From Hamadaea flava (GTDB taxonomy: Bacteria > Actinomycetota > Actinomycetes > Mycobacteriales > Micromonosporaceae), in contig NZ_JAMZDZ010000001.1 in the NCBI RefSeq assembly GCF_024172085.1, forward strand, positions 4,960,001 to 5,024,000: a stretch of 64,000 bases of DNA. Direction: 5' to 3'. A model generated the notes under the pieces. It was not told where the DNA came from. It saw only the letters and a program-made list of their open reading frames with translations, and did no database searches. This document shows, one piece after another, positions 1-64,000 of the stretch. Each line of letters starts with the position of its first letter. Within the stretch, counting starts at the first letter, position 1. A program made the position numbers and the translations under genes.

Positions 1-12
1 AGCGGGCGCCGA

Positions 13-85
13 GCGCCCGTAGCTCAACGGATAGAGCATCTGACTACGGATCAGAAGGTTAGGGGTTCGAGTCCCTTCGGGCGCG
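13..85 (+). tRNA. tRNA-Arg (anticodon ACG)
   Basis: The acceptor stem GCGCCCG (13-19) pairs with CGGGCGC (78-84). The anticodon stem spans 39-43/51-55 with loop CTACGGA, giving anticodon ACG at 46-48. The T arm is at 61-77 and the discriminator G at 85; CCA is not encoded. The A34 of ACG is the substrate of the TadA encoded further along the window (13205-13681). It is followed directly by a hairpin terminator. Confidence 0.96.
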
Positions 86-97
86 CTCATGATCAAG

Positions 98-129
98 GGG
101 TCTTCCACCTGCGGGTGGGAGGCCCTTTG
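98..129 (+). terminator. Terminator after tRNA-Arg
   Basis: GGGTCTTCCACC pairs with GGTGGGAGGCCC through two G-U wobbles across a 4-nt loop, followed by TTTGT. The stem begins 13 nt after the tRNA 3' end. Confidence 0.7.
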
Positions 130-161
130 TCGTTGATCGTGCGGAGTGTTTCGCCAAGCCG

Positions 162-194
162 TTCAGCCCCCATCCCAGCGGGATGGGGGCTGAA
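162..194. terminator. Perfect 15-bp hairpin terminator
   Basis: TTCAGCCCCCATCCC (162-176) and its exact reverse complement (180-194) are separated by only 3 nt. It lies 41 nt beyond the stop of the leftward GntR gene, so it probably terminates that gene. It could also back up the tRNA terminator from the other side. Confidence 0.65.
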
Positions 195-235
195 CTCGGT
201 CTGGGGCCGGCCTTCGCGTCGTACGCGGGCCGCCG

Positions 236-457
236 TCAGGAAGCCTCGCGATCCTTCACGTAGACAGCCTCTCCCTGGCGTCCCTCGATCAAGCCTTCGG
301 CCTTGAGGACCAGCATCGCGCCGCGGACGGAGCCGTAGCTGATGCCGTATTCCTCCCGGAGTTGCGAGATCGACGGCAGCTTGTCCCCGGCGCGCAGCTC
401 ACCAGACTTGATCTGTTCACGGATCGTGTCCGCAAGCTTGACGTACTTGGCGGTCAT
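236..457 (-). CDS. Short GntR-family winged-helix regulator
   Basis: A 73-residue protein that is almost only a GntR DNA-binding domain. Residues ~8-69 carry the usual elements: the LADTIREQIKSGELRAGDKLP entry helix, an S-x-x-Q-L-R helix-turn-helix, and the closing wing EGLIEGRQGEAVYV. No effector-binding domain follows, unlike full GntR proteins (~230 aa) or YtrA types (~120 aa). The start at 457 is chosen because GGGAGAAG sits five bases before ATG; a longer reading to 523 lacks this. Such minimal GntR proteins are common in actinobacteria, including near integrative elements, but no integrase is visible here. Likely a DNA-binding repressor, possibly autoregulated through the inverted repeat at 534-558. 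Confidence 0.8.
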   Translation of the reverse strand: MTAKYVKLADTIREQIKSGELRAGDKLPSISQLREEYGISYGSVRGAMLVLKAEGLIEGRQGEAVYVKDREAS

Positions 458-533
458 CTTCTTCTCCCTGACAGGCTCGCCTGAGTAGTAGATCACTGTC
501 ACTGGGGTTCCATCAACTACCAAAAGCCGCTCA

Positions 534-558
534 ACGTAGTCGAGAAGTATTACTACGT
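534..558. promoter_or_regulatory. Inverted repeat upstream of the GntR gene (candidate operator)
   Basis: ACGTAGT (534-540) and ACTACGT (552-558) are perfect inverted arms with an 11-nt, AT-rich spacer, 77 nt upstream of the regulator's start. The symmetry suits a dimeric GntR repressor. Assignment as its operator is inference. Confidence 0.4.
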
Positions 559-996
559 CGAATCAGTTCATCGATAGACACTTATCACCTTCGGGGTGGG
601 CGACCAGGTGGAGGGTTCTGGACGGAAGCACGAGGTTTGCCGTACGCGGGTCCGGACTGCCATCCCCCAAGCGTCCGATGCGCTGTCGCGTTATCAAAAT
701 GTTACGTAGCGCGTGATCTTGACGCTGTGTAGTGATCTTCCGAATGTCTGTCCGGAAATATCGCCCGCATCCGAATCGAAAACTCCCAGCGATTAACGCA
801 GAGTCACTTGATCAGGTCTCACCTCGGATTCACGGTTACCGGTGAGTAGCAACAGGGGTTGTGACGCATCTCGCGGAGCGGAAACATGCGTGACACAACA
901 ATGCCGTCCGTTGCCATCCACGCTCCCTCTCGGCTACCGCAGGGCCGATCCGCGTTAACGGCGTACGACGGGCAAAAGCTTCGAGGAGGACCCCCA
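559..996. other. Intergenic region between GntR and DUF6230 genes
   Basis: No convincing gene. Base composition is less GC-rich than its surroundings. It should hold the promoters of the divergent GntR gene (leftward) and the DUF6230/6114 operon (rightward). A TTGACG at 719-724 could be a -35 element, but I cannot place a matching -10 with confidence. A possible upstream extension of the DUF6230 reading frame (886-996) lacks a ribosome-binding site and is not called coding. Confidence 0.4.
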
Positions 997-1629
997 GTGA
1001 AGGACTCGAACGGCAACCTGGTGCAGGGTCGCACCAGGTGGCGGCGGTTCGCTGCCGTCGTCATCCCGGCGGCGGTCGTCGCCGGCGGCCTGATGACGGG
1101 CGTGGCGCAGGGCAAGGTGCCCGTCGCGCTCAACGTCTCCGGTCAGAGCTTCAAGATCAGCGCTGACCAGCTCAACGGCACCGGCTTCACCCAGTACGGG
1201 AGCGTGGCCGTCAAGAAGGACGGCACGCAGATCCCCGTCGCCGCGTCGGGCATCAAGTCGGCCACGCTGAGCAACCTCTGCCAGTCGGTCGTCGTCGTGC
1301 CCGGTCACCTCTCGCTGGTCATCCGGGCCGGCCGCGAGGCGGGCAACCCGGCCAGCGCCGAGAACCTGCTCATCGGCATGGACGCCCTCGCCGGTGACGC
1401 GACGTTCACGAACATCGACATCGGCACCGACGCCTCCGCGCTGTCCAAGGACGGCTTCAGCAGCCACGGTCAGACCGGCGCGTTCGGCCAGGAGGCCGAC
1501 AAGGTCGAGATCCACAACCTGAAGCAGCGCGCGTACAGCACGAACGCGGGCACGTTCACCCTCAACGGCCTGTCCATGAAGGTGGACCTCACGGGTTACG
1601 AGTGCTTCGCCGACTCGGCCCTGAACTGA
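997..1629 (+). CDS. DUF6230 family secreted/membrane-anchored protein
   Basis: 210 residues of unknown function. The N-terminus is basic (RTRWRRF, ~13-19) and leads into one hydrophobic segment (AAVVIPAAVVAGGLMTGVAQ, ~20-39), so it is exported or membrane-anchored with a beta-rich extracytoplasmic domain. There are two cysteines in the mature part (NLCQS and YECFA), possibly a disulfide. The GTG start at 997 follows GAGGAGGA. DUF6230 proteins in streptomycetes are sometimes mislabelled cholesterol esterase and typically sit next to a DUF6114 gene, as here. The pair is probably co-transcribed. Function is not inferred. Confidence 0.85.
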   Translation: MKDSNGNLVQGRTRWRRFAAVVIPAAVVAGGLMTGVAQGKVPVALNVSGQSFKISADQLNGTGFTQYGSVAVKKDGTQIPVAASGIKSATLSNLCQSVVVVPGHLSLVIRAGREAGNPASAENLLIGMDALAGDATFTNIDIGTDASALSKDGFSSHGQTGAFGQEADKVEIHNLKQRAYSTNAGTFTLNGLSMKVDLTGYECFADSALN

Positions 1630-1717
1630 CCGCGCCCATGGCGTGACCCCGGCCGGCCGCTCTACCCATGGGCGGCCGGTTCGGCGGTTACCCCGCGTTG
1701 CATGGAGGCACAACCCC

Positions 1718-3199
1718 ATGGAATTCACCCCTCCGGAGAGGAATCCGGCCGCCGAGGAGCTGTTCTCGTCGGCCGACCGAGCGGAGACGCCTTCCTTCTG
1801 GCAGAAATTCAGTGCCTGGCGGCGGGCTCGGCCGTTCTGGGGTGGACTGCTGGCGATCCTGGCCGGCATCGAGGTCTACGCCTCGACGCAGACGTCCATC
1901 GGCGACATCGTGCTCAAGGTGGGCGTCGAGGGCTTCCAGGCGTACCTGATTCCCCTGATGCTGGTCCTTGCGGGGTTCCTGGCCTGGTTCACCCCGGCCC
2001 AGCGGGCCTTCTACGGGATCATCACCGCGTTCATCTCGGTCTACGCGCTGATCGGCGTGAACTTCGGCGGCTGGATCCTGGGCACCCTGCTCGGGATGAC
2101 CGCCGGTGCGCTGATCTTCTCGTGGACTCCGGTCGACCCCAACCCGGTCCTCTACTCGGGCGAACCCCGCCCGGACGACGAGCCGGAGTCGGCGGCGGAC
2201 ACCGAGGAGGACGACCACAACCCGCGGCACGCGGCCACCGACGAGATCCGTGACCCGGACCTCGGCGAGCCCGACCTCGACCGGGGTCGGGCCGGCGGAG
2301 CCACCCGCGGCAAGCTGCTCGCCATCTCGATGGTGCCGCTGCTGATCGCGGGCATCGGCGTCGTCGCGATGCGGTCCGCGCCCGCGGCCTACGGAGCCGG
2401 CTGTCCGACTCCGAGCCGCAGCACCACCCGCGCTCCGAAGCCGTCGGCGAGCACCTCGCCGGCGGCTCCGGCGCCGTCGGCCAGCCCGTCGGCGAAGGCG
2501 TCGCCGTCCGCGTCGCCCTCGCCGTCGACCGGCATCCTCGGGCAGATCGTCGACGGTCTGGTCGACCTGCTGACGCCGGACAGCCCGTCGCCCAGCACGT
2601 CGGCGTCGAAGGCTGACCCGACGACGGCCACGTCGCCGGGGGTAAAGACCTCGACGAAGCCGACCACGACCAAGTCGCCGGTACCCCGGCGTACGACGAA
2701 CCCCTGCACCGGACAGTCGGCGTCGCCTTCGGCGTCGGCCGTTCCGCCGGCGAAGCGGCTGACGGCCGCGGCCGGCCAGGTCGACGTCACGGCCAAGCCG
2801 GGGCTGTTGACGGGTTCGAAGGTCACCATGGTCAACCTGGCGTTCCAGGGCATCGTAGAACTGCCGACTGCGGACGGCCCGATCTCGGTGCTGAAGTTCA
2901 CCATGGACAGTTCCGTCACCGACGACTTCAAGCTGCACACGTATGGCCGGGGAAAGTCGCCGGACATCGACTTCGTCACGGATCACCTGACCGTGCGGCA
3001 GAATGTCGTCTTCTACACCAGCCGGTTCCAGGCCAAGCTGTTCGGCCTGCTCCCGGTGGACTACTCGCCGTCGCACCCGCCGGACATCCCGATCCCGCCG
3101 CTGATCCCGATCATCTTCACGGATCCGCAGATCGATCTGGTCTGGGTGAACGCGGACGTGCTGACGGCCAAGCCGCAACTGGTCACGAAGCCGGTCTGA
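1718..3199 (+). CDS. DUF6114 domain membrane protein with long Ser/Pro linker
   Basis: 493 residues. The N-terminal DUF6114 part (~25-140) has about four membrane helices, beginning with the PFWGGLLAILAGIEVYAST segment. An acidic cytoplasmic stretch follows (~150-190, PDDEPESAADTEEDD). A further helix at ~205-225 leads into a ~130-residue Ser/Pro/Thr/Ala-rich spacer, typical of extracellular cell-wall-spanning linkers. The C-terminal globular domain (~350-493) resembles the neighbouring DUF6230 protein in its beta-rich style. ATG 1718 follows GGAGG. It lies 88 bp after the DUF6230 gene and presumably forms a complex with it in the envelope. The large added C-terminal half makes it much longer than the minimal DUF6114 proteins I know of. 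Confidence 0.82.
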   Translation: MEFTPPERNPAAEELFSSADRAETPSFWQKFSAWRRARPFWGGLLAILAGIEVYASTQTSIGDIVLKVGVEGFQAYLIPLMLVLAGFLAWFTPAQRAFYGIITAFISVYALIGVNFGGWILGTLLGMTAGALIFSWTPVDPNPVLYSGEPRPDDEPESAADTEEDDHNPRHAATDEIRDPDLGEPDLDRGRAGGATRGKLLAISMVPLLIAGIGVVAMRSAPAAYGAGCPTPSRSTTRAPKPSASTSPAAPAPSASPSAKASPSASPSPSTGILGQIVDGLVDLLTPDSPSPSTSASKADPTTATSPGVKTSTKPTTTKSPVPRRTTNPCTGQSASPSASAVPPAKRLTAAAGQVDVTAKPGLLTGSKVTMVNLAFQGIVELPTADGPISVLKFTMDSSVTDDFKLHTYGRGKSPDIDFVTDHLTVRQNVVFYTSRFQAKLFGLLPVDYSPSHPPDIPIPPLIPIIFTDPQIDLVWVNADVLTAKPQLVTKPV

Positions 3200-3228
3200 G
3201 CGGCTGCGCCATTCCGCAGACATGACGA

Positions 3229-3259
3229 GGGCGGGCACCCGATTCGGGTGCCCGCCCTT
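3229..3259. terminator. Bidirectional terminator
   Basis: GGGCGGGCACCC and GGGTGCCCGCCC flank a 5-nt loop and are followed by TT. It sits between the convergent DUF6114 and DUF885 genes, 30 bp from one stop and 13 bp from the other. Confidence 0.85.
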
Positions 3260-3271
3260 CGCGTACGCCGA

Positions 3272-4942
3272 TCAGAGGCGGGCGAGCGCCTTCTGCAACG
3301 GATCCAGACCGAGCGAGCCCAGGTTGAGCGCGTCCCGGTGGAACGTCTTGAGGTCGAAGTCGGCGCCCTTACGCCGCTTGGCGTCGTCGCGGGCCTGGAG
3401 CCAGATCCGCTCGCCGACCTTGTAGGACGGGGCCTGCCCCGGCCAGCCCAGGTAGCGGTTCAGCTCGAAGCGCAGGTTCTCGTCGGGCACCCGGCAGTGC
3501 GCCCGCATGAACTCCCAGCCCAGCTCGGGCGTCCAGCGCTCGCCCGGGTGGAAGCCGAACGGGTTGTCGCGCGGGATCTCCAGCTCCAGGTGCATGCCGA
3601 TGTCGACGATCACCCGGGCGGCCCGGAACGCCTGGCCGTCGAGCATGCCGAGCTTGTCGGCCGGGTCGGCCAGGTAGCCGAGATCGTCCATCAGACGCTC
3701 GGAGTAGAGCGCCCAGCCCTCGCCGTGCCCGGAGCACCAGCAGAGCAGCCGCTGCCACCGGTTCAGCAACTCCGACCGGTACGCCGTCTGCGCGACCTGC
3801 AGGTGGTGACCGGGTACGCCCTCGTGGTAAACGGTGGTGACCTCACGCCAGGTGGAGAACGAGTCGATGCCCTGCGGCACGGCCCACCACATCCGGCCGG
3901 GTCGGCTGAAGTCCTCGCTCGGTCCGGTGTAGTAGATGCCGCCGTCGGACGTCGGGGCCAGGCAGGCCTCGATCCGCTGGATCGGCTGCGGGATGTCGAA
4001 GTGCGTACCGTTCAGGTCGCTGATGGCGCGCTCGGCGAGGCTCTGCATCCACTCGCGGAACGCCTCCTTGCCGTCGATGCGGTACTTCGGATCGGCGTCG
4101 AGCTTGGTGACGGCGTCGTCGATCGAGGAGCCCGGACCGGCGATCTCGGCCGACACGGCGCGCATCTCCGTCTCCAGCCGGTGCAGCTCCTCGAAGCCCC
4201 AGGCGTACGTCTCGTCCAGGTCGACTCGCGCGCCCAGGAAGTACTGCGAGGCGAGGGCGTACCGCTCGCGGCCGGCTGCCTGCTTCTCACGTCCCTTCGG
4301 GGCCAGCTCGGTCCGCAGGAACTCCCCGAAGGACGAGGTCGCGGCGGTGGCCGCGGCGGCCGCCTCGGCGAGCCGATTCGCCAGCGCGCCGCTCGCGTTC
4401 AGCCGGCGGGCCAGCCCGTGGTAGAAGTCGTCGCCGGCCGGATCGGTCCAGATGTCGCACTGCTTGGCGACCTCGATGATCTGCTGGCGGGCCGAGACGT
4501 GTCCCTCGGCCGCCGCCTTCAGCACGGTGCGCTGGTACTGCTCGACCGCCGCCGGGATCAACTCCATGCGGGCCGCGATGTTGGCCGCGGCGTCCTCGCC
4601 CTCGGTGGGCATGAGGTCGAAGACCTGGCGTACGCCGTGGATCGCGGACGAGATCACGTTGATCTCGCTCTCGTCCTCGCCGGCCTCGTAGCGGGCCAGC
4701 GACAGGTTCAGTCGTTCGAGCATCGCCTCGCGTGCCACGAACTCGGTGTCGCCCTCCGGTTCGGTGGCGTTGAGCGCCGCGACGGTTCGCCGAGTCAGGT
4801 CGGCCTGCGCGGCGAAGCCCTCCGGCGAGAGGTCGTCGAGTTTGTCGTCGTATCCGGTGATGCCCACGTACGTGGCGCCGATCGGGCTGAGTGGGGCCCA
4901 CTCCTCCACGTACTGGTTGGCGATGTCGTCAATCCGTCCCAT
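3272..4942 (-). CDS. DUF885 family putative zinc metallopeptidase
   Basis: 556 residues, full length for DUF885. The signature HEGVPGHH, in the context TVYHEGVPGHHLQVAQ, resembles the zinc-binding motif of gluzincin-like peptidases, and EGWALYSE downstream could supply a further ligand. There is no signal peptide, so it is probably cytoplasmic. DUF885 proteins are common in actinobacteria and largely uncharacterised; peptidase activity is inferred from the motif. I chose ATG 4942; an upstream extension to 4996 adds 18 residues of atypical composition. The promoter would lie in the 98-bp gap shared with the divergent EamA gene. Confidence 0.85.
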   Translation of the reverse strand: MGRIDDIANQYVEEWAPLSPIGATYVGITGYDDKLDDLSPEGFAAQADLTRRTVAALNATEPEGDTEFVAREAMLERLNLSLARYEAGEDESEINVISSAIHGVRQVFDLMPTEGEDAAANIAARMELIPAAVEQYQRTVLKAAAEGHVSARQQIIEVAKQCDIWTDPAGDDFYHGLARRLNASGALANRLAEAAAAATAATSSFGEFLRTELAPKGREKQAAGRERYALASQYFLGARVDLDETYAWGFEELHRLETEMRAVSAEIAGPGSSIDDAVTKLDADPKYRIDGKEAFREWMQSLAERAISDLNGTHFDIPQPIQRIEACLAPTSDGGIYYTGPSEDFSRPGRMWWAVPQGIDSFSTWREVTTVYHEGVPGHHLQVAQTAYRSELLNRWQRLLCWCSGHGEGWALYSERLMDDLGYLADPADKLGMLDGQAFRAARVIVDIGMHLELEIPRDNPFGFHPGERWTPELGWEFMRAHCRVPDENLRFELNRYLGWPGQAPSYKVGERIWLQARDDAKRRKGADFDLKTFHRDALNLGSLGLDPLQKALARL

Positions 4943-5040
4943 GGGGTCGAACCTAGCGGACGAACGGGGGCCGACGCAGGCAGTAAATCGCGTCACGGCG
5001 ACCGAATCCCGCGCGACTCGAGTCGGGGGAATCTGGCAGT

Positions 5041-6021
5041 GTGTCAGGAGTGACCGCGCCTATCGCTCCTGACAAGGGCAGCTCCGCCGTGTGGCTGCCC
5101 GCTTTCGCGGCGAACGTCCTGATCTGGGGCGCGAGCTTCGTCTTCATCAAGTACGGCGTTCTGGAGATGCCGGCGATCTGGGTGGGCGCCATCCGGATCG
5201 TCCTCGGCGCGATCACGCTTCTCGTGATCATGGTGCTGCTGAAGGCGCGGCTGCCGCGCGATCCGAAGATGTGGGCGCACCTGATCGTCCCCGGTGTCAT
5301 CGGCGTCGCGGTCCCGTTCACGTTGTTCCCGCTGGGCGAGGAGCGCGTGCCGAGCCTGGTCGCCGGGATCTGGAACGCCACGACCGCGTTGTGGGTGCTG
5401 CCGTTCGCGGTCTTCGTCTTCCGCACCGAGAAGTTCCGCGTACGCTCGGCGCTCGGGCTGGCGCTGGGCTTCGTGGGCGTACTGGTCGTCCTGGGCTTCT
5501 GGCACAGCGGCGGAGCCGACCTGACCGGCCAGCTCATGTGTGCCCTGGCCGCGTTCTGCTACGGGGTGTCCATTCCGTACATCAAGCGCTTCACCACCGG
5601 CCGCGGCGTGGCCGGGATCTCCATCGCCGCCGGGCAGAGCATCGTCGCCGCCATCGCCATCGTGCCGGCCGCCCTGCTGTCGGCGGGCGCCCCGCCCACC
5701 CCGGGCGAGCTGTCGCTGAAGGCGATCGGGTCGATGCTGGCGCTGGGCGTGTTCGGCAGCGGGGTGGCGTTCGCCTTGAACATGCGGGTCATCACGAGTG
5801 CCGGGGCGTCGACGGCCGCCTTCGTGACCTATCTGGTGCCACTGGTCGCCACGACTCTCGGCATCGTCCTGCTGGGCGAGTCGCTGACCTGGAACCTGCC
5901 GGTCGGCGCGCTCGTCGTGCTGACCGGGGTCGCGGTCGCCCAAGGTCTGATCCGGCTGCCGCGACGGACTCCCGAGCCTGTCCCCGAGACTCCGCGCAGC
6001 CGGGACTCAGTTCGCGTGTGA
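5041..6021 (+). CDS. EamA/DMT-family transporter
   Basis: 326 residues with ten predicted membrane helices arranged as two EamA repeats (~15-150 and ~165-305), the layout of drug/metabolite exporters such as RhaT/YdcZ relatives. Repeat 1 begins LPAFAANVLIWGASFVFIKYG and repeat 2 around LMCALAAFCYGVSIPYIKRF. Substrate is not deducible. GTG 5041 is preceded by GGGGGAA with 7-nt spacing. The last 15 bp overlap the convergent PHP gene, so there is no room for an intergenic terminator. Confidence 0.9.
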   Translation: MSGVTAPIAPDKGSSAVWLPAFAANVLIWGASFVFIKYGVLEMPAIWVGAIRIVLGAITLLVIMVLLKARLPRDPKMWAHLIVPGVIGVAVPFTLFPLGEERVPSLVAGIWNATTALWVLPFAVFVFRTEKFRVRSALGLALGFVGVLVVLGFWHSGGADLTGQLMCALAAFCYGVSIPYIKRFTTGRGVAGISIAAGQSIVAAIAIVPAALLSAGAPPTPGELSLKAIGSMLALGVFGSGVAFALNMRVITSAGASTAAFVTYLVPLVATTLGIVLLGESLTWNLPVGALVVLTGVAVAQGLIRLPRRTPEPVPETPRSRDSVRV

Positions 6022-6786
6022 CGCGCACCAGTCGAGCAGGGCGTCGGCGTCCATGGCGTTGACCACCCGGTCGGCGGTCAGCCCGGCGGTCTGCGCCCGT
6101 TCGCAGCCCAGCTCCTGCCAGCCGAGCTGGTCGACGGCGTGGGCGTCGGTGTCGATCGCGAACCGCAGACCGGTCACGCCGGCGGCCCGCTTGAGCAGCT
6201 CGCTCGGCGGATCGCGGCGGTCGGGCCGGCAGTTGACCTCGATCGCCTTGTCGTACCGCAGGGCGGCGGCGAAGACGGCGTCGGCGTCGAAGTCGCTCGG
6301 CGGCCGCCAGCGCGACGCCGCGTGCGCGGCATCCGTCTTCACCCGCAGCTTGCGGCCGGTGCAGTGGCCGAGGATGTCGAGGTTGGGGTCCGCGAGCGCG
6401 GTGACCATGCGCCGGGTCATCACCGCGCGGTCGTCCCGAAGTCCGCTGTGGACAGAGCCGACCACGACGTCCAGTTCGGCGAGCAGGTCGGGGTCCTGAT
6501 CCAGGCTGCCGTCGGCCAGGATGTCCACCTCGATGCCGGTGAGCACGCGGAGCCCGGTGCCCATGAGCGCCGCGTTGATCTCGGAGACCTCGGCGAGCTG
6601 ACGGCGCAGCCGGGCGGCGGTCAGCCCGTTCGCGATGGTCAGCCTGGGCGAGTGATCGGTGATGACGACGTAGTCATGGCCTTGTTCGGCGGCGCCGCGG
6701 ACCATGTCGGCCAGCGACGCCCCGCCGTCGGACCAGTCGGTGTGGACGTGGCAGTCGCCGCGCAGGGCGTTCCGGAGCGGGTTCAC
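6007..6786 (-). CDS. PHP-domain metal-dependent phosphoesterase
   Basis: 259 residues. The PHP signature is intact: DCHVHTDWSDGG near the N-terminus, ITDHS, then GIEVDI, GSVHSG, LGHCTG, and a C-terminal D-x-D-AH (IDTDAHAVDQL). The family includes histidinol-phosphate phosphatase (HisK) and the C-terminal PHP of PolX; this stand-alone form matches the short PHP proteins often annotated as PolX-like or as 5'-3' phosphoesterases. The GTG start at 6786 is preferred over ATG 6810 because GGGAGG lies 8 nt before it. It is divergent from the M48 protease gene, with a 90-bp shared promoter region. Confidence 0.88.
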   Translation of the reverse strand: MNPLRNALRGDCHVHTDWSDGGASLADMVRGAAEQGHDYVVITDHSPRLTIANGLTAARLRRQLAEVSEINAALMGTGLRVLTGIEVDILADGSLDQDPDLLAELDVVVGSVHSGLRDDRAVMTRRMVTALADPNLDILGHCTGRKLRVKTDAAHAASRWRPPSDFDADAVFAAALRYDKAIEVNCRPDRRDPPSELLKRAAGVTGLRFAIDTDAHAVDQLGWQELGCERAQTAGLTADRVVNAMDADALLDWCASHAN

Positions 6787-6876
6787 CGGTCCAGCCTCCC
6801 AGACGGGCATTGTTTGCACGCGTTGAACGGCGTACTGTGCAGCGGCGCACGCGTCGACACGACTTGGGGAGGTGCC

Positions 6877-8718
6877 GTGATCGCACGTCTGCGAGCCCTG
6901 GCCAGCTTGGTGATGCTCGCGGGGTTCTTCATCTTCGCGCTGGTCCTGCTGGTAGCCGGGGTCGGCGTCGGGATCTGGGCGATGGGCCACAGCCACGCCG
7001 CGGTCAAGCTGGTGCTGTTGGCTGTGCTGGGCTTCGGTGGCGCGATCGTCGTGGGCGCCAAGCGAGCCCTGTTCTACAAGGCGCCGCCGCCGGACGGGGT
7101 CGCCCTCGATCCGCACCGCGCGCCGGAGCTCTGGTTCGAGGTACGCCGTCTCGCCGAAGCAGCCGGCACCCGTGCCCCGGACGAGATCCGGATCGTGCCC
7201 GAGGTGAACGCGGCCGTATCCGAAGACTCGCAGCTACTCGGTCTCATCGGTGGCCGGCGTTACCTGTACATCGGCATGCCCTTGCTGGTGTCGCTGAACG
7301 TCAGCCAGTTCCGGGCGGTCATCGGGCACGAACTCGGCCACTACTCCAACGCGCACACCCGGCTCGGCGCGGTCGCGTTCCGCGGGCGTCTCGCCATCGG
7401 CGGCGCGCTCGACCACCTCTCCGGCAGTCTCATGGGCCTGCCGTTCCGGGCGTACGGGCGGATCTATCTGCTGGTCGACAACGCGGCGTCGCGGGCGCAG
7501 GAGCGCGAGGCCGACCTGATCGCGGTCCGGGTCGCCGGTACGCACGCCGCCGCGTCCGCGCTGGCCGAGCTGCCGGTGATCGACGCCGCCTGGTCGTTCT
7601 ACTTCGACCGTTACGTCGGCCCGGCTTCGCAGGCGGGATTCCTGCCGCGTGACATCTTCCGCGGCTTCCACGACATGTCGCAGGCTCGTCGCGACGAACT
7701 GGCCGAGCTGCGCAAGCAGCCGCCGCCGGAGAAGAAGTCGGTGTGGGACACCCACCCGCCGATCGGCGAACGTGTCGCCCGCGTACGCCAGCTTCCGCCG
7801 GTGTCGCTCGTCGAGGACACCCGGCTGGCCGGGGCGCTGATCCCGGCCCTGGACCAGCTCGGCGAACAGCTGCAGCAGTCCGTGGTCAACGTCGGCGACC
7901 GGAAGGTGACCGGCGACTGGTCGGAGATCGCGCAGGCCTCGAACAACGCGCGGCTGCAGGACACCTGTGACGACCTGTTCCGGCAGGCGGCCCGGGTGCT
8001 CAACGTCCGGAACGTGAGCCTGACCGATCTCCTGTACGCGATCGAGGTCGGCCGCGGGCAGCAGTTGGCCGAGGGATTCTTCCCGAGCGCGCCCCCGCAT
8101 GAGGCGTACGCCCAGCTCCATCAGGTGTTGCAGCCGCTGCTGACCCTCGCCGCCCTGCGCAGCGGGCAGGTTCACTGGGTGCATTCGTGGTCGCAGCGGG
8201 CGGAGCTGATGGGGCCGAACGGTCAGCCGGTGGACTTCGAGGCGCTCGCGAAACTGGCCGCCGACTCGCGGACCGTCGGGCAGGCGCGGACGCACCTGGC
8301 GCAGCTGGGCATCGCCGTCGACCAGGCCCGGGTCGTCGAGGCGGTGGCGACCGCCAAGAACGCCGACGTCATCGGCGGCATCGGCAACACCAAGGTCGGC
8401 AAGACCGACTGCGACATGCTGATCCTCGACAACGGCCTGATCCTCATCGCCGGTGGCGGCGACAGCAACGAGGGCAATCAGCGCATGGCGACGGCGCTCC
8501 GGTCCGCTCCGGTGGCCGAACTGGCCAAGCGCTACACCTTCGTCCCGTACGAGGAGATCTCGTCGGTGACGATCGCCAAGAAGGTGCCGCTGAAGGCGAC
8601 CCTCCTCATGCGCAACGGGGAGCGACTGGAGTTGAAGGAGGGCTGGACCAGCGACCTGCTGCACAAGCAGAGCCGCGACGTCCTGCTGGAGATCCTGGAA
8701 GGGATCGGGCCGAGATGA
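6877..8718 (+). CDS. M48-family membrane metalloprotease
   Basis: 613 residues. Two N-terminal membrane helices (~10-35 and ~42-62) precede an M48 (Ste24/HtpX-like) domain. The zinc motif HELGH is at 151-155 and the third-ligand motif ER-EAD near 209-213. The C-terminal ~300 residues follow an oligopeptide-rich, non-membrane region ending in a GGDSNEGNQ/YTFVPYEEISSV domain that looks PH/bPH2-like. That makes the protein about twice the length of HtpX. GTG 6877 follows GGGGAGG. Its stop overlaps the next gene by four bases (ATGA), so the two are translationally coupled. Likely role: quality control of membrane proteins, possibly with the coupled membrane protein as partner. Confidence 0.88.
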   Translation: MIARLRALASLVMLAGFFIFALVLLVAGVGVGIWAMGHSHAAVKLVLLAVLGFGGAIVVGAKRALFYKAPPPDGVALDPHRAPELWFEVRRLAEAAGTRAPDEIRIVPEVNAAVSEDSQLLGLIGGRRYLYIGMPLLVSLNVSQFRAVIGHELGHYSNAHTRLGAVAFRGRLAIGGALDHLSGSLMGLPFRAYGRIYLLVDNAASRAQEREADLIAVRVAGTHAAASALAELPVIDAAWSFYFDRYVGPASQAGFLPRDIFRGFHDMSQARRDELAELRKQPPPEKKSVWDTHPPIGERVARVRQLPPVSLVEDTRLAGALIPALDQLGEQLQQSVVNVGDRKVTGDWSEIAQASNNARLQDTCDDLFRQAARVLNVRNVSLTDLLYAIEVGRGQQLAEGFFPSAPPHEAYAQLHQVLQPLLTLAALRSGQVHWVHSWSQRAELMGPNGQPVDFEALAKLAADSRTVGQARTHLAQLGIAVDQARVVEAVATAKNADVIGGIGNTKVGKTDCDMLILDNGLILIAGGGDSNEGNQRMATALRSAPVAELAKRYTFVPYEEISSVTIAKKVPLKATLLMRNGERLELKEGWTSDLLHKQSRDVLLEILEGIGPR

Positions 8719-9611
8719 CCGTCGAGTCGGTGACGATCGAGCAGATCCCGGACGGCCGGGTGCCGGAAGATCTCGAGGAGTTCGAGACCCGCGCCATCGG
8801 CGACTTCCGCCTGGTGGCACTGCTCGTCGGGGCGGTGCTGGCCGGCGCCATCGCGGCGAGCAGCCCGCACGACGACGACTCGGTGCAGAAGTGGGTGCTC
8901 TACGTTCTCGTCGGCGCGCTGATGGGCGCGGCGGCCGGGGAGGGCTTCGGCTTCGGGATCTCCCGCTGGCGGGAGGTCAGCCGCATCCGCCCGATCTCCC
9001 TCTGGCGGGTGCTGCCGATGCTGATCCTGGTGGTGGCCATCGCGATCGGGCTCATGTGGCTCACCCCGGTGGTCTCCTCGGCGATCACTCCGCGCGGCTG
9101 GGCGTTGTCGATCATCGCCATCATCGGCGCGCTGCCGCTCGCGGCGACGCTGACCGCGGTGCAGTTGCTGACCCGGCGCAAGCTTCCCGGTTCGGTCGGC
9201 CAGCAACTGGAGACGCTGCTCTGGCTGCGGCGTACGGTCTCGCGGATGCTCAGCGAACTCGGGGTGCTGGTGCTGCTGGTGATGGCGGTCAACCGGGCGG
9301 CGCTGGAGTTCGGCGAGAAGCAGGATCCGATCGTGGTCATCTTCGCCGGGGCGATCGGCTCGTTCATCGTCGGCATCATGTACGTGCCGGCCGCGACGAC
9401 GTTGCGCCGCCGGGCCAACACGTACGTGCAGCGCAACTTCAAGCTGGACGCGGTGCCCCAGGGTGAGCTGATCGGCGCGGCCGAGGACCTCGGCAAGCTG
9501 GAGAAGCTGCTCGGCCTCGATCAGACGACGTTCGGCGATCTGCGCTCGGGGCTCGTCATCCTCACGCCGTTCGTGGTGAGCGCCCTCTCCGCCCTCCTCC
9601 CCAAGTTCTGA
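8715..9611 (+). CDS. Polytopic membrane protein coupled to the M48 protease
   Basis: 298 residues, family not recognised. There are about six or seven hydrophobic helices: ~35-55, 65-85, 100-120, 130-155, 185-200, 215-240 and 280-297. An acidic cytoplasmic N-terminus (IPDGRVPEDLEEFETRA) and a soluble loop at ~240-278 complete it. ATG overlaps the protease stop by ATGA, so expression is coupled and a physical or functional link with the protease (adaptor or substrate) is plausible. No enzymatic motif is visible. Confidence 0.85.
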   Translation: MTVESVTIEQIPDGRVPEDLEEFETRAIGDFRLVALLVGAVLAGAIAASSPHDDDSVQKWVLYVLVGALMGAAAGEGFGFGISRWREVSRIRPISLWRVLPMLILVVAIAIGLMWLTPVVSSAITPRGWALSIIAIIGALPLAATLTAVQLLTRRKLPGSVGQQLETLLWLRRTVSRMLSELGVLVLLVMAVNRAALEFGEKQDPIVVIFAGAIGSFIVGIMYVPAATTLRRRANTYVQRNFKLDAVPQGELIGAAEDLGKLEKLLGLDQTTFGDLRSGLVILTPFVVSALSALLPKF

Positions 9612-9618
9612 CGTCTCG

Positions 9619-9683
9619 GCGCTGGATCACGGATCTCGGTCGAATCTTGGTGCAAGATCCGACCCGGAACCCTGATCCAGCGC
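9619..9683. repeat. Large imperfect palindrome at a convergent junction (class 1)
   Basis: GCGCTGGATCA (9619-9629) and TGATCCAGCGC (9673-9683) form the outer arms. The inner arms pair imperfectly down to a core ATCTTGGTGCAAGAT. It lies between convergent genes (stops at 9611 and 9702). It shares its core with the palindrome at 29431-29475. It may act as a bidirectional terminator. Confidence 0.75.
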
Positions 9684-9701
9684 TGAACGGGACGGCACCG
9701 G

Positions 9702-10841
9702 CTAGAGGCGGAACTGGGCGAAGCGGCGCTGGATCGCGCCGTTGATCTGGGTGAAGGAGCCGCCCGCGGCGGCCTTGCCGAGACGCGGACTTGCGGCCAT
9801 GGCCTCCACGCCCATGACGCCGTTCGCGTCGGCGAGCCACGGCTGCAGCCGGCCGGACGGGTCCAGCGCGGCGAGCTTGATCCGAGTCGTCGACCCCTCT
9901 TGGCAGGCTCCCTTGTCACCGACCGCGGCGGACTTGCAGATGCGGTCGAAGTGGCCGCCCATGAGGATCGTGTCGTTCACGCGGACCACGGATTGCACGT
10001 CGCCGTCGGCGGTCACGGTCCACTGCGTCGCACCGGTCGTCGCGTCGAGCGCCATCGCCCGGCCGCCCCGGCCCGCGACGGCCGCGTAAAGGCTGCTTCC
10101 CGTCAACGACAGGCTGCTCACGGCGTACTCTATGGTGCTTCGGAACGAGGGCCGGACGGCGCCGGTGCGCGGATCGACCACCGCGACGCGTGCGGTGTTC
10201 TTGAGCCCGTTGACCTGCGTGAACGCGCCGCCGAGCAGGACCCGGTCGCCGGTGACGACGATGGCGTTGACCGAGTCCTGCGCGGCTGGCTTCCACTGTG
10301 GATCGAGTGCGCCGGTGGCCAGGTCGAAAGCGGCGAGGCGGCTGCGGGGCTGCCCGTCGATCTGGGTGACCGTGCCGCCGACGTAGATCCGGCTCCCGCT
10401 GATCGCGATGGCGTGCGGGTGGCCGTAGACGGAGTGGCGGAACGGGGCGAGCGTGCCGGTGACCGGGTCGATCTGCGCAAGATTGTCGCGGGTCAGGCCG
10501 TTGACGGAGCCGAAATCGCCACCCACGTAGACGCCGCGGTCGGTCGCGGCGATGGCCCGCACTCGGCCGTCCGCGACCGGACTCCAGTCGAGCAGTCGCC
10601 CGGTCCGCGCGTCGAGCGCGGCGAGCCGGGTCCGCGGGACCAGCTTGCCCGCGGTGTCGATCGCGTGCGTGAAATCGCCGCCCACATAAAGCCGATCGCC
10701 CAGGTAGGCCATGCTCTGGATGGCGCCGTCGAAGGTCACCGTCGGTTCGGGAGAGGCCCGCACATCTGCTTGCGCGACGCCGGGGAACAGCGCCCCAGCG
10801 ATGATGAGGCCAGCGGTCAGAGTGCGAACAACTCGTGACAT
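9702..10841 (-). CDS. Secreted beta-propeller repeat protein
   Basis: 379 residues with a signal peptide (MSRVVRTLTAGLIIAGALF, cleavage after ~VAQA at 22-25). The mature part has seven or so repeats of the pattern LYVGGDFT...LAALDARTGRL. Examples are LYVGGDFTH, VYVGGDFGSV, IYVGGTVTQI, VLLGGAFTQV and the closing AAGGSFTQI. This is the delta-60/PQQ-like propeller pattern seen in actinobacterial secreted proteins annotated as DUF5122. A Cys pair (RICKSA and GACQEG) may form a disulfide in one loop. No catalytic residues are evident; a ligand- or protein-binding role outside the cell is likely. It is divergent from tyrA across 56 bp. Confidence 0.85.
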   Translation of the reverse strand: MSRVVRTLTAGLIIAGALFPGVAQADVRASPEPTVTFDGAIQSMAYLGDRLYVGGDFTHAIDTAGKLVPRTRLAALDARTGRLLDWSPVADGRVRAIAATDRGVYVGGDFGSVNGLTRDNLAQIDPVTGTLAPFRHSVYGHPHAIAISGSRIYVGGTVTQIDGQPRSRLAAFDLATGALDPQWKPAAQDSVNAIVVTGDRVLLGGAFTQVNGLKNTARVAVVDPRTGAVRPSFRSTIEYAVSSLSLTGSSLYAAVAGRGGRAMALDATTGATQWTVTADGDVQSVVRVNDTILMGGHFDRICKSAAVGDKGACQEGSTTRIKLAALDPSGRLQPWLADANGVMGVEAMAASPRLGKAAAGGSFTQINGAIQRRFAQFRL

Positions 10842-10897
10842 ATGGGATACAACGAGGCAGCGAACAGCGAGCCACTAGGCTGTGGCACGCTTCCGTC

Positions 10898-11890
10898 GTG
10901 AATATCGCGGTGATCGGTCTCGGTCTCATCGGCGGATCCCTGCTGCGCGCCCTCGCCGTGGCCGGCCACCGGGTGCTCGGTTACGACGCCGATCCAGCGA
11001 TACGCGCAACGGCGCGGACGGCGGCCGCGAAGGCGTCGGCGGACCACCGGTGGCAGATCGCGGCCTCGGTCGGGGAGGCAGGCAAGCCCTCCGAACTGGT
11101 CGTGCTGGCGGTTCCGCTGACGTCGGTGGCCGGCGTGCTGGACGAACTGGTCGACGCCGGCTTCACGGGGTTGATCACCGATGTCACCAGCGTCAAGGAA
11201 CCCGTACGCGAGCTCGTCGAGGAACGGATGCGCCGAGCGGCCACCCCGTTGGCCGGATTCGTCGGCGGGCACCCGATGGTCGGCCGGGATCAGTCCGGCT
11301 TCGAGGCCGCCGACCCGTACCTGTTCACGCAGTGTGCCTGGGTTCTGTGCCTCGAAGAGGAGACCTCGCTGCCGGACTGGCTGCATCTCGCGGCGCTCGT
11401 GACCTCGCTGGACGCCCGGGTGGTCCCGACGACGGCCGCCGACCACGACCGTTCGGTGGCCCGCGTCAGCCATCTCCCGCATCTGCTGGCCGCCGCCCTC
11501 GCCGCGAGCATCGCCGCCGACCCGCTCAGCGCCACCCTGGCCGCCGGCTCCTTCCGGGACGGTACGCGAGTAGCCGCGACCCGGCCCGAACTGACAGCCG
11601 AGCTGGCCGGCGGCAACGCCCAACCGGTCGCCGAGGCGCTCGACGCGTTGATGGCCGACCTGGAGAAGGCCGGTACGCTGCTGCACCGCGCCGACCCCAT
11701 CCGGGCCCTGCGGCCCTGGCTGCGGCCGGGATTCGAAGCCCGGTCGCAGTGGCCGGCGTTGGCCGGCGACTCGGCCGACCTGCCCGCCCGGGCCGACGTG
11801 CTGCGGCGGCTCGGCGGAGTCGGCGGCTGGATCATCGACGTGGCGGGGGATCGGCGTACCGTGACGGCCGTCCGCCCCGCCCACCCCTAG
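10898..11890 (+). CDS. tyrA: Prephenate dehydrogenase
   Basis: 330 residues. Oxidative decarboxylation of prephenate to 4-hydroxyphenylpyruvate in tyrosine synthesis (or arogenate dehydrogenase; the sequence alone does not settle this). The Rossmann motif GLGLIGGS is at ~6-13, TDVTSVKEPV is the conserved helix start, and GGHPMVGRDQSGFEAA is the family's active-site HPM-G motif. All-alpha dimerisation half at ~165-300. No ACT domain. GTG 10898 gives a start right at the Rossmann strand, VNIAVIGLG, as expected. It has no clear Shine-Dalgarno and may be leaderless. Confidence 0.92.
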   Translation: MNIAVIGLGLIGGSLLRALAVAGHRVLGYDADPAIRATARTAAAKASADHRWQIAASVGEAGKPSELVVLAVPLTSVAGVLDELVDAGFTGLITDVTSVKEPVRELVEERMRRAATPLAGFVGGHPMVGRDQSGFEAADPYLFTQCAWVLCLEEETSLPDWLHLAALVTSLDARVVPTTAADHDRSVARVSHLPHLLAAALAASIAADPLSATLAAGSFRDGTRVAATRPELTAELAGGNAQPVAEALDALMADLEKAGTLLHRADPIRALRPWLRPGFEARSQWPALAGDSADLPARADVLRRLGGVGGWIIDVAGDRRTVTAVRPAHP

Positions 11891-11894
11891 CGCT

Positions 11895-11927
11895 CGCTGC
11901 CTTCGCGGGCGCTGCCTTCGCGGGCGC
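11895..11927. repeat. 15-nt tandem repeat after tyrA
   Basis: CGCTGCCTTCGCGGG occurs at 11895-11909 and 11910-11924, and a third copy begins at 11925. It stands just before the palindrome at 11939, which parallels the tandem repeats beside the class 2 repeats elsewhere in the window. Confidence 0.8.
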
Positions 11928-11938
11928 TGGTTTAGCGG

Positions 11939-11995
11939 CAGATCACGGATATGCCGGTGATCATGGGCGCGTTTGGCCTGCTTATCCCTGATCTG
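11939..11995. repeat. Imperfect palindrome (class 1) downstream of tyrA
   Basis: CAGATCACGGATATGCCGG pairs imperfectly with the complement of GCCTGCTTATCCCTGATCTG. The arms resemble those at 29431-29475 (GGATATGCC and TATCCCTGATCTG). It lies between tyrA and a co-directional small membrane gene. Confidence 0.65.
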
Positions 11996-12044
11996 GTGGC
12001 AACGCCGGCCGACACCGTGTGCGGTCGAACCCGTTAAGCCGGAC

Positions 12045-12341
12045 ATGAGACCGACTTTGCGCGAGCCCTATCCGGTACGCGTACCGGCAGTGCTCGCGGG
12101 GCTGGCCGGAGCGGGCGCGTGGCTGGCCGGCTTCGGTACGCTCGCCGCCGACCTGGCCGGGTACGCCTGGTGGACGCTCGGCGCCGGGGCGGCCGCGTGG
12201 CTCGCCGCGCTGGCGTTGCTCCGCCATGGCGACCGGGGCGTGGCGGCTGGAATCGCCGTCGCATTGGCTATCGGATGGTCGAGTACGGCGGTCGCTCTGG
12301 GGGTCACGTGGGTGCAGACCGGGACATGGCCGTTGTGGTGA
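12045..12341 (+). CDS. Small hypothetical membrane protein
   Basis: 98 residues, not recognised. Three hydrophobic segments (roughly ~12-33, 38-58 and 66-88) are joined by short loops; a basic patch is at the N-terminus (MRPTLREPYPVRV). Codon third positions are strongly G/C, as in neighbouring genes, which supports a real coding sequence. ATG 12045 is the first sensible start, with weak ribosome-binding site. No function is proposed. Confidence 0.6.
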   Translation: MRPTLREPYPVRVPAVLAGLAGAGAWLAGFGTLAADLAGYAWWTLGAGAAAWLAALALLRHGDRGVAAGIAVALAIGWSSTAVALGVTWVQTGTWPLW

Positions 12342-12367
12342 CGTTCGGTAGCCGTACAGTGGCAATA

Positions 12368-12574
12368 GTGGGCTTGACGTGCGAGGTCGGTGCGGGCAGT
12401 CTCAGCTTCGTGTGGACGCTGCAACGGCTTGACCCGGAACGGCGGCGCCGGCGGATCCAGCTCCTGTCGGAGCTCGCCGACGCCAAGTCGGTGCGCGTAC
12501 GCCTCGCCCCTCGGCGTGCTCGTGGCGACCAGCTGCGGGATCTCATCGCTTTGCGGCGCAGACTCGCCGGATGA
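12368..12574 (+). CDS. Small hypothetical basic protein
   Basis: 68 residues, not recognised. It is rich in Arg/Leu (ERRRRRIQLLSELADAK and LIALRRRLAG), probably helical. The reading frame is open back to ATG 12326, but G/C third-position bias starts only at GTG 12368. TACAGT at 12355-12360, with a TTGTGG-like -35 at 12333-12338 (16-nt spacer), would place the transcript start at about this GTG. That suggests a leaderless gene. There is no homology-based support, so this is tentative. Confidence 0.4.
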   Translation: MGLTCEVGAGSLSFVWTLQRLDPERRRRRIQLLSELADAKSVRVRLAPRRARGDQLRDLIALRRRLAG

Positions 12575-12668
12575 CTCGTGGCCTCCGCTAAACGCCGAGG
12601 TCACCGGATACTGTCACACAAGGCCCCGATGTCGCGGGGACTGAAGTTGACCTTCAAGGAAGACGATC

Positions 12669-13208
12669 GTGTCGCACTTTGCCGCCGCGGTGGTCCGGGG
12701 CCGCTCCGGGTGGACCGCCACTGAACTCGACCTGAGCGACGCCGCCGATGTCGAGGATGTCGCCGACCGCTTGCGCGACGTCGACCTGTCCGCGTCCGTG
12801 TCGCTGCTCTTCGTGGAGTCCGACGACTCCTACCTGGCCGTCATGCGTCTCGACGACGGCGAGGATCTACGCGTCTTCGGCTCCGACTCGGCCTTCGTCG
12901 ACGAGTCCCGGCTGGGCAAGCTGCTGCTCGGCGACCTGACGCTCGGCGGCACGATCGAGCCGGCCCTGGAGCCGACCGACGCCGACGACTTCGCCGAGGA
13001 CACCGAGACCGAGGAAGAGGAGCGCCCGGCCGCCGACCCGACGGTGAATCCGATCGGCGACGCCGACCTGCTCGCCGATCTCGGCGTCTCCGCGCACCAT
13101 CTGCTGGAGCTGTGCGCGACCGACGGGCTCATGCCGGCCGACGTCACGGCCGAGATCACCCAGATCATCGGCTGCGCCGACGAGGTCGAAGAGCTGCGCG
13201 AGGCGTGA
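12669..13208 (+). CDS. tRNA adenosine deaminase-associated protein
   Basis: 179 residues, acidic. It matches the actinobacterial protein family found directly upstream of tadA and named for that position. An N-terminal domain (~1-95) with VESDDSYLAVMRLDDGEDLRVF precedes an acidic linker (~100-125, TDADDFAEDTETEEEE) and a helical C-terminal domain (DLLADLGVSAHHLLELC...). Biochemical role unknown. GTG 12669 follows AAGGAAGA. The stop overlaps the TadA start by four bases (GTGA), so the two are co-translated. Confidence 0.88.
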   Translation: MSHFAAAVVRGRSGWTATELDLSDAADVEDVADRLRDVDLSASVSLLFVESDDSYLAVMRLDDGEDLRVFGSDSAFVDESRLGKLLLGDLTLGGTIEPALEPTDADDFAEDTETEEEERPAADPTVNPIGDADLLADLGVSAHHLLELCATDGLMPADVTAEITQIIGCADEVEELREA

Positions 13209-13681
13209 CCGCGCTCGCCGAGCGGCACGCCCGGTGGATGCGCCGCGCGCTGGAAGTGGCGCGTACCGCGGTCGCCCGGGGTGACGTGCCGGTCGGCGCG
13301 ATCCTGCTCGACCGGGACGGCGTCGAGATCGCGGTCGGCCACAACGAGCGGGAGTTCGACCTGGACCCGACCGCGCACGCCGAGATCGTCGCGATCCGGC
13401 GGGCCGCCGCTCGGCTCGGCACCTCTCACCTCGACGGCTGCACGCTCGTGGTCACCCTCGAACCGTGCACGATGTGCGCGGGCGCGATCACCCTCGCGCG
13501 GCTCGGCACCGTCGTCTTCGGTGCCTGGGAACCCAAGACCGGCGCGGTCGGCTCACTCTGGGACGTCTTGCGCGATCGGCGGCTCAACCATCGACCCGAG
13601 GTGTACGCCGGAGTGCTGGCCGACGAGTGTGGCGCCCTCCTCCGCGACTTCTTCCGCACCCCACCCCCCAATCTGGCGTGA
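13205..13681 (+). CDS. tadA: tRNA-specific adenosine deaminase TadA
   Basis: 158 residues. Converts A34 of tRNA-Arg(ACG) to inosine so the tRNA reads CGU, CGC and CGA; the matching tRNA gene is at 13-85. Zinc/catalytic motifs are intact: HAEIVA (zinc His and proton-shuttle Glu) and PCTMCAG (two zinc Cys). The protein shows the usual length and the N-terminal RWMRRALEVAR helix. GTG 13205 overlaps the upstream stop. Its own stop lies inside the left arm of the 13677-13753 inverted repeat. Confidence 0.95.
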   Translation: MTALAERHARWMRRALEVARTAVARGDVPVGAILLDRDGVEIAVGHNEREFDLDPTAHAEIVAIRRAAARLGTSHLDGCTLVVTLEPCTMCAGAITLARLGTVVFGAWEPKTGAVGSLWDVLRDRRLNHRPEVYAGVLADECGALLRDFFRTPPPNLA

Positions 13682-13753
13682 TCATCGCGCCGGCCATGTC
13701 GGTTGGCGCGGCGAAATGCCCGATCTGACAGCGTGGCTGGCGCGATGATCACG
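13677..13753. repeat. 15-bp perfect inverted repeat spanning the tadA stop
   Basis: CGTGATCATCGCGCC (13677-13691) and GGCGCGATGATCACG (13739-13753) enclose 47 nt with partial inner pairing. It is GATC-rich like other intergenic repeats in this window. It may terminate tadA and separate it from the TetR promoter. Confidence 0.75.
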
Positions 13754-13777
13754 TGACATGCGGCACGGAAGGTTTAC

Positions 13778-13789
13778 GACCGGTCGGTC
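13778..13789. promoter_or_regulatory. Candidate TetR operator
   Basis: GACCGGTC is a perfect 8-bp palindrome within GACCGGTCGGTC, 17-28 nt upstream of the TetR start. That is a typical site of autorepression for the family. Assignment is inference. Confidence 0.45.
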
Positions 13790-13805
13790 TTGTACTTAGG
13801 CTCAG

Positions 13806-14441
13806 GTGGTGAGTGCGAAGACGGACGGCCGAGTCGTCCGCGGCGACCGGACGCGTACCGCCGTCCTGGACGCCGCGGTCGCGATGGCCACCGAATCCGG
13901 CCTGGACGGCCTGTCCCTGGGCCAGCTCGCCGAACGGCTCGGAGTCAGCAAGTCGGGCCTGTTCGCGCACTGGCGCTCGAAGGAAGAGCTGCAGCTCGCC
14001 GCGATCGAGCACGCCCGCAAGATGTGGGCCGACCTCGTCGTCGCGCCGGCTCTCCACCAGCCCCGCGGCGTACGCCGGATCTTCGCGCTTCACGAGGCGA
14101 GGCTGCGGTTCTACGCGGACGGAGTCCTTCCGGGCGGCTGCTTCTTCGCCGTCGCCGAGTTCGAGCACACCGGGCGTACGGGAGTGGTGTCCGACCGGCT
14201 GGGTGAGGTGCTCGGCGAATGGCTCACCCTGCTGCGGCGGCTCGTCCGGGAGGCGGTCGAACTCGGGGAACTCCCCGCCGACGTCGACCTGGAGCAGCTC
14301 GCCTTCGAGATCGACGCGGCCGGCGTCGCCGCGATGCTGCATACCCGGCTGCTCTCCGCGAGCACCGCTCACGCGCGTACGGCGGTCCTCACTCGGCTGC
14401 GCACGCTGACCACTGATCCGACCCTGCTTCCGGAGGAATGA
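13806..14441 (+). CDS. TetR/AcrR-family transcriptional regulator
   Basis: 211 residues. The N-terminal TetR helix-turn-helix (~15-60: RTRTAVLDAAVAMATESG, LSLGQLAERLGVSKSGLFAHW) is canonical. The C-terminal ligand domain (~75-205) resembles TetR_C_6-like regulators of acyl or hydrophobic ligands. Start is GTG 13806 or the adjacent GTG 13809. Its stop overlaps the thioesterase gene (ATGATGA), so regulator and enzyme form an operon. It probably represses the pair through the GACCGGTC site just upstream and responds to an acyl compound. Confidence 0.9.
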   Translation: MVSAKTDGRVVRGDRTRTAVLDAAVAMATESGLDGLSLGQLAERLGVSKSGLFAHWRSKEELQLAAIEHARKMWADLVVAPALHQPRGVRRIFALHEARLRFYADGVLPGGCFFAVAEFEHTGRTGVVSDRLGEVLGEWLTLLRRLVREAVELGELPADVDLEQLAFEIDAAGVAAMLHTRLLSASTAHARTAVLTRLRTLTTDPTLLPEE

Positions 14442-14878
14442 TGACCGAGACCCTGCAGCACGCCGGCGTGATCCGCGAAGTCGTCGTGCACTTCGACGAC
14501 CTCGACGCCTCCGCTGTCGTGCACAACTCCCGGTACGCCCTCCTGCTGGAGCGCGCCGTGTCGACCTGGTTCAGCGAGCACGGCTACTCGTTCGCCAACG
14601 GGCGTCCGACCACCGAGGACATGGTCGTCGGCGTACGCGAGTTCACGATCACCTACAACGTGCCCATCCGCGGCACCGGCCCGGTCGACGTCCACTTCTG
14701 GATCGACAAGCTCGGCCGCACCAGCGCCGTCTACGGCTTCCGATTCCTCTCCGCGGACCACACCACCGTGTACGCCGAAGGCCGCCGCGTCATGGTCAAG
14801 ATGGACTTCGCGGCCGGCGTACCGGTGCCGTGGACCGAGGACGGCCTGGCGCTGGTGGAGCCGTTGGTCAGGCGATAG
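14438..14878 (+). CDS. Acyl-CoA thioesterase (4HBT hot-dog family)
   Basis: 146 residues, a single hot-dog domain. [23 protein letters not shown] near the N-terminus is the 4-hydroxybenzoyl-CoA-thioesterase/YbgC-type active-site motif, with the catalytic Asp in the V-x-x-D-D-L-D-x-S segment and HNSRY next to it. Hydrolyses an acyl-CoA thioester; substrate unknown. GGAGGA precedes ATG 14438, and the start overlaps the TetR stop. The last 11 bp overlap the convergent deoD gene. Confidence 0.88.
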
Positions 14879-15575
14879 CCGTGTCGAGGGCGACCTCGAC
14901 CATCTGGGAGAACGTCTGCTCGCGTTCCTGGGACGTGGTCGCCTCACCGCGCTTGATGTGGTCGCTGACGGTGAGGAGCGTCAGCGCGCGTGCCCGGAAG
15001 CGGGCGGCGATCGTGTAGAGCGCGGCCGACTCCATCTCCACCGCGAGCACGCCGTAGTCCGCGAGCTTGTCGTAGAGGTCCGGCCGGTCGGTGTAGAACG
15101 CGTCCGCCGCGAGGACCGGGCCGACGTGCATCTCGATGCCGCGCGATTCGGCCACCTCGACCGCCTTGCGGAGCAGCCCGAAGTCGGCCACCGGCGCGTA
15201 ATCGATCAGGCCGTCGAACCGCACCCGGTTCATGTTCGAGTCGGTCGCCGACCCGTTGGCCGCGATCACGTCGCGCAGGTTGAGCGACTCCGAGAGCGCA
15301 CCACAGGAGCCGACCCGGATCAGCGTCTTCACGCCGTACTCGTTGATCAGCTCGTGCGCGTAGATCGACGCCGACGGCATGCCCATGCCGGAGCCCTGGA
15401 TCGAGACGTCGACGCCCCGATACTTCCCGGTGAACCCGAACATGTTGCGGACCGTCGAGTAGCACTTCGCATCCTCGAGGAAGGTCTCCGCGATCCACTT
15501 CGCGCGCAGCGGGTCACCCGGCATGAGAACCCGCTCGGCGATCTCGCCAGGCTTTGCTCCGATGTGCGTGCTCAT
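14868..15575 (-). CDS. deoD: Purine-nucleoside phosphorylase DeoD
   Basis: 235 residues, the full length of the hexameric DeoD type. Phosphorolysis of (deoxy)purine nucleosides in salvage. Hallmarks are the start [25 protein letters not shown], the phosphate-binding [16 protein letters not shown] (ribose contacts), and the catalytic-Asp motif VSDH. The first residues match the family start at ATG 15575. Monocistronic; its 3' end overlaps the convergent thioesterase gene. Confidence 0.96.
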
Positions 15576-15661
15576 GGTCCCGATCTTCGCACGTTGACCG
15601 GTTCGCCGGGCGTCGGTTACCCAGGTGACCGGGGCGCTGGGGGTCGTGTAAGGTAGCGCGC

Positions 15662-15748
15662 GGTGGTGTGTCCGAGTGGCCTAAGGAGCACGCCTCGAAA
15701 GCGTGTGAGGGTGCAAGCCCTCCGCGGGTTCAAATCCCGCCGCCACCG
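15662..15748 (+). tRNA. tRNA-Ser (anticodon CGA)
   Basis: Class II tRNA. Acceptor GGTGGTG pairs with CGCCACC (741-747 of this stretch, i.e. 15741-15747), discriminator G 15748. Anticodon loop CTCGAAA gives CGA. The long variable arm GAGGGTGCAAGCCCTC and T arm GCGGGTTCAAATCCCGC are intact. Confidence 0.96.
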
Positions 15749-15753
15749 CTTCT

Positions 15754-15795
15754 GGTCACGGCTCGCGTCCTGGTGATGCGGGCCGTGACCCTTTT
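15754..15795 (+). terminator. Terminator after tRNA-Ser(CGA)
   Basis: GGTCACGGC (15754-15762) pairs with GCCGTGACC (15782-15790), followed by CTTTTC. Confidence 0.8.
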
Positions 15796-15830
15796 CATGT
15801 CCAGCATATGCGCAGGTCCGGACATAAAAA

Positions 15831-15922
15831 GGGCCCCCCGCGTACCCGCTAGAGCTCGCTTATCCTTGCTGCCTTCCGGCCCTGGGGAGGTTCACGAGGT
15901 AACGCCACGCGAGGGGCGTGAC
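15831..15922 (-). ncRNA. ffs: Signal recognition particle RNA (small bacterial type)
   Basis: Read leftward, the segment contains the conserved SRP domain IV: GTGAACCTCCCCAGGGC then CGGAAGGCAGCAAGG (about 15858-15895). Flanking strands CCCCTCGCGT and ACGCGGGGGG pair to close the helix. A run of five U follows the 3' end (A's at 15826-15830 on the + strand). Partner of Ffh in co-translational membrane targeting. Ends are approximate. It lies antisense between two tRNA-Ser genes. Confidence 0.93.
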
Positions 15923-15979
15923 CACTGTACCCGGTAACCCGGGTGGGACGAACGCCGGGCCTTATGTATCCTTCTCCAC

Positions 15980-16064
15980 GGAGGATTCGCCTAGAGGCCT
16001 AGGGCGCACGCTTGGAAAGCGTGTTGGGATAAAACCCTCACGAGTTCGAATCTCGTATCCTCCG
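15980..16064 (+). tRNA. tRNA-Ser (anticodon GGA)
   Basis: Acceptor GGAGGAT (15980-15986) pairs with ATCCTCC (16057-16063). Anticodon loop TTGGAAA gives GGA. The long variable arm is typical of tRNA-Ser, and the T arm is ACGAGTTCGAATCTCGT. Confidence 0.96.
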
Positions 16065-16082
16065 CTCGGTTGAGCAGTACAA

Positions 16083-16119
16083 AACGCGGGACCAGCCCTA
16101 TCCAAGCTGGTCCCGCGTT
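16083..16119 (+). terminator. Terminator after tRNA-Ser(GGA)
   Basis: AACGCGGGACCAGC (16083-16096) and GCTGGTCCCGCGTT (16106-16119) are perfect 14-bp arms with a 9-nt loop. Confidence 0.85.
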
Positions 16120-16142
16120 CTGCGTCTGGCCGACTCTCCCCG

Positions 16143-16202
16143 TTGATCATGGAGTTGACCGTGGCCTCGACGGTGTGGCGTGACCGGAAACACCATGATC
16201 AA
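16143..16202. repeat. TGATCATG inverted repeat upstream of dnaX
   Basis: TTGATCATGG (16143-16152) and CCATGATCAA (16193-16202) are perfect arms around 40 nt. It resembles the GATC-rich intergenic repeats elsewhere but does not align with their full length. It lies between the tRNA terminator and the dnaX promoter region. Confidence 0.6.
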
Positions 16203-16292
16203 GGTGAACGCGCGGAAGACGGGCGTGACGCCTCTCGGCGATGTCGGCCGGTCGTGAGAGGCTATGAGTCGGCAATCGGGAGGTGGTCGTCC

Positions 16293-18830
16293 GTGGCGTT
16301 GGCGCTCTATCGCAAGTACCGTCCGCGCACCTTCGCCGAGGTGATCGGGCAGGAGCACGTGACGGAGCCGCTGATTCAGGCGCTCAGCGCCGGGCGGCTG
16401 AACCACGCATACCTCTTCTCCGGGCCGCGCGGCTGTGGCAAGACCTCCAGCGCCCGCATCCTGGCCCGGTCGCTGAACTGTGAGAAGGGTCCGACGCCCG
16501 ACCCGTGCGGTGAGTGCGAGTCCTGTCGGGCCCTGGCGCCCGACGGCCCTGGCTCGATCGACGTCATCGAGATCGACGCCGCGTCGCACGGTGGTGTCGA
16601 CGACGCCCGTGAGCTGCGGGAGCGAGCCTTCTTCGCGCCGGCCGTCAGCCGCTTCAAGATCTACATCATCGACGAGGCGCACATGGTCTCGTCGGCGGGC
16701 TTCAACGCGCTGCTCAAGCTCGTCGAGGAGCCCCCGGATTACGTGAAGTTCGTGTTCGCCACCACCGAGCCGGAGAAGGTGCTCGGCACGATCAAGTCGC
16801 GGACGCACCACTATCCCTTCCGGCTGATCCCGCCCGGCGTTCTGCGGCCTTACCTCGAGAAGCTGTGCGAGCTCGAGGGCGTCACCGTCGACCCGATGGT
16901 GCTGCCGCTCGTGGTTCGCGCCGGCGGCGGCTCGGCCCGGGATTCGCTGTCCGTGCTCGACCAGCTCATCGCGGGCGCGGGACCCGAAGGCGTCGCGTAC
17001 GCCCGCGCGGTCGCGTTGCTCGGCGTCACCGACGCCACGCTGATCGACGACGTCTGTGACGCGCTCGCCGCAGGAGATGCGGCCGCTGCCTTCGGTGCGA
17101 TCGACCGGGTCGCCGAGGCCGGGCATGATCCCCGCCGCTTCACCGCCGATCTGCTGGAGCGGTTGCGCGACCTGATCTTGCTGCGGCAGATCCCGGACGC
17201 GGCGGCCAAGGGCCTGATCGACGCCCCGGCCGATCAAGTGGAGCGGATGCAGGCTCAGGCGCAGCGGCTCGGTCCGGCGACGTTGTCCCGGTGGGCCGAG
17301 ATCGCCCACAACGGGCTGATCGAGATGCGGGGCACGACCTCGACGCGGCTGCTGCTGGAGCTGATCACCGCGCGGATGCTCCTGCCGACCGTGGACGCCT
17401 CCGAGGTCGGGCTGCTGTCCCGGATCGAACGCCTGGAGCAGGGCGTACCGAGCATCGGTTCGGCGGGCTCGGCTCCAGCGTCCGCAGGCTCCGCTCAGGG
17501 TTCGGCGCTGCCGGGCGACGGCGACGGACGAGCGGCCGCCCGTGCCGCAGCGGCGTCGGCTGCCCGATCGGCGTCCTCCACCACGCCGTCTTCTGCTCCC
17601 GCGTCGGCCCCACCGGCGGCGTCGGCCGCGTCCGTTGCGCCGACTCCGGTATCGGCTGCGCCCGCCCCGGTCGCCGACCACCCGACCTCGGCACCGCCCG
17701 CGAACGGGCCGGTCGCCGACCGTTCGGCTGCGGCGAACCGACCGGTGTCCGCCCCGGTGAATCCGGACCCCGCATCGGTCGACCGCCCGGTATCAGCCCC
17801 GGCGAGCCCGGCGTCCGCTGTTCCGGCCGGCGGCGAGATCGACGCTCCTACCCTGCGCCGGGCCTGGGACGAGATCGTGCAGCTCACCGGGCGCAGCAAC
17901 AAGCGGATGGCGGCGATGGCGCGAGACGGCGTCGTCCGCGACGTCGACGGCACCACGATCGTGCTGGTCTTCAAGGCTTCATTCCACGCGAACTCGGTCA
18001 GCGCCGATCCCGGCGCCCTGCTCGACGCCGTGCACGAGGTCGTCGGCGGGCGCTGGCAGCTGCGCTGCGAAGTCGGTGGCGGCGGCGACCAGCGTGGCGG
18101 CGGCGACCAGCGTGGCGGCGGAGGCGGCGGCGCGGTTTCGCGTACGGCGAGCCGGCCGGCGCAGCCGACTCGTCCGACTGCCGGACCACGTGAGCCCCGG
18201 AGCGCGCCTCCGGCGGCCGATGCGGAGGACTGGCCAGCCACCGCACCGATCGGCGGTGCCTCGGGTTCGTCCAGTGCCGATGCCGGCGGCGATGGCGATG
18301 CCCCGGTGAGTCCGGCCGGGCCGTCGGCCGCCACCCCCGTACGCAGCCAGCCGGTCGCCCAAGCGCAGGCTGCCGCCCAGACGCAGCCTGTCGGCGGCCG
18401 GGCCGGGACAGCGACCGCCGTCGCCGACGAGGACTTCGGTCCGCTCGACGAGCCGCCGTACGACCCCGAGTTCGACGGGCCTCTGAACCGTTCAGCCGCC
18501 GGCGGGGCCGCGACGGCGACCGCGGTCGCACCGCAGCGTGCGGCGCAGAACGGCGCTCGGGCGGCGGCCCGGTCAGCAGCAGCTGCCGCAGCTGGCGCCG
18601 CTGCGGGCAAGACGGCCCCGGCCAACGGACGCGCAGCTCCGCGTACGCCTGCCTCGCCGACGGCCGCGCCCCGGGCGGCGACCGAGGCCGAGGAACCCGG
18701 GTTCGATCCGGGTGACGAGCCGACCGACGAGGTCATCGACGCCGCCACCGTGCGGCAGTCCGTCGAGCAGCAGGCGATCGACTCGCTCCGGCAGTCGTTC
18801 TCGCACGTCGAGAAGATCGCGGACCTCTGA
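16293..18830 (+). CDS. dnaX: DNA polymerase III subunit gamma/tau
   Basis: 845 residues. The clamp-loader ATPase part (~1-370) has the start LALYRKYRPRTFAEVIGQE, Walker A GPRGCGKTS at ~44-52, a four-Cys zinc module (NCEKGPTPDPCGECESC, ~63-79), Walker B IIDEAH, and SRTHHYPF sensor. Residues ~370-500 are the helical collar. From ~395 on there is a very long Ala/Pro/Gly-rich tail, including Gly-Gly-Gly-Asp-Gln-Arg repeats. It is interrupted by a folded block at ~510-580 (RRAWDEIVQLTGRSNKRMAA) and a conserved C-terminal end (AIDSLRQSFSHVEKIADL). GTG 16293 matches family starts. Followed by ybaB and recR, a conserved replication-repair cluster. Confidence 0.95.
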   Translation: MALALYRKYRPRTFAEVIGQEHVTEPLIQALSAGRLNHAYLFSGPRGCGKTSSARILARSLNCEKGPTPDPCGECESCRALAPDGPGSIDVIEIDAASHGGVDDARELRERAFFAPAVSRFKIYIIDEAHMVSSAGFNALLKLVEEPPDYVKFVFATTEPEKVLGTIKSRTHHYPFRLIPPGVLRPYLEKLCELEGVTVDPMVLPLVVRAGGGSARDSLSVLDQLIAGAGPEGVAYARAVALLGVTDATLIDDVCDALAAGDAAAAFGAIDRVAEAGHDPRRFTADLLERLRDLILLRQIPDAAAKGLIDAPADQVERMQAQAQRLGPATLSRWAEIAHNGLIEMRGTTSTRLLLELITARMLLPTVDASEVGLLSRIERLEQGVPSIGSAGSAPASAGSAQGSALPGDGDGRAAARAAAASAARSASSTTPSSAPASAPPAASAASVAPTPVSAAPAPVADHPTSAPPANGPVADRSAAANRPVSAPVNPDPASVDRPVSAPASPASAVPAGGEIDAPTLRRAWDEIVQLTGRSNKRMAAMARDGVVRDVDGTTIVLVFKASFHANSVSADPGALLDAVHEVVGGRWQLRCEVGGGGDQRGGGDQRGGGGGGAVSRTASRPAQPTRPTAGPREPRSAPPAADAEDWPATAPIGGASGSSSADAGGDGDAPVSPAGPSAATPVRSQPVAQAQAAAQTQPVGGRAGTATAVADEDFGPLDEPPYDPEFDGPLNRSAAGGAATATAVAPQRAAQNGARAAARSAAAAAAGAAAGKTAPANGRAAPRTPASPTAAPRAATEAEEPGFDPGDEPTDEVIDAATVRQSVEQQAIDSLRQSFSHVEKIADL

Positions 18831-18957
18831 GCACGCACTCTCTCGGCGACGACCCGCCGCGCTGTCTCAGGGCGGGCGGGAACAGCGGTGAGCGCGAGGT
18901 TAGTCGGTCCGCTGCATTATTCTGGCGGCGTAAGCATTCGTGACGAAAGGCTGACAG

Positions 18958-19278
18958 ATGCGTCCCGGTGGCATGCCCAACATGCAGCAGCTCATGAAGC
19001 AGGCGCAGCAGATGCAGCGCAAGCTCGAGGCCGCCCAGGCCGAGTTGGCGGAGCTGGAGCTGACCGGTGCCGCGGGCAACGGTCTGGTGACCGTCACCGT
19101 GACCGGTGACGGCGCGCCCAAGAGTGTGACGATCGATCCGAAGGTGGTCGACGCCGACGACGTCGAGACCTTGGAGGACCTTGTGCTCGCCGCGTTCACC
19201 AGCGCGCTCGACGAGGCGGCGAAGGTGCGCGACGCGAAGATGGGGCCGTTGACCGGCGGCATGGGTCTGCCGTTCTGA
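18958..19278 (+). CDS. ybaB: YbaB/EbfC nucleoid-associated protein
   Basis: 106 residues. Small dimeric DNA-binding protein. The N-terminal Gln/Met-rich helix ([22 protein letters not shown], truncated here in quotation) and the central [18 protein letters not shown] strand pair are diagnostic. Its stop overlaps the recR start by one base (TGATG), the usual dnaX-ybaB-recR arrangement. Confidence 0.95.
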
Positions 19279-19871
19279 TGTACGAGGGTGCGATCCAGGA
19301 TCTGATCGACGAGCTCGGCCGACTGCCGGGCATCGGGCCGAAGAGTGCTCAGCGGTTGGCGTTCCATGTGCTCGCGGCCGACCCTGCCGACGTGCGCCGG
19401 TTGGCGCAGACGTTGCTGCGGGTCAAGGACGTCGTGAAGTTCTGCACCATCTGCTTCAACGTCGCCGAGGACGACAAGTGCCGGATCTGCCGGGACGCCC
19501 GGCGGAGCGACGAGGTTCTGTGCGTCGTGGAGGAGCCGAAGGACGTCGTGGCGATCGAGCGGACGAACGAGTTCCGCGGGCGCTATCACGTCCTCGGTGG
19601 TGCCATCAATCCCCTCGAAGGGGTCGGTCCGGACAATCTGCGCATCCGCGAGCTGATGGCGCGACTGTCCACTGGGGAGGTCAAGGAGATGATCCTGGCC
19701 ACCGACCCGAACACCGAGGGTGAAGCTACCGCCACGTATCTGGCGTTGCTGGTCAAGCCCATGGGGATCACGGTGTCGCGGCTCGCGAGCGGCCTGCCGG
19801 TCGGCGGCGATCTTGAGTACGCCGACGAGATCACCCTGGGCAGGGCGTTCGAAGGACGACGAACCGTCTGA
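19278..19871 (+). CDS. recR: Recombination mediator RecR
   Basis: 197 residues, full length. Works with RecO/RecF to load RecA at single-strand gaps. Domains: N-terminal helix-hairpin-helix ([18 protein letters not shown], ~13-30), a four-Cys zinc finger ([16 protein letters not shown], ~56-71), and a Toprim domain ([42 protein letters not shown]), closing with [12 protein letters not shown]. Starts one base inside the ybaB stop. Its stop codon abuts a 22-nt direct repeat. Confidence 0.96.
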
Positions 19872-19872
19872 C

Positions 19873-19909
19873 GGGCTCACAACGATCCCTGACAGGGCTC
19901 ACAACGATC
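19873..19909. repeat. 22-nt-spaced direct repeat in the ABC-operon promoter region
   Basis: GGGCTCACAACGATC occurs at 19873-19887 and again at 19895-19909, one or two helical turns apart (22 nt), immediately after the recR stop and ~85 nt before the transporter operon. It could be a tandem activator or repressor site, or a simple duplication. Confidence 0.6.
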
Positions 19910-19993
19910 TGATATCGGCCTCTCCTCTGTCCACCGATCAGCTATTAGTGTCCGGCTATCGGTGAAGCACGTCACAGGACAGAGGTGAACCAT

Positions 19994-21664
19994 ATGAGCG
20001 CCTCAAGGCTCCGAACCGTTACCGCGGTCCTCGCAGCCTCGGTGGCCGTTTCGCTGGCCCTGGCCGGATGCCAGAGCAAGCGGGATGACACATCAACCTC
20101 CACGAAGAAGGACAAGCTCGTCTTCGGGGTGGCCGGCGACGCGAAGGTCATGGACCCCGCGTTGGCGAGCGACGGAGAGTCGTTCCGGGTCGCGCGCCAG
20201 ATGTTCGAGGGTCTGGTCAAGCCGGAAGAGGGTGGCACGAAGATCGTGCCGTCCCTGGCCGAGAGCTGGACGCCGGACGCGGCGGGTACGACGTGGACGT
20301 TCAAGCTGAAGACGGGCGTCAAGTTCCACGACGGCACCGACTTCAACGCCGAGGCCGTCTGCACCAACTTCAACCGCTGGTACAACTGGTCCGGCCTGAT
20401 GCAGAACCAGGACATCTCGTCGTACTGGCAGGACGTCTTCGGTGGCTTCGCCAAGAACGAGTCCGCCGAGCTTCCGCCGAGCCTCTTCAAGAGCTGCACG
20501 GCCAAGGACGCGGCGACGGTTGACATCGCCCTCACCCGGGTCACCTCCAAGTTCCCGGCGGCGCTCGCGCTGCCCGCGTTCTCGATGCAGAGCCCGAAGG
20601 CGCTCAAGGACTTCGAGGCCGACAAGGTGGGCGGCACCGCCGACAACATCACCTACCCGGCGTACGCGCAGGAGCACCCGGTCGGCACCGGCCCCTACAA
20701 GTTCGTCAAGTGGGACCACACCAACAAGGCCGTCGAGCTGGTCGCGAACGACAGCTACTCCGGGGACAAGGCGAAGATCAAGACCCTGATCTTCAAGACC
20801 ATCTCCGACCTGACCGCCCGCAAGCAGGCGCTGCGCAGCGGTGAGATCCAGGGCTACGACCTGGTCGCCCCGGCGGACATGAAGCCGCTGAAGGACGAGG
20901 GCTTCAACGTCCTGCCCCGGCCGGCGTTCAACATCCTCTACCTGGCGATCAACCAGAGCGGCAACCCGGCGCTCAAGGACGTCCGGGTCCGGCAGGCGAT
21001 CGCGTACGCGGTCAACCGCCAGGCCATCGTGGACTCCAAGTTCCCGACGGGCTCGTCGGTGGCGCTGGAGTTCCAGCCGCCCGGTCTCGACGGTTACAAC
21101 GACGCCGTGACCAAGTACGACTACAACGTCGACAAGGCCAAGCAGCTCCTGGCCGACGCCAAGGCGACGAACCTGAAGCTGGACTTCTACTACCCGACCG
21201 AGGTCACTCGGCCGTACATGCCGGCGCCGAAGGACATCTTCGAGCTGATCACCGCCGACCTCGCCAAGGTGGGCATCACGGTCACGCCGCACGCGCTGAA
21301 GTGGAGCCCGGATTACCTCAACGCGGTGCAGACGGGCAAGAAGCACGATCTGCACCTGCTGGGCTGGACCGGTGACTACGCGGACGCGTACAACTTCATC
21401 GGCACCATGTTCGACCGCCAGAAGGGCGAGTGGGGCTTCAACAACCCTGAGCTGTTCGCGCAGTTCAAGGAGGCCGACAGCGAGCCGGATCAGGCGAAGC
21501 GGGTCGAGAAGTACAAGGCCCTGAACGCCAAGGTCATGGAGTTCCTGCCGGGTGTGCCGATCGCGCACGGTCCGCCGGCGATCGTCTTCGGCAAGGACGT
21601 GACCGGGGTCAAGCCCAGTCCGTTGACCGACGAGAAGTTTGCGACGGCGTACTACACGTCCTGA
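19994..21664 (+). CDS. ABC oligopeptide-type substrate-binding lipoprotein
   Basis: 556 residues, SBP_bac_5 family (DppA/OppA type). The signal peptide ends in the lipobox LALAGC with the lipidated Cys at 26. The mature protein shows DPALASDGESFRVARQMFEGL near the start, the FHDGTDFNAEAV motif (family F-x-D-G-x-P/F), RQAIAYAVNRQAI, and the terminal domain expected for peptides/nickel. It captures a peptide or similar solute outside the membrane and delivers it to the downstream permeases. ATG 19994 is chosen over GTG 19985 because AGAGGTG sits 6 nt before it. First gene of a complete five-gene importer. Confidence 0.93.
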   Translation: MSASRLRTVTAVLAASVAVSLALAGCQSKRDDTSTSTKKDKLVFGVAGDAKVMDPALASDGESFRVARQMFEGLVKPEEGGTKIVPSLAESWTPDAAGTTWTFKLKTGVKFHDGTDFNAEAVCTNFNRWYNWSGLMQNQDISSYWQDVFGGFAKNESAELPPSLFKSCTAKDAATVDIALTRVTSKFPAALALPAFSMQSPKALKDFEADKVGGTADNITYPAYAQEHPVGTGPYKFVKWDHTNKAVELVANDSYSGDKAKIKTLIFKTISDLTARKQALRSGEIQGYDLVAPADMKPLKDEGFNVLPRPAFNILYLAINQSGNPALKDVRVRQAIAYAVNRQAIVDSKFPTGSSVALEFQPPGLDGYNDAVTKYDYNVDKAKQLLADAKATNLKLDFYYPTEVTRPYMPAPKDIFELITADLAKVGITVTPHALKWSPDYLNAVQTGKKHDLHLLGWTGDYADAYNFIGTMFDRQKGEWGFNNPELFAQFKEADSEPDQAKRVEKYKALNAKVMEFLPGVPIAHGPPAIVFGKDVTGVKPSPLTDEKFATAYYTS

Positions 21665-21679
21665 TTCCCCACATAACGC

Positions 21680-21715
21680 CTAGGCGGCACACGGCAATGC
21701 CCGTGTGCCGCCTAG
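21680..21715 (+). terminator. Hairpin between binding protein and permease genes
   Basis: CTAGGCGGCACACGG and its complement CCGTGTGCCGCCTAG (15 bp) with a 6-nt loop, no U-run. It lies 15 bp after the binding-protein stop and within the operon, so it probably acts as a partial terminator or 3' stabiliser. That would keep binding protein in excess over permeases. Confidence 0.75.
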
Positions 21716-21743
21716 CCGTGGCACACCCACAAGGACGCCGCCC

Positions 21744-22748
21744 ATGTTCCGTTACATCGTCCGGCGACTGCTCCAGCTCATACCCACGCTGCTGGGCTTG
21801 TCGCTGATCCTCTTCCTCTGGCTGCATCGGCTGCCCGGCGGACCCGAGACCGCGATCCTCGGTGAACGCGGTACGCCCGAGACGCGCCTCAAGCTGCGCC
21901 ACGACCTCGGCCTTGACCAGCCATTGTGGATCCAATACGCCCGGTTCATGCGCCGCCTGATCACCGGTGACCTCGGGGTGTCGATCAACACGCACCGCCC
22001 GGTGACCACCGAGTTCATGGAACGTTTCCCGGGCACCGTCGAGCTGACCGTCTCCGCCCTGATCATCGCCATCGGCCTGGGCATTCCGCTCGGCTACCTG
22101 GCCGCCCGCAAGCGCGGCGGTCTCCTGGACTACTCCTCGGTCGCGGGTTCCCTGCTCGGCGTCTGCGTCCCGATCTTCGTGCTGGCGTACCTGATCAAGG
22201 AGGTCTTCGCCGTCAAGCTGGGCTGGTTCCCGTCGGCCGGGCGGCAGGACGTCACGATCGACGCGACCCGCGTCACCAACTTCTACGTCCTCGACGGCAT
22301 CCTCACCGGTGAGTGGGACGCGGCCGCCGACGCGCTGAAGCACCTGATCCTGCCGGCGATGACCCTGGCGACCATTCCGCTCGCCATCATCGTGCGGATG
22401 ACGCGGGCCAGCGTCCTGGAAGTCCTCGGCGAGGACTACGTCCGGACCGCGCAGGCCAAGGGCCTGACCGAACGCACCGTACGCGGCCGGCACATCATGC
22501 GGAACGCGCTGCTCCCCGTCGTGACCACGATCGGCCTGCTCACCGGTGGTCTGCTCTCCGGCGCGGTGTTGACCGAGACGGTGTACGCCTTCACCGGGAT
22601 CGGCCAGTTCATCGCCGAGTCGATCGACCATCGGGACTATCCGGTGCTCATGGGCTTCATCATGTTCGTGGCGATCATCTACGTCACCGTCAACCTGCTC
22701 GTCGACGTCGCGTACGGCGTCATCGACCCGAGAGTGAGGGTGCGATGA
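21744..22748 (+). CDS. ABC peptide-type transporter permease (DppB-like)
   Basis: 334 residues, binding-protein-dependent transport permease with six helices. N-terminal FRYIVRRLLQLIPTLLGLSL segment then the periplasmic loop DLGVSINTHRPV. The EAA-like cytoplasmic loop is EDYVRTAQAKGLTERTVRGRH. ATG 21744 is preceded by AAGGA at ~10 nt. Its stop overlaps the next start (ATGA), so the two permeases are co-translated to form the heterodimeric channel. Confidence 0.93.
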   Translation: MFRYIVRRLLQLIPTLLGLSLILFLWLHRLPGGPETAILGERGTPETRLKLRHDLGLDQPLWIQYARFMRRLITGDLGVSINTHRPVTTEFMERFPGTVELTVSALIIAIGLGIPLGYLAARKRGGLLDYSSVAGSLLGVCVPIFVLAYLIKEVFAVKLGWFPSAGRQDVTIDATRVTNFYVLDGILTGEWDAAADALKHLILPAMTLATIPLAIIVRMTRASVLEVLGEDYVRTAQAKGLTERTVRGRHIMRNALLPVVTTIGLLTGGLLSGAVLTETVYAFTGIGQFIAESIDHRDYPVLMGFIMFVAIIYVTVNLLVDVAYGVIDPRVRVR

Positions 22749-23794
22749 CCCCCGACAATCTGACTCCCGAGGCAGCCGCTTCGGGCGCGACCGCGCCGGA
22801 GCAGCGTCAGGACGAGGCGACCGGGCTCAAGGGGCTGACCCCGAAGGCGAAGAAGCAGCGGCTCGACCGGCTTGCCGAGCTGGCCGCGGTGCACGCCGAC
22901 GAGAAGGGCCGCAGCCTCTGGGCCGAGGCGTTCCGCCGCGTACGCCGCAATCCCGCCGCCATCATCGGTGCGGGCATCCTGCTGATCTTCGTGCTGGTCG
23001 CGATCATCGGCCCGTTCCTCGTCCCGTACAGCCCGACCTCCACCGCCTGGGCCGACCAGGTGAAGGAGGGCCAGAACATCATTCCCGGGCCGAGTTCCGA
23101 GCATTGGTTCGGGCTGGACCACAACGGACGGGACGAGTTCAGCCGGGTCATCGTCGGAGCCCGGCAGACGCTGCTGGTCGGCGTCGTCGCCACGTCGCTG
23201 GGTCTGCTCGTGGGCTGCCTGCTCGGCGGGCTCGCGGGTTCGGCGTACGCGTTGGGCGGCCGTCGCGGACGGCAGGTCGACAACGCCATCATGCGGGTCG
23301 TCGACATGCTCCTGGCGATGCCGAGCCTGCTGCTGGCGGTGAGCGTCGCGGCCTTGCTCGGACCGAGTCTGATCACCGTCATGATCGCCGTCGGGGTGAT
23401 CTCGGTGCCGGTCTTCGCCCGGCTGCTCCGCGGTTCGATGATCTCTCAGGGCCATTCGGAATACGTCACCGCGGCCACCGCGCTCGGCGTACGCCGGGGC
23501 CGGATCGCTGTCGCCCACGTGCTGCCGAACTCGCTCGCGCCGGTACTCGTGCAGGCGACGTTGACGCTGGCCACGGCCATCATCGAGGCGGCCGCGCTGT
23601 CCTTCCTGGGCCTCGGCAACCCCGACCCGGCGGTGCCGGAGTGGGGCGTCATGCTGACCGACGCGCTGACCCGTCTCGAGGTGGCGCCCCGGCTCACGAT
23701 CTATCCCGCCGTCGGGATCATCATCACCGCGTTCGGGTTCACGCTGCTCGGCGAGGCGATGCGTGAGGCGCTCGATCCGAAGCTGAGGAAGTGA
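22745..23794 (+). CDS. ABC peptide-type transporter permease (DppC-like)
   Basis: 349 residues. A long charged cytoplasmic N-terminus (~1-65, with KAKKQRLDRLAELAAVHADE) precedes the OppC_N helix (AAIIGAGILLIFVLVAIIGPF). Five further helices follow, and the EAA loop EYVTAATALGVRRGRIAVAHVLPN. LSFLGLGNPDPAVPEWGVML is the DppC-type signature. The ~60-residue N-terminal extension is longer than usual. One base separates its stop from the first ATPase gene. Confidence 0.93.
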   Translation: MTPDNLTPEAAASGATAPEQRQDEATGLKGLTPKAKKQRLDRLAELAAVHADEKGRSLWAEAFRRVRRNPAAIIGAGILLIFVLVAIIGPFLVPYSPTSTAWADQVKEGQNIIPGPSSEHWFGLDHNGRDEFSRVIVGARQTLLVGVVATSLGLLVGCLLGGLAGSAYALGGRRGRQVDNAIMRVVDMLLAMPSLLLAVSVAALLGPSLITVMIAVGVISVPVFARLLRGSMISQGHSEYVTAATALGVRRGRIAVAHVLPNSLAPVLVQATLTLATAIIEAAALSFLGLGNPDPAVPEWGVMLTDALTRLEVAPRLTIYPAVGIIITAFGFTLLGEAMREALDPKLRK

Positions 23795-23795
23795 C

Positions 23796-24767
23796 ATGGC
23801 GCTGTTGGAAGTGCAAGACCTCGGCGTCACGTTCCACGCCGATCGCGACGTCCGAGCGGTGGACGGCGTCTCGTTCACCGTCGACGCCGGTCAGGTGGTC
23901 GGGCTGGTGGGGGAGTCGGGGTGCGGCAAGTCCGTCACCTCGCTCGCCCTGATCGGCCTGCTCCCGCATCAGAACACCAAGCGCGTGCAGGTGGACGGCA
24001 GCGCCAAGTTCGACGGGCTCGACCTGTTGCGGGCTGACCGGCGTACGCTGCGCGACATCCGGGGCCGGGAGATCGCGATGATCTTCCAGGACCCGCTGTC
24101 CTCGTTGAACCCGGTCGTGCCGATCGGAGTGCAGGTCGCCGAGGTGCTGGTACGCCACCGGGGCCTCGGCAAGCACGAGGCGGAGCGGCGTTCGGCCGAG
24201 TTGCTCGATCGCGTCGGCATCCCGGACCCGCGACGGCGGCTGAAGGAGTACCCGCATCAGCTGTCGGGCGGGATGCGCCAGCGGGCGCTGATCGCGATGG
24301 CGGTGGCCTGTCGGCCCCGCCTGCTCATCGCCGACGAGCCGACGACCGCGCTGGACGTGACCATTCAGGCCCAGATCCTGGAGTTGCTGAAGGAGTTGGT
24401 CCGGGAGGACGGCACGGCGCTGATCATGATCACGCACGATCTCGGTGTGGTCGCCGGGCTCTGCGACAGCGTCAACGTCCTGTACGCCGGACGGGTGGTG
24501 GAGAGCGCCGGCCGCCATGAGCTGTTCGGCCACCCCACGCACCCGTACACGGTGGGGCTGCTGAACTCGATTCCCCGCCTCGACGCCCTGCGCGGCGAGG
24601 AGCTGACCCCCATCCGGGGCTCGGTACGCGACGTCCTGGCCTGGTCGGCGGGGTGCGCGTTCGCGCCCCGATGCGACCGGGCGATCGACACCTGCCTGAC
24701 CGGCCCGCCGCCCCTGGAGGGCGACCGGCATGCCTACCGCTGCGTCAACCCGGAGGTCGCGCCGTGA
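23796..24767 (+). CDS. ABC peptide-type transporter ATPase (DppD-like)
   Basis: 323 residues. Walker A GESGCGKS (~38-45), Q-loop at [12 protein letters not shown], signature [12 protein letters not shown], Walker [13 protein letters not shown], switch His in ITHDLGVV. The C-terminal oligopeptide-transporter extension contains [14 protein letters not shown], the Cys cluster of Dpp/Opp ATPases (a possible iron-sulfur site). Stop overlaps the second ATPase start by GTGA. Confidence 0.94.
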
Positions 24768-25756
24768 CCGCACTGGTGGAGATCAAGGATCTGCAGGTCC
24801 ATTTCCCGATCCTGCGTGGTGTCGTGTTCGACCGGGTCGTCGGCCACGTCAAGGCGGTTGACGGGGTGACCCTCAGCGTGCCCCGGGGCAAGACGTACGG
24901 GCTGGTCGGCGAGTCGGGCTGTGGCAAGACGACGCTGGGCCGGGCGCTGTTGCGCCTGGTCGAGCCGACCGGCGGCTCGGCGCTGTTCGACGGGACCGAC
25001 CTGACCAGCCTGAGCCCGTCCGCGTTGCGGGGGATGCGGCGGCGGATGCAGATGATCTTTCAGGATCCGCTGTCCTCGCTGGATCCCCGGCAGAACGTCG
25101 AGTCCATCCTGACCGAGGGCCTGGCCGCGCACGGGATCGGCGCCGATCGGGCCGAGCGGCGGGACATCGTCTGCGAGACGCTGGACGCGGTCGGCCTGCC
25201 CCGCTGGGCGCTGTCCCGCTACCCGCACGAGTTCTCCGGCGGGCAGCGGCAGCGCATCGGCATCGCCCGCGCCCTGGTCCTCAATCCGGATCTGATCGTC
25301 GCCGACGAGCCGGTGTCGGCCCTGGACGTCTCGATCCAGGCCCAGGTGGTCAACCTGCTGGGCAAGCTGCAGGCCGAGCGCGAGCTGACCTATCTCGTGA
25401 TCGCGCACGACCTCGCGGTGGTGCGGCACATCTCCGACGTCGTCGGCGTGATGTACCTGGGCGCGCTGGTCGAGGAGGCCTCGTCGACCGAGCTGTACCA
25501 GCGACCGCTGCACCCCTACACGAAGGCGCTGATGTCGGCGGTTCCGGTGCCGGATCCGCTGGTCGAGGAGCGTCGCGAGCGCATCCTGCTGTCCGGCGAC
25601 CTGCCCTCCCCGGCCAACCCGCCGTCGGGCTGCCGCTTCCGCACCCGGTGCCCCTGGGCTCAGGAGCGCTGCGCGCAGGAGCGCCCGGAGCTGCGCGTAC
25701 TCGCCGAGGGGCACACGGTGGCGTGCCACTTCGCCGAGGAGATCGAGAACGGCTGA
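24764..25756 (+). CDS. ABC peptide-type transporter ATPase (DppF-like)
   Basis: 330 residues. Walker [10 protein letters not shown], signature [15 protein letters not shown], Walker [13 protein letters not shown], switch His IAHDLAVV, and a C-terminal [14 protein letters not shown] cysteine cluster of the oligopeptide family. Last gene of the importer operon; GTG 24764 overlaps the previous stop. The next gene is convergent, 9 bp away, with no clear terminator between. Confidence 0.94.
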
Positions 25757-25765
25757 GTCCTCGGG

Positions 25766-26737
25766 TCAGGGTGCGACACGGACCGCGTGCCGCACCCCGG
25801 CCCGAGCCCGGTCCAAATAGGCGCGGACGATCGTGGCGAGCACGGCCGCCGGGTCGATCCGCAGCTCGTTGGCGGTGAAGGTCAGGACGAGCACGCCGTA
25901 TTCCGTGAAGGCCTGCTGGCGGCGCAGTCGCCGGGTCCACGCCTCGGGCGAGGGGTCCTGGTCGGGCGCGATGACTTCCAGCGCGATCGCGGTGTCGGCG
26001 ATCCAGCCGTCCGGCGTCGGCAACGCCTCGCCGTCCGGCCCGAGCAGCGCGGGCTGCCAGCGGATCTCGGGCAACGCCGGATTGCTCGCGCACAGCTCCC
26101 GCAACCGGGTCAGCGGCGAACCGCGCAATCCCTGCTCCACCTCGGTGAGCGCCGCGCGCAGCAGCAGGCTCCCGCGCTTCGGCCCGTCACGCAGCTCGTC
26201 CTGCAACGCGTCCAGGGTGGTCAGCCGCCGCTGCAACGACTCCACCACCAGCGTGCGGGCCGCGTTTTGGTCCAGTCCCGGGACCATCCGCACGGTGTCG
26301 GCCACGGCTCGTGCGGGCGAGACCACCGCCATCCGGCCGATGGTGGTCGCTCTCGGATCCAATCTATGGGTACGCGAGACGGCGGCGAACCGGGCCGGCG
26401 ACAGGCGTCGGCGATCCGGGATCAGCACGTGCACCAGGTCGTCAGCCGGTGCGGAGTGGACGACGTGCAGCTGAAGCGCGGTCGGCCCGGTGAGCTGCGC
26501 GGACTCCCCCGCGTACAGGAGGCTGGCGAAGGCTCGCTGCTCCCGGCTCAGCGGACCGCCATGGGTGGCGTAGACGGCGGGCAGGACGGTCTGCCAGACG
26601 CCCCGCTCCAACCGCCAGCGCAGTGCGCCCTTCGTCAGGGAGTCGGGCATGCCGCCGAGGACCTGGTCCCGCCGGACCAGGCCGTATTGCTTCTCCAGCA
26701 GCCCGTCCAGGTCGGGGCGCGGCCATCGCCTCGGCAT
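25766..26737 (-). CDS. AbiEi-like antitoxin-domain protein with DUF559-type C-terminus
   Basis: 323 residues. The N-terminal ~90 residues (LDGLLEKQYGLVRRDQVLGG...RWRLERGVWQTVLPAVYATH) match the winged-helix AbiEi_4 antitoxin domain. The C-terminal ~120 residues (DGWIADTAIALEVIAPDQD...QQAFTEYGVLVLTFTANEL) look like the degenerate restriction-endonuclease-like (DUF559/VSR) fold common in actinobacteria. No adjacent AbiEii nucleotidyltransferase toxin is present, so it is not a complete type IV toxin-antitoxin pair. Probably a DNA-binding protein of unknown role. Stand-alone gene. Confidence 0.8.
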   Translation of the reverse strand: MPRRWPRPDLDGLLEKQYGLVRRDQVLGGMPDSLTKGALRWRLERGVWQTVLPAVYATHGGPLSREQRAFASLLYAGESAQLTGPTALQLHVVHSAPADDLVHVLIPDRRRLSPARFAAVSRTHRLDPRATTIGRMAVVSPARAVADTVRMVPGLDQNAARTLVVESLQRRLTTLDALQDELRDGPKRGSLLLRAALTEVEQGLRGSPLTRLRELCASNPALPEIRWQPALLGPDGEALPTPDGWIADTAIALEVIAPDQDPSPEAWTRRLRRQQAFTEYGVLVLTFTANELRIDPAAVLATIVRAYLDRARAGVRHAVRVAP

Positions 26738-26866
26738 GGCGGCCAGCCTGCCGGAGCGAGGCGTTCCCTGTTAAGTGCCTGTGGATAACGATTCTTCATC
26801 AAAGACCCAGGTCAGGACGCTGTCACAACACCACTGGGGCTTTGATCACCTTTCGCAGCGCTTGGG

Positions 26867-26900
26867 CTGCGTCGACCACACCGCGCTGCGTCGACCACAC
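26867..26900. repeat. 19-nt direct repeat with GTCGAC
   Basis: CTGCGTCGACCACAC occurs at 26867-26881 and 26886-26900, in phase at 19 nt. It lies in the ~200-bp gap between the AbiEi-like gene (leftward start 26737) and the stop of the small gene at 26940. It may be an iterated binding site for the adjacent regulator-like protein. Confidence 0.6.
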
Positions 26901-26939
26901 AACGCTGGGCGGTCGCTGCGCTGGGCGTATCCCTTGTCC

Positions 26940-27197
26940 CTAGCCTTCGGGCCGGTGGAGCAAGCCGACCGCGAGCTGATGCACCGCCTGGAGGTCGTCC
27001 GGGGCGACCAGCGGGACCGCACCACCCGTGATCTTGTACCACTCCGCCGCACCCTTGTACTGCACGGACGTCCGGGCTGTGGCACCGTCGAGCGTGGTAC
27101 GCAGCGTGAGATCGCCGGTGACCACACCCACCTCGTCGGTCATCACCCCACCGGGGCCGGGCACGATGTCGGTGACGAGTTCGGCGGGCGTGGTCAT
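26940..27197 (-). CDS. Small hypothetical protein downstream of the HNH nuclease gene
   Basis: 85 residues, not recognised. Beta-rich, with LTLRTTLDGATARTSVQYKG followed by the WYKITGGAVPL segment. No signal peptide, so cytoplasmic. AGGAG sits about six bases before ATG 27197 and the gene is only 12 bp after the secreted-nuclease gene, so the two form an operon. An immunity role is conceivable but unsupported; it could equally be unrelated. Confidence 0.7.
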   Translation of the reverse strand: MTTPAELVTDIVPGPGGVMTDEVGVVTGDLTLRTTLDGATARTSVQYKGAAEWYKITGGAVPLVAPDDLQAVHQLAVGLLHRPEG

Positions 27198-27209
27198 CCG
27201 GGTCTCCTG

Positions 27210-27857
27210 TCAGGCGCAGGTCTTGAGCATCGCGGAGAGGGCGTCCTTCTCCTTGGCCGTGATCGTGAGCTTGTAGTACGCCTTCACGGTGATCCAGTCC
27301 TGGGCGTAGACGCACCAGGCGTCCTGCGACGGCGGCTTCCACGTCGACGGGTCCTGGTCGCCCTTGGACCGGTTGGAGCTGGCCGAGACGGCGAACAGCT
27401 GCGGGCGCTCCATGTCGTTGGCGAAGTCGGACCGCTGCTCGTCGGTCCACTTGTCGGCACCCGACCGCCAGGCGTTGGCCAGCGGCACCATGTGGTCGAT
27501 GTCGACCTTGGTCAGCTCGGTCTGGGTGGTGTCGTCGTACCAGCTCGCCCAGCTGCCGCCGGTGACGTTGCAGCCGCTGAGCTTGACGTTCTTGCCGTCG
27601 CGCTGCAGGACCTTGTCCCGGACGTCGCAACCGGTCCCGGCGCTGCGCCAATGGGGGAACCGATCGCGCGAGTACCCGGTCATCGGGTGCGCGTCGGCGA
27701 TCTTGAGGCTCGCGAGGGCGGTCGAGACCGCCCCAGCGGCGGTGGGCTTGAGCCCACCCGTGGATGAGGATGGGCTCGCGAGCGGATCCTCGGTGCAGCC
27801 CGCGGCGAACACGAGGGCGGCGGCGAGCGCGCCGATGAGGCGAAGGGGGGTACGCAC
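27210..27857 (-). CDS. Secreted HNH (DUF1524/GmrSD-type) nuclease lipoprotein
   Basis: 215 residues. The signal peptide ends with a lipobox LVFAAGC (Cys at 21), so it is anchored to the outer face of the membrane. The HNH core is VDIDHMVPLANAWRSGA with a distal NDMERPQLFAVSASSNRSKGD and the Asn of the HNH triad. Two Cys pairs (GTGCDVRDK...LSGCN; WCVYAQ...KTCA) suggest a disulfide-stabilised exoenzyme. The family is widespread in actinobacteria; members probably degrade extracellular nucleic acid. GTG 27857 is preferred over the longer 27947 reading because it begins right at the signal peptide, with GGGAG upstream. Confidence 0.88.
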   Translation of the reverse strand: MRTPLRLIGALAAALVFAAGCTEDPLASPSSSTGGLKPTAAGAVSTALASLKIADAHPMTGYSRDRFPHWRSAGTGCDVRDKVLQRDGKNVKLSGCNVTGGSWASWYDDTTQTELTKVDIDHMVPLANAWRSGADKWTDEQRSDFANDMERPQLFAVSASSNRSKGDQDPSTWKPPSQDAWCVYAQDWITVKAYYKLTITAKEKDALSAMLKTCA

Positions 27858-27955
27858 GCTGAGAGTCTCCCTTGGACCGAGGGGGTGTGGTAAGGATTCT
27901 CCCGCGCGTCGGCGTGTCAAACCTCCCTGGGCGACTTGACTGCCCAAGGAAGATG

Positions 27956-29395
27956 GTGATCGTGACGGAGCTGCGCCTCGGGACGACGGCGGGCCGGGCG
28001 ACCCTGGCCGCGGCGGTGCTCGCCAGCGGCATGGCCTTCCTGGACACCACGATCGTCACCGTGGCGCTGCCGGCGATCGGCGAGGATCTCAGCGCCAAGC
28101 TGTCCGGTCTCCAATGGACCGTCACCGGCTACACCCTGACGCTGGCCGCGTTCGTGCTGCTCGGCGGGGCGCTCGGCGATCGGCACGGCCGCCGGAAGAT
28201 CTTCCTGATCGGCGTCGGCTGGTTCACCCTGGCCTCCATCGCCTGCGGCTTCGCCCCGACGATCGAGGCGCTGATCGCCGCCCGCATCCTCCAAGGCGTC
28301 GGTGCCGCCCTGCTCACCCCTGGTTCGATGGCCATCCTGCAGGCGTCGTTCGCGCCGGAGGACCGGTCGAAGGCGATCGGCGCGTGGTCGGGACTGTCCG
28401 GGGTGTCCACCGCGATCGGCCCGTTCATCGGCGGCTGGCTGATCGACGTGCTGAACTGGCAGGCGGTGTTCTTCCTCAACGTCCCGCTCGCCCTCGCGGT
28501 GTGCTGGCTCGCCCGGCGGATGCCGGAAAGCCGCAACCTGATCGCGCGGCACACACGGTTCGACGTCGCGGGCGCCGTGCTGGGCGCGCTCGGCCTCGCC
28601 GGATTCACGTACGCCCTGATCGCCACGCCGGAAGAGGGCTTCGGCAGCCCAGAGGTCTGGGCCGGCTTCGCCGTCGGCGTGTTCTGCCTGTTCACCTTCA
28701 TCGCCGTGGAACGCCGCCGGAGCCGTCCGGGCGTCGGCATCTCCGACCACGAAGGGCGTCCCCGCATCGTCGCCATGATGCCGACGTCGCTGTTCGGCTC
28801 GCGTACGTTCAGCCTGCTCAACGCGTACACGGTCGTCGTCTATGGCGCGATGGGCGGACTGCTGTTCTTCCTCGCCATCCAGCTGCAGACGGTGTCGGGC
28901 TACTCCGCGCTGGAAGCCGGGATCGCCACCCTCCCGATGACGTTGCTACTGCTGGTGGGCTCCGGACGCAGCGCCGCACTGGCCGCCCGGATCGGTCCCC
29001 GGCCGCAACTGGTCCTCGGCCCGATCCTCTGCGCCGGCGGCACGCTCCTGCTCCTCGCCGTCGACGAGAACACCCTCTACTGGCGAGACGTCCTACCCGG
29101 CGCGATCGTCTTCGGCCTCGGCCTGACCCTCCAAGTCGCCCCGCTGACCGCCTCGGTCCTCGCCGCCGTCGACGACGCGTACGCGGGCATCGCGAGCGGG
29201 ATCAACAACGCCGCCGCCCGCGCCGCCTCGTTGCTGGCCGTCGCCGGGCTGCCGATGATCGTCGGGCTCGCCGGAGCGGCGTACGCGAACCCGGAAGCCT
29301 TCAACTCCGGCTACCACGAGGCGTTGTGGTGGTGTGCCGGTGGTCTCGCCGCCGGGGCGGCGCTGGCCGCCTTCCTCCGCCCCCGTCGCTCCTAG
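27956..29395 (+). CDS. MFS multidrug transporter (DHA2, 14 TMS type)
   Basis: 479 residues with 14 predicted helices, EmrB/QacA type. Motif A-like GALGDRHGRRKIFLIG in the loop between TM2 and TM3, motif C-like GPFIGGWLIDVLNWQAVFFLNVP region, and the N-terminal MAFLDTTIVTVALPAIG start typical of DHA2. Proton-driven export of drugs or metabolites is inferred. The start GTG 27956 is best placed relative to AAGGA (27946-27950). A TTGACT ~20 nt upstream may be the -35. Divergent from the HNH gene by 98 bp. Confidence 0.9.
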   Translation: MIVTELRLGTTAGRATLAAAVLASGMAFLDTTIVTVALPAIGEDLSAKLSGLQWTVTGYTLTLAAFVLLGGALGDRHGRRKIFLIGVGWFTLASIACGFAPTIEALIAARILQGVGAALLTPGSMAILQASFAPEDRSKAIGAWSGLSGVSTAIGPFIGGWLIDVLNWQAVFFLNVPLALAVCWLARRMPESRNLIARHTRFDVAGAVLGALGLAGFTYALIATPEEGFGSPEVWAGFAVGVFCLFTFIAVERRRSRPGVGISDHEGRPRIVAMMPTSLFGSRTFSLLNAYTVVVYGAMGGLLFFLAIQLQTVSGYSALEAGIATLPMTLLLLVGSGRSAALAARIGPRPQLVLGPILCAGGTLLLLAVDENTLYWRDVLPGAIVFGLGLTLQVAPLTASVLAAVDDAYAGIASGINNAAARAASLLAVAGLPMIVGLAGAAYANPEAFNSGYHEALWWCAGGLAAGAALAAFLRPRRS

Positions 29396-29430
29396 CGCTC
29401 GCCCGCTCGGGCCGCCTTCAGCAGCAGATG

Positions 29431-29475
29431 AGGGATATGCCTGCGATCTTGGTCCAAGATCGCAGGCATATCCCT
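29431..29475. repeat. Near-perfect 45-nt palindrome (class 1) at a convergent junction
   Basis: 22-bp perfect arms (29431-29452 and 29454-29475) around a single central base, running from AGGGATATGCCTGC to a core GATCTTGGTCCAAGATC. The core matches the palindrome at 9619-9683. It lies between the convergent MFS and leuA genes and could terminate both. Confidence 0.9.
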
Positions 29476-29506
29476 GATCTGACGGGTACGCCTGACGGAG
29501 AAGGGG

Positions 29507-31345
<1,839 letters not shown>

Positions 31346-31348
31346 TCA

Positions 31349-31383
31349 CCGCGACGAGATGCCGGTCTCAGGCCTCGTCGCGG
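31349..31383. promoter_or_regulatory. Long inverted repeat between leuA and the MFS gene
   Basis: CCGCGACGAG (31349-31358) and CTCGTCGCGG (31374-31383) are perfect arms. The stem extends by GCC/GGC after a 2-nt bulge and has a 7-nt loop. It lies between divergent genes, 130-165 nt upstream of leuA and 114-148 nt upstream of the MFS start. It could be an operator or a leuA leader structure; no Leu-rich leader peptide was found. Confidence 0.5.
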
Positions 31384-31496
31384 CAGCGAAGGAGAAGCGC
31401 ACGCCACATGACCTTGGCAACATTACCGGCAGATCACGGACCTGGTACGCACCTCCCACATCGCGGGAAGAGCGGGTTGCCGCCGGTGAACGGATC

Positions 31497-32771
31497 ATGG
31501 TCGAATCCCGGACCATGGGGGAACGACTGCTGAACAGGATCTTGCCGCCGCCCGGACTACCCCGGCGACTGGCCGTGCAATCGGCGATCATCGCTACCGG
31601 CTCCGGCACCTTCCTCACCGGAAGCGTCGTCTTCTTCACCCAGATCGTGGGTCTCACCCCGGTGCAGATCGGCCTCGGCTTCTCGATCGTCGGCGGCGTC
31701 GGCCTGGTCGGCTCGCTCCCGCTGGGGCATCTCGCGGACCGGATGGGCGGCAAGCGCGCGTGGGTCCTCGGCGCGCTCGGTGAGGCCGCCGCGTTCGCCT
31801 GCTACCCGTTCGCGCGCGGGTTCTGGTCGTTCGTCGCCGTCATCGTGGTCGCCTCGGTCGCCGACATGCTCGCCAACGGCGGTCGCACCGTTTACACCGC
31901 CGCAGCGCTGCCCAGCGAGAGCCGGGTCCGGATCATGGCGTTCATGCGGGCGTACCTCAACGTCGGCTTCACGATCGGCGCGGGCCTGGGTGCGGCCGCG
32001 TTGGCGCTGAACTCGCACGCGGGCCTGATCGCGCTCGTCCTCGCCAACGCGTTCGGCCTGTGCGTGAACGCGTTCGTGGTGTCCCGCATGCCCACGATTC
32101 ACGCGCCGCGCGAGACGCGTACCCGGACCAGCCCATGGGGCGTGCTGCGCGATCACCCCTACACCGCGCTGTCCGTACTGCTCTCGGTGATCTGGCTGCA
32201 CGGCATGATCTTCAACGAGATCATGCCGCTGTGGGCCGTCACGATGACCGACGTGCCCAAGCCTGTGCTCGGCGCGCTGTTCGCGCTCAACACCGTGATG
32301 GCCGTGCTGCTTCAGGTTCCGGCCACGCGCGGCGCCGACTCGCTTTCCGGATCGGTACGCCTCATGCGGTGGGCCGGACTGGCGAGTGCGATCGCCTGTC
32401 CCGTCATCGCGTTGAGCGGGATGACGCATGGGTGGCTGACGGTGGCGGTCCTCGCCGCCGGTGTCGCGCTGACGACCGCCACGGAATTGTGGGCGTCGGC
32501 GGCCCAATGGTTCTTCCAGACCGAGATCCCGCCCGCCGACCAGCGCGGCGCGTACGTCGGGGGCAGTCGCTCGATCGCGGGCGTCGCCAAGATGGTCGGC
32601 CCGGCCTCGCTGACCTTCCTCGCCATCCAGACCGGCGGCTGGGGCTGGTGGCTCATCGCGCTGCTCTTCCTCGGTTGCACTGTCGCGATCGGACCGATCA
32701 TCGGCTGGGTGGAGCGCACTCCGCGCAACGGAGCGGCCGTCCCCGCCCCGGAGCCGGTAACCGTCGCGTGA
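31497..32771 (+). CDS. MFS transporter
   Basis: 424 residues with 12 predicted helices. Typical motif A GHLADRMGGKRAWVLG in loop 2-3 and a large central break near ~200-215 (ETRTRTSPWGVL). Resembles the broad MFS_1 family of drug/sugar efflux proteins; substrate unknown. Start is uncertain: ATG 31497 gives MVESRTMGERL, ATG 31515 is an alternative. Neither has a good Shine-Dalgarno. Divergent from leuA across 277 bp. Confidence 0.88.
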   Translation: MVESRTMGERLLNRILPPPGLPRRLAVQSAIIATGSGTFLTGSVVFFTQIVGLTPVQIGLGFSIVGGVGLVGSLPLGHLADRMGGKRAWVLGALGEAAAFACYPFARGFWSFVAVIVVASVADMLANGGRTVYTAAALPSESRVRIMAFMRAYLNVGFTIGAGLGAAALALNSHAGLIALVLANAFGLCVNAFVVSRMPTIHAPRETRTRTSPWGVLRDHPYTALSVLLSVIWLHGMIFNEIMPLWAVTMTDVPKPVLGALFALNTVMAVLLQVPATRGADSLSGSVRLMRWAGLASAIACPVIALSGMTHGWLTVAVLAAGVALTTATELWASAAQWFFQTEIPPADQRGAYVGGSRSIAGVAKMVGPASLTFLAIQTGGWGWWLIALLFLGCTVAIGPIIGWVERTPRNGAAVPAPEPVTVA

Positions 32772-32856
32772 TCACCAGGACCACCGGCGACGGTTGACTG
32801 CGCTAGCCTGGCGGTCCTCACGAAACCCCGTCACAACAAACCAACGGGAGGCCATT

Positions 32857-34446
32857 GTGCGGCAAAGAGCTGCGACATGGCGGTTTGTCGGCGTGTTCAT
32901 GACCATGATCGCCGCCGCCGCCGCCGCTGTCGCCGTCGCCTTACCAGCCGAGGCGGCTGGTCCGGAGATCCACCAGGTCACGCTGACGGACGGACTTCTG
33001 CAGCCACGCTCGAGCGCGGCCGATCCAGAGAACTCCGTCCGCCTCACTCCGCAGATGGTCGCCTCGGCCGAGGGCGTCCTAACTGGACTGGTGTACAAGT
33101 ATGACGTCAGCGGCCTCGCCGGAGTGGCCGGATACCGCAAGCCCTTCGACGCCTGCACCGAAGCGGCATCGATTCTGACCTGCCCGGCATCGACGGCGGT
33201 CGGGTTCCATCCCCCGGCTCCCACTTTGGCGCCTGCGCTGACCGTCTTCGCCTTGCCAGGAGTGGCGGCCGGCCTCTCTGGAACGGTCAAGTTCGAGGTC
33301 GTCGCCCCCTCAGGCACGGTGACCGCCTCGGCGCGAGTGACGGTTGCCGAGCTGGTCGACCTTACCGGTGACGGCGGCAGCACGGCGACCGTCGCACCCG
33401 GCGGTCGGTTCGACGCCGAATTCCAGGTGAAGAACACCGGCTCGCGGGCCGTTCACGGCGTGGTGGCGGGATCTGCGTCTCTTGACCAGGGCTTCCCTTA
33501 CATGAACGCGATGGTCCAGCCGGCGGCGCGCTTCGAGAACTGCTTCTACTCCGGGGATCTCCTCGTGAGCTGCCGATTCGACGCTGAGCTTCTGCCCGGT
33601 CACACCTACCGATTCACGCATCCGTTGCAGGTCCGGGCTGACGCCGTGGCACCCACACGGTCTGTCGTCACACTGGACTGGTCCACGTCTGCGGAGCGTC
33701 CGGATTCGACCGGAACGGCCGGTACCAACGGCAAGCTGGCGCTGATCGATGTCACGACCGGCCTGCCGGCCGCTCCCGCCAAGGACGGCGTGGCGCAGAA
33801 GGACGTCCTGCGGTTTGCGGATGGCACGGGCGGTTTGTTAACGCGCCTCAACCACTCGGCCGCAGTTGTGACCATCCGGGGCGACCAGCGTGGAGACGCG
33901 TACGCCGTCGGCGACTCGGCGCAGGTTGCCGTGGGCGGGTCCGTCGCGGTTCAGCTGGGCCTCGGGAACAACGGGCCCGCCGCGCTCAACCTGGAACAAT
34001 TCCAGCCACTGCGAGTGGTCGTCACCGCCCCGGCGGGCAGCGTCATCGTCGGGGCACCGGCCGCGTGCCAGGTCACGTCGGACAAGTCGACCGCGACCTG
34101 TCCGATCCGCGACGTCGTCGCCGCTGGGGAAAGCCGCACGCTTGACCTGACTCTGCGAGTCGATCACCTCGTCGCGGGTGCCACCGGCAGCGTCAAGGTG
34201 ATCGGCACGACCGGATCGACAGCTCCCCCAGCGGCGGAGGACCTCGATCCCACCAACAACACCGCCACGATCGTGCTCACCGCGCCGACGACGTCCCCGT
34301 CCTCGTCCCCGAGCATCACCGAGCCCGGCGGGCTGCCGGTCACCGGCCTTCCGGTCGCGGTGGTGGCGGCAGCGGGTCTGCTGCTGGCCGGTACGGGCTT
34401 CGTGCTCTACCGGGTGGCCCGTCGCCGACGGTTGACGGAGATCTGA
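32857..34446 (+). CDS. LPxTG-anchored cell-surface protein
   Basis: 529 residues. GTG 32857, with CGGGAGGCC just upstream, starts a signal peptide (FMTMIAAAAAAVAVALPAEAA, cut after ~AEAA). The mature part has tandem beta-sandwich domains with DUF11/CARDB-like features (FQVKNTGSRAVHGV and LGLGNNGPAALNLEQF) and four conserved Cys in two pairs. The C-terminal sorting signal is LPVTG at 493-497, then a hydrophobic stretch and the basic tail RRRRLTEI. So a sortase is expected to attach it to peptidoglycan. Ligand unknown. The sorting motif differs from the LAxTG of class E sortases. Confidence 0.88.
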   Translation: MRQRAATWRFVGVFMTMIAAAAAAVAVALPAEAAGPEIHQVTLTDGLLQPRSSAADPENSVRLTPQMVASAEGVLTGLVYKYDVSGLAGVAGYRKPFDACTEAASILTCPASTAVGFHPPAPTLAPALTVFALPGVAAGLSGTVKFEVVAPSGTVTASARVTVAELVDLTGDGGSTATVAPGGRFDAEFQVKNTGSRAVHGVVAGSASLDQGFPYMNAMVQPAARFENCFYSGDLLVSCRFDAELLPGHTYRFTHPLQVRADAVAPTRSVVTLDWSTSAERPDSTGTAGTNGKLALIDVTTGLPAAPAKDGVAQKDVLRFADGTGGLLTRLNHSAAVVTIRGDQRGDAYAVGDSAQVAVGGSVAVQLGLGNNGPAALNLEQFQPLRVVVTAPAGSVIVGAPAACQVTSDKSTATCPIRDVVAAGESRTLDLTLRVDHLVAGATGSVKVIGTTGSTAPPAAEDLDPTNNTATIVLTAPTTSPSSSPSITEPGGLPVTGLPVAVVAAAGLLLAGTGFVLYRVARRRRLTEI

Positions 34447-34460
34447 CCGGCACGCATGAC

Positions 34461-34494
34461 GAAGGCCGGCGAGGACACTGCCTCGCCGGCCTTC
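34461..34494. terminator. Bidirectional terminator
   Basis: GAAGGCCGGCGAGG (34461-34474) and CCTCGCCGGCCTTC (34481-34494) are perfect 14-bp arms with a 6-nt loop between convergent genes (stops at 34446 and 34507). Confidence 0.88.
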
Positions 34495-34506
34495 GGCGTA
34501 CCGGGG

Positions 34507-35574
34507 TCAGCGGGTGGCGGGGACGAACTCCGCCGCGATCAGCTCCGCGATCTGGGCGGTGTTGAGCGCCGCGCCCTTGCGAAGGTTGTCGCCGGTGACG
34601 AAGAAGTCGAGGGCTCGCGGGTCGTCGAGCGAGCGGCGCAGGCGGCCGATCCAGGACGGGTCGGTGCCCACGGCGTCGATCGGCATCGGGAACTCGCCGT
34701 TGGCCGGGTCGTCGACGAGGATGACGCCGGGCGCGCCGCGCAGCACCTCACGGGCTCCCTCAGCGTCCACTTCGGAGCCGAAGACGGCGTGCACCGAGAT
34801 CGAGTGGCCGCGGCTGACCGGCACCCGTACGCAGGTCGCGCTGACCTTGAGGTCGGGTAGCCCGAGGATCTTCCGGGACTCGTTGCGCATCTTCAGTTCC
34901 TCGGACGACCAGCCGCCGTCCTTGAGCGAACCCGCCCACGGGATGACGTTGAGCGCGACCGGAGCTGGGAAGGGGCCGAGGTCGTCGCCCACGGCGTTGC
35001 GGACGTTGCCGGTACGCGAGCCGAGCGCCCGATCTCCGGCGACTCGGGTGAGCTGGTCGTGCAGGGCGTCGACGCCGGCCTGACCGGCTCCTGAGACCGC
35101 CTGGTACGAGGCCAGCACCAGCTCCTTGAGGCCGTACTCGCGGTGCAGCGGGGCGACCGCGACGATCATGGCCAGCGTGGTGCAGTTGGCGTTGGCGATG
35201 ATGCCCCGGTTCCGGTTGCGGGTCTGCTCCGGATTGATCTCGGGCACCACCAGCGGGACGTCGGGGTCCATCCGGAACGCGCCCGAGTTGTCCACGACGA
35301 TCGCGCCCGCCTCGGCGGCGACCGGGGCCCAGGCGGCCGAGATCTCGTCGGGCACGTCGAACATCGCGACGTCGATGCCCTCGAACGCGTCCGTGCTGAG
35401 CGCGACGACCTCGACCTGTTCGCCCCGCACCGACAGCCGCTTGCCGGCCGAGCGCGGGGAGGCGATCAGGCGGATCTCGCCCCAGACGTTCTTGCGGCTG
35501 GTCAGGATTTCCAGCATCACGGTGCCGACAGCGCCGGTGGCGCCGACGACAGCGAGGTTCGGCAGCTTGCTCAC
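34507..35574 (-). CDS. asd: Aspartate-semialdehyde dehydrogenase
   Basis: 355 residues. Reduces aspartyl phosphate to aspartate semialdehyde for Lys, Met, Thr and diaminopimelate. NADP-binding VVGATGAVGTVMLEIL at the N-terminus, ANANCTT with the catalytic Cys, SYQAVSGAGQAG, and RVPVSRGHSISVH with active-site His. Starts four bases after lysC stops, so it is the second gene of the aspartate-pathway operon. Confidence 0.96.
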   Translation of the reverse strand: MSKLPNLAVVGATGAVGTVMLEILTSRKNVWGEIRLIASPRSAGKRLSVRGEQVEVVALSTDAFEGIDVAMFDVPDEISAAWAPVAAEAGAIVVDNSGAFRMDPDVPLVVPEINPEQTRNRNRGIIANANCTTLAMIVAVAPLHREYGLKELVLASYQAVSGAGQAGVDALHDQLTRVAGDRALGSRTGNVRNAVGDDLGPFPAPVALNVIPWAGSLKDGGWSSEELKMRNESRKILGLPDLKVSATCVRVPVSRGHSISVHAVFGSEVDAEGAREVLRGAPGVILVDDPANGEFPMPIDAVGTDPSWIGRLRRSLDDPRALDFFVTGDNLRKGAALNTAQIAELIAAEFVPATR

Positions 35575-35578
35575 GCGA

Positions 35579-36844
35579 CTACCGCCCGGTGCCGGCGTAG
35601 ACGATCGCCTCGGTGTCGCCGCCGAGCTCGAACGCGTCGTGCACCGCGAGGACAGCCTTGTTGAGGTCGCTGTCCCGGCAGACCACCGAGACCCGGATCT
35701 CGGAGGTCGAGATCATCTCGATGTTGACGCCCGCCTCGCCGAGGGCGGCGAAGAACCGCGCCGCGACACCGGGGTGCGAGCGCATCCCCGCGCCGACCAG
35801 CGACACCTTTCCGACATGGTCGTCGAAGAGCAGGCCCTTGAAGCCGATCGAGGACTGCACCTTCGACAGCGCCGCCATCGCGGCCGGGCCGTCGTCCTTG
35901 GGCAGCGTGAAGGAGATGTCCGTACGCCCGGTGCCCTCGGTGGAGACGTTCTGCACGATCATGTCGAGGTTGGTCTCGGCGTTGGCGACCGTCTCGAAGA
36001 TGCGCGCGGCCTCGCCAGGGGTGTCCGGTACGCCGACGATGGTGATCTTGGCTTCCGAGCGGTCGTGCGCCACACCGGTGATCAGTGCCTGTTCCACGGG
36101 GAGGTCCTCCATTGATCCGGTGACCATGGTGCCGGTCTTGTCCGAGTACGACGAGCGCACGTGAATCGGCAGGTTCGCCCGCCGGGCGTACTCGACCGAA
36201 CGCAGGTGCAGCACCTTCGCGCCGCACGCGCACAGTTCGAGCATCTCCTCGTAGGTGACCTGGGCGATGTGCCGGGCGTTCGGGACGATCCGGGGATCGG
36301 CCGTGAACACACCGTCCACATCGGTGTAGATCTCGCACACGTCGGCGTCCAGCGCCGCGGCCAACGCTACGGCCGTCGTGTCGGAGCCGCCCCGGCCCAG
36401 GGTGGTGATGTCCTTGGTGTCCTGGGAGATCCCTTGGAAGCCCGCGACGATTGCGATCGCGCCCTCGTCGAGGGCACCGCGCAGCCGGCCCGGCGTCACG
36501 TCGATGATCCGCGCCTTGCCGTGCACCGACGTGGTGATCACGCCGGCCTGCGACCCCGTGTAAGACCGGGCCTCGTAGCCCAGGTTGTGGATCGCCATCG
36601 CGAGCAGCGCCATCGAGATGCGCTCGCCGGCGGTCAGCAGCATGTCGAACTCGCGACCGGGCGGCAGAGGGCTGACCTGATGTGCGAGATCGATCAGCTC
36701 GTCGGTCGTGTCACCCATCGCGGAGACGACCACGACGACCTCGTCACCGGACTTGCGGGCGTTGACGATCCGCTCCGCGACCCGCTTGATCCGCTCGGCG
36801 TTCGCAACCGAGGAACCGCCGTACTTCTGCACCACCAGGGCCAC
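35579..36844 (-). CDS. lysC: Aspartate kinase
   Basis: 421 residues. Phosphorylates aspartate. [16 protein letters not shown] kinase start, [35 protein letters not shown], and two C-terminal ACT domains (~265-340, ~345-421: [36 protein letters not shown]) for feedback by Lys/Thr. GTG 36844 is chosen because GAGGAGA sits 8 nt before it; the frame is open further upstream to 37021 but without features. An internal ATG at [14 protein letters not shown] corresponds to the beta-subunit start in some actinobacteria, though no clear Shine-Dalgarno precedes it here. Operon with asd. Confidence 0.96.
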
Positions 36845-37169
36845 GGTGCGGCTCTCCTCTCCTCGCCGGCCTGTGCCGTCAGGCTGCGCGGCCGGCTGTG
36901 TCGTCAGAAAGACGTGCACGCCCGCTGACTGCGGCGCACGGGACTTCGCGCGGGGGTGTCCGGGCGAAGGCACCTGTGAGGATACCGGTCCGCCCCCCTG
37001 ATCAGCACAGTCCGTTCCCACGATCTGACCCGGCGTACAAGATCTGCGCGAGGCCGCCGGGGCGGGCGATCAGGCTGCGTCCCGGACCGCGCCGGGCCGG
37101 AAGGATTGCGGCCGAAGATCGGCTGTGTCGTTGCACACCGGCGTGGCGCGCTGGGACGAGAATTCGCCC
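36845..37169. other. Divergent promoter region lysC / lipoprotein
   Basis: 325 bp without a supported gene. It must contain promoters for the lysC-asd operon (leftward) and the lipoprotein gene (rightward). I recognise no lysine riboswitch, T-box or obvious palindrome. Confidence 0.4.
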
Positions 37170-37964
37170 ATGCGTGTCGCCCGACCCCTTATCGCCCTCG
37201 TCGCTGTGGCGACCGCGGCCGTCCTCGCCTCCGCCTGCAGCTCGCCGCCACCGACCGAGGTCGATCCCACCACCGGCCCGGCCGCGCCGGACGACCCCCG
37301 GTCAGTCCTCGCGGCTCGCGCGGCCGCCGCGAAGGACCTGCACCAGACGGCGCTCTACTCGCTCAAGACGACCGGCCGCCCCGACCGGTCCGTGACCGTC
37401 ACTCTCGCGCAGGACGGCGGGTGGAAGGTCGACGTCCCGGCCACGGCCCTGGGGGGCACGGTCGACATCTCACTGGTACGCACCTCAGGCTCGCTCTACC
37501 AGTGCGCGTTGCCGTCGGCGACCCGGCCGCAGAGTGGATGCGTACGCCTGTCGAAGGTGGTGTCGGCGTACGACCCGAAGGTCCAGCATCTGTTCACCGA
37601 CTGGCTGGAGGTCTTCATGGATCGCCAGGCCGCCTTGGCGGTGACGACGGCGACGGCGCTGCCGGGCGTGCAGGGCGCCTGCTACACCGTCGACACCTCG
37701 GCGGTCTCCGTCAAGGCGCCGGTCGATCCGGGCATCTACTGCTACGCCGACAACGGGACGCTGACCGGCGCCCGGACCAGCGTCGGAACGCTCACTCTCG
37801 TCGGCGCGCCGACGCCCGCGCCGCCGACGATCACGTTGCCGGGCGCGGTCATCCCGGGGCAGCCGTTGGTGAACGCGTCGCCGCCCGCGCCGTCGCTCAC
37901 CCCGAGCGCCAGCGGTACGCCCAGTGGAAAGCCTTCTGTGACACCCACCACAAGCAGGCGTTGA
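37170..37964 (+). CDS. Hypothetical secreted lipoprotein
   Basis: 264 residues, not assigned to a family with confidence. The signal peptide ends with VLASAC and lipidated Cys at 23. A compact domain (~55-195) with two Cys pairs (YQCALPS...SGCVRL; GACYTV...IYCYAD) is followed by a Pro/Ser/Thr-rich tail (~205-264). The pattern of a charged/helical start and an antiparallel core recalls the LppX/LprG-like or DUF-type lipoproteins of mycobacteria, but that is only a resemblance. ATG 37170 begins the signal peptide exactly. Its 3' neighbour is the diguanylate cyclase gene, 111 bp away. Confidence 0.75.
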   Translation: MRVARPLIALVAVATAAVLASACSSPPPTEVDPTTGPAAPDDPRSVLAARAAAAKDLHQTALYSLKTTGRPDRSVTVTLAQDGGWKVDVPATALGGTVDISLVRTSGSLYQCALPSATRPQSGCVRLSKVVSAYDPKVQHLFTDWLEVFMDRQAALAVTTATALPGVQGACYTVDTSAVSVKAPVDPGIYCYADNGTLTGARTSVGTLTLVGAPTPAPPTITLPGAVIPGQPLVNASPPAPSLTPSASGTPSGKPSVTPTTSRR

Positions 37965-38075
37965 GGCAGGTCCCAATTGGCCGGATTCGCCCGGCGCTCT
38001 CAGCGGACGTGAGTATCGTGGGCGGCCATAACGCCCCCTGGGGCGCCCCTGCCACCCCGGACGAGATCAAGGAAC

Positions 38076-39566
38076 GTGCTTACCCCTCCGCGCATCGTCG
38101 AAGATGTGACCGACCGGCTCCGCGCCGCGCACAGCGCGGTCGACGCCTGTCGCGCGGTGGTCGACGTCCTGGCCACGCACACAGACGCGTTGATCGCGAC
38201 TCTGCTGCACGTCCACGACCACCTGCGATGCGTCGCGGCGGCCGGGTCCTGGCACGTCTTCTCCTCCGTCCCGTTGGGCCGGGGCGTCGTCGGCCGCGTG
38301 TACGCGTCCGGGCGTACCGCCGTGCTGACGGACGTGACGGTCGACCCGGAGTTCATCCGGCTCGGCCCGGACGTGGTCGCCGAGATCTGCGTACCGATCC
38401 TCGATCGCACCGGTGAGCCGCTCGGCGCGCTGAACCTCGAGTGGACCAGCGAACTCGCCGCGACTCCTGATCTCGGCGCATGGCGGGTGCTCGCCGAGGA
38501 ACTCGGCAAGTCGCTCGGGGCGCGCATTGACGAACTGGGCGGGCCGCCGGCCGAGACGCAAGCGGAGAAGCTGCTCCGGCACAGCGTCGCCCTGTCGGCG
38601 GCGGGAACCGAAGCCGAGGTGTACGCGCGAGTGGCCGAAGCGGCGCGGGACGTCTCCGGGCTGTCCTCCGCCGTCGTGCTGACGCCGATCGCCGGCGACA
38701 TAGCGGAGCCGGCCGACGTGCCCGTCGGGGTGACCGGAAGCGCCGCTCTCTTCATCGGCGGAGTCGTGTTGCGGAGCAGCTCCCCAGGCCGGCACGACCG
38801 GGTGCTCGTCCAACGGCTCGCCGACCTGGGCGGGCGGGAGTTGGGCGTACTGCTCGACCGGGCGCGCCGGCACGGCACCTCGTTCTCCCTCGGCGACCCG
38901 GACCAGCTCGATCCGCGTGGCTTCGAAGCGGTCACCAAGACCGGCGTACGCACGATGATCGTGGCCCCGATCGGCCCCGGCGCGCTGGGCGGCGTCCTGG
39001 TCGCCTTCGACGACGTGACCGCCCATCCCGAACCGGCCCGGGTCAGCCTGCTCGAACTGCTCGGCACCCAAGCCTGGACCTGCCTCGACCGGTTGCACTC
39101 GCTGACCCGGCTGCGGCACCGGGCCAGCTCCGATCCGCTGACCGGACTGCGGCACCACGGGCCGTTCGGCGAACGGCTGGCCGCGGCCGAACCGGGCCGG
39201 ACCGCGCTGCTCGCTATCGACGTGGACCAGTTCAAGGTCATCAACGACACGTACGGCCACGCCGCCGGCGACCGGGCGCTCGTCGACCTGGCCCGCGCGC
39301 TCGAAAGCACCCTGCGTCAGGGGGACGAGCTGTACCGCATCGGCGGAGACGAGTTCGTCGCCGTGGTCGAGGTGCCCAGCCCGAACGAAGCCGTCGCGGT
39401 CGCCGAGCGGCTCACGGCGGCCGCTCGCCGCGTCGGGCGGACGATCTCCGTCGGCGTCGCCCTGCAACGTCGCGACGAACTCGGCGAGACCACACTCAGC
39501 CGGGCCGACCAGGCGCTCTACGAAGTCAAACGCCGCGGCCGCGACGGCCTCCACCTAGCCCCCTAA
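38076..39566 (+). CDS. Diguanylate cyclase with GAF-type sensor
   Basis: 496 residues. An N-terminal GAF-type domain (~15-150, LLHVHDHLRCVAAAGSW), a second sensory region (~165-330), and a GGDEF domain (~345-496). The active-site GGDEF (423-427) is intact and an inhibitory I-site RxxD (RQGD) lies five residues before it, so it should make c-di-GMP and be product-inhibited. No transmembrane segment, so it is soluble. GTG 38076 is the first start in frame after a stop; a Shine-Dalgarno is too close to be ideal. c-di-GMP controls development through BldD in streptomycetes. Confidence 0.9.
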   Translation: MLTPPRIVEDVTDRLRAAHSAVDACRAVVDVLATHTDALIATLLHVHDHLRCVAAAGSWHVFSSVPLGRGVVGRVYASGRTAVLTDVTVDPEFIRLGPDVVAEICVPILDRTGEPLGALNLEWTSELAATPDLGAWRVLAEELGKSLGARIDELGGPPAETQAEKLLRHSVALSAAGTEAEVYARVAEAARDVSGLSSAVVLTPIAGDIAEPADVPVGVTGSAALFIGGVVLRSSSPGRHDRVLVQRLADLGGRELGVLLDRARRHGTSFSLGDPDQLDPRGFEAVTKTGVRTMIVAPIGPGALGGVLVAFDDVTAHPEPARVSLLELLGTQAWTCLDRLHSLTRLRHRASSDPLTGLRHHGPFGERLAAAEPGRTALLAIDVDQFKVINDTYGHAAGDRALVDLARALESTLRQGDELYRIGGDEFVAVVEVPSPNEAVAVAERLTAAARRVGRTISVGVALQRRDELGETTLSRADQALYEVKRRGRDGLHLAP

Positions 39567-39570
39567 CTGC

Positions 39571-39660
39571 TTTCCGCGCGATCATGAACTATCGGTCGTG
39601 ATCAACCGGCGTGTCATGTCCGTGGCGGCCTGATCAACTCCGCGAGTACCTGATCAACTT
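39571..39660 (+). repeat. GATCATGAAC repeat, copy R1 (class 2)
   Basis: A ~90-nt element. Landmarks in order: TTTCCGCGCGATCATGAAC, CGGTCGTGATCAACCGG, GTGTCATGTCCG, GGCCTGATCAACTCCG, CCTGATCAACTT. Its first 45 nt are identical to copy R4 read in reverse. It fills the gap between convergent stops at 39566 and 39663. Confidence 0.92.
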
Positions 39661-39662
39661 CG

Positions 39663-40970
39663 CTAGCGGGTGCGCGTACGGGATCGGGCGAGAACCGCGC
39701 CGAGCGTCATCACCGCGGCGGCGACCGCCACCCGGCGACGTGACCTTTCGCGTTCCTGTTCGTGGGACTCTGCGTTCGCCACGATCGGGCTGACTCGCTG
39801 CGGCGAGGTGGGCAGGAGTGCCGGTGGCACCACCACTCTCGGGGGAACCAGTGACTGCGGCGGGACAGGTCGGAGGATCAGTGGCGGCGGGGCGGGTCGC
39901 GGCACTACTCGCGCAGGCTTCGGCGCCACCACGACCGCCGGTGGCTTGGGCGGACTCGGTGGCTCGGGCGGACTCGGTGCCTTGGGCGGACTCGGTGGGC
40001 TGGGCAGACTCGATGGGCTGGGCGGCCTTGATGGGCTGGGCGGCCTTGATGGGCTGGGCAGAGCCGTCGGGCTGGGCGGGACAGCGATCGCCGACGGCGA
40101 GATCGGGGACGCCGGCGGCGAAGGGGACGGGGACGGGCTGACCGGACTCGGGCTCGGCGTTGGGCGTACCACTGGAGAAGGCGGGACCGGCGACGGCGAG
40201 GGACTCGCGGGCGGAGTCGGAACAACCGCGCAGCTCGCGGCGTCGGCGGCCGTGACCGGTACGCCCATCGCGACCCGCGTGACCGCGTGCCCGTCGAGCG
40301 GTACGCGAAAGGTCGTGCCGGTCTCGTTCCGGAGGGCGAACAGCGCGTTGTGACCGAGCCAGATCGCGCCGTAGCTGCCGCGGGGCAAGCCGGCCGGGTA
40401 ACCGAGTGCCGTGACCGTGCCGATCGTCGGGTCGACTGAGATCAATGCCGGTCGGCCGGACGCGGTCGAGATCGAGAGCAGCGCTCCGCGGGTGGGGTCG
40501 AAGGCCCAGTCGCCGATCTCCACCGGCGCGCTCAACGGAACCGCGGTCCGGGCCAGTCCGGCGATCTGCACCGTGACCAGGTCGTTTCCGCTCAGCAGGA
40601 GCAGTCCTCCGGCATGCGCGGTGCCGACGAAGACGTCGCCGAGGCCGCGCGCGGTGCCGAGCACGCTGATCTGCCCAAGCGCGGAGATGCGCACGAACTG
40701 TGCCCGCGCCCCCACGGGCTGTGCGATGCCGTAGAGCGAGTTGTCGTCGTCGCGGCCGATCGCGTTGATCCGCTGGGGGAGGACTCGGATCGACATCGGT
40801 ACGCCGTCCACCCCGACGGTGACTAATGTGGACGGCCCGGTGGCGGCGGTACGCACCTGAACCGCGCCGCACGAACTCACCGCTTCGGGTCCGGCGGCCC
40901 TCATGGCGGCCAGCCCGACCAGCGGAATCGCCCCAGCCACGGCGTACGCGATCACCCGCATGACGAGCAC
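39663..40970 (-). CDS. Secreted DUF6923-type propeller protein with Pro/Ser-rich stalk
   Basis: 435 residues. An N-terminal signal or anchor segment (VIAYAVAGAIPLVGLAAM) precedes a propeller-like domain (~35-245) with the DUF6923 hallmarks SLYGIAQPVG, ISALGQISVLG and ISVDPTIGTVTALG. Then ~150 residues of Pro-Ser repeats (PSPSP, PPSPS) and a C-terminal helix (VAVAAAVMTLGAVLA) followed by RSRTRTR. That is the layout of a wall-spanning stalk with membrane anchor. The stalk is encoded by tandem 18-nt repeats and is prone to length change. Start GTG 40970 or ATG 40961. The stop lies directly at the R1 repeat. Confidence 0.8.
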   Translation of the reverse strand: MLVMRVIAYAVAGAIPLVGLAAMRAAGPEAVSSCGAVQVRTAATGPSTLVTVGVDGVPMSIRVLPQRINAIGRDDDNSLYGIAQPVGARAQFVRISALGQISVLGTARGLGDVFVGTAHAGGLLLLSGNDLVTVQIAGLARTAVPLSAPVEIGDWAFDPTRGALLSISTASGRPALISVDPTIGTVTALGYPAGLPRGSYGAIWLGHNALFALRNETGTTFRVPLDGHAVTRVAMGVPVTAADAASCAVVPTPPASPSPSPVPPSPVVRPTPSPSPVSPSPSPSPPASPISPSAIAVPPSPTALPSPSRPPSPSRPPSPSSLPSPPSPPKAPSPPEPPSPPKPPAVVVAPKPARVVPRPAPPPLILRPVPPQSLVPPRVVVPPALLPTSPQRVSPIVANAESHEQERERSRRRVAVAAAVMTLGAVLARSRTRTR

Positions 40971-40990
40971 AACGCCGCCCGTTACGAGGC

Positions 40991-41800
40991 GTGACGGACG
41001 CCGTTCTGGTCTACGTGGGACTGATCTTCGGAGGCATCCTGGTCGCCGTCGTCACGGCACTCGTCGCGGCCGGCATCGTCATCGTCGTCCAGCGGTTCAC
41101 CGACGCAGCCCGGGAACGGCACGACGGTTACGTCGACGCCATCGGCATGGTGTTCGCCGTCGTCGGCGTCCTGTACGCCATCGTGCTGGCCTTCGTCGTC
41201 ATCACCGTCTGGGACCAGATGGGCTCCGCCCGCCAGGACTCCTTCACCGAAGCCACCGCGCTCGTCGACGTCTACGCGTACGCCGAGAACGTCCAGGACC
41301 CGGCCCGCTCCGAGATCCAGCTGCTCGCCCGCTCGTACGCCGAACAGGTCATCCGGGACGAATGGCCGGCCATGCAACACCACGAGTCAGTCCCGCTCAA
41401 CGGCTGGAACACGCTCGACCGGCTCCGCGAGGCGGTGCGCGGCACCGGCCCGCACGCCGACGCGTCCGACGCCACAGTCGACTCCTACGAAGCCGCGATG
41501 AACGCCCTCACGACCGCCTCCGAAGCCCGCACCGCCCGCGCCACCGCCTCCACGCGCGGACTCCCGCTCGTGATGTGGTTCCTGCTCGTCGGCGGCGGCC
41601 TGCTGACCATCGCCTTCGCGTACCTGTTCGACATCGCCGGGCTCGTGTCCCAACTTATCTTCACCGTCGGGCTCACGGTCATGGTCGTCCTGCTGTTGTA
41701 CGCCGTCTACCAGCTCGAATACCCGTTCGCGCGGGGGGAGCGGATCGAAGCTGACGCGTTCCGGTTCGCCCTCGCGCGGTTCGCCCAGCTGTCTGGCTAG
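40991..41800 (+). CDS. DUF4239 membrane protein
   Basis: 269 residues. Two N-terminal helices (~5-33, ~50-75: GMVFAVVGVLYAIVLAFVVIT), a cytoplasmic helical region (~78-190), and two C-terminal helices (~193-215, ~218-243). This matches DUF4239, distantly related to bestrophin-type channels. Function unknown. GTG 40991 lies 20 bp from the divergent DUF6923 gene, so their promoters overlap. Confidence 0.85.
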   Translation: MTDAVLVYVGLIFGGILVAVVTALVAAGIVIVVQRFTDAARERHDGYVDAIGMVFAVVGVLYAIVLAFVVITVWDQMGSARQDSFTEATALVDVYAYAENVQDPARSEIQLLARSYAEQVIRDEWPAMQHHESVPLNGWNTLDRLREAVRGTGPHADASDATVDSYEAAMNALTTASEARTARATASTRGLPLVMWFLLVGGGLLTIAFAYLFDIAGLVSQLIFTVGLTVMVVLLLYAVYQLEYPFARGERIEADAFRFALARFAQLSG

Positions 41801-41811
41801 CCCCCTTCCCG

Positions 41812-41877
41812 CTCGCCCCGCTCGCCCGCGCTCGCCCCGCTCGCCCGCGCTCGCCCCGCTCGCCCGCGCTCGCCCCG
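41812..41877. repeat. 19-nt tandem repeat beside R2
   Basis: Three and a half copies of CTCGCCCCGCTCGCCCGCG (41812-41830, 41831-41849, 41850-41868, partial to 41877). It abuts the left edge of repeat copy R2. Confidence 0.93.
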
Positions 41878-41880
41878 CTT

Positions 41881-41970
41881 TGTCTGCGCGATCATGAACT
41901 TATGGTCGTGATCGACCGGTGTGTCGTGTCCGTAGCGGCCTGATCAACTCCGTAAGCGGGTGATCGACTT
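41881..41970 (+). repeat. GATCATGAAC repeat, copy R2 (class 2)
   Basis: Same order as R1: GCGCGATCATGAACTTATGG, TCGTGATCGACCGG, GTGTCGTGTCCG, GGCCTGATCAACTCCG, GGGTGATCGACTT. It sits between convergent stops at 41800 and 41991. Confidence 0.9.
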
Positions 41971-41990
41971 CGCCGGCGCCGAGGGTGCGG

Positions 41991-42671
41991 TCAGCGGACC
42001 CGATCGGGATCGGGCGTCTCCGCCAGGGACTCGGCCGTGACGGGATGCCGAATGCCGGGATGGGCCTCCGGGAGCGCCTTCCGCAGAACCACCCAGCTCA
42101 ACGCCAGGCAGGCGGCGACCAGCGGCCAGGTCAGCGCGGCCTGCGTCAAGCCGAGAGCGGTGGTCGCATCGGCGAGCCAGAGCGGGGTGAAGACCGCGAT
42201 GCGGACGGCGTACTGGCCGACCCAGATCCAGCTCGCGCGCTGATATCCACGCAGCAGCCAAGGGTCCCTCCGCCAGCGCGTCTTCTGCCCGAGGGCGGTG
42301 CCCACGACGACACCCAGCAACGGCCACCGGGCGACGATGCTCACCGACCAGGCGAGCGCGCTGACCACATTGCTGGCCAGCCGGGCCAGGAAGAAGTCCG
42401 AGCCGCGTCCGGTGTAGAGCGCGATCGTGGCGGCCACCCCGACGCCGAGCGCGCCGAGCAGGACAGCCGTGAGCTTCCCACCGCGCCGCCAGCGCCACAG
42501 CCCCACACCGATGGTGGCGACGCCGGCAGCGATCGCCCCCCACGCGATGGACTTGCCGCCGACGAGATACCCGGCCACGTACGCCAGCGGCCCGACGCTC
42601 GCGTCCACCGCACCGCGATAGCCGCCGAGCACGTCGTGCAGGGATTCCTGCCTTGCCTCGCTGTCGTTCAT
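41991..42671 (-). CDS. DUF3159 family membrane protein
   Basis: 226 residues with about six membrane helices. N-terminal cytoplasmic LHDVLGGYRGAVDASVGPLAY is typical of DUF3159, and TRWRRDPWLLRGYQRASWIWVGQYAVR is the conserved central motif. Function unknown; it is frequently near RNA- or nucleotide-metabolism genes in actinobacteria. ATG 42671 has GAGG at 7 nt. A DtxR/IdeR-like iron box lies 110 nt upstream, so its expression may respond to iron. Confidence 0.88.
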   Translation of the reverse strand: MNDSEARQESLHDVLGGYRGAVDASVGPLAYVAGYLVGGKSIAWGAIAAGVATIGVGLWRWRRGGKLTAVLLGALGVGVAATIALYTGRGSDFFLARLASNVVSALAWSVSIVARWPLLGVVVGTALGQKTRWRRDPWLLRGYQRASWIWVGQYAVRIAVFTPLWLADATTALGLTQAALTWPLVAACLALSWVVLRKALPEAHPGIRHPVTAESLAETPDPDRVR

Positions 42672-42780
42672 CTCGCATCCTCGGTAGCCGGTCGCCCCGT
42701 CAGCGTCTTGACCATAACCGCACCGTCCGCCGGTATTCCGCGCGAACGTGCTCGATGTCGGACCGGCCACGTCATGCAAG

Positions 42781-42799
42781 TTAGGGTAGGCTAACGCGC
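42781..42799. promoter_or_regulatory. DtxR/IdeR-like iron box
   Basis: TTAGGGTAGGCTAACGCGC matches 14 of 19 positions of the DtxR/IdeR consensus TTAGGTTAGGCTAACCTAA, with TTAGG and TAGGCTAAC intact. It lies upstream of the leftward DUF3159 gene and 18 nt beyond the end of the small membrane gene at 42817. Regulation of DUF3159 by iron is inferred. Confidence 0.55.
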
Positions 42800-42816
42800 C
42801 CGACGCCGAATAGGGG

Positions 42817-43122
42817 CTAGGGGATCTGCCGACCTTGCCAGCAGATTGCGGCGGCAGCCATCGTGATCGTCCAGATGAGCAGAGTCATCATGAGCATGCC
42901 GATTCCGACCAGCATCGGGGCGTTGAGGTTCTGTTGGTCACCGCTGCAATAGTCGCTGAAGCAGCCCTCGTCCAGGCCATAGGTGAGAAACAGCAGGCCG
43001 AGGAACAGCGGGACGGCCCCGAAGCAGGTCATCGCGAGAAGCCAGGGGTTCGACCTCGGCTCACCCGCACTGGAGGGCTCAGCACTGGGGGCGGCGTCGC
43101 CCGCCCTTGCCGGTTGAGACAT
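42817..43122 (-). CDS. Small hypothetical membrane protein
   Basis: 101 residues, not recognised. A Ser/Pro/Ala-rich cytoplasmic N-terminus (~1-25) and two hydrophobic helices (~27-47 and ~70-95) flank an acidic loop with two Cys (GCFSDYCSGD), probably extracytoplasmic and disulfide-bonded. No near neighbour suggests a role. Confidence 0.65.
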   Translation of the reverse strand: MSQPARAGDAAPSAEPSSAGEPRSNPWLLAMTCFGAVPLFLGLLFLTYGLDEGCFSDYCSGDQQNLNAPMLVGIGMLMMTLLIWTITMAAAAICWQGRQIP

Positions 43123-43164
43123 GCGGCGGACGGTAGTCGATCAGCCGGAGCCGCGTAATAGCAC

Positions 43165-43192
43165 TCAGGGCCGCTCTTGCGAGCGGCCCTGA
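43165..43192 (-). terminator. Terminator after tRNA-Pro
   Basis: TCAGGGCCGCTC (43165-43176) and GAGCGGCCCTGA (43181-43192) are perfect arms with a 4-nt loop, just beyond the 3' end of the leftward tRNA-Pro. Confidence 0.85.
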
Positions 43193-43197
43193 CATGG

Positions 43198-43271
<74 letters not shown>

Positions 43272-43366
43272 ATGGCAACTCGGAAATAGTAGCGGACACC
43301 CCCGCCCCCGCCAAACTGGGTATCCCCCAGAACTCCCCGAGCCGCCTCGAGCGGATCGACAGCGGA

Positions 43367-44272
43367 TCAGCGGGGGATCAGGGTCAGGATCGAGGCTTCG
43401 GGCCGGCAGGCGAACCGGATCGGTGCGGTCGGGTGCGTACCGAGGCCCGCACTCACGTGCAGCCACGCGTCGGTTCCGAGCCAGCGGTGCAGGCCCCGGG
43501 CCATGCTCCGGTCCAGGCCGCAGTTGGTCACCAGGGCGCCTACGCCGGGTACGCGTACCTGGCCGCCGTGGGTGTGCCCGGCGAGGAGGAGGTCGCAGCC
43601 GTCGGCTGCCAGCTCGTCGAGTACGCGGGGCTCCGGCGTGTGGCTGACTCCGATGGCGAGGGCCGCCTCGGGCGTACGCCGGAAGCCGGTGTAGTCGTCG
43701 CGGTCGATGTGCGGGTCGTCCACCCCGACCAGGTCGACGACGCGGCCGCCGGCCTTGATCGAGTCCCGGGCGTTGTTCAGGTCACTCCAGCCCGCCGCGG
43801 TGAACAGCGCTCGCAGTTCCTCGTGGGGGAGTTCGACGCCGTGCCGGTAGGTGTCCGCGCCGTCGATCTCCGGGTCGTGGCCGAAGTAGCTGAACGGGCT
43901 CTTCCAGACCGGGCCGGAGTAGTCGTTGGAGCCGAAGACGAAGGCGCCCGGGTACGCCAGCAGCGGCGTCAGCGCCTCGCTGAGCGCCGGCAACACGCCC
44001 GGATGGCCCATGTTGTCGCCGGTGACGATCACCAGGTCGGGGTCGAGCCCGGCCAGCTGAGCCACCCAGCGCTGCTTGCGTGTCTGACCTGGCGTCATGT
44101 GCAGGTCAGACAGGTGCAGGATGCGGAGCGGCTCCGACTCCGGAGCGAGGACCGGCACGTCGAACCGGCGCAACGTGAACATGTTGCGCTCGACCAGCGA
44201 CGCGTACGCGAAGGTGGCCGCGCCCGCCACGACGGCGCCGGCGGCGATTTTCCCGAGCGAACCCATGCCCAT
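43367..44272 (-). CDS. Membrane-anchored metallophosphoesterase
   Basis: 301 residues. One N-terminal hydrophobic segment (KIAAGAVVAGAATFAYASL), then a calcineurin-like phosphoesterase domain: SDLHM (DxH), VIVTGDNMGH (GD...GN-type), FGSNDY and GHTHGG near the end. Similar to YaeI/YkuE-type phosphodiesterases of lipid-like substrates. The start is ATG 44266 or 44272, with no good Shine-Dalgarno, so possibly leaderless. Divergent from the YqeY gene across 19-25 bp, so their promoters overlap. Confidence 0.9.
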   Translation of the reverse strand: MGMGSLGKIAAGAVVAGAATFAYASLVERNMFTLRRFDVPVLAPESEPLRILHLSDLHMTPGQTRKQRWVAQLAGLDPDLVIVTGDNMGHPGVLPALSEALTPLLAYPGAFVFGSNDYSGPVWKSPFSYFGHDPEIDGADTYRHGVELPHEELRALFTAAGWSDLNNARDSIKAGGRVVDLVGVDDPHIDRDDYTGFRRTPEAALAIGVSHTPEPRVLDELAADGCDLLLAGHTHGGQVRVPGVGALVTNCGLDRSMARGLHRWLGTDAWLHVSAGLGTHPTAPIRFACRPEASILTLIPR

Positions 44273-44291
44273 TAGCGTAGTTTCTTCGATC

Positions 44292-44747
44292 GTGAGCACG
44301 CTGAAGGACCGCCTGACGGCGGACATGCGGAACGCGATGAAGGCCCGGGACGAGACCGTCACCCGGACGCTGCGGATGGCGCTGGCCGCTATCGGCAACG
44401 CCGAGGTCGCCGGGAAGGTCAAGAAGGAGCTGACCGACAGCGAAGTGCTGACGGTGCTGACCAAGGAGGCGAAGAAGCGCGCCGAGGCGTCGGAGGCGTT
44501 CGCCGGTGCTGGCCGCGCCGAGTCGGCCGCTGCGGAGAAGGCCGAGGAGGCTGTGCTTCTGGCGTATCTGCCGCAGCAGCTCACGGACGACGAGTTGACC
44601 GCGGCCGTGACCGCCGCGCTCGCCGGCGGCGACTTTTCCGGACCGGGCTCGATGGGCCCGGCGATGAAGGCCGCGCGGGCCGCGGTCGGCGACAAGGCCG
44701 ACGGTGGCCGGGTGAGCGCCGAGGTGAAGCGTCAGCTCGGCCTTTGA
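44292..44747 (+). CDS. GatB/YqeY domain protein
   Basis: 151 residues, YqeY family (the tRNA-binding-like GatB tail domain as a stand-alone protein). LKDRLTADMRNAMKARDETVTRTLRMAL at the N-terminus, EAVLLAYLPQQLTDDEL in the middle, GPAMKAARAAVGDKADGGRVSAEVKRQL at the end. Exact function unknown; the family is linked to amidotransferase tRNA biology. GTG 44292. Ten bases after its stop, repeat copy R4 begins. Confidence 0.92.
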   Translation: MSTLKDRLTADMRNAMKARDETVTRTLRMALAAIGNAEVAGKVKKELTDSEVLTVLTKEAKKRAEASEAFAGAGRAESAAAEKAEEAVLLAYLPQQLTDDELTAAVTAALAGGDFSGPGSMGPAMKAARAAVGDKADGGRVSAEVKRQLGL

Positions 44748-44752
44748 GCCCG

Positions 44753-44841
44753 AGTTGATCAGTCCGTCCCGGAATTGATCAGGACGCTGCGGACGCGACA
44801 CGCCGGTTGATCACGACCGATAGTTCATGATCGCGCGGAAA
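44753..44841 (-). repeat. GATCATGAAC repeat, copy R4 (class 2)
   Basis: Inverted relative to R1-R3. Read leftward it starts TTTCCGCGCGATCATGAAC and continues as R1, identical over 45 nt, then with a few changes (GCGTCCG, CCTGATCAATTCCG). It sits between convergent stops at 44747 and 44957. Confidence 0.92.
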
Positions 44842-44896
44842 CACTGATCGCGCGGAAACACCGATCGCGCGGAAACACCGATCGCGCGGAAACACC
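44829..44896. repeat. 17-nt tandem repeat at the edge of R4
   Basis: Four copies of GATCGCGCGGAAACACC (first copy ends in T): 44829-44845, 44846-44862, 44863-44879, 44880-44896. The unit is the left edge of the R4 element itself, multiplied. Confidence 0.95.
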
Positions 44897-44907
44897 GGGT
44901 GGGCAGC

Positions 44908-44955
44908 AAAAAACCGGCGGTGAGGGCTTGCCAGATCGCCCCCGCCGCCGGTTTT
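44908..44955 (-). terminator. Terminator of wblA
   Basis: AAAACCGGCGG (44910-44920) pairs with CCGCCGGTTTT (44945-44955). Read leftward, the stem ends in a run of six U. It begins two bases from the wblA stop. Confidence 0.9.
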
Positions 44956-44956
44956 C

Positions 44957-45247
44957 TCACGCTGTGACCAGTTGCCTGGTTGTCTGCTCCTTGAGCGCGG
45001 TTTCGAACGTGCGGCGCCAGCTGATCACCTGTGGGTGGCGGCGGAGCAGCGCTCGCCGCTCACGCTCGGTCATGCCACCCCACACGCCGAATTCGATGCG
45101 GTTGTCGAGTGCGTCTGCCAGGCACTCGTACCGCACCGGGCAGCCCCGGCAGATGCGCTTCGCTACGTTCTGTTCCGCACCCTGGACGAACAGTGCGTCC
45201 GGGTCTCCGTTCCGGCATGCAGCCATGCTGGGCCAGTCGGAATTCAT
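44957..45247 (-). CDS. wblA: WhiB-family iron-sulfur regulator (WblA/WhiB4 type)
   Basis: 96 residues. Four cluster-binding Cys at 11, 33, 36 and 42 (C-x21-C-x2-C-x5-C), the GVWGG turn followed by MTERERRALLRR. The sequence around LADALDNRIEFGVWGG resembles streptomycete WblA and mycobacterial WhiB4. These act in developmental switching and redox response; WhiB4 is also encoded next to a PBP in Mycobacterium. ATG 45247 follows a long G-run Shine-Dalgarno (GGGGGGA). Divergent from the PBP gene over 467 bp. Confidence 0.93.
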   Translation of the reverse strand: MNSDWPSMAACRNGDPDALFVQGAEQNVAKRICRGCPVRYECLADALDNRIEFGVWGGMTERERRALLRRHPQVISWRRTFETALKEQTTRQLVTA

Positions 45248-45714
45248 GCTTCACGTCCCCCCTTGCGTTCCCCCTCGCCGCCCCTGGGGTCTTCTGACGC
45301 TCTCCTGCCCCGCGCAGGGCAGGCGAACGCAGATCTCCTCCCCGTCTTTACCCCTCGACGGGCGGCATTGCTCGCCGGACCATCATGCTCCGTAGTCAGG
45401 CGATTACGCAATGTTGTCGGCAAAATCGCCTCAAACGGATTTTTCTGCGCGCTTCGCTCCGGCGTGCCATATGTGGATCTTCTTCGGCTGGGACGGGACC
45501 CGATCCCCCCGAAGGGGTACCGGGCGGACGTTGCCTGGGGTAGGGCAACCGCACACCGGGGGTCGTGCGTCTTGACCAACGAAGCTGCGGGCGATCGGTG
45601 TCGCATTTCGGCCGCGCCAAGGTGAGCAGCGGCCTATCGCCGCTCCTCGTACACTGAGCCGACCGGTGGGATACCCCGTTCCCCCGTCACTAGACCCCCA
45701 GGCGGTGAAGCCGG
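45248..45714. other. Divergent wblA / PBP promoter region
   Basis: 467 bp, less GC-rich than the coding DNA, particularly around 45405-45445. It should contain both promoters and long 5' leaders, as is known for wblA in streptomycetes. I find no clear palindrome or Crp-type site (TGTGA-N6-TCACA). No gene is supported. Confidence 0.5.
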
Positions 45715-48222
45715 ATGCGTAAGAGCGATCACAACGTGTTCGCGAATGTGTTGTCGCTGCTGATCTGCGGTGTGCTCGCGGGTGTCGTGGTGGCGGCGGC
45801 GGCGTTCCCGGCGATCGCGATGTCCGGTTTGGCGGCCAAGTCGGGCGCGCAGGCGTTCGCGGATCTGCCGACCGAGCTGACGGTGAAGCGGTCGCCCCAG
45901 ATGAGCAAGATCTACGCGAACGACGGCAGAACCCTGCTGGCCTCGATCTATGACGAGAACCGGCAGGACATCGCCTTGGACGAGATTCCCAAGGTGATGC
46001 AGCAGGCCATGATCGCCGCCGAGGACCACAAGTTCTACGAGCACAACGGCGTAGACGTCAAGGGCATCGCGCGGGCCTTCGTGGCCAACAAGAACTCCGG
46101 CGAGACCCAGCAGGGCGCCTCGACCCTGACGATGCAGTACGTCCGGCTGTCGATCACGTACGCCGCGAACAACCCGAACGACGTGCTCGACGCGGCCGTC
46201 GACACGAACGCCCGCAAGCTCCGCGAGGTGAAGTACTCGCTGGCGATCGAGAAGAAGCTCACGAAGGACCAGATCCTGGAGGGCTACCTCAACATCGCGT
46301 ACTTCGGCAACCACGCGTACGGGATCTACGCGGCGTCGCAGGTCTACTTCGGCAAGGAGCCGAAGGACCTGACCATCGAGGAGGCGGCGTTCCTGGCCGG
46401 CCTCGTCAAGTCGCCGAGCGCGTACAACCCGGTGATGGACGACGGCTCGACCGACGAGGACGCGTTCAAGGAGGGCAAGAACCGGCGCGACTGGGTCATC
46501 GACCAGATGCTGGAGATCGGGGCGATCTCGGCCGACCAGGCGGCCAAGGCCAAGGCGACCGAGCTGAAGATCACCGGCAAGCCGGCGCCGAACGGCTGCA
46601 CGGCCACGCTGGTCGCCAGCGCCGGGTTCTTCTGCGACTTCCTTCAGCGCTGGTGGATGAACGAGCCCGCGTTCGGCGCGAACTCCTACGAGCGCGAGCG
46701 GGCGTTGAAGACCGGCGGCTACAAGATCGTCTCCTCGCTGGACGTCCTGACCCAGAACGCGTCGAAGAAGAACGTCGAGAAGTACCTGGCCACGGGCAAG
46801 AAGCACGCGCTGATGGTGGTCTCGGTCGAGCCCGGCACCGGCAAGGTCCGGTCGATGGCGGTCAACCGCAACTTCAAGATCGACGACGCGGCGAGCCCGA
46901 AGAACGGCCTGTCGACCGACCCGGCGAAGTCGAAGAGGGGCATCCGGGGCACCTATCCGAACACGGTGAACCCGCTGATGAGCGGCGACCAGTACGGCTA
47001 CCAGTTCGGCTCGACCTTCAAGTTCTTCACGATGGTCGCGGCGCTGGAGAACGGCTTCCCGCTCGACTACACGATCAACGCGGTCAGCCCGTTCGTCTCC
47101 CGGTACCCGGTCGCGTCCGGCCCCGCCAGCTGCGGCGGCTACTGGTGCCCGGTCAACGCCAACCCGAGCTGGATGAACGGCGTACGCAACATGTGGTCGG
47201 GCTTCGGCCGCTCGGTGAACACCTACTTCGCGGCACTGATTCAGCGGGTCGGGCCGGAGAAGGCGGTCGCGGCGGCCAAGGAACTCGGCCTGACCTTCCG
47301 GGGCAACGCCACGAAGTGCTGCGACGACGCGTACTACGCGGCGCACCCGGACGCCTGGGGTGCGTTCACCCTCGGCGTCACGGAGAACACCCCGATGGAG
47401 ATGGCCAACGCGCTCGCGACGCTGGCCGCGGACGGCAAGTACTGCCAGCCGATCCCGGTCGAGGCGATCATCGACCACAACGGGGCCAGCCTCGACGTCG
47501 CCAACCCGCGCTGTGAGCAGCGGGTGAAGGTGGACGTCGCGCGAGCCGCGATCGACGCGGCCCGCTGCCCAGTGGGCGACAAGTCGCTCTGGGGCAAGTG
47601 CGAGGACGGCACCGCCCGGACAACCAAGGGCATCGTCGGCAAGCCGATCGCGGGCAAGACCGGCACCACCGACGACGAGCGCACCGCGTCCTTCATGATC
47701 ACCACCAAGCAGCTCGCGGTCGCCGGCATCGTCGCCGACCCGGACTACATCCACAACAACGTCAGCCGGAAGAATCTCGGCGGCAAGGATCCGCACAGCG
47801 GGGTGGTGAACCCTGCGGTGGCGTACACGCTCAAGGACGCCATGAAGAACAAGCCCTCGGTGCAGTTCGAGAAGCCCAGCTCCAAGATCGCTTTCGGCAC
47901 CAAGGTCAGCATCCCCAACGTGACCTGCAAGTCGGTGGCCGACGCGACCTCGATCCTGAAGAACAAGGGCTTCACCGTGGACGTCGACAAGAAGCCGGTG
48001 GCCTCGTCCTGCCCGGCCGGGACCGTCGCGGGCACCAGCCCGAGCGGCTCGACCAGCAAGGGCAGCAACGTCACGATCCAGATCAGCGCCGGTGGCGGCG
48101 GCCCGGGTGGTCCCGGTGGGCCTGGCGGCCCGACCACGCCACCCGGTCGTAACGACGGCGTCCAGACCTGGCTCTGCCCGCCGTTCTGCCTGCCGGCGCA
48201 GCCGCTCCAGACGCTGCCGTAG
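45715..48222 (+). CDS. Class A penicillin-binding protein with PASTA domain (PonA2-like)
   Basis: 835 residues. A short cytoplasmic start and one helix (~8-35), then a GT51 glycosyltransferase (~60-240: EDHKFYEHNGVD, GASTLTMQYVRL) and a transpeptidase domain (~330-665). Catalytic Ser433 in GSTFK, SVN at 500-502, KTG at 648-650. A PASTA domain (~725-790) and a Gly/Pro-rich tail follow. Polymerises and crosslinks peptidoglycan. In Mycobacterium this gene's counterpart is ponA2 beside whiB4, as here. The convergent ATPase gene's end overlaps its terminator hairpin. Confidence 0.95.
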   Translation: MRKSDHNVFANVLSLLICGVLAGVVVAAAAFPAIAMSGLAAKSGAQAFADLPTELTVKRSPQMSKIYANDGRTLLASIYDENRQDIALDEIPKVMQQAMIAAEDHKFYEHNGVDVKGIARAFVANKNSGETQQGASTLTMQYVRLSITYAANNPNDVLDAAVDTNARKLREVKYSLAIEKKLTKDQILEGYLNIAYFGNHAYGIYAASQVYFGKEPKDLTIEEAAFLAGLVKSPSAYNPVMDDGSTDEDAFKEGKNRRDWVIDQMLEIGAISADQAAKAKATELKITGKPAPNGCTATLVASAGFFCDFLQRWWMNEPAFGANSYERERALKTGGYKIVSSLDVLTQNASKKNVEKYLATGKKHALMVVSVEPGTGKVRSMAVNRNFKIDDAASPKNGLSTDPAKSKRGIRGTYPNTVNPLMSGDQYGYQFGSTFKFFTMVAALENGFPLDYTINAVSPFVSRYPVASGPASCGGYWCPVNANPSWMNGVRNMWSGFGRSVNTYFAALIQRVGPEKAVAAAKELGLTFRGNATKCCDDAYYAAHPDAWGAFTLGVTENTPMEMANALATLAADGKYCQPIPVEAIIDHNGASLDVANPRCEQRVKVDVARAAIDAARCPVGDKSLWGKCEDGTARTTKGIVGKPIAGKTGTTDDERTASFMITTKQLAVAGIVADPDYIHNNVSRKNLGGKDPHSGVVNPAVAYTLKDAMKNKPSVQFEKPSSKIAFGTKVSIPNVTCKSVADATSILKNKGFTVDVDKKPVASSCPAGTVAGTSPSGSTSKGSNVTIQISAGGGGPGGPGGPGGPTTPPGRNDGVQTWLCPPFCLPAQPLQTLP

Positions 48223-48227
48223 ACCGC

Positions 48228-48271
48228 CCTCGACGGGCTGCCGCTAGAAGATGGCGCGCAGCCCGTCGAGG
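48228..48271. terminator. Inverted repeat partly inside the ATPase gene's 3' end
   Basis: CCTCGACGGGCTGC (48228-48241) and GCAGCCCGTCGAGG (48258-48271), perfect 14-bp arms with a 16-nt loop. The right arm is coding sequence of the ATPase's last residues (48244 stop). It probably terminates the PBP transcript. Confidence 0.75.
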
Positions 48272-49374
48272 TCATGCACGTCGGTCGCCTGCGCCTCGAT
48301 CTCCAGCACCGGCACGTGCCCGAACTCGCCTGTGAACCGCGAGATCACCGCTCGCTCGCGCGCCGCCTGCGCAGCGAGTGCCGCGTGCACCCGCAAGGCG
48401 TCCGCGGTCAGGTCCGAGACGCCGGCCAGCTCGTCCGCCGCAGCCAGCGCGGTGTCCGCGTCCAGATCGACCAGACAATGATGTACGCGATTGAGCAGCA
48501 GACCGGCCAGCGGCATCCGTTCGACGCCCAGCCGGGAGGCGAAGAAGGCGGCCTCGCGGACGGCGTCGGGTTCGGGCGCGGCCACGACGAGGAAGGCCGT
48601 CTGCGGATCCTGCAGGACGCGGTAGGTCTGCTCGGCCCGTTCCCGGAAACCGCCGAACATCGAGTCCAACGCCGAGACGAAACCCGACAGATCGGAGAGC
48701 AGCTGGGCGCCGAGGATCTTCTGCACGGTCTTCGAGACCACCCCGAATCCGGCGGTGACCAGGGAGAACATGCTCCGGCCGCCGGCCTTGGCCGGGGCCA
48801 GCAGCAGCCGCAGCATCCGGCCGTCCAGGAACCGGCCCAGCCGGGCGGGCGCGTCCAGGAAGTCCAGCGCGGACCGCGACGGCGGGGTGTCGACGACGAT
48901 CAGGTCCCACTCGTCGGTCGACCGGAGCTGGCTGAGCTTCTCCATCGCCATGTACTCCTGCGTACCGGAGAAGGTGGAGCTCATCGCCTGGTAGAAGGGG
49001 TTGGCGAAGATCTCGGCGGCTCGCTTGGGCTCGGTGTGCGCCGCGACGATCTCGTCGAACGTGCGCTTCATGTCGAGCATCATGGCGTTCAGCTCGCCGC
49101 CGTTCTCGCCGCCGTTTTCGTGGCCGCCGTCGAGACCGGGGACCGCCCGGGGCGTGTTGTCCAGTTCGGTCAGGCCGAGCGACTGGGCCAACCGGCGCGC
49201 CGGGTCGATCGTGAGCACGACCGTACGCCGTCCGTGCTTCTCCGCGGCTCGCAGTGCGAGCGCGGCCGCCGTGGTCGTCTTGCCTACCCCGCCCGAACCG
49301 CAGCAGACCACGATCCGGATCTCCGGATCGCCGATCACCGCGTCGACGTCGAGCACGGGCTGCTCACCAGTCAT
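48244..49374 (-). CDS. ArsA/Get3-like ATPase, second of the pair
   Basis: 376 residues. Deviant Walker A CCGSGGVGKTTTAA at ~25-38, switch region VLTIDPARRLAQSLGL, Walker B-like LIVVDTPPSR. Matches the Rv3680-type partner of the mycobacterial Rv3679-Rv3680 pair, known as Get3-like ATPases. Its start overlaps the previous gene's stop (ATGA at 49371-49374), so the two subunits are co-translated, consistent with a heterodimer. An Asn/Gly-rich insertion (DGGHENGGENGG) follows the switch region. Role inferred: ATP-dependent handling of tail-anchored or other client proteins, or anions. Confidence 0.93.
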   Translation of the reverse strand: MTGEQPVLDVDAVIGDPEIRIVVCCGSGGVGKTTTAAALALRAAEKHGRRTVVLTIDPARRLAQSLGLTELDNTPRAVPGLDGGHENGGENGGELNAMMLDMKRTFDEIVAAHTEPKRAAEIFANPFYQAMSSTFSGTQEYMAMEKLSQLRSTDEWDLIVVDTPPSRSALDFLDAPARLGRFLDGRMLRLLLAPAKAGGRSMFSLVTAGFGVVSKTVQKILGAQLLSDLSGFVSALDSMFGGFRERAEQTYRVLQDPQTAFLVVAAPEPDAVREAAFFASRLGVERMPLAGLLLNRVHHCLVDLDADTALAAADELAGVSDLTADALRVHAALAAQAARERAVISRFTGEFGHVPVLEIEAQATDVHDLDGLRAIF

Positions 49375-50354
49375 GCTGCCGCCCCCAGGAGGCGGCCGAT
49401 CTCCCGCAAGGCGGCGAAGTCGATGCCACCCGGGATCAGCGGCAGTTCCACGACCGGGCGGCCGACCTCGTCCAGCTCACCTCGCAGTTCGGTCTCGACC
49501 GTGCGCCGGGCGAGATAGGCCTGCGCCTGCTCCTGGAGTCCCACGACGGTCGGCCGGTCCGTCGCCAGGCCGGCTGCGGCCAGACCTCGACGGAGCTCCG
49601 CCTGCGTCACTTTGCGTACCCCTTCCAGCAATGGGGGATGCGCGGCGTTGACGATGACCTTGCCCACCGGGATGCCGAGGCCGCGCAGCTCGCGCGCGGC
49701 GTCGATGGTCTCCTGCACGGGCATCTCCTCCAGCAGCGTGACCAGGTGGACCGCGGTCATGGGGGAGCGCAGGAGGGCGGCCACGCCCTCGCTCTGGGTC
49801 TTGATCGGCCCCATCTTGGCCAGCTTGGCCGCCTCGGCCGTGACGTTGAGGAAGCGCCCGATCCGGCCCGTAGGCGGCGCGTCGAGCACGACCGCGTGAT
49901 AGACCCGCTTGCCCTGGTTGTCGGTGCGGGTGGTCGCCTCCTTGACCTTGCCGGTCAGCAGCACGTCTCGCAGGCCGGGGGCGATGGTCGTGGCGAAGTC
50001 GATGGCACCCACCTTGCGCAGCGCCCGACCGGCCGCGCCCAGGTGGTAGAAGAGCGTGAGGTACTCCAGCAGAGCCTCTTCCGGGTCGACGGCCAGCGCG
50101 CGGACCTCGCCGCCGCCGGGCGTCGTCGCGATCGTCCGCTCCTCGTAGGGGAGCGGGTCACGGTCGAAGAGCTGAGCGATGCCCTGCCGGTCCTCCACCT
50201 CGACCAGGAGGGTGCGCCGTCCGCCGGCGGCCAGCCCGAGGGCCAGCGCCGCCGCGACGGTGGTCTTGCCGACCCCGCCCTTCCCGGTGACCACATGGAG
50301 GCGGGCCGGCCACTGGTTGGCGGCCGGCCCGTCGCTCGAAGCCGAGGTAGTCAC
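49371..50354 (-). CDS. ArsA/Get3-like ATPase, first of the pair
   Basis: 327 residues. Walker A VTGKGGVGKTTVAAALAL near the N-terminus (two P-loop Lys, the deviant form), the nucleotide-specificity residues in LVEVEDRQGIAQLF, and AVVLDAPPTGRIGRFL. Corresponds to Rv3679 in the mycobacterial pair. Starts at GTG 50354, after a possible longer start upstream (50411) with no support. It is the second gene of an operon: Pro-rich membrane protein, then this ATPase, then the second ATPase. Confidence 0.93.
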   Translation of the reverse strand: MTTSASSDGPAANQWPARLHVVTGKGGVGKTTVAAALALGLAAGGRRTLLVEVEDRQGIAQLFDRDPLPYEERTIATTPGGGEVRALAVDPEEALLEYLTLFYHLGAAGRALRKVGAIDFATTIAPGLRDVLLTGKVKEATTRTDNQGKRVYHAVVLDAPPTGRIGRFLNVTAEAAKLAKMGPIKTQSEGVAALLRSPMTAVHLVTLLEEMPVQETIDAARELRGLGIPVGKVIVNAAHPPLLEGVRKVTQAELRRGLAAAGLATDRPTVVGLQEQAQAYLARRTVETELRGELDEVGRPVVELPLIPGGIDFAALREIGRLLGAAA

Positions 50355-50383
50355 ACTGCTGAGGCTACCTGCTATGCAGGCAC

Positions 50384-51400
50384 TTACTTCGACTGCACGT
50401 CGCAGACCCACCAGCCCTGGTCGTTGATGGTGGTCAGCACGAGCTCCTGCTTGCTGACCTTCTCATCGGCCGTGGTCATGGTGAGCTTGACGGTGACCTT
50501 CGCGTCCTTCTCGGTCGTGTCGCTGACCGCGGGCGTGTCCCAGGTGAACGTCGGCCGGGAGTAGGTGTCGGCCAGCTTCTTGATCGCGTCGACCTGCTGG
50601 GTGATCGTCTTGGAGTCGCGCGCCTGGGCGCAGACCGTCTTCTCCGCGTCGCTGGCGCTCTGGTCCTTGTAGAAGGCCTCCAGGAAGGCGGTCGCCGCAG
50701 CCTTGGGGTCGGCCGCGCCCTGCCCGCCCTGGTCGGTGTTCTTCAGCAGGAAGTACGCGCCCACACCGCCGCCGAGGCAGAGGACGAGCACGACGGCGAG
50801 CGTGATGCCGATGATCATCGGCGCCTTACTCTTCTTCTTCGGCTGCTCCGGCTGGCCGGGGAAGCCGGTCGTGGGGTAGCCGGCGCCCGGGAAGGTCTGC
50901 CCGGTCGTGGGGTACGCCTGACCCGAGGTCGGGTACGCCCCGGCCGGGTAGCCGCCGCCCGAGGTCGGCCCGCCCGAGGTGGGCGGCGTGCCGTACGGCG
51001 GCACCTGGGCAGCGCCCGGGTTGTACTGCGGCTGGGCCGGCTGCGCGGGCTGCCCGTACGCCGGGGGCTGCGCGGGCTGGCCGTACTGAGGCAGCTGGGT
51101 CGTCGGCGGAGTGGTCGGCGGGTACGCCGGCTGCGCGGGCTGCCCGTACTGCGGCTGCTGCCCGTATTGGGGCTGCTGCCCGTACTGCGGCGCGGGCGGG
51201 TATGCGGGTGGCTGCTCCGGAGTCGCCGGGTACGCCGGCGGCTGGGCCGGGCTCGACGGAGTCGCCGGATTGCCCGGGTAGGCAGGCTGACCGGAGGACG
51301 CGGTGTGCTCCGGGTACCCGCCTGTGGCGAACGGATCGGCGGGCGGCGGGTAGCTGCCCGGCGCCGGATGCTCCTCCGACGGTCGGTTCGGGTCGGTCAT
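50384..51400 (-). CDS. Proline/glutamine-rich single-pass membrane protein
   Basis: 338 residues. The N-terminal ~185 residues are low complexity (repeats QYGQQP, AQPAYP, PTSGG), cytoplasmic. One helix at ~196-220 (MIIGITLAVVLVLCLGGGVG) and a C-terminal extracytoplasmic domain (~230-338, AFLEAFYKDQ...WWVCDVQSK) with one Cys pair, resembling DUF4878-type folds. ATG 51400 follows GGAGCAGAG. It lies 29 bp upstream of the ATPase pair. Its presence between DUF4177 and the ATPases is not part of the mycobacterial order I recall. Confidence 0.85.
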   Translation of the reverse strand: MTDPNRPSEEHPAPGSYPPPADPFATGGYPEHTASSGQPAYPGNPATPSSPAQPPAYPATPEQPPAYPPAPQYGQQPQYGQQPQYGQPAQPAYPPTTPPTTQLPQYGQPAQPPAYGQPAQPAQPQYNPGAAQVPPYGTPPTSGGPTSGGGYPAGAYPTSGQAYPTTGQTFPGAGYPTTGFPGQPEQPKKKSKAPMIIGITLAVVLVLCLGGGVGAYFLLKNTDQGGQGAADPKAAATAFLEAFYKDQSASDAEKTVCAQARDSKTITQQVDAIKKLADTYSRPTFTWDTPAVSDTTEKDAKVTVKLTMTTADEKVSKQELVLTTINDQGWWVCDVQSK

Positions 51401-51510
51401 TGCTCTGCTCCCCAGTGTCGTAAGGCGGCCCAGCATATCGGCCCCGGACAACCCGCCGCAGCCCGCGTCCCGCTGTCTCACACCCCGGTCGTCATGGATA
51501 CCTTGTCCTC

Positions 51511-51681
51511 ATGACGGTCTCCTTGACGAAGTGGGAATATGCCACCGTGCCCTTGCTGGTGCACGCCACGAAGCAGATCTTGGACAACTGGGGCGCCGAC
51601 GGCTGGGAGCTCGTCGCCGTCGTGCCCGGCCCGAACCCCGAGCAGCTGGTCGCGTACATGAAGCGGCCGAAGGAGGCGTGA
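51511..51681 (+). CDS. DUF4177 domain small protein
   Basis: 56 residues, translated by eye from 51511. Sequence features: LTKWEYATVPLLVHATKQ, NWGADGWELVAVV, QLVAYMKRP. The family is unknown in function but is conserved between the Get3-like ATPases and RidA in actinobacteria (in Mycobacterium, Rv3678A). The stop overlaps the RidA start by one base (TGATG), so they are co-translated. Confidence 0.9.
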   Translation: MTVSLTKWEYATVPLLVHATKQILDNWGADGWELVAVVPGPNPEQLVAYMKRPKEA

Positions 51682-52163
51682 TGTCCGAGGTTCCCGCGTC
51701 CGGGGTGAACCCGTTCGACCGGCTGGCCGAGCTGGGCCTCACGCTGCCCGACGTCGTACCGCCGGTGGCGGCGTACGTGCCGGCCGTCCAGTCCGGCGCC
51801 CACGTCTACGTCTCCGGCCAGTTGCCGATGGCCGACGGCAAGCTGCTCGCGACCGGCAAGGTGGGCGCGGACGTCGCGCCCGAGTTGGCCAAGGAGCTGG
51901 CTGCGCGGTGTGCGCTGAACGCCCTGGCCGCCATCGACGCGCTCGTCGGCCTGGAGAAGGTCGTCAAGATCGTCAAGATCGCCGGGTTCGTGGCGAGCGC
52001 CGAGGGATTCACCGGCCAGCCGGGCGTTGTCAACGGCGCTTCCGAGCTGTTCGGGGCGGTCTTCGGGGAGGCCGGCCGGCATGCCCGTAGCGCCGTCGGC
52101 GTCAGCGAGCTGCCGCTCGGTTCGCCGGTCGAGGTCGAGGTCATCGCCGAAGTCGGCGAATAG
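51681..52163 (+). CDS. ridA: RidA-family (YjgF) protein
   Basis: 160 residues, longer than the ~130 of classical RidA. RidA fold with VYVSGQLPMADGKLL and LAAIDALVGLEKVVKIVKIAGFV. Classical RidA removes reactive enamines/imines; the Rv3678c-type subgroup found here may lack the exact catalytic Arg, so activity is uncertain. ATG 51681 overlaps the DUF4177 stop. Confidence 0.9.
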   Translation: MSEVPASGVNPFDRLAELGLTLPDVVPPVAAYVPAVQSGAHVYVSGQLPMADGKLLATGKVGADVAPELAKELAARCALNALAAIDALVGLEKVVKIVKIAGFVASAEGFTGQPGVVNGASELFGAVFGEAGRHARSAVGVSELPLGSPVEVEVIAEVGE

Positions 52164-52185
52164 TCCCACGGTGCGAAAAGCAGGT

Positions 52186-52208
52186 AAGGAGCGTCGCTGA
52201 GAGCGACG
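52186..52208 (+). promoter_or_regulatory. Hairpin between Shine-Dalgarno and the MBL start
   Basis: AAGGAG at 52186-52191, then CGTCGC (52192-52197)/GCGACG (52203-52208) as a 6-bp hairpin, then GTG at 52221. Folding would bring AAGGAG closer to the start. Alternatively TAACAT (52209-52214) is a -10 box and the message is leaderless. Confidence 0.4.
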
Positions 52209-52220
52209 TAACATCGTGAC

Positions 52221-52949
52221 GTGACTAATGGGGTTGGGGCGCGAGCGGGGTGGGGTCCGGAGTCCGGTCTGCCCGGGTTCATCCGGCATTTGCTCGCGCC
52301 CAACCCTTCTCCGATGACCCTGGACGGCACCAACACGTGGGTTGTGGACGGCGTACTGGCGATCGATCCGGGGCCGGCGGACGACGAGCATCTCCGGGCG
52401 ATCGGCGCAATCAGGTATACGACGATCACGCATGGTCACATTGATCACGTGGAAGGCGTACCGCGGTTGATCGAGCTGACCGGGGCGGAGCGGATCGCCC
52501 CCGAGCGCGTCGCCGAGGTGATCGAGGGCGCGTCCGTCGTGCCCAGCCCCGGGCATACGAGCGACTCGGTCTCCTTCCTCGTCGACCGGGGCGGTGACCG
52601 AGTGATCTTCACCGGCGACGCGATCCTCGGCCGGGGCAGCAGCGTCGTGATGTGGCCGGACGGCGACGTCGGGGCGTACCTGGAGACCTTGAAATACCTG
52701 AGCGAGCTGGAGGGCGTCACCGTCCTGCCCGGACACGGCCCGATCCTGCCCGACTGCGCCGCCGCGGCGAATTGGCTGCTCCAGCACCGCCTGGAGCGCC
52801 TCGATCAGGTACGCGACGCGCTGCGTCAGGGCGCGGAGACGCCGGAGGACGTCGTCCGGATCGTGTACGCCGACGTCGACCCCGGCGTGCGGATGGCCGC
52901 CGAGTGGACCGTCCGGTCGCAACTGGCCTACCTCCGGGGCAACCCGTGA
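52221..52949 (+). CDS. Metallo-beta-lactamase-fold hydrolase
   Basis: 242 residues. The zinc motif is THGHIDHVEG (HxHxDH), then PGHTSDSVSFL, FTGDAIL and LPGHGPIL. The set resembles LACTB2/Rv3677c-type hydrolases of unknown substrate. Conserved neighbour of RidA and crp in actinobacteria. GTG 52221 is the only in-frame start; its Shine-Dalgarno is 30 nt upstream behind a hairpin. Stop overlaps the cyclase start by GTGA. Confidence 0.93.
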   Translation: MTNGVGARAGWGPESGLPGFIRHLLAPNPSPMTLDGTNTWVVDGVLAIDPGPADDEHLRAIGAIRYTTITHGHIDHVEGVPRLIELTGAERIAPERVAEVIEGASVVPSPGHTSDSVSFLVDRGGDRVIFTGDAILGRGSSVVMWPDGDVGAYLETLKYLSELEGVTVLPGHGPILPDCAAAANWLLQHRLERLDQVRDALRQGAETPEDVVRIVYADVDPGVRMAAEWTVRSQLAYLRGNP

Positions 52950-55900
52950 CCTGCCCGATCTGCGGCACGGTGGCGGTACCCGGGGCCAACTTCTGCCACA
53001 ACTGCGGTGCGGCGCTGCCCGGCGCGGCGGACCTGCCGCAGGCCGAGCGGCGGAACGTGACCGTGCTCTTCGGCGACCTCTCCGACTTCACCTCCTGGTC
53101 GGAGGAGCTGGACCCGGAGCGGGTCGGCGCGGTGACCGACCGGGTCATGTCGGCGCTCGCCGGTGCGGTGAAGACCTTCGGCGGGCACGTCGACAAGCTG
53201 ACCGGGGACGGGATCATGGCCGTCTTCGGCGCTCCGGTCGCGCACGAGGACGACGTCGAGCGGGCCGTTCGCGCGGCGCTGTCGATGCAGCGGGCCGTTC
53301 GCCGGGTGCTCGACGACGAGCGGGGCGGCGGCGCTCCGCTTGGGCTGCGCGTCGGGCTCAACACCGGCGAGGTCATCGCCGGAGTCCAGGCGGGGCTGGA
53401 GTACACCGTCATCGGCGACACCGTGAACACCGCCGCCCGGCTGGCCGACGCCGCCGCGATCGGCGCGGTGTACGCCGGTGCGCGTACCGCCTCGGCGACC
53501 CGGCACCTGGCCGGCTGGCGGGAGCTGCGGCCACTGCGGCTGAAGGGCAAACGCGATCCGGTCGAGACGTTCGAGCTGCTCGGCCTGCACGACGCGCCCG
53601 GCACCCGGAGCGGCATCGGCGATGAGGCCCCCTACGTCGGGCGCGAAGCCGAGCTGGGCCGGGTGATCGGCCGGCTCGCCGAGGTCATCGACCGGGCGCA
53701 GCCGCGTGTCCTGGTCATGACGGCCGAGGCGGGCATCGGCAAGACCCGGTTCGCGGCCGAGGTCGAGCGGTACGCGGCCGGGTACGACATCGGGCCCGGC
53801 CGGTTCGCCACCCGCCGGATCGACACCGGGACCCGGGTGCTGTCGGTCCACTGTGCCGCTTTCGGCGAGCGCCGCCGGCTGGCGCCGCTGGCCGACCTGG
53901 TCCGCACCGCGATCGGGCTGCCTGTCGACGCCACGTCGACCGCGTTGACGCGACCCGCCGTGGAGGAACGGCTGCGGCGACTGTCCAGCCGCCTCGCCAC
54001 CCGGGTGGGTCCGGAGCAGCCCGTACCCGAGATCCCGACCGAGTATCTGCTGACCCTCCTGGGGGTGGCCGCCGACCCGGCGTCCGGTGCGCCCGCGATC
54101 GGCGACGGGCTGCCGGACGGCGTGGAGCGTACGGGGGTCGACATCAAGGTCCTCGCGACCGCCGTCGCCCAGCTGCTCTCGGCGCTGACGTTGGAGTCGC
54201 CGCTCGTCGTGATCGTGGACGACCTGCATGACGCGACTCCGGAGACAGTGGACGCCCTCGGCGTCATGCTGGAGGAACTCGACGGTCCGGTGCTGGTGGT
54301 TCTGCTGGGCCGCCCGGAGTTGGTGCGTACCGCCGGTCTGCTGACCCGGCTCGCCGACGCCGAGGTGCAGGCGTTGCCGCCGCTGCGGGGCGCCGACGCC
54401 GCCCGGTTGCTGTCGAGCTACCTCCGGGGCGGCCGCCTGCCGCAGGCCGACGAGGACCGGCTGCTCGCGACCGCGCAGGGTAATCCCTTCTACCTGGCCG
54501 AACTGGTCACGCTGCTCATGGAGCGCGGTGCGCTCACCCGTGGGCCGAGTCCGCGCTCGGCGACCCGCCCGGTCGAGACCGACGGCGACACGAAGTGGCG
54601 GCTCACCCCGGGGTCGCTGGACGCCCGGCTGCTCTCCCGGGATCTGGCCGCGGTGCTCGCCGCGCGTATCGACGCGCTGCCGCCCGACGCCCGTTCGGTG
54701 CTGCGGGACGCGGCGGTCGTCGGTGACAGCACGCCGGCCGGAGCCCTGGAGGCGTTGCGGGAACGGCGTTCGTCCCGGGACGGCCGCCCGGCCGCGGTCG
54801 TCGCGGTGGAACTCGACCGGGCGGTGGACGAACTGCTCGCCCGGCGCATGCTGCGACGCCAGCGCGGCGGGTACGCCTTCGCCACCCCACTGCTGCGGGA
54901 GGCGGCGTACGCCGGGATCTCCAAGGCGGATCTGGCCGAGCGGCACGCGTTCCTCACCGAGTGGGCCGCCCGGGGGCTGCTCACCGACCAGGTCGGCCAG
55001 CGCTCCGATGCCGAGCTGGACCGCACTTCTGGCGGCTCGCGCCAGCATTCCCCGGCTTGGATCGCGCCGAGTGGCCGGGCGTTGCCCCCGTCGCTGGCAG
55101 GCTTCTCCGACGACGCCCGCGACGAGTTCATCGCCGAGCACGCCGAACGGGCGGCCTTCCTCGCCGACGCGATCCGACTGCGACCGGATTCGTCCGCGCG
55201 GTCGGTCGCGACGCTCGGCGTCGCCGCGCTCGGCCGGTCGGCGACCCGGGCCACCCACGCCGGTGAGCCGGTCACCGCGCTCGACCTGACCGCCCGGGCC
55301 CGCAAGCTCGCCACCACCGGTTCGGTGCCGCTGCCGGTGCAGATCTGGCTGGTCCACACCCGGGCGCTGCTCCAGTCGGGCCGCCCGGCCGAGGCCCTGG
55401 TCGAGGCGGAGAAGATCGCCGCGAACGCGGGCGACGACGGCCGCGCTCGCGCTGCCGCTCTGCTGCTGGCCGGGCGCGCCCATCGGGAGCTGGGCGACCC
55501 CGCCCGGGGCTCGGAATGCTGGCACGAGGCGCTGACCGTGGCGACCGCGGTGGACGCTCCGGCCGAACGCGCCGAAGCGATGCGCCGCCTGGGCATGGCG
55601 GACTTCCTCAACGGGCGGCTGGCCGACGCGGGCAGCCGCTTCACGGCGGCGTACCAGGTCGCCGTGGCCGCCGGGGATCGCCGGTCGCAGGCCTGGTCGT
55701 TGCAGAACCTCGCGTGGGTCACCACGACCCGGGGCGACTTCGCCGGGGCGGACGCGGCGCTGGCCCGAGCGGCCCGGCTGTTCGCCGAACTGCACGACCC
55801 GGTCGGGCGGGCTTGGCTGCGGGGTGCGCTCGCGTTCAACCGGCTGCTCTCCGGACGGCTCCGGGACGCCCAGCGGCTCGCCCGCGTGTTCCTGCCGTTC

Positions 55901-56599
55901 GGGGAGCGCGTCGGCGAGGTGTGGGCGGTCGGCACCCTCCGGGCCGTCGATGCGTACGCCGCCGCCGAGCTGGGCGAACTCGACTCCGCCGACCGTGACG
56001 CCCGGCGGGCGTACCGCGACTTCGCCGCCGCCAACGATCTCTGGGGACGCGGGTTCGCCCTGGTCGTCCGGGGTGTCATCGCGCGGGAGCTGAACGAGCT
56101 GGGGCACGCCGCCGACCTGCTCAGCGATGCCCTGGAATACGGCGAGCGAGTCAACCACCCCCTCCTGCTCGGCATGGCCGGGAGCATCCGCGGCTTCATC
56201 AGCCTGGAGCAGGGCGACCCGGAAGGCGCCGAGCGCGACGCCCGGCGGGTGCTGACGCTGACCCGGGCGCACGGCGTACTGGAGTCGGCGCAGGTCGGGC
56301 CCAAGGCGCTGCTCGGTGCGGCGCATCTGGCCAGTGGCCGCGTACGCGAGGCGCTCGACGTGCTGCGCCCGTTGGCCGAAGCGCCGTACGCACCGTCGAT
56401 GCTGTTCGCCCGTCGGCAGGCGGTCGCCCTGTACGCCCGGGCCCTGCTCGCGGACGGCCGACCGGCGGAGGCGCTGGAGCAGGCTCGGCTCGCCGTCGGA
56501 CTCCGGGCCGACGATGTGCGTAGTCGCGTCTCGGCCGAACGGGTCCTTGCGGCCTGCGAGTCGGCGATGGGATATCCGGCCGCATCTACGAGCCGCTAA
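52946..56599 (+). CDS. Class III adenylate cyclase with AAA ATPase and TPR domains
   Basis: 1217 residues. A zinc ribbon (Cys 3, 6, 17, 20) leads into a class III cyclase domain (~35-200). Catalytic features are present: FGDLSDFT and the second metal Asp, the substrate-specifying Lys in DKLTGDGIMAVFG, and VIGDTVNTAAR with the transition-state Asn and Arg. An ATPase domain of the signal-transduction AAA/STAND type (~225-560) has Walker A AEAGIGKT at 260-267. The C-terminal third (~830-1217) is TPR-like repeats for protein interaction. It starts overlapping the MBL stop. It should make cAMP; the cAMP receptor gene crp is 5.9 kb away. Confidence 0.93.
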   Translation: MTCPICGTVAVPGANFCHNCGAALPGAADLPQAERRNVTVLFGDLSDFTSWSEELDPERVGAVTDRVMSALAGAVKTFGGHVDKLTGDGIMAVFGAPVAHEDDVERAVRAALSMQRAVRRVLDDERGGGAPLGLRVGLNTGEVIAGVQAGLEYTVIGDTVNTAARLADAAAIGAVYAGARTASATRHLAGWRELRPLRLKGKRDPVETFELLGLHDAPGTRSGIGDEAPYVGREAELGRVIGRLAEVIDRAQPRVLVMTAEAGIGKTRFAAEVERYAAGYDIGPGRFATRRIDTGTRVLSVHCAAFGERRRLAPLADLVRTAIGLPVDATSTALTRPAVEERLRRLSSRLATRVGPEQPVPEIPTEYLLTLLGVAADPASGAPAIGDGLPDGVERTGVDIKVLATAVAQLLSALTLESPLVVIVDDLHDATPETVDALGVMLEELDGPVLVVLLGRPELVRTAGLLTRLADAEVQALPPLRGADAARLLSSYLRGGRLPQADEDRLLATAQGNPFYLAELVTLLMERGALTRGPSPRSATRPVETDGDTKWRLTPGSLDARLLSRDLAAVLAARIDALPPDARSVLRDAAVVGDSTPAGALEALRERRSSRDGRPAAVVAVELDRAVDELLARRMLRRQRGGYAFATPLLREAAYAGISKADLAERHAFLTEWAARGLLTDQVGQRSDAELDRTSGGSRQHSPAWIAPSGRALPPSLAGFSDDARDEFIAEHAERAAFLADAIRLRPDSSARSVATLGVAALGRSATRATHAGEPVTALDLTARARKLATTGSVPLPVQIWLVHTRALLQSGRPAEALVEAEKIAANAGDDGRARAAALLLAGRAHRELGDPARGSECWHEALTVATAVDAPAERAEAMRRLGMADFLNGRLADAGSRFTAAYQVAVAAGDRRSQAWSLQNLAWVTTTRGDFAGADAALARAARLFAELHDPVGRAWLRGALAFNRLLSGRLRDAQRLARVFLPFGERVGEVWAVGTLRAVDAYAAAELGELDSADRDARRAYRDFAAANDLWGRGFALVVRGVIARELNELGHAADLLSDALEYGERVNHPLLLGMAGSIRGFISLEQGDPEGAERDARRVLTLTRAHGVLESAQVGPKALLGAAHLASGRVREALDVLRPLAEAPYAPSMLFARRQAVALYARALLADGRPAEALEQARLAVGLRADDVRSRVSAERVLAACESAMGYPAASTSR

Positions 56600-56609
56600 G
56601 TTCTCCCCT

Positions 56610-57515
56610 GTGAGCACACCCGTCATCCCCGGCCTCGGCGAGCTTCAGCTGCTCGCCCGGGGCGGCTACGCGACGATCTATCGTGCCGCCCAGGGTTCGG
56701 TCGGCCGGGAGGTCGCCGTCAAGGTCGAGAATCGCACCCTCGACGACGAGCACGATCGTCGCCGGTTCCTTCGTGAGGCGCACGCCGCCGGGCGGATGTC
56801 GTCGCACCCGTTCGTCGTCGACCTCTTCGACGCCGGTGTCCTCGACGACGGCCGGCCCTTCCTGGTGATGGAGCTGTGCGCCGAGTCGTACGCCGACCGC
56901 ATGAAGCGCGGCGTGCTCATCGCCAGCGAGGTCCGCGAGCTGGGCGTCAAGCTGGCCGGAGTGCTCGCCGACGCGCACGACCTCGGCGTCCTGCATCGGG
57001 ACGTGAAACCGGCGAACATCCTGGTCAGCTCCTTCGGTGAGCCGGCCCTGGCCGACTTCGGCCTGGCCATCCTGGTCGAGCTGCGGGACCCGACGGTGAA
57101 CCTGGAGATCCTCACTCCGGCGTACGCGCCGCCGGAGATGTTCGACCGCGCCCGCCCGGCGCCCTCGGCCGACGTCTACGCACTCTGCGCGACCCTGTAC
57201 GCCCTGCTGACCGGGGCTCCGCCCCGCTGGCGGGACGAGGCGATGGGCGGCATCGCCGCCCTGCTCGAACTGTTCGGCGAACCCATCCCGGACGTCCCCG
57301 GCGCGCCGAACGAGCTGGTCGAGGTGCTGCGGACGGGGATGGCGAACGATCCCGAGCATCGGCCGACCGCCCGCGAGCTGATCGCCCGGCTCAAGGAACT
57401 TGATCACACCGAGGGCGTGGTGCCCAAGCCGCGCCGGTCGCCGGGGGACGAGCCGACCGAGGCCACGCCCCGTCGCTGGTCGCTCGCCCGGCTGTTCGGG
57501 CTGGATACCGCTTAA
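56610..57515 (+). CDS. Serine/threonine protein kinase
   Basis: 301 residues, a minimal eukaryotic-like kinase. Gly loop LARGGYATIYRA, Lys38 in VAVKVE, HRD at 129-131 (HRDVKPANIL), DFG at 149-151, YAPPEMF. A short basic tail (RSPGDEPTEATPRRWSLARLFGL) with no transmembrane helix or PASTA, so cytoplasmic. GTG 56610 starts ten bases after the cyclase gene's stop, so the two are co-transcribed. Phosphorylation of the cyclase or another locus product is possible. Confidence 0.92.
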   Translation: MSTPVIPGLGELQLLARGGYATIYRAAQGSVGREVAVKVENRTLDDEHDRRRFLREAHAAGRMSSHPFVVDLFDAGVLDDGRPFLVMELCAESYADRMKRGVLIASEVRELGVKLAGVLADAHDLGVLHRDVKPANILVSSFGEPALADFGLAILVELRDPTVNLEILTPAYAPPEMFDRARPAPSADVYALCATLYALLTGAPPRWRDEAMGGIAALLELFGEPIPDVPGAPNELVEVLRTGMANDPEHRPTARELIARLKELDHTEGVVPKPRRSPGDEPTEATPRRWSLARLFGLDTA

Positions 57516-57617
57516 CGCGCCAGTCGGGCACAACACGCCAATCGTGCGTACCGGTCTTCAAGAACCACTCGTTGTCGTGTTGTCGACTGCGGTGGAGAAG
57601 ATGGACTTAGGGCGGAC

Positions 57618-59138
57618 ATGGCGATTCTCGAGACCAGCCTGGATCCCCGGACACCGTCTTATCTGGACAACCGTGGTCTCATGACGGCTGCCCTCGGCGA
57701 GGTCGAGACGGCCTTCGCGCGGGCCGTCGAGGGCGGCGGGGAGAAGCACGTCACCCGGCATCACGCGCGCGGCAAACTGCTTCCGCGGGAACGCATCGAA
57801 CTGCTGGTCGACCGGGACAGCGCCTTCCTCGAACTGTCCACCCTGGCGGGCTACGGCACCGGTCGGCCGGTGGGCGCGGGCGTGGTCACCGGGCTCGCGG
57901 TCGTCGCCGGGCGGCCGTGCGTACTGACGGCCAGCGATCCCACCGTCCACGGGGGCTCGCTCAACGCGTACACGTTGCGGAAGCTCGCGCGGGCCGCGGA
58001 GATCGCCCTGGCCAACCGCCTGCCGCTGGTGAGTCTCGTGGAAAGCGACGGTCCGGACCCGGCGGGTGGCGGCGAGCTGCTGCTCGCCGGCGGTGCCTCG
58101 CTGCGCGACCAGGCCCTGCTCCGCGCGGCCGGAGTGCCCGCGATCTGCGCGGTGTTCGGCGTGGTCAGTGGCGTCACGCTGCCCGCGATCGCCGATCAGA
58201 CCATTTTGGTACGCGGACAGGCGCGCGTGCATCTGGCCGGTCCTCACCTGGTACGCGCGGCGACCGGGGAGTCCGTCGACGACGAGGCGCTCGGCGGTTC
58301 GACGCTGCACGCGACCCGGACGGGGATGGCGCACCAGCTGGCCGAGGACGAACGGGACGCGTTGCGCCTGGTACGCCTAGCCGTCGACCGGCTGTGCCCG
58401 GAGGTGACCGAGTCGCCGCGACAGGTGGTCGCACCCCGGCACGAGCCCGAGGATCTGCTGGCCGTTGCCCGGGGCGACGACGCGTTCGATCCCCGGGAGA
58501 TCCTGGCCCGCGTGCTCGACGCGAGCCAGTTCGACGAGGTCGCCCCATTGTTCGGGGAACGGCTGCGGACCGGCTTCGGCTCGGTGCACGGCCATCGGAT
58601 CGGCGTCATCGCCAGTGCGGGCCCGCTGCTGGGCGTGGACGAGGCCACCAAGGCGGCCCGGTTCGTGCAGCTCGCCGCGGCGGCCCGGGTGCCGCTGGTG
58701 TTCCTGCCCAACACCAGGGGATTCGGGCTGGGCGTGGCGCAGGAGGGCGGCGGCATCTCGGTACACGCCGCCGCGCTCGTGCAGACCATCGCGACCTGCC
58801 CCGTCCCGATGATCACGATCGCCGTCGGCGGCGCGCACGGTTCGGCCGGTCAGGTGCTCGGCGGACGCTCGATGCGGCCCCGTTTCCTGTTCAGCTGGCC
58901 GAACGCGCGCGCCGCGGTGTTGCCGCCGGACCAGTTGGAGGCGGTCGCCGTGCACCGGACGGCGGTCGACGAGACCGGAGCCGGCACCCCCGACATCCCG
59001 CCGGCCAGCGCGCTGCACGAGTCCGGCCTGCTGCACGACGACGGCGTCATCGACCCCCGCGACACCCGTACGGTGCTCGGCATCTGCCTGTCGGTCCTGC
59101 CCTCGATCGGGGCGACGTCCACTTTGGGGGGAGCATGA
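57618..59138 (+). CDS. Biotin-dependent carboxylase, carboxyltransferase subunit
   Basis: 506 residues, two crotonase-fold halves of the carboxyltransferase family (AccD/MccB/PccB type). N half: HARGKLLPRERIELLVDRDSAFLEL, VGAGVVTGLAVVAGRPCVL, GAG-type oxyanion loops; C half: FVQLAAAARVPLVFLPNTRGFGLG and QVLGGRSMRPRFLFSWPNARAAVLPP. Acyl-CoA specificity is not clear. Stop overlaps the biotin carboxylase start by ATGA, so they form a two-subunit enzyme. Similar to MCC/GCC-type pairs. Confidence 0.9.
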   Translation: MAILETSLDPRTPSYLDNRGLMTAALGEVETAFARAVEGGGEKHVTRHHARGKLLPRERIELLVDRDSAFLELSTLAGYGTGRPVGAGVVTGLAVVAGRPCVLTASDPTVHGGSLNAYTLRKLARAAEIALANRLPLVSLVESDGPDPAGGGELLLAGGASLRDQALLRAAGVPAICAVFGVVSGVTLPAIADQTILVRGQARVHLAGPHLVRAATGESVDDEALGGSTLHATRTGMAHQLAEDERDALRLVRLAVDRLCPEVTESPRQVVAPRHEPEDLLAVARGDDAFDPREILARVLDASQFDEVAPLFGERLRTGFGSVHGHRIGVIASAGPLLGVDEATKAARFVQLAAAARVPLVFLPNTRGFGLGVAQEGGGISVHAAALVQTIATCPVPMITIAVGGAHGSAGQVLGGRSMRPRFLFSWPNARAAVLPPDQLEAVAVHRTAVDETGAGTPDIPPASALHESGLLHDDGVIDPRDTRTVLGICLSVLPSIGATSTLGGA

Positions 59139-61153
59139 TCAGGCGGTTGCTCGTCGCCAACCGCGGCGAGGTCGCGCGGCGCATCTTCGCCACCTGCCGG
59201 ACCATCGGAATCGAGACGGTCGCCGTCTACTCCGATCCGGACGCGAACGCCCCGTACGTCGCCGAGGCCGACTACGCCGTCCATCTGCCGGGGGCCGCGC
59301 CCAGCGCCACCTACTTGCGCGGCGACCTGATCATCGCGGCCGCCCGCAAGACGCTGGCCGATGCGATCCACCCCGGATACGGCTTCCTCGCCGAGAACCC
59401 GGACTTCGCCGAGGCGGTCGCCGAGGCCGGCCTGCTCTGGATCGGCCCGCCCGCCAAGGTCATCGAGGTGATGGGGGACAAGGTCGACGCCAAGGCGCTG
59501 CTCGCCGAGGCCGACGTGCCGACCCTGCCCAGCTGGACGGATCCCGACCAGGTCGACGAGTTCCCGGTGCTGGTGAAGGCGTCCACCGGCGGCGGTGGGC
59601 GGGGGATGCGGATCGTCCGCGAGCGCGCCGTCCTGGCCGAGGCCGTCTCGTCGGCCCGCCGGGAGGCGTTCGGCGCGTTCGGCGACGGGGACGTGTTCTG
59701 CGAGAAGTACATCGAGGGCGCGCGCCACATCGAGGTGCAGGTCCTGGCCGACCAGCAGGGCGGGATCGTCACCCTGGGCGAACGGGAGTGCTCGATCCAG
59801 CGCCGGCACCAGAAGGTCATCGAGGAGACGCCGTCGCCGGTGGTGACGCCGGAGCTGCGTGAGCACCTGTGCCGGGCGGCCATCGCGGCCGCGCAGGCGG
59901 TCGGCTACGTCGGCGTCGGCACGGTGGAGTTCCTGCTGACCCCGAACGGCGACTTCTACTTCCTGGAGATGAGCACCCGGCTCCAGGTCGAGCACGCCGT
60001 CACCGAATGCGTGACCGGCGTCGACCTGGTCCGGATGCAGATCGTCGTGGCCGAAGGCGGGCCGCTGCCGGTACTCACCCCGCCGCCGCTTCGCGGGCAC
60101 GCGATCGAGGCCCGACTGTGCGCCGAGGACCCGGCCGCCAACCATCTCCCGGCCACCGGCGAGATCCACCGGCTGGAGATCCCCGGCGTCGCGGGACGGT
60201 TCAGCATTCTGACCGCACCCGGCATCCGCCTGGACAGCGGGGTCGAACCGGGTTCCGTGATCGGCGTCCACTACGACTCGCTGCTCGCCAAGATCGTGGC
60301 GTGGGCGCCGACCCGGCCCGAGGCCGCCCGGCTGCTCGCCGCCACCCTGGCCCGAGCGCGGATCCACGGCGTCGTCACCAACCGGGACCTGCTGGTGCGT
60401 ACGCTGCGCCACCCGACCTTCCTGGCCGGGCAGACCGACACCTCGATGCTCGACCGGCATCCCGAGGTGCTCGCCCCACTCCTGTCCAGCGTGGACGCCG
60501 TACGCCTGTCCTGCCTCGCCGCCGCGTTGGGGGCGGCCGCTGAACGGCGAAACGGCGCGGCCTGGCAGGCCAGCATTCCGTCGGGCTGGCGAAACGTCCC
60601 CACCGCCGCCCAGACCGCCGTCTACGAGGGACCGGCGGGGCCGGTCGAGGTCGGGTACCGCTTCTCGCGTACCGGAGCGCTGGCCCAATGGTGGGTACGC
60701 GCCGTCGACCCGGAAGATCTCGAACTGGCCCCGCTGGGCCAACCCGGGCTCTCCGAAGACCATCCGCCGGTGGCGGTGGTGTCGGCGACCCCGACGCTGG
60801 TCGTCCTCGACGTCATCGGCATCCTGCTCGCCGTCCACCTGCATCGGGTGGGCGCGGTGACCTACGTGGACAGTGTCGAAGGCTCGCTCGCGCTGACCGA
60901 ACTGCCCCGCTTCCCCCTACCGGGATCGGAACTCGCCGAAGGGGCGTTGACCGCTCCACTGCCCGGCGCGGTCGGCCGCGTACTGGTCGTGCCCGGCCAG
61001 CGGGTGGACATCGGCGAACTGCTGATGACCGTCGAGGCGATGAAGCTGGAGCACCCGGTGCACGCACCCGCCGCCGGCATCGTCACCGCTCTCCCCGTGA
61101 CCGCAGGCTCCCAGGTGGACACCGGCACCGTCCTGGCCATCCTCACCCCCTAA
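59135..61153 (+). CDS. Biotin carboxylase with BCCP domain (alpha subunit)
   Basis: 672 residues. N-terminal biotin-carboxylase (~1-445): RRLLVANRGEVARRIF, IHPGYGFLAENPDFAEAV, ATP-grasp KASTGGGGRGMRIV, EKYIEGARHIEVQVLAD, FLEMSTRLQVEHAVTE. A middle region (~450-590) precedes a biotinyl domain with EAMKLEHPV, biotinyl-Lys at ~637 (canonical AMKM is AMKL here). Together with the upstream carboxyltransferase it carboxylates an acyl-CoA. GTG/ATG at 59135 overlaps the previous stop. Second gene of the carboxylase operon. Confidence 0.93.
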   Translation: MIRRLLVANRGEVARRIFATCRTIGIETVAVYSDPDANAPYVAEADYAVHLPGAAPSATYLRGDLIIAAARKTLADAIHPGYGFLAENPDFAEAVAEAGLLWIGPPAKVIEVMGDKVDAKALLAEADVPTLPSWTDPDQVDEFPVLVKASTGGGGRGMRIVRERAVLAEAVSSARREAFGAFGDGDVFCEKYIEGARHIEVQVLADQQGGIVTLGERECSIQRRHQKVIEETPSPVVTPELREHLCRAAIAAAQAVGYVGVGTVEFLLTPNGDFYFLEMSTRLQVEHAVTECVTGVDLVRMQIVVAEGGPLPVLTPPPLRGHAIEARLCAEDPAANHLPATGEIHRLEIPGVAGRFSILTAPGIRLDSGVEPGSVIGVHYDSLLAKIVAWAPTRPEAARLLAATLARARIHGVVTNRDLLVRTLRHPTFLAGQTDTSMLDRHPEVLAPLLSSVDAVRLSCLAAALGAAAERRNGAAWQASIPSGWRNVPTAAQTAVYEGPAGPVEVGYRFSRTGALAQWWVRAVDPEDLELAPLGQPGLSEDHPPVAVVSATPTLVVLDVIGILLAVHLHRVGAVTYVDSVEGSLALTELPRFPLPGSELAEGALTAPLPGAVGRVLVVPGQRVDIGELLMTVEAMKLEHPVHAPAAGIVTALPVTAGSQVDTGTVLAILTP

Positions 61154-61215
61154 CTCCCCCGACTTTGCGCGTGGCTCCCCCGACTTTCCGCGTGGCTCCC
61201 CCGACTTTCCGCGTG
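61154..61215. repeat. 21-nt tandem repeat at the edge of R3
   Basis: CTCCCCCGACTTTGCGCGTGG at 61154-61174, a copy at 61175-61195 (TTTCC in place of TTTGC), and a third at 61196-61215 that runs into GATCATGAAC. Third instance of tandem units at the same element edge. Confidence 0.93.
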
Positions 61216-61295
61216 ATCATGAACCTATGGTCGTGATCGACCGGGTGGTTTCAAGTCCGCGGCATCCTGATCGACTCCCTAGCGGCCTGATCAAC
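61206..61295 (+). repeat. GATCATGAAC repeat, copy R3 (class 2)
   Basis: TTTCCGCGTGATCATGAAC, TATGGTCGTGATCGACCGGG, then a diverged middle, then CCTGATCGACTCC and GCGGCCTGATCAAC. It lies between the stops of the convergent carboxylase (61153) and chaplin (61460) genes. Confidence 0.88.
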
Positions 61296-61311
61296 AAGCC
61301 CGAATGCGAAG

Positions 61312-61362
61312 GAGCCGCCGACCCGCGGGGACTGGATGGTGGTCCCCGCCGATCGGCGGCTC
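61312..61362 (-). terminator. Terminator downstream of the chaplin gene
   Basis: GAGCCGCCGA (61312-61321) and TCGGCGGCTC (61353-61362), with an inner GGGAC/GTCCC pair, form a long stem. It is ~100 nt beyond the leftward chaplin stop. Confidence 0.65.
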
Positions 61363-61459
61363 GTGCGAAAGGGCGGTGCTGCCGGTCTGCCGGGCTGTCC
61401 ACCGGAGTGACGTTGCAGTGTCTGCCGCTTGAAACCTCCGGCAGACCGGCCGTTCGGGA

Positions 61460-61853
61460 TTACTGCTGGCCGGAGGACCCGCCGACGCTCGACGCCGTCG
61501 CGGAGCCGAGTACGCCGATCGCGTTCCCGCTGATGTTCACCGGGATCTGGATCGGGGCGTACACCTGGGTGCCGTTCAGGACCCCGATGTTGCCCGTGCT
61601 GACGAGCGTCGGGCTGCCGTGACCGTGGTCGTCGTGGCCGCTGGGGCAGCCGCACGGACGCGGCTTGCCCTTGCCCTCGGTCGGGGCGCCGGTGCTCTCC
61701 AGCATCTCGGTGGCGGGCCGGCCGCCGAGCAGACCGGCCGCCGGGCCGGAGCCTCCGAGCAGGTCGCCGACCACGGGCAGGCCGGAGCCGTCGGTGAGGC
61801 CGCCGAGCAGGCTGCCTACGACCGGCAGTCCGTCGACCAGACCCTCGGCAGGA
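61460..61853 (-). pseudogene. Out-of-frame 3' part of the chaplin gene (third domain)
   Basis: Reads in a different frame from the preceding chaplin sequence, starting near 61853 (EGLVDGLPVVGSLLGG...) and ending at 61460. Contains a spacer (~60 residues) with His/Cys-rich CGCPSGHDDHGHG and then a third chaplin-like domain (LVSTGNIGVLNGTQVYAPIQ...). Joining frames needs one extra base, giving an intact gene of 287 codons. The only ATG in this frame (61774) has no signal peptide, so it is not a separate gene. Either a real frameshift or a sequencing error. The domain has Ser in place of both chaplin Cys. Confidence 0.75.
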
Positions 61854-62319
61854 CGCCCGCCTCGGTGGACTCCTTCGTGTAGTGCCCGCCCGGCTTGGTC
61901 TTGCCGGTGATGGTCGCCGAGGCGCCGCCCTCACATCCGGCGTACGCCTGGCCGAGGACCGCGACGGCGTTGCCGCAGACGTCGACCGGGACCTGAATCG
62001 GGGCGATGATCTGGGTGCCGTTGCCGATCCCGATGTTCGGGCCGGTCTTGGCCTGGTAGTGCGCCCAGCCCCACTCGGGGGAGAGCATGGCGGCCGAGCC
62101 GCCGACGCAGCCCGCACCGGCTGCGCCGCCGACGGCGACAGCGTTGCCGCAGACGTCGATCGGGGCCTGGACGGGCAGCAGGACCTGAGTGCCGTTGAGG
62201 ATGCCAACGTTGTCGCTGCTGACCAACGTGGCGTCGGCGTGAGCGGCGGTGCCGGTCGCCAGCAGCGCGCCGGCGGTCAGGGCGCCGGCGTTGAGTGAGC
62301 GTCGAACCCACGTCTTCAT
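61816..62319 (-). CDS. Chaplin-family protein, two domains (5' part, frameshifted)
   Basis: 167 residues. The signal peptide (~1-28, ending TAAHA) is followed by two chaplin domains. Domain 1: DNVGILNGTQVLLPVQAPIDVCGNAVAV with Cys57 and Cys71. Domain 2: NIGIGNGTQIIAPIQVPVDVCGNAVAVLGQ with Cys115 and Cys129. Chaplins assemble into hydrophobic amyloid-like films on aerial hyphae and spores. As read, the protein ends with an unrelated stretch (VLPRVWSTDCRS) from a frameshift; the true gene likely continues through 61460. Upstream, a long inverted repeat sits at 62335-62370. Confidence 0.85.
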   Translation of the reverse strand: MKTWVRRSLNAGALTAGALLATGTAAHADATLVSSDNVGILNGTQVLLPVQAPIDVCGNAVAVGGAAGAGCVGGSAAMLSPEWGWAHYQAKTGPNIGIGNGTQIIAPIQVPVDVCGNAVAVLGQAYAGCEGGASATITGKTKPGGHYTKESTEAGVLPRVWSTDCRS

Positions 62320-62334
62320 CGCGAGGGACCTTCT

Positions 62335-62370
62335 CTCGAATCGTCGGGTGTACCGGTTGGACGATTCGAG
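62335..62370. promoter_or_regulatory. Inverted repeat in the chaplin leader
   Basis: CTCGAATCGTC (62335-62345) and GACGATTCGAG (62360-62370), perfect 11-bp arms with a 14-nt loop, 16-51 nt upstream of the chaplin ATG. It could be an operator or an RNA hairpin in the 5' leader. Confidence 0.55.
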
Positions 62371-62499
62371 AAACGAGGCGATTCGGGCAACTGACGCTGC
62401 TGTGTCGGATGAGCGACATAGGAAATGCCGGGTAATTCCGTCAGAATTCCCGGCAATGTCCGATTTATACGGTATGCAGAGTGCGTACCTGAAAAAACC

Positions 62500-63177
62500 T
62501 CAGACGCGAGCCCGGCGAGCGAGCCGCTCGGGGTCGAGGATGATCACGCTCTTGCCGTCGAGTCGCAGCCACCCGCGCGAGGCGAAGTCGGCGAGCGCCT
62601 TATTGACGGTCTCCCGGGAAGCCCCGACCAGTTGGGCCAGCTCCTCCTGGGTGAGGTCGTGCGTGACCCGCAGGACGCCGCCGTCGCGGGTGCCGAAGCG
62701 GCCCGCCATCTGCAGCAGGTTCTTGGCGACCCGGCCCGGGACGTCGGTGAAGATCAGGTCGGCGAGCGCGTCGTTGGTCCGGCGCAGCCGCCGGGCGAGG
62801 ACGCGGAGCAGCTGCTCGGCGATCTCCGGCCGATTGGTCAGCCACGGGCGCAGGGCGGCCTTGCGCAGGCGGGCCAGCCGGGAGTCGGTGACGGCGGTGG
62901 CCGTGGCGGTCCGCGGCCCGGGGTCGAACAGCGACAGCTCGCCCATCATGTCGGACGGACCCATCACGGCGATCAGGTTCTGCCGGCCGTCCGCGGCGCG
63001 GCGGCCCAGCTTGATCTTCCCGGACAGCACGATGTAGAGGCTGTCGCCCGGCTCGCCCTCGTTGAAGACGACCTCGCCCTTGCGAACCTCGATGGTCTCG
63101 ATCTCACGGGCGAGAGCCTCCGCGGCCTCGGGATCGACACCCTGGAAGATCCCGCTGCGGGCCAGCACCTCATCCAT
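62500..63177 (-). CDS. crp: Crp-type cAMP receptor protein
   Basis: 225 residues. Cyclic-nucleotide domain (~10-130) with [18 protein letters not shown] containing the phosphate-binding Glu, Arg and Thr needed for cAMP. Helix-turn-helix (~170-200: [21 protein letters not shown]). Same position relative to MBL/RidA/whiB4 as Rv3676 crp in Mycobacterium. ATG 63177 follows GGAGG. The cyclase encoded nearby could supply its ligand. Monocistronic. Confidence 0.94.
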
Positions 63178-63333
63178 GCGCCACACCTCCACCTGTGCGC
63201 TTCTGCGCTTGCCTGCTTCTGCGCTGCCTGCGGCAGCCACGCAACAAACGCGCAACGTCAGTCTAGGCGCAACGCGACGAGAACCGGACGGGTACCCAAA
63301 AGATCGCTGTTAGCCCCAGAGTAGGGTCGTGCG

Positions 63334-63990
63334 GTGCGTCCTGAGCTGGTCTTTCGCGAAGAGGGCGGGCTTTTGGCACCGCTGCTGGTCTGGCGGTTGC
63401 CGGGCGCAATCCCGACAATCTCCTCAGGTCCCCTCGGCGGGGGCATCGGCGAGCGCCGTTGGGTGATGAACGCCACTGTTCCGATGTCGTACGACCGCGA
63501 TGATCCTGGCGTTCACCTGTCCGACATCGCGGGAGATCTCGGCCTTTCCGGACCCGGTGCCGGGCTTATGACCGGGGTCGACGTCGCGCGGGTGGTCACC
63601 ACCGAGGACGACGGGGTCGAGGTCTTCGCCACGGTCGGCCTCGGCCGCCCGATCCTCGCCGCAGCACCCGCCGAGGACTTCGGCGAACTCGTCGGCACGG
63701 TCAACATCATCGCCTTCCTGCCCGCGCGGCTCAGCGATGCCGCGCTGGTCAATGCCGTCGCCACCGTCACGGAGGCGAAGACACAGGCCCTTTTCGAGCT
63801 CGGGTACGCCGCCACGGGGACCTCGACCGACGCGGTGTGTGTCGTGGTGTCCGATTCCGGGCCGGCCGAGGCGTACGGGGGTCCCCGGTCGCGCTGGGGC
63901 GCACCCCTCGCACGCGCCGTTCACCAGGCGATTCTCCGCGGCGGCCGGGACTTCCGAGCCGACCCGGTCGGCTGGTCGGATCGGACCTGA
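63334..63990 (+). CDS. cbiZ: Adenosylcobinamide amidohydrolase CbiZ
   Basis: 218 residues. Cleaves adenosylcobinamide to adenosylcobyric acid for salvage of exogenous corrinoids. Family marks: LGGGIGERRWVMNATVP, GLMTGVDVARVV, NIIAFLPARLSDAALVNAV, EAKTQALFELG and TGTSTDAVCVVV. GTG 63334 has only a weak Shine-Dalgarno. Divergent from crp across 156 bp. Ends ten bases before the window edge. Confidence 0.92.
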   Translation: MRPELVFREEGGLLAPLLVWRLPGAIPTISSGPLGGGIGERRWVMNATVPMSYDRDDPGVHLSDIAGDLGLSGPGAGLMTGVDVARVVTTEDDGVEVFATVGLGRPILAAAPAEDFGELVGTVNIIAFLPARLSDAALVNAVATVTEAKTQALFELGYAATGTSTDAVCVVVSDSGPAEAYGGPRSRWGAPLARAVHQAILRGGRDFRADPVGWSDRT

Positions 63991-64000
63991 TCAACCTTTC

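What the first reader, a model, noticed from the sequence alone, without database searches (positions are those of the whole stretch)
39571..61295. A ~90-nt GATC-rich repeat family placed at convergent gene ends
Copies at 39571-39660, 41881-41970, 44753-44841 (inverted) and 61206-61295 share an ordered set of blocks. R1 and R4 are identical over 45 nt. All four lie between convergent genes, at or within ~50 bp of stop codons, and none lies in a promoter region. The layout suggests bidirectional transcription termination, a REP/BIME-like element, or a non-autonomous element that targets 3' ends. I do not recognise it as a described family.
Basis: partly seen in the sequence, partly recalled or inferred. 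Interest (0 to 1): 0.75.

Follow-up and report, generated by a model that had tools for sequence, protein, structure and literature searches.

The report
GATC-tagged palindromic repeats at gene ends
Copies of a 95-base DNA repeat sit where neighbouring genes run head-on into each other in a soil bacterium, and they belong to a larger group of GATC-marked repeats that tend to keep the same spots near gene ends in related species even when the repeat sequence itself differs.

Summary
All four copies lie between convergent genes and belong to a family ("A") of about 200 copies in an 8.86-Mb Hamadaea-like (Micromonosporaceae) genome. Of 93 copies in 1.57 Mb, 52 are convergent, 37 co-directional, 4 divergent (expected 19, 46, 28); evenly spaced stretches alone give 13/6/0. 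Copies carry GATCs at rigid 20-32-20 spacing, a C-rich, G-poor 5' approach, and constrained consensus positions.

Family A is one of several GATC-tagged families: 70 of 141 long intergenic palindromes carry GATC near both ends. A congener has a different high-copy family. At several orthologous gaps different species hold different families. No Y1 (RAYT) transposase was found in eight genomes. Ten paper searches turned up no description.

Most likely: a REP-like, GATC-tagged, bidirectional 3'-end element, perhaps a pause or roadblock behind a rut-like tract. Termination is inferred, not shown; a mobile origin is not excluded. One reader detail is wrong: the 45-nt identity is R1/R3; R1/R4 share at most 14.

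The parts
39569..39663 (+). R1, family-A copy between a GGDEF gene (+, stop 39566) and a DUF6923 gene (-, 3' end 39663)
41880..41973 (+). R2, family-A copy between a bestrophin-like gene (+, ends 41800) and a DUF3159 gene (-, 3' end 41991)
41801..41879 (+). C-rich, tandemly repeated 5' approach of R2
   Evidence: sequence; family-wide composition
44749..44842 (-). R3, family-A copy between a YqeY gene (+, ends 44747) and a WhiB gene (-, 3' end 44957)
44908..44956 (.). separate GC-rich hairpin flanked by an A-run and a T-run (terminator-like in both directions) beside R3
   Evidence: sequence, coordinates; not tested for activity
61204..61298 (+). R4, family-A copy between a biotin carboxylase gene (+, ends 61153) and a ChpA-C (chaplin-like) gene (-, 3' end 61460)
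61154..61203 (+). C-rich 5' approach of R4 with repeated copies of the element edge (CTTTCCGCG-like)
   Evidence: sequence
61312..61362 (.). separate hairpin without GATC edges beside R4
9616..9686 (.). GATC-edged palindrome of the B type in a convergent gap
13677..13753 (.). GATC-edged palindrome of another family (TGATCATCGCGCC type) in a co-directional gap
29425..29481 (.). palindrome of a B/C-hybrid type in a convergent gap; one edge reads GATG, so it is not in the count of GATC-edged palindromes

Best explanation
The repeat is family A of a superfamily of GATC-tagged, REP-like imperfect palindromes kept at gene 3' ends in Hamadaea and some related genera. Shown here: a high-copy family; rigid 20-32-20 spacing of GATCs; enrichment at convergent and other 3' ends; tail-to-tail pairs; a C-rich, G-poor approach on the 5' side; constraint on consensus positions; gaps that stay occupied between species, sometimes by a different family. 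Inferred: the element acts at the 3' end of the gene reading into it; the C-rich tract is a Rho-loading (rut-like) stretch of the transcript, and the GATC core is an RNA-polymerase pause or roadblock (a hairpin in the palindromic families, a bound GATC-reading protein in family A), so that one copy or an inverted pair insulates neighbouring genes.
For: 98 exact pattern hits, control 0. 52/37/4 convergent/co-directional/divergent of 93 against 19.1/45.7/28.3 expected by free length; 13/6/0 of 19 in evenly spaced stretches, p 1.3e-5 (convergent) and 0.0018 (divergent). 26 of 31 single co-directional copies nearer the upstream stop; 22 of 31 on the gene's strand, p 0.029. GATC spacing 20 (176 times) and 32 (84 times) in 93 copies. 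Noncoding approach to the 5' end C 56%, G 23% against C 36%, G 33% in element-free convergent gaps. Seven synteny-chosen ortholog pairs: 21 of 322 conserved-column cells differ against 109 of 243 variable-column cells. Co-directional gaps: G003 occupied in 3 of 4 G000-occupied and 1 of 34 unoccupied, p 0.0019, all three with a different family. A Rho RNA-binding domain (PF07497) in 4 of 4 Hamadaea genomes.
Against: No RNA data. Family A copies do not fold unusually and show little covariation. Other hairpins are not fewer in occupied gaps. 9 of 31 single co-directional copies are antisense to the gene. Family A occupies only 12 of 129 convergent gaps in the evenly spaced stretches. Constraint could also be gene conversion toward the consensus. 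The C-rich flank could be a by-product of local tandem repeats (repeated 9-mer in 46% of 5' flanks against 13% and 8% in controls). The A/B slot overlap with G001 is not significant within convergent gaps alone (3 of 5 against 0 of 2, p 0.43).
Confidence: 0.4

Rival explanations
1. A non-autonomous mobile repeat (REP/MITE-like) that spread by an unidentified enzyme and survives mainly at 3' ends because insertions elsewhere are harmful. Different species had different bursts (A in G000, G002, G003; B in G001), and shared gaps are insertion hot spots.
For: Dispersed near-identical copies; a homogeneous family B in G001 (40 scored copies at 90-100% identity of 297 first-look candidates); one gap filled in G000 and lacking the element in G002 (L226); REPs elsewhere share the convergent/3' bias (PMC3733652, passages).
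Against: Positions of family A are old and shared; consensus columns do not decay as variable ones do; no Y1_Tnp in 8 genomes while the control search rang in 5 of 14; no gene flanked by two GATC palindromes within 400 bp in 1.57 Mb; no clear target duplication in the one filled/empty pair (flanks diverged, so inconclusive).
Confidence: 0.3
2. Binding sites for a GATC-reading nucleoid protein such as Gbn (SCO1839 of Streptomyces coelicolor) that organises or insulates DNA between transcription units, without terminating transcription.
For: Rigid spacing of four GATCs near whole helical turns; GATC is the common tag of families with different arms; Gbn binds GATC and GATCWT in vitro and in vivo and its homologues include Micromonospora and Salinispora (PMC9239103, passages and section 6).
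Against: By the consensus only one of the four GATCs per family-A copy reads GATCAT, and GATC is common anyway (8.9 per kb of coding sequence); the paper's passages that I saw say nothing on convergent gaps; no Gbn homologue was looked for in these genomes.
Confidence: 0.2
3. Ordinary intrinsic terminators that happen to look alike.
For: Position after stop codons; family-B consensus with flanks folds to -73.7 kcal/mol.
Against: About 200 copies with sequence conserved within and between species, and no significant fold or covariation in family A; separate terminator-like hairpins beside R3 and R4.
Confidence: 0.05

Closest known systems
REP / BIME elements, GTAG- and CGTC-tagged superfamilies (PMC3733652; abstract and passages seen)
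   Same: High-copy extragenic palindromes; between convergent and unidirectional genes rather than divergent ones; downstream of coding regions; inverted pairs; families with different arms sharing a short tag.
   Different: The tag here is GATC and lies in the paired edges of the palindromes, whereas theirs is an unpaired GTAG or CGTC at one end. GTAG and CGTC are not enriched at the ends. Units are about 50-95 nt instead of 20-40 bp. No Y1 transposase in 8 genomes. The word GATC does not occur in that paper's main text.
GATC-binding nucleoid protein Gbn and its sites (PMC9239103; passages and section 6 seen)
   Same: GATC as the core; several GATCs bound at once.
   Different: Gbn sites are short GATCWT motifs spread over the genome, not a repeat family; most GATCs here are not GATCWT.
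Neisserial/Pasteurellacean DNA uptake sequences (recalled, no call)
   Same: Recalled: inverted pairs at gene ends whose sequence differs by lineage.
   Different: Recalled: uptake words are about 9-12 nt; these are modular palindromes of 50-95 nt. Nothing here tests uptake.

Membership tests
REP (GTAG/CGTC tagged) | GTAG or CGTC tetranucleotide at one end | tested here: not met
   Within 8 nt of an end, either strand: GTAG 7 of 93 and CGTC 23 of 93 family-A copies; 2 and 9 of 70 GATC-edged palindromes; 7 and 21 of 71 other palindromes used as control
REP (GTAG/CGTC tagged) | RAYT (Y1) transposase in the genome (GTAG type; CGTC type lacks one according to the paper) | tested here: not met
   PF01797 0 of 8 genomes, control positive in 5 of 14
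REP (GTAG/CGTC tagged) | high copy number, extragenic, 3'-end and convergent placement, inverted pairs | tested here: met
MITE | terminal inverted repeats with target-site duplication at empty/filled sites | tested here: inconclusive
   Palindromic ends are present; in the one filled/empty pair the flanks are too diverged to read a duplication
MITE | an autonomous transposon with matching ends | not tested
   Only Y1_Tnp was searched genome-wide; genes flanked by two palindromes were sought only in 1.57 Mb, none found
Intrinsic terminator | stable GC-rich hairpin followed by a U-run | tested here: not met
   Four family-A copies, both strands: z -0.3 to -1.3; no T-run in the consensus
Rho-dependent terminator | C-rich, G-poor transcript before the end point | tested here: met
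   Composition only: C 56%, G 23% over noncoding bases within 60 nt of the 5' end, C 40%, G 31% on the 3' side, C 36%, G 33% in control
Rho-dependent terminator | Rho-dependent 3' ends in vivo | not testable with these tools
   No RNA data
Gbn binding site | GATCWT motif bound by Gbn | tested here: inconclusive
   By the consensus one GATCAT per copy among about four GATCs; binding not testable
Rfam RNA families | match at gathering score | tested here: not met
   Only three tRNAs and the small SRP RNA in the window

The most novel reading that the evidence does not exclude
A third superfamily of REP-like repeats, tagged by GATC and independent of RAYT, in which selection keeps a 3'-end slot filled while the palindrome family that fills it is swapped between species. 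An unknown GATC-reading factor would recognise interchangeable modules that end or insulate transcription.
Probability: 0.3. Interest if true: 0.8.

Novelty: new variant of a known kind. Interest (0 to 1): 0.62.

Why it matters
GTAG-type REPs are usually explained as elements moved by RAYT transposases. A GATC-tagged group in genomes where no such gene was found, with constrained sequence and with gene-end slots whose occupant changes between species, would separate a mobile passenger from a needed 3'-end part, and would give a testable handle on how high-GC actinobacteria end convergent transcripts.

Tried and rejected
Rfam: no relevant match. Plasmid and phage collections: no match. RNA covariation: 2 of 17 predicted pairs have any double change, covariation term -0.43, not persuasive. 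Y1 transposase: none in 8 genomes. Terminator replacement: 27 occupied against 101 unoccupied convergent gaps with at least 40 nt free, mean rank 0.60 over 24 matched; 15 of 42 occupied gaps had under 40 nt free and could not be compared; inconclusive. GTAG/CGTC tags: not enriched. GC skew of 40 stretches gave no clear origin or terminus, so the uneven density along the chromosome was not interpreted. A loose 16-nt pattern over 150 Micromonosporaceae genomes hits all 150, mostly at a background of about 5-25, and listed places look like coding matches; only the contrast between genera is informative. Five 12-kb stretches of other genera held 4 palindromes, 0 GATC-edged, too few to conclude. 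Paper searches, listings only except for the two papers named; no description of the repeat was seen in them; the library holds open-licence PubMed Central papers only.

Limits of the counts. Genes come from my own gene caller, not a published one. The 37-copy model was seeded from copies similar to R1. G000 stretches L009-L028 and L155-L174 were chosen because they hold copies; the 40 evenly spaced ones were not. In one search three copies were called inside genes; they were assigned to the nearest gap. In one search, 46 of 97 copies from relatives could be placed on held G000 sequence; some rows are the same contig fetched twice, the script's label G2 lumps five Bin2.24 loci with Bin8.36, and the one row without a G000 copy is a 28-bit fragment. 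One search used pairs above 60 bits, and many of the relatives' loci were found by an exact pattern, which favours conserved columns; hence the synteny-only test, where R1 alone gives 12 of the 21 differences. In one search one G003 gap counted as empty (4726594) does hold a copy, and G001 elements in gaps without a matched ortholog are not counted. Of 30 G001 loci with family B, 8 gaps were aligned (L207); L236 also had both flanks matched but was not aligned.
Full report
What is there. The consensus is CTTTCCGCGCGATCATGAACTAWCGGTCGTGATCRACCGGCGTGTCGTGTCC, then CCTGATCAACTCC and a last TGATCAAC. The 45-nt identity is between R1 and R3; R1 and R4 share at most 14 nt in a row. The window lies in an 8.86-Mb single-contig genome. 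A 30-nt pattern from the family was found in the named species genomes only in two Hamadaea assemblies, Bin8.36 and Bin2.24 (46 stretches; records of the window's own genome may be left out there). Forty evenly spaced 20-kb stretches hold 19 copies above 40 bits, about 210 per genome.

Placement. With my own gene caller, 93 copies above 40 bits in 1.57 Mb fall 52 convergent, 37 co-directional, 4 divergent; expected by free gap length 19.1, 45.7, 28.3. In the evenly spaced stretches alone it is 13, 6, 0 of 19 against 4.0, 9.4, 5.6 (p 1.3e-5 for convergent, 0.0018 for divergent). Of 31 single co-directional copies 26 are nearer the upstream stop than the downstream start and 22 are on the gene's strand (p 0.029). 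Nine gaps hold two copies, all in +,- order so that 3' ends face each other; in eight the copies are 12-33 bp apart. The window's four gaps are all convergent; R3 was settled by a YqeY gene ending next to it.

Anatomy. Of 93 copies 79 have four GATCs and 12 have five; the spacing is 20 in 176 and 32 in 84 neighbouring pairs. The 60 nt before the 5' end are C 53%, G 22%, against C 35-36%, G 32-33% in the first 60 nt after other stops. Over noncoding bases only it is C 56%, G 23%, A 5% on the 5' side and C 40%, G 31% on the 3' side, against C 36%, G 33% in element-free convergent gaps. In G001 both sides of family B read C 50%, G 26%. A repeated 9-mer occurs in 46% of 5' flanks, 19% of 3' flanks, 13% and 8% of controls. 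RNA folds of the window copies are not unusual.

A wider group. A de novo scan found 141 long palindromes in the intergenic gaps of 1.57 Mb; 70 carry GATC within 14 nt of both ends (41 co-directional, 26 convergent, 3 divergent). The next palindromic tetramers, GCGC and CCGG, reach 20 each. By eye there are several families with different arms and some hybrids; a loose k-mer clustering puts 62 of the 70 in one connected group, so the family borders are not sharp. The GATC share is 42 of 85 (own genome, evenly spaced), 20 of 46 (G001, stretches chosen without regard to repeats), 37 of 55 (G003, stretches mostly chosen around copies); in other genera 6 of 7 (G030), 1 of 24 (G019), 1 of 3 (G026), 0 of 1 (G022), all from stretches mostly chosen around family-A-like hits. 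Family-A-like matches number 15 or more in 4 of 33 other genomes of the family, one in each of four more, none in the rest. G001, a congener, has no family-A match but a homogeneous family B: 297 first-look candidates, 40 scored, all 90-100% identical to the query.

Age and constraint. All four window copies are present at the orthologous gap in G003, and R1 and R3 also in G002, while the sequence between stop and element is largely unalignable. Of 97 copies in relatives 46 could be placed on held G000 sequence and 45 match a copy there, a figure raised by my choice of stretches. In 35 pairs above 60 bits, 46 conserved columns differ 2.2% and 34 variable columns 41%. In seven pairs chosen by synteny alone the figures are 21 of 322 and 109 of 243. 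Gene conversion toward the consensus could also give this pattern.

Slots. Over the window and two evenly spaced stretches, G003 holds a GATC element or family-A/B match in 11 of 13 orthologous gaps that are occupied in G000 and in 1 of 50 unoccupied ones (p 1.5e-9); convergent gaps alone 8 of 9 against 0 of 3 (p 0.018), co-directional alone 3 of 4 against 1 of 34 (p 0.0019). G001 has 3 of 6 against 0 of 42 (p 0.0012), but convergent gaps alone give 3 of 5 against 0 of 2 (p 0.43), so a shared liking for convergent gaps could explain it. The three co-directional gaps shared with G003 hold different families in the two species: A pair / perfect A-like palindrome, B / C-type, C / B. One further gap holds an A pair in G000, a perfect C palindrome in G003 and B in G001, and another a B/C hybrid, C and B. 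At the same time most window slots keep family A in G003. Seen from G001, of eight family-B gaps that I aligned, seven hold some GATC element in at least one relative; in one of these (L226) it lies elsewhere in the same gap, and one (L235) holds none in G000. Part of the G000 sequence used there was fetched because it holds family A.

Mechanism. Shown: family, placement, geometry, C-rich approach, constraint, shared slots. Inferred: that the unit works at the 3' end by pausing or blocking polymerase behind a Rho-loading tract. Two loci with the Rho RNA-binding domain were found in each of 4 Hamadaea genomes. Against it: no RNA data, no sign that the element replaces other hairpins, 9 of 31 copies antisense, and family A in only 12 of 129 convergent gaps of the evenly spaced stretches. 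A mobile REP-like origin is compatible with the homogeneous B family, but no Y1 transposase was found.

Against what is known. REPs with GTAG or CGTC tags share the convergent and 3' bias (PMC3733652, abstract and passages), so the placement alone is not new, and those tags are not enriched here. The GATC tag, the missing RAYT and the exchange of families at shared gaps are what differ. Gbn of Streptomyces reads GATC and GATCWT (PMC9239103, passages and section 6), which makes a GATC-binding protein plausible but untested. I saw no paper describing this repeat in the searches.

Noticed in passing
G000:C1:3882631-3882858 and 6640183-6640395; likewise G001, G002, G003: Two separate loci with the Rho RNA-binding domain (PF07497) in each of four Hamadaea genomes, i.e. 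a second Rho-like gene (open frames 645 and 439 aa in G000).
   Followed up: no
G000:C1:3881589-3881680: A family-A copy lies about where the 3' end of the first rho gene should be (inferred from the domain position; not gene-called). G002:C464 has a copy and a Rho domain in a similar arrangement.
   Followed up: no
window 41801-41879; G000 about 4726600-4726750: Short tandem arrays next to copies (e.g. many CTCCGG-like units beside the copy at 4726749, shorter C-rich units beside R2), often ending in the element edge.
   Followed up: partly
G001:C3, the gap orthologous to R3: In place of R3, G001 has a different short tandem repeat (GTCGAACAGGACAAGG-like) without GATC.
   Followed up: no
1.57 Mb of G000: GATC occurs 8.9 times per kb of coding sequence against 2.7 expected from base composition.
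   Followed up: no
G000 intergenic gaps: Palindromes without GATC edges also include repeated clusters (12, 6 and 4 members), e.g. CATGTGCCCGTGGCC.
   Followed up: no
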